Part shown: positions 1 through 64,000 of the stretch, piece by piece
Numbering within the stretch: position 1 is the stretch's first letter
How the letters are laid out: each line of letters starts with the position of its first letter
The notes under the pieces: generated by a model
The model's input: the letters and a program-made list of their open reading frames with translations, nothing else
The model's database searches: none
Told to the model about the DNA's origin: nothing
Source of the DNA: Amphibalanus amphitrite
Taxonomy: Eukaryota > Arthropoda > Thecostraca > Balanomorpha > Balanidae
Direction: 5' to 3'
DNA length: 64,000 nt
Assembly (NCBI RefSeq): GCF_019059575.1
Contig: NW_024881625.1
Coordinates: forward strand, 558,001-622,000
Position numbers and translations under genes: made by a program

Positions 1-496
1 TTTTGTTAAGGTTTTCATGGGCTTTCATATGAAACCCATATTGGGGGATGCGTGCAATACACTTGCCAGAAATGCGTGGGTAAAACTTTCCAGGGGCGTT
101 TTTACCCCATAGATTTCAATGCCCATAGGGGTTTCTTCAGCCAGATTGATCATCTCGGCCTGTAGTATCACCATGCCGATTTTGAAGAAAATCGTAGGGG
201 CCGCCCCATTGACCGAAAATTTTCATCTTGGGTAAACTTTACCCTGGATGGAGTAATGGGTAAATTTTACCCCATTATTTTGTTTGGGTTTCATTGGCTT
301 TAATATGATACCCATCTTGGGGGGATGCGTGCAATACACTTGCCAGAAATGCGTGGGTAAAACTTTCCAAGGGCGTTTTTACCCCATAGATTTCAATGCC
401 CATAGGGGTTTCTTCAGCCAGATTGATCATCTCGGCCTGTAGTATCACCATGCCGATTTTGAAGAAAATCGTAGGGGCCGCCCCATTGACCGAAAA
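1..496. repeat. 277-bp satellite, first part (two units)
   Basis: The repeat's TTTTGTTTGGGT mark lies at 278, 1759, 2036, 2314, 2621 and 2926. Discounting the nested insertion (497-1697 plus a 3-bp duplication), spacings are about 277, 277, 277, 278, 307 and 305 bp. Units contain GGGTAAACTTTACCC-type palindromes. The array begins before the window. Short ORFs here are repeat shadows. Confidence 0.93.
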
Positions 497-1697
497 CACT
501 ATGCAACAAAAAATGAAACATTTTCTGTTCCTGGAAAGCGACCGAATTTTTCTTATTCATTGGGTTCTATTATAACCGAAATGGTTATTAGTTTTGATCT
601 GAAAATGCTTTTCCGGTTTTCAGAGACGATTTTCGATTTTTGGCCCCGAAATTCGGTTTTTGGCCCACCGTGTCCGATGTAATTGAGTATTCGACTTGCG
701 GTAACTTTCATCGCCTTTCCTATGCCACAAGCTTTCGAATGATATCTGGTTTTGCATATTTGCGTGCAAAAATAACGTCATAAATCTATGTTAAAGTAAG
801 AAAATGTTGAAATTTTGTAAAAAAAATTGACATTTTTTCGATTTCATTTCAAAATAGAGGAAAAACTAAAGGCCCTATCCAAATTCTGAGCCCAGTTCCT
901 TGAAGAGCATTCAATTTCCGTTCGGAAGGTACCTTTTTAGTGCATTTTATCGGATTCCTGTGGCGTCCAGATTGAGTTAACCTAAACACATATCCTAAGT
1001 CATATCACATAGCATTAACCTGATAACGTATGTTAACGCCATAGGATCAACGAGGGGTCAACTGAGGTCATGTTGTTGACCCCTTGTGACCTCGGGTCAC
1101 ACGCAGGAACTTATTTTTGAGCAGTCCTGTCGCTCAGAATCTTGATCTGTACCTCCATTTGTTAGAATGATTCTTCATGCACTGAACACATATTGTCATG
1201 GAAATTGCTGGGGGCCCGTTTTTCAAGTGACTCAATCTGGACGCCACAGTAAACCGATAAAAAGCACTATAATAGTACCTTCCGAACGGAAATTGAATGC
1301 TCTTCAAGGAACTGGGCTCAGAATTTGGATAGGGCCTTTAGTTTTTTCTCTATTTTGAAATAAAATCGAAAAAAGTCAATTTTTTTACAAAATTTCAATA
1401 TTTTCTTACTTTAACATAAATTTATGACGTTATTTTTACACGCAAATATGCAAAACCGGATATCATTCAAAAGCTTGTGGCATAGGAAGGGCGATAAAAG
1501 TTACGCGAGTCGATTACTCAATTACACCGGACACAGTGGGCCAAAAACCGAATTTCGGGGCCAACAATCGAAAATCGTCTCTAAAAACCGGAAAAGCATT
1601 TTCAGATCAAAACAAATGCCCATTTCGGTTATAATGGGACCCAATGAGTCCAAAAAAATCGGTCGTTACTCAGGAACAAAATGACTGTTCCATAGTG
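497..1697. mobile_element. CACTA-like foldback element, copy 1
   Basis: Begins CACTATGCAACA and ends in the inverse of CACTATGGAACA, with imperfect inverted arms of about 470-480 bp (497-979 against 1229-1697). It is flanked by AAA (494-496 and 1698-1700). Removing the element and one AAA restores the satellite consensus GACCGAAAATTTTCATC exactly, which proves the boundaries. CACTA ends plus a 3-bp duplication fit the CACTA/EnSpm superfamily. It is non-coding. A second copy lies at 43824-44966. Confidence 0.88.
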
Positions 1698-1700
1698 AAA

Positions 1701-2930
1701 TTTTCATCTTTGGTAAACTTTACCCAAAATGGGGTAATGGGTAAATTTAATCCCACCATTTTGTTTGGGTTTTCATGGGCTTTCATATGATACCCATATT
1801 GGGGGATGCATGCAATACACTTGCCAGAAATGCGTGGGTAAAACTTTCCAGGGGCGTTTTTACCCCATATATTTCAATGCCCATAGGGGTTTCTTCAGCC
1901 AGATTGATCATTTCAGTCTGTGGTATCACCATGCCGATTTTGAAGAAAATCGTAGGGGCCGCCCCATTGACCGAAAATTTTCATCTTGGGTAAACTTTAC
2001 CCTAGAATGGGTAATGGGTAAAATTTACCCCACCATTTTGTTTGGGTTTTCATAAGCTTTCATATGATACCCATATTGGGGGGATGCGTGCAATACACTT
2101 GCCAGAAATTCGTGGGTAAAACTTTCCAAGGGCGTTTTTACCCCATATATTTCAATGCCCATAGGGGTTTCTTCAGCCAGATTGATCATCTCGGCCTTTA
2201 GTATCACCATGCCGATTTTGAAGAAAATCGTAGGGGCCGCCCCATTGACCGAAAATTTTCATCTTGGGTAAACTTTACCCTGGATGGGGTAATGGGTAAA
2301 TTTTACCCCACCATTTTGTTTGGGTTTTCATAAGCTTTCATATGATACCCATATTGGGGGGATACGTGCAATACACTTGCCAGAAATGCGTGGGTAAATC
2401 TTTCCAGGGGCGTTTTTACCCCATAGATTTCAATGCCCATAGGGGTAAAAATGCCCATTCACATTTCAATGCCCATTCTTCAGCAAGATTGATCATCTCG
2501 GCCTGTAGTATCACCATGCCGATTTTGAAGAAAATCGTAGGGGCCGCCCCATTGACCGAAAATTTTCATCTTGGGTAAACTTTACCCTGGATGGGGTAAT
2601 GGGTAAATTCTACCCCACCACTTTGTTTGGGTTTTCATAAGCTTTCATATGATACCCATATTGGGGGATACGTGCAATACACTTGCCAGAAATGCGTGGG
2701 TAAATCTTTCCAGGGGCGTTTTTACCCCATAGATTTCAATGCCCATAGGGGAAAAATGCCCATTCACATTTCAATGCCCATTCTTCAGCCAGATTGATCA
2801 TCTCGGCCTGTAGTATCACCATGCCGATTTTGAAGAAAATCGTAGGGGCCGCCCCATTGACCGAAAATTTTCATCTTGGGTAAACTTTACCCTGGATGGG
2901 GTAATGGGTAAATTTTACCCCACCATTTTG
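1701..2930. repeat. 277-bp satellite, second part (about four units)
   Basis: Continuation of the array after the CACTA-like insertion. The last two units (2314-2620, 2621-2925) are longer by about 28-30 bp owing to a local duplication of GCCCATTC-containing sequence. The array stops abruptly at 2930 against a left-truncated TTAA element. Confidence 0.93.
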
Positions 2931-4040
2931 GTGTCTGAACACCCCCCTTATAGCTCGGCTTCTGGGCCACGTAGCGACACGCGGTAAGCGGCAATCGAAA
3001 GAACGTCCAAAATAAGGACGAAAACACTTCGGTGATTTTTTGAGTCAGGCCAAAGGTCAGGTCACCAGAGGTCACCAAAGGTAAAATGTTGACTATTTCA
3101 ACATTTTGGAAACTGCCGACGACTATCTCGGGAACCGATAGAGCTACAGCGCCGCGGAAAAGCGCATTCGATAGCCCTTTTATAGACCTTTCTGAGTAAT
3201 GTTCTCAGATTTGACTTCAGGTCAACGGTTTAGCCTGCAGAGGGCAAAAACTCCCAAAATAGCCGTTTTTGCGAAAAACGTTTTTCCGCCAATAACTTTT
3301 GACTCAAAAGAGCCATGGCATTACTTTTGTCAGCATCGTGTTCCTCTCGTCGAGACGCGTCGAATGAACTATAATTTGACCTTGAAAGGTCAACTTGAAA
3401 ATTTGACTTAAGGTCAAGGTCATGACCTAACCGGAAAAGGCCATGTTGTGCATATCAGTCGATCCGCAACGTCGAGCCGAACACATCTAAAGCGTTTTTG
3501 GGGCAGCAGTCTAGCACGCCTCTATCAGAAGTTATTAGCGAAAAACTGTTAAATTATGTTCGTGACCTGAAATGACCTCGGAACATAACGAGAGGTCACA
3601 GTTGCCATTTTCCAGTTCAGTGTGTCACTGTCGATTGTACCTAAATCTCGATGTTTGAGAGTGTCTAGACTAGCGTTCGTGCAAAACAGACGCTTTTCAA
3701 TTTTCTCCCATTGACTTATAATGGAGAGGCCGCAAAATTGACCTGACCTTAGGTCACCGATATCGAAATTCCGAGATTAACATTTTATAGATAATGTTGC
3801 TCTTATCAATCGCTGAAAGTTTCAAGGCAATCGATCAGTCAGTGTAGCTATGACGAGCATTCTTATTTTTTTCTGAGGTGAGGTCACTTGGCGTGACCTG
3901 GTGACCTGACCTAAGGCAACCTGGATCTTAAATTTTCACATGTGCGGAAAAGATGCACGAAAAGGTGTGCCACGTTTTTTGAGATATCTGCGAAAAACCG
4001 CAGGGGGGTGTTCAACCACCCCCGGCCCGGCGCGGGTTAA
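2931..4040 (+). mobile_element. TTAA element, left end missing (TGTCTGAACA barcode)
   Basis: Collinear with the element at 41560-42718 from its left barcode GGTGTCTGAACACCCCCC to the right end GGCGCGGGTTAA (TTAA 4037-4040). The left terminus is replaced by satellite. The interior is rich in GGTCA/TGACC and contains CCATTGACTTATAATGG at 3708-3724. No coding content. Confidence 0.8.
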
Positions 4041-4169
4041 AGGTGTTGTAAAAATGAAATATAATACGCTGACAGGGAAATAGATCCAAAGCTTCCTTAG
4101 GTCACCTTTATCAATGACGTACGTTTACAATTTGGTAGTCTTGTATTGGCTTTGCTGGGCACCAGAATA

Positions 4170-5352
4170 TTAACCCGCGCCCGGCTGGGGGTCCTGGATT
4201 TCCACGCCCTGCTGGGGGGGGGGTGTTTGAACACCCCCCTTCTAACTCGGCTCCTGGGCCACGTAGCGATACGCGGAAGGCGGCGTTCGAAAGAGCACCA
4301 AAAATAATGACGAAATCACTTCGGTCATTTTTTTGGTCAGGTCAAAGGTCAGGTCACCAGAGGTCATTGAAGGCAAAATTTCGCCGATTTTCAGGTCGAA
4401 TGTCGACAATTGCCAGGAAGCCAACGCATAACTCGGGAACCAATAAAGCTACAGCGCCGCGGAAAAGCGCATTCGATAGCCCTATTAACGCCCTTTCTGA
4501 GTAATTCTATCAGATTTGACCTAACGTCAACCGTTTTGCCTGCAGGGGGCAAAAACTGCAAAAATAGCCGATTTTTTCGGAAACAGTTTTTCTGCAATAA
4601 CTTTTGACCCAAGCCTTGTACGAGCTTTTTTTTACCAGCATCGTGTTCCTCTCGTCAAGACGCATCGATTGAACTATAACTTGACCTTGAAAGGTCAATT
4701 TGAAAATTTGACCTCACGTCAAGGTCATGACCTGACCGGAAAGGGTCATGTTGCATATCAGTCGATCCGTATCGTCGAGCTGAACACATCTAAGGCGTTT
4801 TCACCGCTCTAGCATGCCTCTATCAAAAGTTATTTGCGAAAAACTGTTAAGACACCATTCGTGACCTGAGATGACCTCAGGGGCATAAATAGGGATCACG
4901 GACATCATTTTCATGTTCAGTGGGTCTACTCTAAACCACTTGTAATTCATTGTTTGGGAGTGTTTATAATGTCTTTCGTCCAAAAGAGGCGCATTTCAAT
5001 TTTCTCCCATTGACTTATAATGGAGAGGTCGCAAAATTGACCTGACCTTAGATCACCGATATCAAAATTCCGAGATATACATTTTATAGATACTGTTACC
5101 CTTATCAATCGCTGAAAGTGTCAAAGCGATCGGTCACTCGGTGTAGCTATGGCAGACATTGAAACTTTTTATGAGGTGAGGTCACTTCAAGTGACCTGGT
5201 GACCTGACCTTGAATGACCTTGGTCTGAAATTTTCACAACATGTGTAGAATTGATGTATGATAAGGTGTACCAAAAACGGCGGCGCATTCGCGAAAAACC
5301 ACAAGGGGGGTGTTCAAACACCCCCCCCCCCCCCCAGCAGGGCGCGGGTTAA
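4170..5352 (+). mobile_element. TTAA element (TGTTTGAACA barcode), complete
   Basis: TTAA at 4170-4173 and 5349-5352; ends CCCGCGCC...GGCGCGGG. The left end repeats GCCCGGCTGGGG/GCCCTGCTGGGG 27 bp apart. Hairpin barcode GGGGGGTGTTTGAACACCCC on the left and GGGGTGTTCAAACACCCC on the right. The subterminal GGCGGCGC hairpin near 5280 has lost its second half. Copies: 14141-15343 and 42965-45296. Non-coding. Confidence 0.87.
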
Positions 5353-5898
5353 TATAGATACAAGTTTATAATGCTCTACTTAGTTGTAACAACTCTTGAA
5401 AATGTATGTTATGTTTTCCAGCAATACTAACAGCCGTCACGTTATTTCAGCCGTCACGGGCTGCCAGTGTCAAGCACCGGTCAATGCACCCGCTCTTTTC
5501 TCCGTACTCTGTCTGGTTGTTATTGTGATTTGTGAACGGTGCAGACTGTAGACAAACATGCACCAAGCCATGGGTGATGCAAACGGTCGTTGCCCTGGGG
5601 CTGCGGGCCCGTCCCAGAGCCGCCGCCGACTCCGCAGACACGTGGCGCCGGCGAGGTGCTGCAGATCCGGCCCCGAACCGGTACCCGGCAGCTGCGCCCC
5701 GAATCACAGCGTCGAGGGCGCGGCTGCTGTCCGTAGGAAGTGGTTAGACATCTGAAGCTTTTCAGATGACTTTTCAGATCTATCAGTACAGTGGATCTCA
5801 GTGGATCCCATTAGATTCCACATGGAAAATTATCAATGAGCTATGACTCCATAGGAACTGACGACAAACTAAGGACGAGGATCTGTGGATCCCACAAC
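5353..5898. other. Non-repeat interval with GC-rich island (5530-5755)
   Basis: The 5530-5755 part is CpG-rich and open in more than one frame on both strands (for example ATG at 5558). It may be an exon or a CpG island, but no family motif or convincing splice pair is seen. The rest is AT-rich and unassigned. Confidence 0.3.
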
Positions 5899-6771
5899 TT
5901 AACCTTCCAGGCGGTGGCGGGGGGCATTTTTTTGCCCCCCCCCCCTTTAGTTTTTTCGATATATCTCGAGAACCGCTGCGCCGATCGGCACAAAACTTTC
6001 AGTACCCTCCCGTGAGTAGCTATTGCACATTGTGACCAAAATTTTTTCCTAAGGCTATGATAGGTTGGACGCTAATGACGTCAGAGTGACGTCATTTCTG
6101 CCATTTTCGACCAAAAAAAAGGTTTCGCGAGAAGAGCTGTCAGGCCTACAGCTTTAGAGATACAGAAAAATGTTTCAGCATAAAAGGCGTAGAATTTAGA
6201 AGGCAACAAAACTGCTATCTCAGATTGTTAAAATTTTTGGATTTTGACCCCCAGAAATCAATAAATATATTTTTTGAATATAGTAGCCGAAAAATCCAAA
6301 AAGTTTTTTTAATTAAAAAGAAAACGGAAGATATGTGATAGTCCCTACCACCTTCTATCTGCATATTAAATTTGAGATCGATACACCTTCTTTAACCAAG
6401 TTATAGCAAAAAACTGTTCAAAATTGATGACGTCAAATTTTCAAACTCAATTTTTAGCAATTCTAGACCTCGTAGCGCAAAACAACGACCACCATTAGAC
6501 TCTTTGTGACGAGCTGCATCGAAACAATACCCATTTTATGCAAAAATATCAACTTTGAAATTTGACCTTTTTTGACCTGACCTTGACCTGACGTCCACCA
6601 GAAAGTGGCCTAAACCGTACCTGATGGTCTTATTACCAACACTATTGAGTTGGAAATAAAAAACTGGCCATATCTTGCTTTATTTTTTAGATCTCGGGGG
6701 GGGGGGGGTTAACCGCCCCCCCCCCGTCGGTTCTAATTTGGTGCATATCTTATCGTCGGTGCGCGGGTTAA
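5899..6771 (+). mobile_element. Chimeric TTAA element
   Basis: TTAA 5899-5902 and 6768-6771. The left end (CCTTCCAGGCGGTGG, barcode GGGGGGCATTTTTTTGCCCC) matches the family at 49604-50559. The right end (GTTAACC barcode, CCCCCGTCGGTTCTAATTTGG, GTGCGCGGG) matches the right end at 27100-27157. The two barcodes differ, unlike in most elements. The interior is related to 47240-48447. Confidence 0.8.
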
Positions 6772-6849
6772 TATAAAGGACATATAGCAGTCTTTGCCAA
6801 AACATTTTTTGCCAGAAGGATCAAAATTTTGTTTCCAATCTCCTGGCGT

Positions 6850-7817
6850 TTAACCCTCGCCGGCCGAGGGGAGAGCTGAAACTTGGCATACCGGACCTTT
6901 GATTCAAGCCAGATCTTTTGACACCAACCGCATTTTCGGGTCAGGTCAAGTCACTGACCTGTCTCGTCATAAGTGAACTTCTGCACGGTCTTCAGATGTC
7001 GCAACTTCGCAACGCCTTCACTGCCAGAGGAGCTTTCACAGGGAAATGAAACTTGCAGGATCCATTATCCATTACGAGTCTCACAGCTTGTATTTCTCGG
7101 ATTTTTCCTAAAGGTCATATGAGGTCAGGTCATTTTTGTGACCTCACCATTATAAGTCAATGGGGAAAATGAAAACTGCTATTCTGGCGCCGGGAACGAT
7201 CTCTAACTATCTCAAGCACACAGAATCGTGATTTGATGCGCTCCTTGCAAGCTTAGTTGCATCACTCTTGCAATGTTGACCTTGCGTGACGTCATTTATG
7301 ACGTCATCAATGCCATATTAGTTTTTCGCCAATGAATCCCGATCCAATTGAGCTAGCGAGACGGGAAAGCCACCAATGGACTCAGGAAGACCTGCCGAAT
7401 TGAATGATATGCGACATGACCTATTTCGACCAACTTCGTAACCTGGGTGCGCTGACCTGACTGTGACCTGAGGTCAACACCCTAAGTTGACCTGGCACAA
7501 ACAAAAAGTACATCATTCGACGCGCCTGAGCAAGGCGAACACGATGCTGACAAAATTGCGGGTCTGCGGCAGTTTTGGCGAAGTTATTTAACAAAAACTG
7601 AATTGTACTTTGGGGCACTTGACCTGACCTCAAAGGTCACCGGTTGACCTAGGACCTTAAAATCTGGTATCGATCTCTGCGTCTCGTAACGGCGCACACG
7701 CTCGTTTTTTCCGCAACGCGCTAGCTTCACCAGGGGCGAAACGGCGAGGGGGGTCGTACCCCCCCCCCCCTTCGGCCGGCGCGTATGTAGAAAACCAATA
7801 GGTCCGGCGAGGGTTAA
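6850..7817 (+). mobile_element. TTAA element, CCGGCC-end family
   Basis: TTAA 6850-6853 and 7814-7817; ends CCCTCGCCGGCC...GGTCCGGCGAGGG. The right end carries the duplicated terminal motif (CCGGCGCG, then CCGGCGAG 28 bp later). Contains the CCATTATAAGTCAATGG core in reverse near 7150, plus GGTCA/TGACC repeats. A diverged relative is nested at about 51290-52130. Confidence 0.82.
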
Positions 7818-7915
7818 AATATTATTCCTAGCGTTACCGATTTTCTTCAATTTCCTTGTAACTAAAACTGTCTTAAGCCACGCCGGCACAGGCCATTTTG
7901 CGTCCTTCGACGGCA

Positions 7916-8773
7916 CAAGGGTTGGTACGAACCCCCCCCCCCCCCCCTCCTCGCGTTTGGCCCCTGATCGAGCTAGAGCTTCGCGGAAAAAACAAGCGTG
8001 TTGCCCGTCACGAGAGAAAGCCGATGATACCCAAGTTCAAGGTCCTAGGGGCTAGGTTATCGGTTGACCTTCCAGGTCAGGTCAATGACCCAAAAGTCGG
8101 TGAAATCGGGACCTGTTAGAAAGTCCGTAAAGTGTGTCCGTGATATAGGGGTTTTCGGGGTGCTGACCACGGATATCGTGTTAGTTCTGATCACAGATGA
8201 TGTCATTGAGCATACTTAGACCAGGTCGGGTCAGGTCAGGTCAGGTCAACCAGAAGGGGTCGTGACGGGTATTCGTAGTACATGCCAACCGCCTCTGACA
8301 GCTTCGTAACATGTTATGAAGGCACCAAAGCTACTTCGTAAATGTTCAAATGGTTGCTAAATTCGAATTCAGCTCCAAAAACTAGCCTGAACATGTAAAA
8401 CTCGAAAAAGTGGACCGAGGTCACCAAAGGTCAATCACCTGACCTGACCTTTAGGTGACCTTGACATCCATCCAAATGCATGGGAGCAACATCAAATCAC
8501 ATGTTTGAACGTTTGAAACCACGAAAAGCTTGGAAGCGCGCGGCTAATGCGAGCCGACATACGCCGAATCGCGATTCCTGCCAAACATGGTCTCGGAAAA
8601 GAGGTTACACGTCAAATGTCGTTTGGGTCAGGGTTATGAAATTTTCAGGGTAGGTGTAAAATTGATTAATGCAATGGTACTGAAAGTTTCGTCGCGATCG
8701 GCCGCTTTTTTGCGAGTTATTCGCGAAGAACCTTAGGGGGTTGCATCAACCCCCCCGTACCGGCGAGGGTTAA
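7916..8773 (+). mobile_element. TTAA element, left end lost
   Basis: From 7926 the sequence follows the CCCGTATTGG family (GATCGAGCTAGAGCTTCGCG and onward). The right barcode is GGGGGTTGCATCAACCCCCC and the end CCGGCGAGGGTTAA (TTAA 8770-8773). The 4x GGTCA array lies near 8225-8250. The left terminus is not recognisable. Confidence 0.7.
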
Positions 8774-9383
8774 ATAGCCCCACCCTATTAGGCTATTTGA
8801 GACAGGCAGTTAAGTAATTTTGTAATACAACCTTGGCAAACAACTGTTGTTGTGGTAGTATATACCTACTGCCTTGCGCGCAACATTTGTCGCACTTAAT
8901 TAAAGAGAAAATAAAGTATTGCTTCTAAACGGTGTCATAAAAACATCGGAGGCTTCACCTCAGGTTACAACATCAAATCACATGTCACAAATCACAAATC
9001 ACCCCCCAAGAAAAAAAATGTTTAAAAAACAGTGAATATTTTTCGGTGAAATTTGACAGATATTCATTTTCCCTCTTTGAGAACTTTGTGAACCCTTTTA
9101 AGGTGGGAGGGTCTTTAAGTGTCCCTTTCAGTTATGTGGGGAGGGTCGAACGGACCCCTCGGTTTTTGAACATATGCCATCTTCGGTCGAAGCTCCCAAT
9201 ATCACGCCATTAAAACCTCGATTTCTAAAAAAAAACGAGCAGTTTTTATCTTAGGCCCAATAAAATTGAATCTATGTTAACTATGTGATATGGTGGCATA
9301 GAGTATGGTGCAGAATGGTGGCATAGCATAGCAGAATGGACGCCGGGCCGTCCGTACATGTCTGAAGCGCCGATGCCGCTCAT
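8774..9383. other. Unassigned AT-rich interval
   Basis: No ORF, terminal repeat or RNA gene is recognised. A short direct repeat GAATGGTGGCATAG occurs at about 9290-9330. Confidence 0.4.
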
Positions 9384-9386
9384 GTA

Positions 9387-10202
9387 GAGGAGACCGGGGG
9401 GAAGTGGGACATTATTTTGACGTCAACTTTGAAAAATCGTAAAAAATAGAATAGGTATTGAAGATTTAAGTAAATTGATTGAATTTACTGGTAAACAGTT
9501 TATTTCTACTTCATTCTTTACTGTTTTTATGCGTGTTTGTTCACGTGTTACTTCTCAAATTTAAATTTTAGGAAAGGTTGACAATGGGGTGAACTGGGAC
9601 ACGTCCAGAAGTGGGACAAATGATGGGGAGAACTGGGACTGGTCAAGAAATGTGATTTAAATGAAATACAATTAAAATTTGATGACCCATCACAAAGAAG
9701 AAGGTGTTTTAATAATTGACACTTAAAGAAATCACATCGATTATCTTTTTTGAACTACACTGACAGCACTGAGTATCTTGGAACATTTTCCCGTGCATTT
9801 GCATGCGGGAGAACTGGGACAAGGTTTAGGCACGTTATCCTTGTTCTCCCCAAGTCGTCATTTTTATTTCAATTGCTCTCCCACACAAAAGTATAACAGA
9901 TACATAAAAAATGTTTCTGCATAATTAAGATGACTTCACTGACATCCAAAGGTGAACGGCCTGAACATTTCACATCGCTGAGTAAACGGCCAATTAAATT
10001 AGAGTACAATGCTAAAAAAATCACATTTTAGACCCCAACTCAATATCTCAGACGGGCAACCGGAAAAGGAAACCGCTGGTTGTGACGTGCCCCGACTAAA
10101 TTCATGAGAAAATATGCAAAAACAAAATTGTTTGTCCAATCGGTCATCCAGATATTGAAGGTGTCCCACTTCTCCTCCGTCCCAGTTATCCCCACTCTCC
10201 CC
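9387..10202. mobile_element. TA-flanked MITE with GTGGGACA/CTGGGACA motifs
   Basis: Flanked by TA (9385-9386, 10203-10204) with inverted ends GAGGAGACCGGGG... and ...CCCCACTCTCCCC. AAGTGGGACA/AACTGGGACA motifs recur at 9405, 9595, 9612, 9630, 9810 and inverted at 10160-10190. Non-coding. TA duplication suggests a Tc1/mariner-type or similar enzyme. The element at 53117-54963 has similar ends. Confidence 0.65.
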
Positions 10203-10235
10203 TACATACCTACCTACCCTGCTCCGCCGATGCAG

Positions 10236-10439
10236 GCCTATGCTGGGACCATGACACCGGTGGCCGTGCAGGCCACTGCCCGTTGCGGCCCGCGGGTCAC
10301 CTTGGCTAGACAACAGCCGGCCGGCAGCCGCCCCGCCGACAACACTGCAAACGGACACGGCAGGCTGCCAAGGTCGTCTCTGAACGGGACACTGGCCCTA
10401 GCTCATAGCAACGACGCTAACGGTTATCTTCAGAGATAA
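10236..10439 (+). CDS. Candidate terminal exon of an unidentified gene
   Basis: A possible acceptor (TGCTCCGCCGATGCAG) is followed by 67 GC3-rich codons and TAA (AYAGTMTPVAVQ... ending NDANGYLQR). An AATAAA lies at 10619-10624. The composition differs from the neighbouring repeats and resembles the sulfotransferase exons. No domain is recognised; the sequence is low-complexity (Ala, Pro, Asn, Arg). No upstream exon was found. Confidence 0.35.
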   Translation, partial: AYAGTMTPVAVQATARCGPRVTLARQQPAGSRPADNTANGHGRLPRSSLNGTLALAHSNDANGYLQR

Positions 10440-10742
10440 ATTACGTCTATGTCCATGCATAACTACAGAACTGTGGAGAGGGAACAGTGAGGTACGGGGC
10501 AAGTCGATCCACTCACTGTTCCAAGCAAGCAATACGGTTAAAATTACACATGGGTCGTATCGGTATACACGCATGGGGGGGGGGGAGGTCGGATGAGCCC
10601 CTTGTTTTTTTTTTCGCGAATAAAAACAGTCAATTGCGTCAAGACATGCAATACCCTCGAATTAATAAGATTACACATACTCCGAACATTTCATGACCCT
10701 GACCACAATAACCTTTGATATGTGAACCCATCGGTGCGCAGG

Positions 10743-10930
10743 TTAAGAAGTTTTGGCTGGAAGGTCAACCAATGACTTACGAAGTTACAAGAGAAGACAA
10801 CACGCTCATTTTATCCGCGAAACCAAAGCTCAATAGGGGGCTGAACGCCTGGGGAGTCCGTTGGACTCCCCCCCCCCCGACCCGCCCCCCCCGTAAGTAG
10901 CGGCTAGCAAAACGCCAATACGGGCAACTA
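10743..10930 (-). mobile_element. Inverted fragment of the CCCGTATTGG TTAA family
   Basis: A terminus GTGCGCAGGTTAA (TTAA 10743-10746) abuts a reversed left-end fragment: GGAAGGTCAACCAATGAC, ACACGCTCATTTTATCCGCG, a GGAGTCCGTTGGACTCC barcode and AACGCCAATACGGGC. Both termini have decayed. It looks like the junction of two rearranged elements. Confidence 0.6.
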
Positions 10931-11065
10931 ATTGGCGGAAGTGCCCTTCTTCTTATGTGTAGAATGAGAGGATAAGGGGAGAATGTGGGCTGCGATTCGG
11001 CTGGTTAGGCCCCAAGTCACCTTGTATCACGTCGCCATGTCATGTTAGCCCTATAACTGGCTAAG

Positions 11066-11833
11066 TTAACCCTCGCCCGTATTGGTGTTTTGCCAGCCGC
11101 CAACGCATAGGGGTGGGGGGGGGGGGGCGTCCGTTAGGCCTGCGTCCGTTAGACCTCCCCTTGCCGTTTGGCCCCTGATCGAGCTAGCGGAAAAACGAGC
11201 GTGTCGCCTTTAACGAGAGAAAGCCGATGATACCCGAAGGTCCTAGTTCAGTGGTTGACCTTCCAGTGGGCAGTTTTACCAACATAAAAATATCATGTTA
11301 GTGTTGATCACAGATGCTGTATTCATGCATTTGAACAGGTCGGGTCAGGTCAGGTCAGGTCAGGTCAACCAGTAGGGGTGCTGCCGGGTATTCGTAGGTG
11401 TCACCTTCTGGCATCTTCGTACCATGTTACGAAGGTACGAAAGCTACTTCGTAAATGTTCAAATGGTTGCTAAATTCGAATTCGTCTAAAAAAACTAGTA
11501 TAGAAACATGTAAAATTCGAAAAAGTGAACCAATGCATGGGGGCAACATCATATCACATGTTTGAACGCTTGAAGCCACGAAAAGACTGGAAACGCGCCG
11601 CCAATGCGAGCCGACATGCGCCGAATCGCGATTCCGGCCAAACATGGTCTCGATAAGTAGATCACAGATCAAAGGTCAGGGTCAGGGTCATGAAATTTTC
11701 TGGGCAGGTGTAAAATTGAATAACGCGAGGGTACTGGAAGCTTCGTTGCGATCAGCTGCTTTTTACGCGAGTTATTCGCAAAAAAAAACTGAGGGGGTCC
11801 GTTCGACCCCTCCCCCATACGGGCGAGGGTTAC
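11066..11833 (+). mobile_element. TTAA element, CCCGTATTGG family
   Basis: TTAA at 11066-11069. The right end GGGCGAGGG is followed by TTAC (11830-11833), a decayed site. Barcode GTCCGTT on both sides. The GGTCA array lies at about 11337-11368. Shorter than copies at 18775-19653 and 20572-21488, mainly through internal deletions. Confidence 0.8.
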
Positions 11834-11938
11834 CATGTCCCTTAATGATCGAACTTACAAAATACAAATTATCAGCAACAGGTGCTTGCTGGGCCACCCC
11901 GTCGGCACCAGGAGTGCGGAGGCCCTTTCAAATGCCCG

Positions 11939-13126
11939 TTAACCCGCGCCGTGCTGGGGGGGGGCGTTTTTACGCCCCCCCCCCTCAGGTTTTTCGCGAA
12001 TATCTCAAAAACGGCGGCGCGCAGCGCCGCCGTTTTTGGTACACGTGTTCCTACATCATTTCCGCACATGTTGTGAAAATTTCAGACCTAGGCCGTTCAA
12101 GGTCAGGTCACCAGGTCACGTCAAGTGACCTTACCTCAGAAAAAGTTCAAAGGCTCGCTATAGCTACACCGACTGAACGATCACTTTGAAACTTTCAGCG
12201 ATTGATATGAGTAACAGTATGTATAAAATGTATATCTCGGATTTTTGATATCTGTGACCTAAGGTCAGGTCAATTTTGCGACCTCTCCATTATAAGTCAA
12301 TGGGAGAAAATTGAAATGCGCCTCTTTTGGACGAATATCGTTCAAAACGCTCTCAAACATCGGTTCATAGGTAAACATGACACACTGAATAGGAAAAATG
12401 CACCTGTGACCCCTCTGTGTGCCCCTGAGGTCATCTCAGGTCATGAACGGTCGCCAGCAGTTTTTTTGCTATAACTTTTGATAGAGACGTGCTAGAGCGG
12501 TGAAAACACGTCAGATGTGTTCAGCTCGACGATACGGATCGACTGATATGCAACATGACCCTTTTCGGTCAGGTCATGACCTTGACCTGAGGTCAAATTT
12601 TCAAAATGACCTTTTAAGGTCAACAAATAGTTCATTCGACGCGTCTCGACGAGAGGAACACGATGCTGGCAAAAGTAATGTCATGGCGCTTATGAGTCAA
12701 AAGTTATTGACGAAAAAACGTTTTTCGTAAAAACGGCTATTTTAGGAGTTTTTGCCCTCTGGAGGCTAAACCGTTGACCTGAGGTCAAATCTGAGAACAT
12801 TACTCAGAAAGGTCTGTAAAAGGGCTATCGAATGCGCTTTTCCGCGGCGCTGTAGCTCTATCGGTTCCCGAGATAGCCGTTGGCAGTTTCCAAAATGTTG
12901 AAATAGTCAACATTTTACCTTTGGTGACCTCTGGTGACCTGACCTTTGACCTGACCCAAAAAATGACCGAAGTGTTTTCGTCCTTATTTTTGACGCTCTT
13001 TCGATTGCCGCTTACCGCGTGTTGCTACGTGGCCCAGGAGCCGAGTTAGATGGGGGGGCGTGAAAACGCCCCCCCCCCCCCCAGCACTCGGCGGAAAGTT
13101 CAGGCCACCAGCACGGCGCGGGTTAA
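11939..13126 (-). mobile_element. TTAA element (CGTTTTTACG barcode), inverted copy of 59816-61002
   Basis: TTAA 11939-11942 and 13123-13126. Barcode GGGGCGTTTTTACGCCCC at one end and GGGGCGTGAAAACGCCCC at the other. The complex end is on the right (CAGCACTCGG repeated as CAGCACGGCG 27 bp on). Nearly identical to the copy at 59816-61002, which is in the opposite orientation, so recent activity is implied. The perfect hairpin is at 12007-12037. Non-coding. Confidence 0.88.
12007..12037. repeat. Subterminal GGCGGCGC hairpin
   Basis: AAAAACGGCGGCGC and GCGCCGCCGTTTTT form a perfect 14-bp stem with a 3-nt loop (GCA). The same hairpin is at 15239-15269 and 60904-60934, and variants at 21555-21573 and 26103-26121. 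It resembles an intrinsic terminator, but in an animal genome is more likely a structural element of the transposon. Confidence 0.85.
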
Positions 13127-14140
13127 AGGGAGATAATGACCTTTTTCCACAAAATCTGAGTTAGGACCATTTTCTGACAAAACACAACAAGTTATAATGT
13201 AAATTAAAACCATTTTGCTCAATTCGGTACCTTGCCGCAAATATCTCAACTTGAAGTCACGTTAGCGGGGAGCGCTGAAAATGACCGTTGAATAAGTACT
13301 TACATCACTTTTTGGTACTTGCATGTAATTTTGTAATATGAGCGTATTCCTTACATTTGATCTTCATCACATCTAGTTAGTTAATGGTCGTCTATAGTGC
13401 CTTCAAAAGATATTCATGGTTTGGGGGTGGTTTATGTCTAAATTTACGCAACTATTTTTCCTGTTCATCATCTGACGCCATATGCTGCTATTTTAGTAGC
13501 AACGACTCAATTTTGAATCGGTCCCGCCGACTGCACAATAAAAGAGGATAGATACAACACTTTTGCGGCATCACTGAAAAACTTATGCAGTACTGTTATC
13601 AAAATTCTCATAACACCGTTCGACAAACCTGAAGTCTTTTTGAAATAAATATGCTTGTATTTTTCGCTTCAGGCTCTGACGCCAAAATAATGAATTTCGT
13701 AGTCGCAATCGCAAGATTTGGCTGCGTTTCTGGCGCATGCCGTTCATTTGTGCCGCATGCCGCATGCCGAAACAAAGAAGAGTAGGCACTATGTACCCCC
13801 GAATTAGAATCTAATTAATTCTAAACCGAATTAACTCTAATTCAAATTAGAATCCTTACAACCAAGCAACGACAAGGCGATAACATAAACAAAAAACCAA
13901 GCGTCGCTGTTTGAAACAAAAGCGCCATATACTGCGACTTTTTTATAGAGAAGGACAACGCATTTCGGTGGGTGTTACAAGTACTGCAAGTAGGTACTGC
14001 TTCTTTTTTGCAAAAATAAAAACCTTTTTCACATACGAAAATGTGCTAGGAAATTTTCATATTTTATAGAAACTACAGTAGAAATAGTATAGATGTCGAG
14101 TAATTTTTATTCAAGAAAAAAGAAAGCTCATTATCTCCCT
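13127..14140. other. Unassigned AT-rich interval
   Basis: No convincing ORF, terminal repeat or RNA gene. A patch at 13800-13855 is built of repeated AATTAGAATC/ATTCTAATT words. Confidence 0.4.
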
Positions 14141-15343
14141 TTAACCCGCGCCCTGCTGGGGGTCCTGGATTTCCACGCCCTGCTGGGGGGGTGTTTGAAC
14201 ACCCCCCCCCTTGTAACTCGGCTCCTGGGCCACGTAGCGATACGCGGAAGGCGGCGTTCGAAAGAGCGTAAAAAATAATGACGAAATCACTTCGGTCAAT
14301 TTTTTTGGTCAGGTCAAAGGTCAGGTCACCAGAGGTCATTGAAGGCAAAATTTCGCCGATTTCCAGGTCGAATGTCGAAAATTTCCAAGAAGCCAACGCA
14401 TAACTCGGGAACCAATAGAGCTACAGCGCCGCGGAAAAGCGCATTCGATAGCCCTATTAACGCCCTTTCTGGGTAATTCTCTCAGATTTGACCTTACGTC
14501 AACGGTTTTGCCTGCAGGGGGCAAAAACTGCAAAAATAACCGATTTTTTTCGGAAACAGTTTTTCTGCAATAACTTTTGACCCAAGCCTTGTACGAGCTT
14601 ACTTTTACCGGCATCGTGTTCCTCTCGTCAAGACGCATCGAATGAACTATAACTTGACCTTGAAAGGTCAACTTGAAAATTTGACCTCAGGTCAAGGTCA
14701 TGACCTGACCGGAAAGGGTCATGTTGCATATCAGTCGATCCGTATCGTCGAGCTGAACACATCTAAGGAGTTTTCATCGCTCTAGCATGCCTCTATCAAA
14801 AGTTATTTGCGAAAAACTGTTAGATACCATTCGTGACCTAAGATGACCTCAGGGCATAAACAAGGGTCACGGACACCATTTTCAAGTTCAGTGTGTCTAA
14901 ACCACTTGTAATTCGGTGTTTGGGAGTGTTTATAATGTCTTTCATCCAAAAGAGGCGCATTTCAATTTTCTCCCATTGACTTATAATGGGGAGGTCGCAA
15001 AATTGACCTGACCTTAGGTCATCGATATCAAAATTCTGAGATATACATTTTGTACATGCTATTGCTCTTAGCAATCGCTGAAAGTTTCAAAGCGATCGGT
15101 CACTCGGTGTAGCTATGACAGACATTGAAATTTTTTATGAGGTGAGGTCATTTCAAGTGACCTGGTGACCTGACCTTGAATGACCTTGGTCTGAAATTTT
15201 CACAACATGTGTAGAATTGATGTATGATAAGGTGTACCAAAAACGGCGGCGCTCCGCGCCGCCGTTTTTGAGATATTCGCGAAAAAACCACAAGGGGGGG
15301 GGGGTGTTCAAACACCCCCCCCCCCCAGCAGGGCGCGGGTTAA
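14141..15343 (+). mobile_element. TTAA element (TGTTTGAACA barcode), complete
   Basis: TTAA 14141-14144 and 15340-15343. The left complex end repeats GCCCTGCTGGGG 27 bp apart; barcode GGGGTGTTTGAACACCCC left and GGTGTTCAAACACC right. Closely collinear with 4170-5352 and 42965-45296. It keeps the hairpin at 15239-15269 that those copies have lost. Confidence 0.88.
15239..15269. repeat. Subterminal GGCGGCGC hairpin
   Basis: Perfect 14-bp stem (AAAAACGGCGGCGC / GCGCCGCCGTTTTT) with a 3-nt loop (TCC). Sister copies have lost half (near 5280) or all (near 45220) of it. Confidence 0.85.
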
Positions 15344-15973
15344 TGGTAACGTCGCATCCTTGCTCAAACGCGTATCCTCAGTTGGCCTCTTAGAGCCACG
15401 CCGGCCGGCACTGTCGAGCGGTGACCCGACCTGACCTCGCCGGAGGGTTCGTGACGTCATGCCAGCGGGCCGGCCGTGAGCGGGACGGCTGAGGTCCACT
15501 CAACGCGGCCCGGGCGAGTGAAGCGGACCAGCAGCGGTCGCTGCTGAGCACGTTTCCTCCACCCACCCCTCCAACCATCTGCGTTGGTTTTACTTACCTT
15601 CATTTCCTTACCTCGTCGATTTTGTTTTGTTTTGTTGGGTTAGGCCCTTTCGGTCAGACAAGACCATTGCAGAGCCGGAAGGATGATAGGAATTAGGGGG
15701 AGACATTGGTCTGGGCAGGCACCCTAGTGAGTCGCCGGGGCTGAGCCCGTCCAGAGGACAGGCCACCCAGCCCCAAGGCACTCACTGCACCCGGCTACGG
15801 GGTGTGCTCCCTCAGGAGCAGCGGTGCCGCTCCAAGGGAGCAGCCCGCATGAGATAAAGTTGCCTGTCCAGCCCGGAGGGGGGTTGCGGCGTGGAGGAGA
15901 AGGATTTCAGTATCCTGAGGATAGAAGCACGGAACGGGTGACCTCGTCGACCGTCTCCTCTCTCTTTAACGAT
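15344..15973. other. GC-rich flank of the non-LTR insertion
   Basis: Probably repeat-derived: on the minus strand it carries a CAAAA-rich tail-like tract (15618-15637). It continues at 17851-18286 once the inserted element is removed. The 12-bp target copy CTCTTTAACGAT is at 15962-15973. No coding region is supported. Confidence 0.4.
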
Positions 15974-17838
15974 TGTTGTTGTTGTTGTTGTCGTTCCGGC
16001 CGTCGGGCCCGGTGGGCCCACATGGGGGGGCCCGTGAGGGCCCCAGCCCCCCTCGGGGGCGACACTTGCGACGTCCGCGCAGGGAGGGCAGCAGGCCCCC
16101 GGGCGGGTTCCGGCGGACTCAGACGCCGGGTAGGGCCGGAGAACCCAGCACCCCGCCAGAGTGTCCAGCGCCGTGGGCGCTCTATAGTCGGCCCAGGCGC
16201 CGCAGGAACTCGATAACCCGGCATGGGTCAGCGAAGACCTCCCGCAGCGTCGGGTCCTCTCTTCCGAAAACGTCGTGACGGACGCGGGCCGTCGCGGGGC
16301 ACGACGTCAGAAAGTGTTCCGCGTCCTCCCTGACTCCGCCGTCGCAGGTCGGGCACCCATCGTCCTCCTCCGCCCCGATGAAGTGACGGTAAGCTTGCAG
16401 GGCAGGAGAGTGGCCGGTCCGGAGGCGCGCCAGAGCGGTGCCCTCTCTCCTAGACAGGCCGAGCCTGTCTGCCAGCCTGACCCTGCCCGGGCCGACGACA
16501 TCGTGGTAGTCGTGGCTTAGGTGCGGGCGGGTCGCGGGCGCCGGTCGGGAGTGGCGCGTGCTCTCCACCCACTCTCTGCTCACGTGGCGCTTCAGCAGGC
16601 TCTTGGCCGCCGCGAAGGTGATGGGTGTCCCGTCCTGCGGCAGCTCAGCGGCCTCCCTGGCCACGGCATCGGCGATCTCGTTGCCGGCGACTCCCGCGTG
16701 ACCGGGAACCCACTGAAGGTCCACGCGGTGGCGTCGTCCTAGTCGCCGGAGGGATAGCCAGACTTGGTCAGCGACCCGTTCAGTCTGGTTGGCCGGGCCT
16801 TCCCTCAGACGCATGAGGGATGATAGGGAGTCGGTGCACAGCTGGATATTGAGTGCAGGGTCTTGATCGGTGAGGATGGACTCGATGTATTTGAGTGTCT
16901 CTCGTAGAGCGAGAAGCTCCGCTGTGTAGCTCGACGTGAAGCGCCCCGCTGGCGCTCGGATCCTCTTCACTTCCCTGCCGCTCCTATAGACGACTGCCCC
17001 TGCTCCGCCTCGTTCTGTGCCGGCTGTGGCCGAGCCGTCCGTGAAAGCCTGGACGTCCGGGTTCGGCAGTCCGGCTAGCGTCTCCTCGGCGGCAGTCCGT
17101 CGCTGTTCGGCGGGGGCGTTTTGCGGTAGCGGCCTCACAAGTCCAGTGTGGAAGAGGACCGTTGGAGGTGGCGGTGACTCCCAGGGAGGGGTGCTGGCAA
17201 CCACCAGGAACGGCTCGCGTGGGAAGTCGTCTAGGCCGGCGTCTTTGGATATCTCTTGGCCCGTCCGTGCCCATCCTCTGTCATAGCGCAGACGTTGCCG
17301 GGGGCGGTTCTCAGGGAGGAGGATCCGCTGCACAGGGTCGCCTGGTAGGTCCCGGGAGTGGCGCTCCATCGCCACAGCCGCCAACTGCCTCCGCCGCGCC
17401 GAGAAAGGCAGGAGATCCGCCTCTCTGGCCAGGGCGTCCACTGGTGTGGATCTGACACATCCGGTGATTGTCCTGCACCCCTGTCTTTGCACCGTTTCCA
17501 GCTCCCTCAGGCCAGACTCGCTGAGGCCGGGCATCCAAGCACCGGCGGCGTAGTCGGCGCAGGCGCGAGAGAAGGCGAGATATGTGCTGCGCAGATCAGA
17601 CGGTGAGCAGCCTTACGTCGTGCCGCTGATGGCCCGGAGGACGTTGTTCCTTTGGAGCATCTTGGCCTTGATCGTCTTCACATGTCCCGTGAAGGTGAGG
17701 CTCCTATCGAGGGTGATGCCCAGGAACGTCGTGGTGGGGGAGAACTTCACTGGTTGGCCCTGGAAATGGAGCGCCGCTTCTCAGTTCTCGCCGTGCCTCA
17801 GCTGGGTCAAGCGTGAAGATAGTGGAGGTAGTCTTCTC
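15974..17838 (-). mobile_element. 5'-truncated I-like non-LTR retrotransposon
   Basis: Flanked by a perfect 12-bp duplication CTCTTTAACGAT (15962-15973, 17839-17850). On the minus strand it runs from inside the reverse transcriptase (5'-truncated at 17838) through RNase H and a Cys-His motif to a stop at 16182, a 3'UTR and a (CAA)n tail next to the left target copy. An RNase H domain and a trinucleotide tail fit the I/LOA-type clades. Confidence 0.88.
16182..17838 (-). pseudogene. Non-LTR ORF2 C-terminus: RT thumb, RNase H, Cys-His motif (two stops)
   Basis: One frame covers the region, with stops at 17783-17781 (TGA) and 17615-17613 (TAA). Both stops fall where relatives have Trp. The upstream part reads TTTFLGITLDRSLTFTGHVK, the end of the reverse transcriptase. 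The longest open part (17534-16182, 450 residues) carries RNase H: FTDGSAT, the TAELLALRE Glu, CTDSLSSL and WVPGHAGVAGNEIAD supply the catalytic acidic residues and the late His. Near the C-terminus is CPTCDGGVREDAEHFLTSC, the C2HC-like motif usual after RNase H in this clade. The N-terminal endonuclease and RT core are absent. Plus-strand ORFs here are shadows. Confidence 0.9.
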
Positions 17839-17850
17839 CTCTTTAACGAT

Positions 17851-18286
17851 CGCCTGAAAGGTGAATGGGATATAAGGGAGAGAGAGACGGCCGGCCGATA
17901 AACAGCCAACTTATGAGTATGGAGCATACGATGCCGAAGCGTTACGGTATTAACTAAAGATAACGCCAGTTATACTAAGACGATGCCGGATGCAGTCTGT
18001 CCGGAACGCCTCCCACGCCGGCGGATGCCAGCCCAGCCGGAACAAATCCATGGTGAGGTGAGATATGGCTCACAAGTGTCCATACTAAACGCTCGACATA
18101 TCCAATGTCCCTATGTTCCAATGTGCAATACTGCAATGTATTAACGGACAATTCCAAGTGCTGGCTTACTGTTTGGTCCGAGTCAGAATACATAAGGGCA
18201 CAAGGGTAAAAAATGAACACATCATAAGATAAAAATCACTAAAATACAGTATATGTACAGTTGCCGACCATCGTCACACAATACAG
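17851..18286. other. Unassigned interval downstream of the non-LTR insertion
   Basis: No protein motif. Partly likely the 3'UTR of the minus-strand non-LTR fragment that ends at 18287. Confidence 0.4.
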
Positions 18287-18600
18287 CTAAAGCCGACGCA
18301 GAAATTCGGCGCGGGTCCCAGAGCCAGTGACGGCCGGCGACAGGCGGTCCCAGGACGAGGCTGCCCGGTACGAGAATACCCGACGTGACGATGACAAGCG
18401 AAAGGCGGGCAGCACAAGAGCGCCCGCCTCCGTCGACCGGGTGGTGCGCCTAGGGACGGCAGCACGTGAGGTGAACAGAGAGCGGACTGCGGCGGGGGCG
18501 CGCGGGTCTCTCAACGCCCTGTAGACGCCGACGCTGTCACGGCGCGCCACCAGTTCGTGAACCAGAACAAGAAATAAAATTCGCAGCCGACAACGATTAC
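18287..18600 (-). pseudogene. C-terminal fragment of a second non-LTR retrotransposon
   Basis: The minus-strand frame reads ALRDPRAPAAVRSLF, then RRVFSYRAASSWDRLSP, ending AEFLRRL-stop. The FSYRxAxxWxxLxP...FxRxL pattern is the conserved C-terminus that follows the RT in many CR1/Jockey/RTE-type elements. The upstream RT core is missing. Confidence 0.6.
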
Positions 18601-18774
18601 GTTTTACAATAGTGGCTCTGCTCGGCGCCGGCCGCGCCCAGGCTGCGGCAGAGATGCACGCGCTGACGCCGTACCCGTGGTCCAATTGCGCCCATCTTTT
18701 GATACGATGGTCCGCCCCACCCAAAGTTTGTGGTCACCAAATTTCACGTCGCTACGCGGCGCCGTTCCGGCGCA
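18600..18774. repeat. GC-rich fragment related to the 32-kb repeat
   Basis: CTGCTCGGCGCCGGCCGCG and GCAGAGATGC words match the repeats at 32260-32310 and 32695-32745, so this is a dispersed repeat rather than unique coding DNA. Confidence 0.5.
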
Positions 18775-19653
18775 TTAACCCTCGCCCGTATTGGTGTTTT
18801 TCCAGCCGCGAACGTATAAGGGGGGGGGGGGGGGTCCGTTGGATCCCCCTTGCCGTTTCGCCCCTGATCGAGCTAGAGCTTCGCGGAAAAAACGAGCGTG
18901 TTGCCCGTGACGAGAGGAAGCCGATGATACCCAATTTTAAGGTCCTAGTTCATTGGTTGACCTTGCAGGTCAGGTCAATGACCCCAAAGGCGGGAAAATC
19001 GGGACCAGTTAGAACGTCGTAAAGTGTGGCTGCTATGGGGGTTTTCGGGGTGCTGATCACGAATATCATGTTAGTTTTGATCACAGATGATGTCTTCATG
19101 TATTTAGGCCAGGTCGGGTCAGGTCAGGTCAGGTCAACCAGTAAGGGTATTCGTAGTAGGTGGCAACTGCCTCTGACAGCTTCGTAACATGTTACAAAGG
19201 CACTAAAACTACTTCGTAAATGTTCATATGGTTGCTAAATTCGAATTCAGCTCCGAAAACTGGCCTAGAAACATGTAAAACTCGAAAAAGTGAACCGAGG
19301 TCATCAAAGGTCAATGACCTGACCTGACCTTCAGGTGACCTTGACACCCACCCTAATGCATGGGGGCAACATCATATCACATGTTTGAACGCTTGAAACC
19401 ACGAAAAGACTGCAAACGCGCGGCTAATGCGAGCCGACATACGCCGAATCGCGATTCCAGCCAAACATGGTCTCGAAAAGTAGGTCACAGGTCAAAGGTC
19501 ATTTGGGTCAGGGTCATGAAATTTTCAGGGTAGGTGTGAAATTGATGAACGCGAGGGTACTGAAAGTTTCGTCGCGATCGGCCGCTTTTTACGCGAGTTA
19601 TTCGCGAAAAACCACGGGGGGTCCGTTCGACCCCCTATACGGGCGAGGGTTAA
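18775..19653 (+). mobile_element. TTAA element, CCCGTATTGG family, complete
   Basis: TTAA 18775-18778 and 19650-19653; ends CCCTCGCCCGTATTGG...CCCTATACGGGCGAGGG. The left complex end has CGTATT then CGTATA 26 bp on; barcode GGGTCCGTTGGATCCCC left, GGGGTCCGTTCGACCCCC right. GGTCA x4 at about 19118-19138. Lies just beyond the sulfotransferase poly(A) signal. Confidence 0.88.
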
Positions 19654-19696
19654 GTTAAGACACATACGGCTGACGGAGACACAGACAACTTATAAT

Positions 19697-19702
19697 TTAT
19701 TC
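19697..19702 (-). terminator. Poly(A) signal of the sulfotransferase gene
   Basis: AATAAA on the minus strand, about 200 bp after the stop codon, in non-repeat sequence and just before the TTAA element that ends at 19653. This implies a 3'UTR of about 220 nt. Confidence 0.6.
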
Positions 19703-19902
19703 AGGTCACCACCTATAATTCCATACCTACGTGAACCTTTTCACAGAGTCAGTTATTTGCCATAAAATAATAAGCGTACGAGAGGCTATCTTTTCACAGG
19801 CTTTGCTACCCTCATGGAAATACAAGCACACAGCTAATATCTCAACGATATTCGGCAAAAACCATGACCCAAATGCGCAGTATCCCGTTCCCGCTCCGCG
19901 CG

Positions 19903-55139
<35,237 letters not shown>

Positions 55140-55300
55140 GCTTGGCCGGCGGAGCAGCGGCCACGGGCCGCCTACCTACAGTCACCGCGCCGTGCCCGCT
55201 CCGAGTGGCCACTGACCAGGCCCCGTCACCCGGACCAGGTGGCGCGGCCGTCGGCTTACCGCCCCAGGGCAGGCGTCAGACGGACTTTACCAAAGGGCAT
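55140..55300 (-). promoter_or_regulatory. CpG-rich 5' region of the sulfotransferase gene
   Basis: GC-rich, CpG-dense, non-repeat DNA immediately upstream of the start codon, unlike the AT-rich flanks. It probably holds the 5'UTR and promoter. A second CpG-rich patch follows at 55440-55620; it contains GACCATGGCGGCTG|GTAAGG on the plus strand, which could be a YY1-type site or a tiny divergent first exon. No TATA box is evident. Confidence 0.45.
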
Positions 55301-55439
55301 TGACCTCTATTAGTAAGGTAATTATAGCTTTTAAAATAGTAGGGATATGCGAGATGACGTTCTCATTATCAATGCATAACTTCATTCCAGTAGCCAAATC
55401 AGTCCCTTGCATTTCTGCATTTCTCGACCTGCCAACGGT

Positions 55440-55620
55440 GACCATGGCGGCTGGTAAGGCCCCCGGCGGTTAGTGGTAGCGCCACCTACACTGAAGGTCG
55501 GCGGATCCCGAGGCCACGGGCCGGCCTGGCCCGACCGTGGCGGACGGGCCGGGGAGCGGGCGGCAGGGGTGGGGAGATGTATCCGGGGACAACGGGCAGC
55601 ATTGCACTTTACAAACAAGG
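55440..55620. other. Second CpG-rich island upstream of the sulfotransferase gene
   Basis: CpG-dense non-repeat stretch. It may be an alternative promoter or 5'UTR exon of the minus-strand gene or a divergent promoter. Short ORFs on both strands have no recognisable domain. Confidence 0.35.
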
Positions 55621-55839
55621 TTCGTATAAAACACTTTGTAGTTTGCCTGGAGTATCCGCGGACCGCGAGTCATTTTAAGGCAGGCGCGACGTTACTCAAA
55701 TATAACTTGCTTTTAATTGGAGAGTTGGTAGGGAAATTAAGGCATTTGCGCGTTGCTCATGGACTAGCCCTCTGTTTTGGAATAACACCCGGTAATGATG
55801 CCCACAACTGCACTGCTAGCCTGCTTTTTTGTCTATTTT

Positions 55840-56978
55840 AGGTATACATAGAAATGTTTGAACGCCTTGCTAGCCTAAATTTGTTCGTAATTCTTACGAT
55901 TTGTATGAAGTGCCGACCTCCAAAGGAATAGTCCTTTCGAGAGCTGATACTTGCGTCCGGCTTTTAGTTAAAAAAATAACACCCATTGTATTTATAAGTA
56001 TTGCTGATTTAACAACAAAGTAAGCTGAAAATTTCCATTACATTGCCTTTGTGTAGATGAAAGAGAGCAACCACCAGCACACACGTCTAGATGATCCCCT
56101 CACAGCCTCCACACTGCTGCCCATTGCCCAAGGACCGACCGTAACATTTGTGTGCCATAAAATGGTACAACGGCGTCTTTCATCAGGCGGACCCCAATGC
56201 GCGCGCCACGCGGACCGTCCAAAATCGAAAGGTTGGTCCAGGAAGACTGACGCAGGGCTTAGCTGATTTTGTATGGTCTGACTTGGGTCTGACACAAGCT
56301 CTATAAGCATTGTTAAACCATCAGTTCAATCGTTTTGAGCTGACATCGCGATTTAAGTATAAGGGCTAGCCATTAGTCTATCCCAGATGCAGAAATAACA
56401 AATACACCCTTCGCATTTGTTAGCGGCATTCGTGATAACTGCGGTTCAAAAGCATGAAACACAACATAAACACAACCAGTCTTCCAATGGATATTGTTGG
56501 GTCCAGATGGCAGAAAGTTTTTGGAGGTATAAAAGGAACACTCCCCCAAAAGCAGCTCCAAAATCCAAAATATTCTGTTTCCACTTTTTGATCCTTTTTG
56601 AGCTTTCGAACAGTAGCGGCAGAACACCTTAAATTAAGGGGTGGGGAAGGGGGGGATGCCGACTTTTAGTCCCATTTTTTTCCATACAAGCGCTAATGTT
56701 AAATTCCAAAATCAAGGGGGGCACGGTGCCCCGGTGCCCTCCCGCCCCTCCCCGTTCCGCTGCCTATGCTTTTGAAAATATTTCACCTTTTATCTACCAA
56801 AACTTGATTGTCTTTCAAAGCCAGAATATTGTAAAGGTTGTATAAATAAGGGCTTCGTGTACTGCTCAGCTAATAAAAGTTTGCCATTTGCCTGGAGACA
56901 GAGACAGACGCTGTCTCCAACTGTATGCCAGCTTATACAGTTGGAGACAGCGTAGACATTTTTTCACCTCTGACCGGA
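55840..56978. other. Mostly unassigned interval
   Basis: A candidate frame at 56057-56266 has no motif. A short inverted repeat, CTGTCTCCAACTGTAT / TACAGTTGGAGACAG, lies at about 56910-56950. Confidence 0.35.
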
Positions 56979-57150
56979 GGGGCGGCAGAATCTGCCTTCC
57001 CACCTACTTGTCTTCCGCGAAATCTTGAAAACGGCGGCATGCAACCTGGCGAACCTGGCTTGCATTCGCACATAGCACGTCTTGTGTGCAACTTTTGACC
57101 CCCTAGCCCAAAAGGTCAAGTCCCGAGGTGAGGTCAAAGTCCGAAACATG
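56979..57150 (+). mobile_element. Remnant related to the GCAGAATCTGC TTAA family
   Basis: Contains the barcode GGGGCGGCAGAATCTGCC, then a CGCGAAATCTTGAAAACGGCGGC stretch and GGTCA words. No termini remain. The same barcode is intact at 60999-62196. Confidence 0.55.
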
Positions 57151-57368
57151 CGCAGTGCGCACCTTCACAGCTCAAGGACTGTAGGTACCTTTTGTTCATT
57201 GTTTTCGTTCAGACGATACAGGCCAACGCAACATGCATGTCAAATTTCTGGATTTTCGTTATCTCAGTCCTCAGGTACTGGCGGATTCCGTAGTTATATG
57301 CAGCGCAAGCCTTCATCATTTTACGCTAAACGCACACACAACCAACCTCTAAACCGTGGCCGCCGCCA

Positions 57369-57510
57369 TTAACCCGCGCCGGGCCGCTTATTCGCCAAGT
57401 GTATTACACGAATCGGCCGACCAATAGCGTGCCTCTTGAGTGACGTCAACGTGGCGTCATACGTTCGGTCCTCGCCCTTGGTGGCGTCTATTGAAGCTAG
57501 GTTTTAACTT
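57369..57510 (-). mobile_element. Short TTAA-type fragment with GCCGGGCCGC end
   Basis: TTAA 57369-57372, then CCCGCGCCGGGCCGC and sequence matching the inverse of 35725-35866. It lies directly before another element. Confidence 0.7.
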
Positions 57511-57518
57511 AACGATAT

Positions 57519-58708
57519 TTAACCCGCGCCCCACTGGGGTCTGTGTATAACACGCCCTACTGGGGGGGGGGGGGGCTATTCATAGCCCCCCCTCCTAACT
57601 CCGAAACTACTGGGCCGATCGTCAAAATTCAAACGGCGTCTGATAGCCCCGGAAAAACTGTCGAGCGAAACCTAATTTCATTGACCTCGAGGTCACCGAT
57701 GACGTCACAGGTCAGGTCAAAGTAAAAATTATTAGCATTTTCGCTTGTTCACATTTTGGGCTCTGGCCGCCGTCTTACAAGTCAGATCAGGCTCATTTTT
57801 GGTTTCCACACTCGTGAACAGATTCTCTAGCTACCTTGAGGGTACCAAACTTGTACTTTGATTTTCAGGTCAGGGTCAGGTCATCACAGGTCACGAAAAT
57901 ATTATACCATGCGTCGGTCACGTGACACATGTTTTATGGTCCATTTAGGCCATAGATTTCGAATTTGATGTCGTCTGTGTCATTCGAGGTCATTTTGAGT
58001 CGAATTTAGCTTAGGTCAGGTCACTTTCAGGTAAAAAAGGGTCAAATTTTGAAGTTAAAATTTTTCAACTAAAAAGGTGTCTATTGGATGCAGTTTGAGC
58101 TCAGAAACACGATGGTGCCATTTATATTGGTGTACGATGTCAAATACGTACTGAAAAATTTATTTGAAAAATCAATAATAGTGAATTTTTTGCAATAATG
58201 CGTATAACTTGGCCATTCTTGAAGATATTTAGCTAAAACTTGCTAGAGTTAGTCATAATCATGCGTTCTGTCACATATATTCCGGTTTTTTCGAAAAGTC
58301 AAAAACTTTTTGAGAAAAATATAAAAATATAAATTTTGAATATTATTATATAAAATTTTCAGAATTTTCCAAATTTTGAAAATCCGAGATTGCAGTTTGA
58401 TAGCGCGGTCAATTCTGAGCTCTTTCATGCAAAGAAATTGGATCTAGCTTAAAAACTGAGCTCTTGGGAGCGATTGCCGTGGTTCAATGTTTTGCGTCGA
58501 AATCGGCCGAACATGACGTCACTCTGACGTCATTTCCGGCCGACCTATGGTAGCTACGAAGTTCAAATTTTGACACAAGGTGTCAAATTGATGCAGCCGA
58601 AGGTACTGAAAGTTTGGCGTCGATCCGTCGAGCGGTTTGGAAGTTATTGCAGAAAAACGGGAGGGGGGGCTATAAATAGCCCCCCCCCCCCAGTGGGGCG
58701 CGGGTTAA
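57519..58708 (+). mobile_element. TTAA element (CTATTCATAG barcode), complete
   Basis: TTAA 57519-57522 and 58705-58708; ends CCCGCGCCCCACTGGGG / CCCCAGTGGGGCGCGGG. Barcode GGGGCTATTCATAGCCCC left, GGGGCTATAAATAGCCCC right. The left complex end repeats CCACTGGGG/CTACTGGGG 27 bp apart. Confidence 0.88.
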
Positions 58709-58725
58709 GCTGACCGACATGCGTT

Positions 58726-58797
58726 GTCGCCATGGCGAAGTGGTTAGAGTATCGAACTGGTGATACGGAGGTTGGTGGTTCGAATCCACTCGGCGAC
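58726..58797 (+). tRNA. tRNA-like gene, imperfect cloverleaf (anticodon possibly GGT)
   Basis: Acceptor GTCGCCA pairs with CGGCGAC apart from the last pair; A box TGGCGAAGTGG and B box GGTTCGAATCC are perfect; the T arm is GGTGG-TTCGAAT-CCACT. The D stem is poor and the anticodon stem has an A-A mismatch (loop CTGGTGA would give GGT, Thr). It could be a decayed tRNA or a SINE head; it starts 18 bp after a TTAA element. Confidence 0.6.
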
Positions 58798-59815
58798 TTC
58801 AATTCTCGTGTCCTCTGTCATTGTGCGTTTTTTATACATTTGCAACGGCGTGCACCTAAGAAATCAGAGGTAAGTATTCTTCTAATGAACATGTTGCATA
58901 AGAGAAATATTTGCAGCCCAACCGATCGGTTCGGTTTCGGTATTTTCCTATGGTTTTGGTTTGTATTTGGTTTGGTATCGGTGTTCTGATTTTCTGTGAT
59001 TGACGTCACTAATGCATAGTGCATACTATGCGAACGTAGCCAACGAAAAGACAATTGGTGCTGGGCGATGGCCATTGATCAATATTTCTCACTGCCAATG
59101 GGTGATAGCATGCAGCTCCTGCTGGATATGACAGGGGCGGCATTGACCTTTTGAAAGTAGGTGGGCACTTGGCAAGGTATTAGGTAAAGTACCTACCTAC
59201 CTAAAAGTAGCGAAAACTAAGATGAAAAGTAAAAAATCGGACGGTGGTTAGCAGGCTATTAGATAGCTTTTCGTGTAAGAATCACCATGTACAAAAAAAA
59301 AAAAAACATTTCGGCATAGCTGTTAGCGTATCACGGGACGAAATTCTCAATTTCCAGCCGTCTAGGAGCGTCATCTAAAGGAGCAATGCCCTCTAACTAT
59401 AGCTTTTGCGTATCTGCCGCCAGGGGGATGAATCCCCTTAGTTGGAATCAAGTTGAAGTCAAAAATATTCATATTAGACGTATGTATATGAAGGTAACTT
59501 GGGGCTGATTGTTAAGTTGCATGCTCACGGCGGGCTGTCATCGATTTATCTCTATACATGTCTAATCTGATCGATGAAATAATACAGGAATCCGTTGTCA
59601 TTCGAGTGTGTTTCATAAAAGCTCTTCCGACTTTGACGAATATCGACAGTGCGGTAACAAAATTGGTAATTCGGGAACAGACTGCAATCAAACTGCAGCC
59701 AGTTTTTTGCAACTTATTCCTTAATCAGATGAATACTTGTCATATATTTATTGGGCGTACGATATTGGCGTGCGAACGTAGAGGCCAAAAATGCGTGTCT
59801 ACGACCGACTTCTTT
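58798..59815. other. Unassigned interval
   Basis: No convincing gene or repeat boundary; a GGTTTCGG/GGTTTGG-rich stretch lies at 58930-58985. Confidence 0.4.
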
Positions 59816-61002
59816 TTAACCCGCGCCGTGCTGGTGGCCTGAACTTTCCGCCGAGTGCTGGGGGGGGGGCGTTTTCACGCCCCCCCCCCGTCTAACTCGG
59901 CTCCTGGGCCACGTAGCGACACGCGGTAAGCGGCAATCGAAAGAGCGTCAAAAATAAGGACGAAAACACTTCGGTCATTTTTTGGGTCAGGTCAAAGGTC
60001 AGGTCACCAGAGGTCACCAAAGGTAAAATGTTGACTATTTCAACATTTTGGAAACTGCCAACGGCTATCTCGGGAACCGATAGAGCTACAGCGCCGCGGA
60101 AAAGCGCATTCGATAGCCCTTTTACAGACCTTTCTGAGTAATGTTCTCAGATTTGACCTCAGGTCAACGGTTTAGCCTCCAGAGGGCAAAAACTCCAAAA
60201 ATAGCCGTTTTTACGAAAAACGTTTTTTCGTCAATAACTTTTGACTCATAAGCGCCATGACATTACTTTTGCCAGCATCGTGTTCCTCTCGTCGAGACGC
60301 GTCGAATGAACTATTCGTTGACCTTGAAAGGTCATTTTGAAAATTTGACCTCAGGTCAAGGTCATGACCTGACCGAAAAGGGTCATGTTGCATATCAGTC
60401 GATCCGTATCGTCGAGCTGAACACATCTGACGTGTTTTCACCGCTCTAGCACGTCTCTATCAAAAGTTATAGCCAAAAAACTGCTGGCGACCGTTCATGA
60501 CCTGAGATGACCTCAGGGGCACACAGAGGGGTCACAGGTGCATTTTTCCTATTCAGTGTGTCATGTTTACCTATGAACCGATGTTTGAGAGCGTTTTGAA
60601 CGATATTCGTCCAAAAGAGGCGCATTTCAATTTTCTCCCATTGACTTATAATGGAGAGGTCGCAAAATTGACCTGACCTTAGGTCACAGATATCAAAAAT
60701 CCGAGATATACATTTTATACATACTGTTACTCATATCAATCGCTGAAAGTTTCAAAGTGATCGTTCAGTCGGTGTAGCTATAGCGAGCCTTTGAACTTTT
60801 TCTGAGGTAAGGTCACTTGACGTGACCTGGTGACCTGACCTTGAACGGCCTAGGTCTGAAATTTTCACAACATGTGCGGAAATGATGTAGGAACACGTGT
60901 ACCAAAAACGGCGGCGCTGCGCGCCGCAGTTTTTGAGATATTCGCGAAAAACCTGAGGGGGGGGGGCGTAAAAACGCCCCCCCCCAGCACGGCGCGGGTT
61001 AA
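59816..61002 (+). mobile_element. TTAA element (CGTTTTCACG barcode), complete
   Basis: TTAA 59816-59819 and 60999-61002. Left complex end with GTGCTGG repeated 27 bp on; barcode GGGGCGTTTTCACGCCCC left, GGGGCGTAAAAACGCCCC right. Nearly identical in inverse to 11939-13126, including the 27-bp complex end. Hairpin at 60904-60934. Confidence 0.9.
60904..60934. repeat. Subterminal GGCGGCGC hairpin
   Basis: AAAAACGGCGGCGC / GCGCCGCAGTTTTT with loop TGC; one mismatch in the stem compared with 12007-12037. Confidence 0.8.
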
Positions 61003-62196
61003 CCCGCGCCCCGCTTGGGGGGGGGGCAGAATCTGCCTCCCTCCCGTTTTTCGCCAATAACTTCTAAACGCGTTACGCCAGCAACGTCAAACTTTCAGTA
61101 CCTTATCATACATCAATTAGACACGTTCCCTGAAAATCTGAACGAAATCCGTCGGAAATTTTTTGAGAAATTGACGTTTTAGTGACGTCATGTTCGCCAT
61201 TTTCGCCTAAAAAACGGCAAAATTTCAAACGCCGCTAACATCTTCATTTTTAAAGGAATCAAGACGTAACAAAAAAGGTTATACGTGATTCTACTTTGTC
61301 TATCAAATGGCTATCTCGGTTTTTTGAAAATTTTGGATTTTGGCCCAAATTTTTTCAAAAAACTGACTTTTGGGCAATTGATTATAAAATCCAAAATTTC
61401 GAGTTTATCGAAAAAAACCGGAATATATGTCAGAAAAGTGGTCTATGTGCACCTACATACCAATTTTTAGAAGAATCGGTTCCAAAATGTGGGAGTTATT
61501 CAAAATTTTATGACGTCACAACATACAAAAATTTTGAAAAATGATTTTTTTGGAAGTTATAGACCTCCTACGGAAACAAAAATAGCACCATTACATTCGC
61601 CGTGAAAAACTGCATCAGATAGACACCTTTTTAGGCCTTAACAACCAACTTCAAAATTTGACCTCACTTGACCTGACCTCGACCTTAAATTCATCCAGAG
61701 GTGGTCCATATCACTTATTGAGTGTGCCTATTGAATTCTATGAGTAAAATGACCAATAAAACATGTGTCACACATGCCCTTTTCTATATTTTGTTTTTGG
61801 TGACCTGACCTGACCTGACTTAACCTTGACCTTGACCTTTGAATGACATTGTATGCAACGAATATTGTCTTGGTAGTCTAAGTACACGTTTTGGGCAATC
61901 AGGCTCAGTCCATTCTTCGGCAACTACGGTGCAAAGCCGATACTGTAGAAACTTGCATTTTGTACCCTTGACCTGACCTTGACCTGACCTTGACCTGACC
62001 TCTGACCTACTTAAGCAAAAAATCAAAAGAATTTTGGGCTCTTAAGATCCGCCTTGTTGAGAGCTTTCGATTGCCGTTTTCCCCGTCTTTCTACGACCAT
62101 CGGTTCGGAAGTTAGACAGGGGGGGGGGGGGCAGAATCTGCCCCCCCCCCCCAGCAGGGCGCGTATGGCTGAATAGCCCAGCGGGGCGCGGGTTAA
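60999..62196 (+). mobile_element. TTAA element (GCAGAATCTGC barcode), sharing a TTAA with its neighbour
   Basis: TTAA 60999-61002 (shared) and 62193-62196; ends CCCGCGCCCCGCTTGGGG / CCCAGCGGGGCGCGGG. Barcode GGCAGAATCTGCC on both sides. The right complex end repeats CAGCAGGGCGCG/CAGCGGGGCGCG 27 bp apart. Interior shared with 21485-22668. Confidence 0.88.
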
Positions 62197-62210
62197 GAGA
62201 AAAGAACCGC

Positions 62211-62279
62211 TAAAGCAAGAATCGATTCACCGACCTTTCACTTACCAGACCGAGACTTTAACCACTCGGCTACGACGAC
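62211..62279 (-). tRNA. tRNA-like sequence (Ser-type head), degraded
   Basis: The minus strand starts GTCGTCGTAGCCGAGTGGTT (good A box) with a weak B box (GGTGAATCGATTC) and no pairing acceptor 3' strand. Same head as 35640-35704. Its distal end lies 15 bp from a TTAA element terminus. Confidence 0.5.
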
Positions 62280-62699
62280 ACATGGAATTTTTAGCCATAT
62301 ACAATAGGGTACCCATTTTTCCCGATTTTGTAAATTTGTGGGTGGGGGTGGTTTTTCTCATTATTTGGCGGCTCCTGATTCCAATGATGTCAAAAATATT
62401 GAAATCAAAGCTAGTTTAGGGGTCGAGAATTGAGATTGAAATTTGCGTATTTACCTAAAAATATGCTTATTTTACGCTGATAGTAAATCGCAACAAAGGC
62501 AAACTTTTTGTTTCGAGAGTCGGGTATGAGGGGTCATTGAACGCTCCTTTTTCATCCAGGTCGATGTGCTCCATCACGTGGTTCCCGTTAAATGCTTTAC
62601 TAGCGATCATTACAATGTCGATATTGTAACATTTGGTGAAAAGCGCTGGTATCTTTTGCTCCTGTTGCTGGTATCATTCTGATCAGCGTGCAATCATTT
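62280..62699. other. Unassigned interval
   Basis: Nothing recognised. Confidence 0.4.
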
Positions 62700-63060
62700 C
62701 TGATATTTTCTTTCTTTATGAGCTGCATTATTGACCTTTGATGACCTGTGAGGTCAAACTAAAATGTGAAGTTTCAGTTGTCCTCAGTTCATGACAGGCT
62801 CTTTGTGTCCATACAATTGAAGTTTGTGCAAATTAGTTCAGGCTACATCTGCCAGACCATGCTTCCGAATGTATTTCAAACCATGTAATTCAAAAACGAT
62901 CAAACCATTTTGACCGTATGCTTCCACAAGAAGCGGTCAGGTATGCAAAAGGTCAGGTATGCAAAGCTTCATCTCTCTATCGCCGGCGTGTTCGGGGCTA
63001 TCGCGAAAAAAAAAATATGGAGGGGCGGCACCCGACCCCCTATCGGCCGGCGAGGGTTTA
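62700..63060 (+). mobile_element. Decayed CCGGCC-end TTAA element, right part
   Basis: GGTCA/TGACC words followed by CTATCGCGAAAAAAAAAATAT, a weak G/C barcode, and CGGCCGGCGAGGGTTTA. The left end is missing and the TTAA is mutated. Confidence 0.55.
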
Positions 63061-63074
63061 GGCCCTCGGAGATC

Positions 63075-63690
63075 AGTAGGGTAGCCTGGGGCAAGACGCC
63101 CCAGATAATTTATTTTGCTACATAACTTTTGTCCTACATCACCTGGAAGGCCAAATTTGTGCTCAATGCGTTCTTTGGACATTTTACTTTAAATTCCACC
63201 CCTCAAATTCATTCACTTATGATCGGACTCCCAGCTATGAAGTGATTTGTGAAGCAACTGCAAATGGGGCATTTTGCCCCAACCCCAGGGCAAAACGCCC
63301 CACGGCCCGGGGCAAGAAGCCCCAGACTCTAGATTAAAGATTAAACATGGTAGTTGACCAAATCTTATATGAGAGGTCCGTTAGACCTTGGGAGGCACGG
63401 CACTGAAGTTAGCACCTTCCATCCTATCAGGTGTTCAGCTATGACACTATTGTATGAGCAGGTTTTTCACCTGCCTCATAAGGCCAAATAATAAATTATT
63501 GCCATGCAACTGTCAACCAAATACTTCCTTTGCCATCCGGTTGCTGAGAAAACTACACATAAATGCATAGAAACTTACTGTTTGCCAGCTACCGAACATT
63601 AGGAAGTAGGTAGTACGAACAACACATGAGGCAAAACGCCCCATGGGGCTTTTTGCCCCGCGACCTACTAGGGCGTTTTACCCCATCACG
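63075..63690. repeat. GGGGC(A/T)-motif repeat region, probable MITE left part
   Basis: GGGGCAAGACGCCCC, GGGGCATTTTGCCCC, GGGCAAAACGCCCC, GGGGCAAGAAGCCCC and GGGGCTTTTTGCCCC recur as short palindromes. The layout resembles the motif-rich ends of 9387-10202 and 53117-54963, but no right end is seen in the window. Confidence 0.5.
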
Positions 63691-64000
63691 TAGTTCAGTC
63701 AGAAAACAACGCCTTGCACTCCAGCAAGACATAATTTAACACGAACCAACCCAGCATTATAAGCGTTAGATAATAGTTGTTCAAAATACATAAAAGTCGT
63801 TAACCTGATGTGGGCCATAAAAGAACGCCATGATGCATAACCTGACAACAAAACATAAAAATCACTCCAAAAACACATTTTTGGCTATATCTCCCTAAGG
63901 AGTCATCACAATTTCTTTCCAGTCTGGTCATATAATGATCATATAGTGCAAGTTTTATAGAAGAGAGATTATTTCCCCAGATCCTTGCCAGTTCCGAGAA
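63691..64000. other. Unassigned end of window
   Basis: AT-rich, no feature recognised. Confidence 0.4.

Follow-up and report, generated by a model that had tools for sequence, protein, structure and literature searches.

Transposons in the window, the 64,000-nucleotide stretch of the Amphibalanus amphitrite genome analysed here, carry a family-specific terminal motif once at one end and twice, 27±1 bp apart, at the other. These elements have a TTAA target-site duplication and CCC tips. They very probably belong to the DNA transposons of the Trichoplusia ni (T. ni)-type piggyBac clade; a second transposase dimer would bind the inner block of the right end, and the offset of this block would set the geometry. 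The layout is already known, and this is not a new kind of transposon: T. ni piggyBac has the same 27-bp duplication within an asymmetric-end layout described by Chen et al. 2020 (PMC7351741), so that the statement of the earlier note that no description was known does not hold. What is added here is breadth, that is, retention of the 27±1 bp spacing across clusters despite turnover of the motif; we make no claim that this breadth is unpublished.

The spacing was re-measured at all 16 positions of the earlier note by comparing bp 5-15 of each end with itself at shifts of 9-59. The motif recurred at 16/16, with a score of at least 8/11 at 15 of them (18779 scored 7). Ten positions had been given as 27 bp; eight do measure 27, and the other two, 48443 and 57523, measure 26. 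The ranges given for the rest were confirmed: 26-28 at 7813 (28), 18779 (26), 41564 (26, with 27 one base lower) and 53473 (27), and 29-32 at 6767 (29) and 27153 (32). It should be mentioned that the best shift can move by one base with the stretch compared, as at 41560, where it is 26 on bp 5-15 and 27 on bp 7-15. The spacings of 29 and 32 bp look like single-copy indels, because a third copy of the same ACCGACG family, located elsewhere (L061:2880), has a spacing of 27. Two further repeated ends were found, one at 42965 with a spacing of 27 bp, the other at 40166, where a 22-bp tandem duplication added to the 27 bp gives 49 bp. As a control, 464 other TTAA half-sites in the window were scored, and 2, 1 and 3 of them reached at least 8/11 at shifts 26, 27 and 28, respectively. 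A match of at least 9/12 at any shift was reached by 12 of 35 window ends, and for 10 of the 12 the shift was 26-27; with shuffled inner sequence, the mean was 2.1 matches. The window elements are non-autonomous copies, mostly of 0.9-1.2 kb (Table 1). Those at 20572 and 11066 are relatives of 18779, and their own repeat (6/11 at 26) is not above noise when taken alone.

Table 1. Elements and unpaired repeated ends in the window. Strand runs from the left-type (single) to the right-type (repeated) end; shifts are in bp.
Positions	Strand	Feature	Left end	Right end	Remarks
4170..5352	-	element	repeated, shift 27	single	TTAA to TTAA
6720..6771	+	unpaired repeated end		shift 29	ACCGACG family; copy elsewhere 27
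6850..7817	+	element	single (hairpin not readable)	repeated, shift 28	
11939..13126	+	element	single	repeated, shift 27	
14141..15343	-	element	repeated, shift 27 (11/11)	single	
18775..19653	-	element	repeated, shift 26 (7/11)	single	
20572..21488	-	element	repeated by hairpin position	single	motif repeat weak (6/11 at 26)
21485..22668	+	element	single	repeated, shift 27 (11/11)	one TTAA common with neighbour
23740..24650	+	element	single	repeated, shift 27	
24997..25050	-	unpaired repeated end	shift 27		
27106..27157	+	unpaired repeated end		shift 32	ACCGACG family; copy elsewhere 27
40166..41369	-	element	repeated, shift 49	single	extra 22-bp tandem duplication at left end
41560..42718	-	element	repeated, shift 26 (27 almost equal)	single	
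42965..45296	-	element	repeated, shift 27	single	contains another TTAA repeat
47240..48447	+	element	single	repeated, shift 26	
53469..53520	-	unpaired repeated end	shift 27		flank TTAT
57519..58708	-	element	repeated, shift 26	single	
59816..61002	-	element	repeated, shift 27	single	
60999..62196	+	element	single	repeated, shift 27	one TTAA common with neighbour

The duplication had been claimed for one end only, and this is the case in 15/15 paired TTAA-CCC[GT]CG elements of the window (14 called by rule and one by eye). Pairs were formed by comparing the first 15 bases of the ends, and each end was then called single or repeated from the location of the hairpin. The motif score alone separates the two kinds of end incompletely (5-6/10 at 7 of 42 repeated ends), and the C run of several single ends brings them to 7/10 at shifts 29-35. 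A looser hairpin rule (C-run of 3 or more) took the spacer of the outer copy for the palindrome and led to 15 false single/single pairs; the stricter rule was used. When the window and the fetched loci are combined, 42/48 pairs consist of one single and one repeated end. The six remaining pairs are two other kinds of element (window 36235-39652 and L011), one wrong pairing (C1173:2896 was joined to 7128, but its true mate is the single end at 3155), and three in which one hairpin each was unreadable by rule (L067, L082 and window 6850-7814) and which are single/repeated by eye. Hairpins readable by rule were lacking at 7/96 paired ends, 4 of the 7 being in the two unrelated pairs. Among the 48 pairs, no true member carried two repeated ends or two single ones. 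Random spacing and duplication at both ends equally often, the two outcomes that the earlier note had named as speaking against it, were not seen in this sample of the genome (window and fetched loci).

The spacing was also said to be conserved while the motif differs by family, and comparison of clusters agrees with this. We used 18 of 21 clusters, leaving aside a spurious one (L083:598) and the two ACCGACG single-copy indel variants (29 and 32 bp). Agreement peaks at a shift of 27 (6.7/9 bases; 1.6-3.9 at other shifts from 9 to 45), and the individual offsets are 27 in 13/18 clusters, 26 in 3 and 28 in 2. The outer and inner motif copies match at 7.5/9 within an end and at 3.8 between clusters, with 0/20,000 permutations as high. 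Since the spacing is inherited within a cluster, the independent evidence amounts to about 18 clusters, not thousands of copies; the 18 clusters may, in turn, have a common ancestry of the end. Slippage does happen in these elements, as seen in the tandem duplication at 40166 and in C1726:7069, which exceeds its relative at 7814 by 4 bases. However, it is most improbable that recent local slippage produced the layout, each family having separately tandem-duplicated its tip without function: separate slips would vary in length and hit either end or both, whereas the offsets lie within a base of 27, at one end only in the member pairs seen, and the roughly 15 bases separating the two copies are not repeated.

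In addition to the motif, a palindrome takes part in the layout. The left-type end consists of the tip, the family motif at about bp 7, and a palindrome centred at bp 23-33.5 (44 single ends). The right-type end has the motif at bp 7 and again at about bp 34, and a palindrome centred at bp 50.5-78.5, with a median of 56.5 (45 repeated ends). When the length of the G-run was removed, the palindrome offset between the single and repeated ends of 42 elements had a median of 27.0 (quartiles 26.4-27.5); the motif-plus-palindrome block at the right-type end recurs 27±1 bp inward. The palindromes are hairpins of G and C runs adjoining the motif at both ends. Such tips are abundant in the genome, with 34,222 matches to TTAACCCGCGCC and 35,530 to TTAACCCTCGCC, compared with 60 and 57 for the reversed patterns.

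The end sequences of T. ni piggyBac were taken from PMC7846023 (right end) and PMC7351741 (left end). In its right end, RE63, bp 7-18 are repeated at exactly 27 bp (12/12) and the palindrome is centred at bp 53; the left-end palindrome is at about bp 25 (PMC7351741). Another paper (PMC10140906) likewise gives subterminal repeats, at 3 bp from one tip and at 31 bp from the other. The asymmetry, the independence from family and the likeness to piggyBac put forward earlier are borne out. The likeness had been drawn as an analogy; judged by their transposases, these elements belong beside T. ni piggyBac itself.

At least 116 matches to the piggyBac transposase domain PF13843 are present in the genome. 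The closest solved structure to the transposase of element C44 (L031) was T. ni piggyBac (E 1.2e-73; 7.3e-31 for piggyBat). C44 and C1173 are TTAA-to-TTAA copies with 99% identity over 3,985 columns, in which the 5' end is single and the 3' end repeated. The same arrangement is seen in C702, a single copy with an inserted element, and in C33. The 5' end of C33 finds no confirmation in the sister copy C257, which has in common with it only the part from 3068 on. The repeated end therefore lies 3' of an intact DDE_Tnp_1_7 (PF13843) gene in 4/4 elements of the three autonomous families with both ends resolved, a set to which the clade member L028 does not belong. A TTAA duplication by itself is not unique to piggyBac, and the ends might have been made by another TTAA superfamily, e.g. 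Kolobok, with the piggyBac genes as bystanders. The PF13843 genes inside C44, C1173, C702 and C33, elements with these very ends, leave that origin almost no credence.

In the tree (one FastTree run), T. ni piggyBac grouped with L028, L031/L032, L034 and L040 with a support of 1.0, and the four lineages alone with 0.966; the three families of this genome with resolved repeated ends thus group with T. ni piggyBac. The cysteine motif CxxC-CxxC-CxxH-CxxC, which is that of T. ni piggyBac (PMC8086355), was found in L028, L032, L034 and L040. It was not found in 11 other tails scanned, two of which (L025 and L036) may be too short to reach the domain, nor at the end of the frame of L031 itself. The cysteine-rich tails alone (60-70 aa) gave no relative among solved structures. 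Outside the T. ni clade, no 27-bp repeat was found at either end of 11 resolved elements from seven families; a lineage outside the clade and not among these seven (L033, L037, L039, L041) could also carry it.

That the one-sided 27±1 bp spacing recurs in about 18 clusters whose motifs are unrelated speaks for selection on the offset and for a function of the second binding block. The spacing might instead be history rather than constraint, a duplication in one ancestral piggyBac right end that was never broken. T. ni piggyBac and these families have both layout and clade in common, and the near-uniform offset among the copies listed for two large families (98/100 at 27 in one, 99/100 at 26 in the other) is explicable by recent spread alone. 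However, the motifs changed between clusters with the outer and inner copies in step, and the offset can mutate, as single copies at 29, 32 and 49 bp demonstrate, yet 18/18 clusters used are at 26-28. Furthermore, altering the offset costs activity in T. ni, where transposition fell to roughly half when RE was lengthened by 5 bp, and likewise when the inner motif was scrambled (PMC7351741). Inheritance alone is therefore an unlikely explanation. We lean towards the view that, in the T. ni-type clade, the offset of the right end acts as a fixed ruler: motif and palindrome are free to change from family to family, but a single additional binding block is kept 27±1 bp further in, at the 3' end only.

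As to how a selected offset might act, published T. ni work suggests that the core of a catalytic transposase dimer would bind the motif at both tips, that its two cysteine-rich domains would bind the left-end palindrome, and that a second, non-catalytic dimer would occupy the inner right-end motif plus palindrome. In the present elements, too, the inner copy is probably where a second dimer of the transposase binds. For piggyBac, the two-dimer model has the status of a proposal by its authors, and the literature searched contained no solved structure of a T. ni-type complex that includes both ends. The 27-bp offset would fix the two-dimer geometry, so that a left end and a right end synapse best; the motif and palindrome would drift with the transposase of each family, and the offset would stay within a base. 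The idea of two transposase contacts in the earlier note is in line with the T. ni work. Its placement of both contacts on one DNA face was rejected: 27 bp at 10.5 bp per turn correspond to 2.57 turns, which in straight B-DNA puts the copies on roughly opposite sides of the helix, and there are also clusters at 26 and 28.

The asymmetry of piggyBac has been termed "puzzling" and "enigmatic" (PMC7351741), and the sources consulted describe it in T. ni piggyBac and, built differently, in piggyBat. If the offset is indeed a fixed ruler, this one genome would offer about 18 natural types of piggyBac end that differ in sequence specificity and have one geometry, a ready system for asking why piggyBac ends must be asymmetric. 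The natural spacing variants of 26, 27 and 28 bp are usable for tests of the two-dimer model. The layout also serves as an annotation rule, telling which end is the right end and to which clade a missing transposase belongs.

Comparison with known systems begins with the coral CMITEs (PMC2872659), which are likewise abundant non-autonomous elements linked to piggyBac; compared by description only, they are not mentioned there, in the text available, as having a one-sided motif duplication. The other piggyBac families of this genome (CCCATTA, CCCAGATCTGCCC, CCCAGGAACGCCC and CCCTTTA tips) have TTAA, CCC tips and PF13843 in common with the present elements, and two of them have a 5'-end palindrome centred at bp 24.5. 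They differ in that the 27-bp repeat and the T. ni cysteine motif were not found in them and in that they lie outside the T. ni clade. The piggyBat of Myotis lucifugus (PMC11707139, PMC13405395) resembles the present elements in TTAA, asymmetric ends, motif plus palindrome modules and a tetrameric synapse. Unlike here, its left end carries the motif with a period of 44 bp (bp 11, 55 and 99), a matching right-end palindrome is lacking, and its cysteine-rich domain has another fold, according to these descriptions. A layout of the piggyBat type (PMC11707139) was rejected, as the present elements have one module at single ends and palindromes at both ends. The closest system is T. ni piggyBac. 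It differs in that its motif and palindrome sequences are unrelated to those found here, where the stems consist of G and C runs that vary in length, offsets of 26 and 28 are also present, the tips number in the tens of thousands and the majority of elements seen are non-autonomous. On the other hand, its LE35 and RE63 ends (PMC7351741) have the TTAA target, CCC tips, the motif at bp 7 and the inner right-end motif at bp 34, with a palindrome at corresponding positions in each end. The repeated end (RE side) is 3' of the gene, and its transposase, which has the CxxC-CxxC-CxxH-CxxC domain, is the nearest sequence with a solved structure.

The spacing of the doubled terminal motif was re-measured at the 16 ends named in an earlier note on this DNA, the 64-kb window C128:558001-622000, by a single rule, the ungapped self-match of bp 5-15 (counted inward from the element end) at all shifts from 9 to 59. 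The motif recurred at all 16 ends. The spacing was 27 bp at nine, 26 bp at four, and 28, 29 and 32 bp at one each. The values in the note stood except at 48443 and 57523, which were one base out (now 26 bp). Of the window's 464 other TTAA half-sites, 2, 1 and 3 gave a match of at least 8/11 at shifts 26, 27 and 28, respectively.

Ends were paired by similarity over the first 15 bases, a criterion blind to the repeat, and classed as single (motif once) or repeated (motif twice) from the position of the hairpin. The window and all fetched loci gave 48 pairs, 42 of which were single/repeated. The other six comprised two unrelated elements, one mispairing, and three pairs with a hairpin unreadable by the rule at one end, which on inspection by eye were single/repeated. 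Among the 48, every true member pair carried the repeat at exactly one end; in the window, the one-sidedness claimed earlier held in 15 of 15 member pairs (14 by rule, one by eye). The motif score alone is a weaker guide to end type than hairpin position: it was just 5-6/10 at seven of 42 repeated ends, and some single ends score 7/10 at shifts 29-35 owing to their own C run.

The innermost motif copy is followed by this hairpin, in which a G run and then a C run flank a short loop specific to the family. Its centre is at bp 23-33.5 at single ends (n=44) and at bp 50.5-78.5 at repeated ends (n=45). With the variable length of the G run subtracted, the palindrome positions at the two ends of an element differed by a median of 27.0 (quartiles 26.4-27.5; 42 elements). 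This means that the block of motif and palindrome is displaced whole by 27 bp, leaving an extra motif at the tip.

The 56 repeated ends fell into 21 clusters, three of which were left out (one spurious, and two single indel copies of one family, whose third copy shows 27 bp). With 26-28 allowed, the best shift in the remaining 18 was 27 in 13, 26 in three and 28 in two. Their mean self-match over bp 7-15 was 6.72/9 at shift 27, and 1.6-3.9 at all others between 9 and 45. The match of outer to inner copies was 7.5/9 within a cluster versus 3.8 between clusters, and 0 of 20,000 permutations reached the observed match. Therefore, sequence changes are shared by both copies, and the distance between them is kept. 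With offsets of 9-39 permitted, the CTGCTGG family (4,110 exact matches) showed 27 in 98 and 26 in two of the first 100 listed, and the CCACTGG family (1,834 matches) showed 26 in 99 and 25 in one of 100 listed; these counts indicate homogeneity rather than independent evidence, because members of a family share ancestry and could be of recent origin.

A sample not selected for the repeat consisted of 30 loci around TTAACCCGCGCC, taken in order of position from the first 1.1 Mb of contig C1. Thirteen of the 30 tips scored at least 9/12 at a shift of 26 or 27, and L067 (7/12, inner copy broken off) was counted beside them. Fourteen were single ends, by eye, with the hairpin right behind the motif; in L059 and L060, neither a repeat nor a single-end hairpin was seen. 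A recognisable end was thus present at 28 of the 30 12-mer matches. Elements with both ends present always had one single and one repeated end (18 pairs by rule, two by eye). In the genome of 807,550,619 bases, two 12-mer tips have 34,222 and 35,530 exact matches, and their reversed-pattern controls have 60 and 57.

The genome contains at least 116 matches to the piggyBac transposase domain profile PF13843. Two copies on contigs C44 and C1173, which align from TTAA to TTAA with 99% identity across 3,985 columns, have the transposase gene inside, the single end 5' and the repeated end 3'. The element on C702, whose 3' part holds a further, nested element, and that on C33 have the same arrangement; the sister copy of the latter on C257 supports the gene and the 3' end, not the 5' end. 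Altogether, four of four elements, from three families, have the repeated end on the 3' side of the gene. In C44, C702 and C33, about GGTTTTT lies immediately inside the palindrome of the 5' end. Since a similar sequence occupies this position at many single ends of non-autonomous elements, their single end is probably the left end.

A FastTree tree built from 29 ORFs of the loci and fragments of Trichoplusia ni (T. ni) piggyBac and Myotis lucifugus piggyBat places L028, L031/L032, L034 and L040 together with T. ni piggyBac at support 1.0; without it, the four lineages have support of 0.966, and piggyBat comes next (0.987). CxxC-CxxC-CxxH-CxxC, the T. ni motif according to PMC8086355, is at the C-terminal ends of L028, L032, L034 and L040. 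It was absent at the end of the L031 reading frame and from 11 other tails scanned, of which L025 and L036 may stop short. The 27-bp repeat was at neither end in 11 resolved elements from seven families outside the T. ni clade. Thus, among the resolved cases, a set without L028, the L033/L037/L039/L041 lineage and several others, end layout, zinc-finger type and clade coincide. It should be mentioned that L014-L024, 11 piggyBac genes at different places whose frames are 604 aa long and whose scores are equal or nearly so, are a recently spread family outside this clade. L001 and L027, also outside, have a 5'-end palindrome centred at bp 24.5; the 3' end of L027 lacks one close to its tip, and that of L001 has just a weaker one, at bp 41.

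AGGTCA, the textbook nuclear-receptor half-site, occurs in 250 copies, which share descent, in 17.9 kb of 15 elements between 4170 and 62196 (14 per kb); first-order composition predicts 8.5 copies, and the rest of the window has 2.7 per kb. Among adjacent direct copies, the preferred arrangements are an overlap of one base (49) and a gap of 4 (24). The density per kb is 7.0, 6.6 and 2.5 in the autonomous C702, C33 and C44, respectively, and 0-1.5 in six piggyBacs from outside the clade.

Other features are listed in the table. An ORF within the fold-back has GIY-YIG likeness (E 0.0015, under the curated cut-off). The frame with the RNase H domain is perhaps a retrotransposon remnant, and the GA array is consistent with the strong skew there. 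The TTAA-CCTAAACACATATCC copy at 44302 is inside the element 42965-45296, and both copies are within larger inverted repeats. Abutting element pairs with one common TTAA are found at 21485, 60999 and L032:3478, as though the target duplication of one element had served as the insertion site of the other.

Features of the window, with repeated ends of spacing other than 27 bp
Feature	Position	Strand	Detail
26-bp spacing	18779, 41564, 48443, 57523		self-match bp 5-15
28-bp spacing	7813		self-match bp 5-15
29-bp spacing	6767		self-match bp 5-15
32-bp spacing	27153		self-match bp 5-15
TTAA-flanked fold-back	36221-39669		832-nt arms, 100% complementary
Second perfect inverted repeat, 506-nt	inside 36221-39669 fold-back
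476-aa open frame with RNase H domain	16185-17612	(-)	E 5.5e-19; most GC-rich stretch of the window
GA dinucleotide array	26146-26690		~275 copies
Inverted repeats holding TTAA-CCTAAACACATATCC	821-1386 and 44137-44662		same stretch at 977 and 44302

The geometry, one-sidedness, orientation and clade of this layout are established by the present analysis, and the work on T. ni suggests what transposase dimers might do at the ends. In PMC7351741, Chen et al. report that a 5-bp insertion in the T. ni right end, or randomisation of its second motif, each approximately halved activity. In the model that they propose, the catalytic dimer occupies the tips, and the right-end block takes a second dimer further inside. 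By analogy, an outer dimer would perform cutting and joining at both tips, the inner right-end copy would be the seat of a second, non-cutting dimer, and the 27-bp offset would set their relative placement. Like ends might pair poorly because a left/right pair carries the right set of sites. The suggestion that both contacts lie on the same DNA face is not supported, as 27 bp is 2.57 turns, so that the motifs are on different sides of straight DNA. Cysteine-rich domains bend DNA by about 40 degrees in T. ni piggyBac; a face argument from sequence alone is therefore unsafe.

Neither the layout nor the idea that it matters is new: the earlier note knew of no description, and Chen et al. (PMC7351741) already describe it for T. 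ni piggyBac. About 18 clusters with unrelated motifs keeping the layout within one base in one genome, and a layout tracking clade and zinc-finger type, were not met in the accessible parts of the piggyBac literature found; the search is incomplete, and priority is not claimed. In the T. ni right end, taken from an oligonucleotide printed in PMC7846023, bp 7-18 are repeated at shift 27 with 12/12 bases, and the palindrome centre is at bp 53. Scanning the left-end sequence printed in PMC7351741 gave no 27-bp repeat; its palindrome centre is at about bp 25 according to that paper, our own palindrome scan giving this end no score. T. ni piggyBac thus has the same layout as the present elements, one end with a 27-bp motif repeat, and this end is likewise 3' of the gene, as in the four elements with transposase genes.
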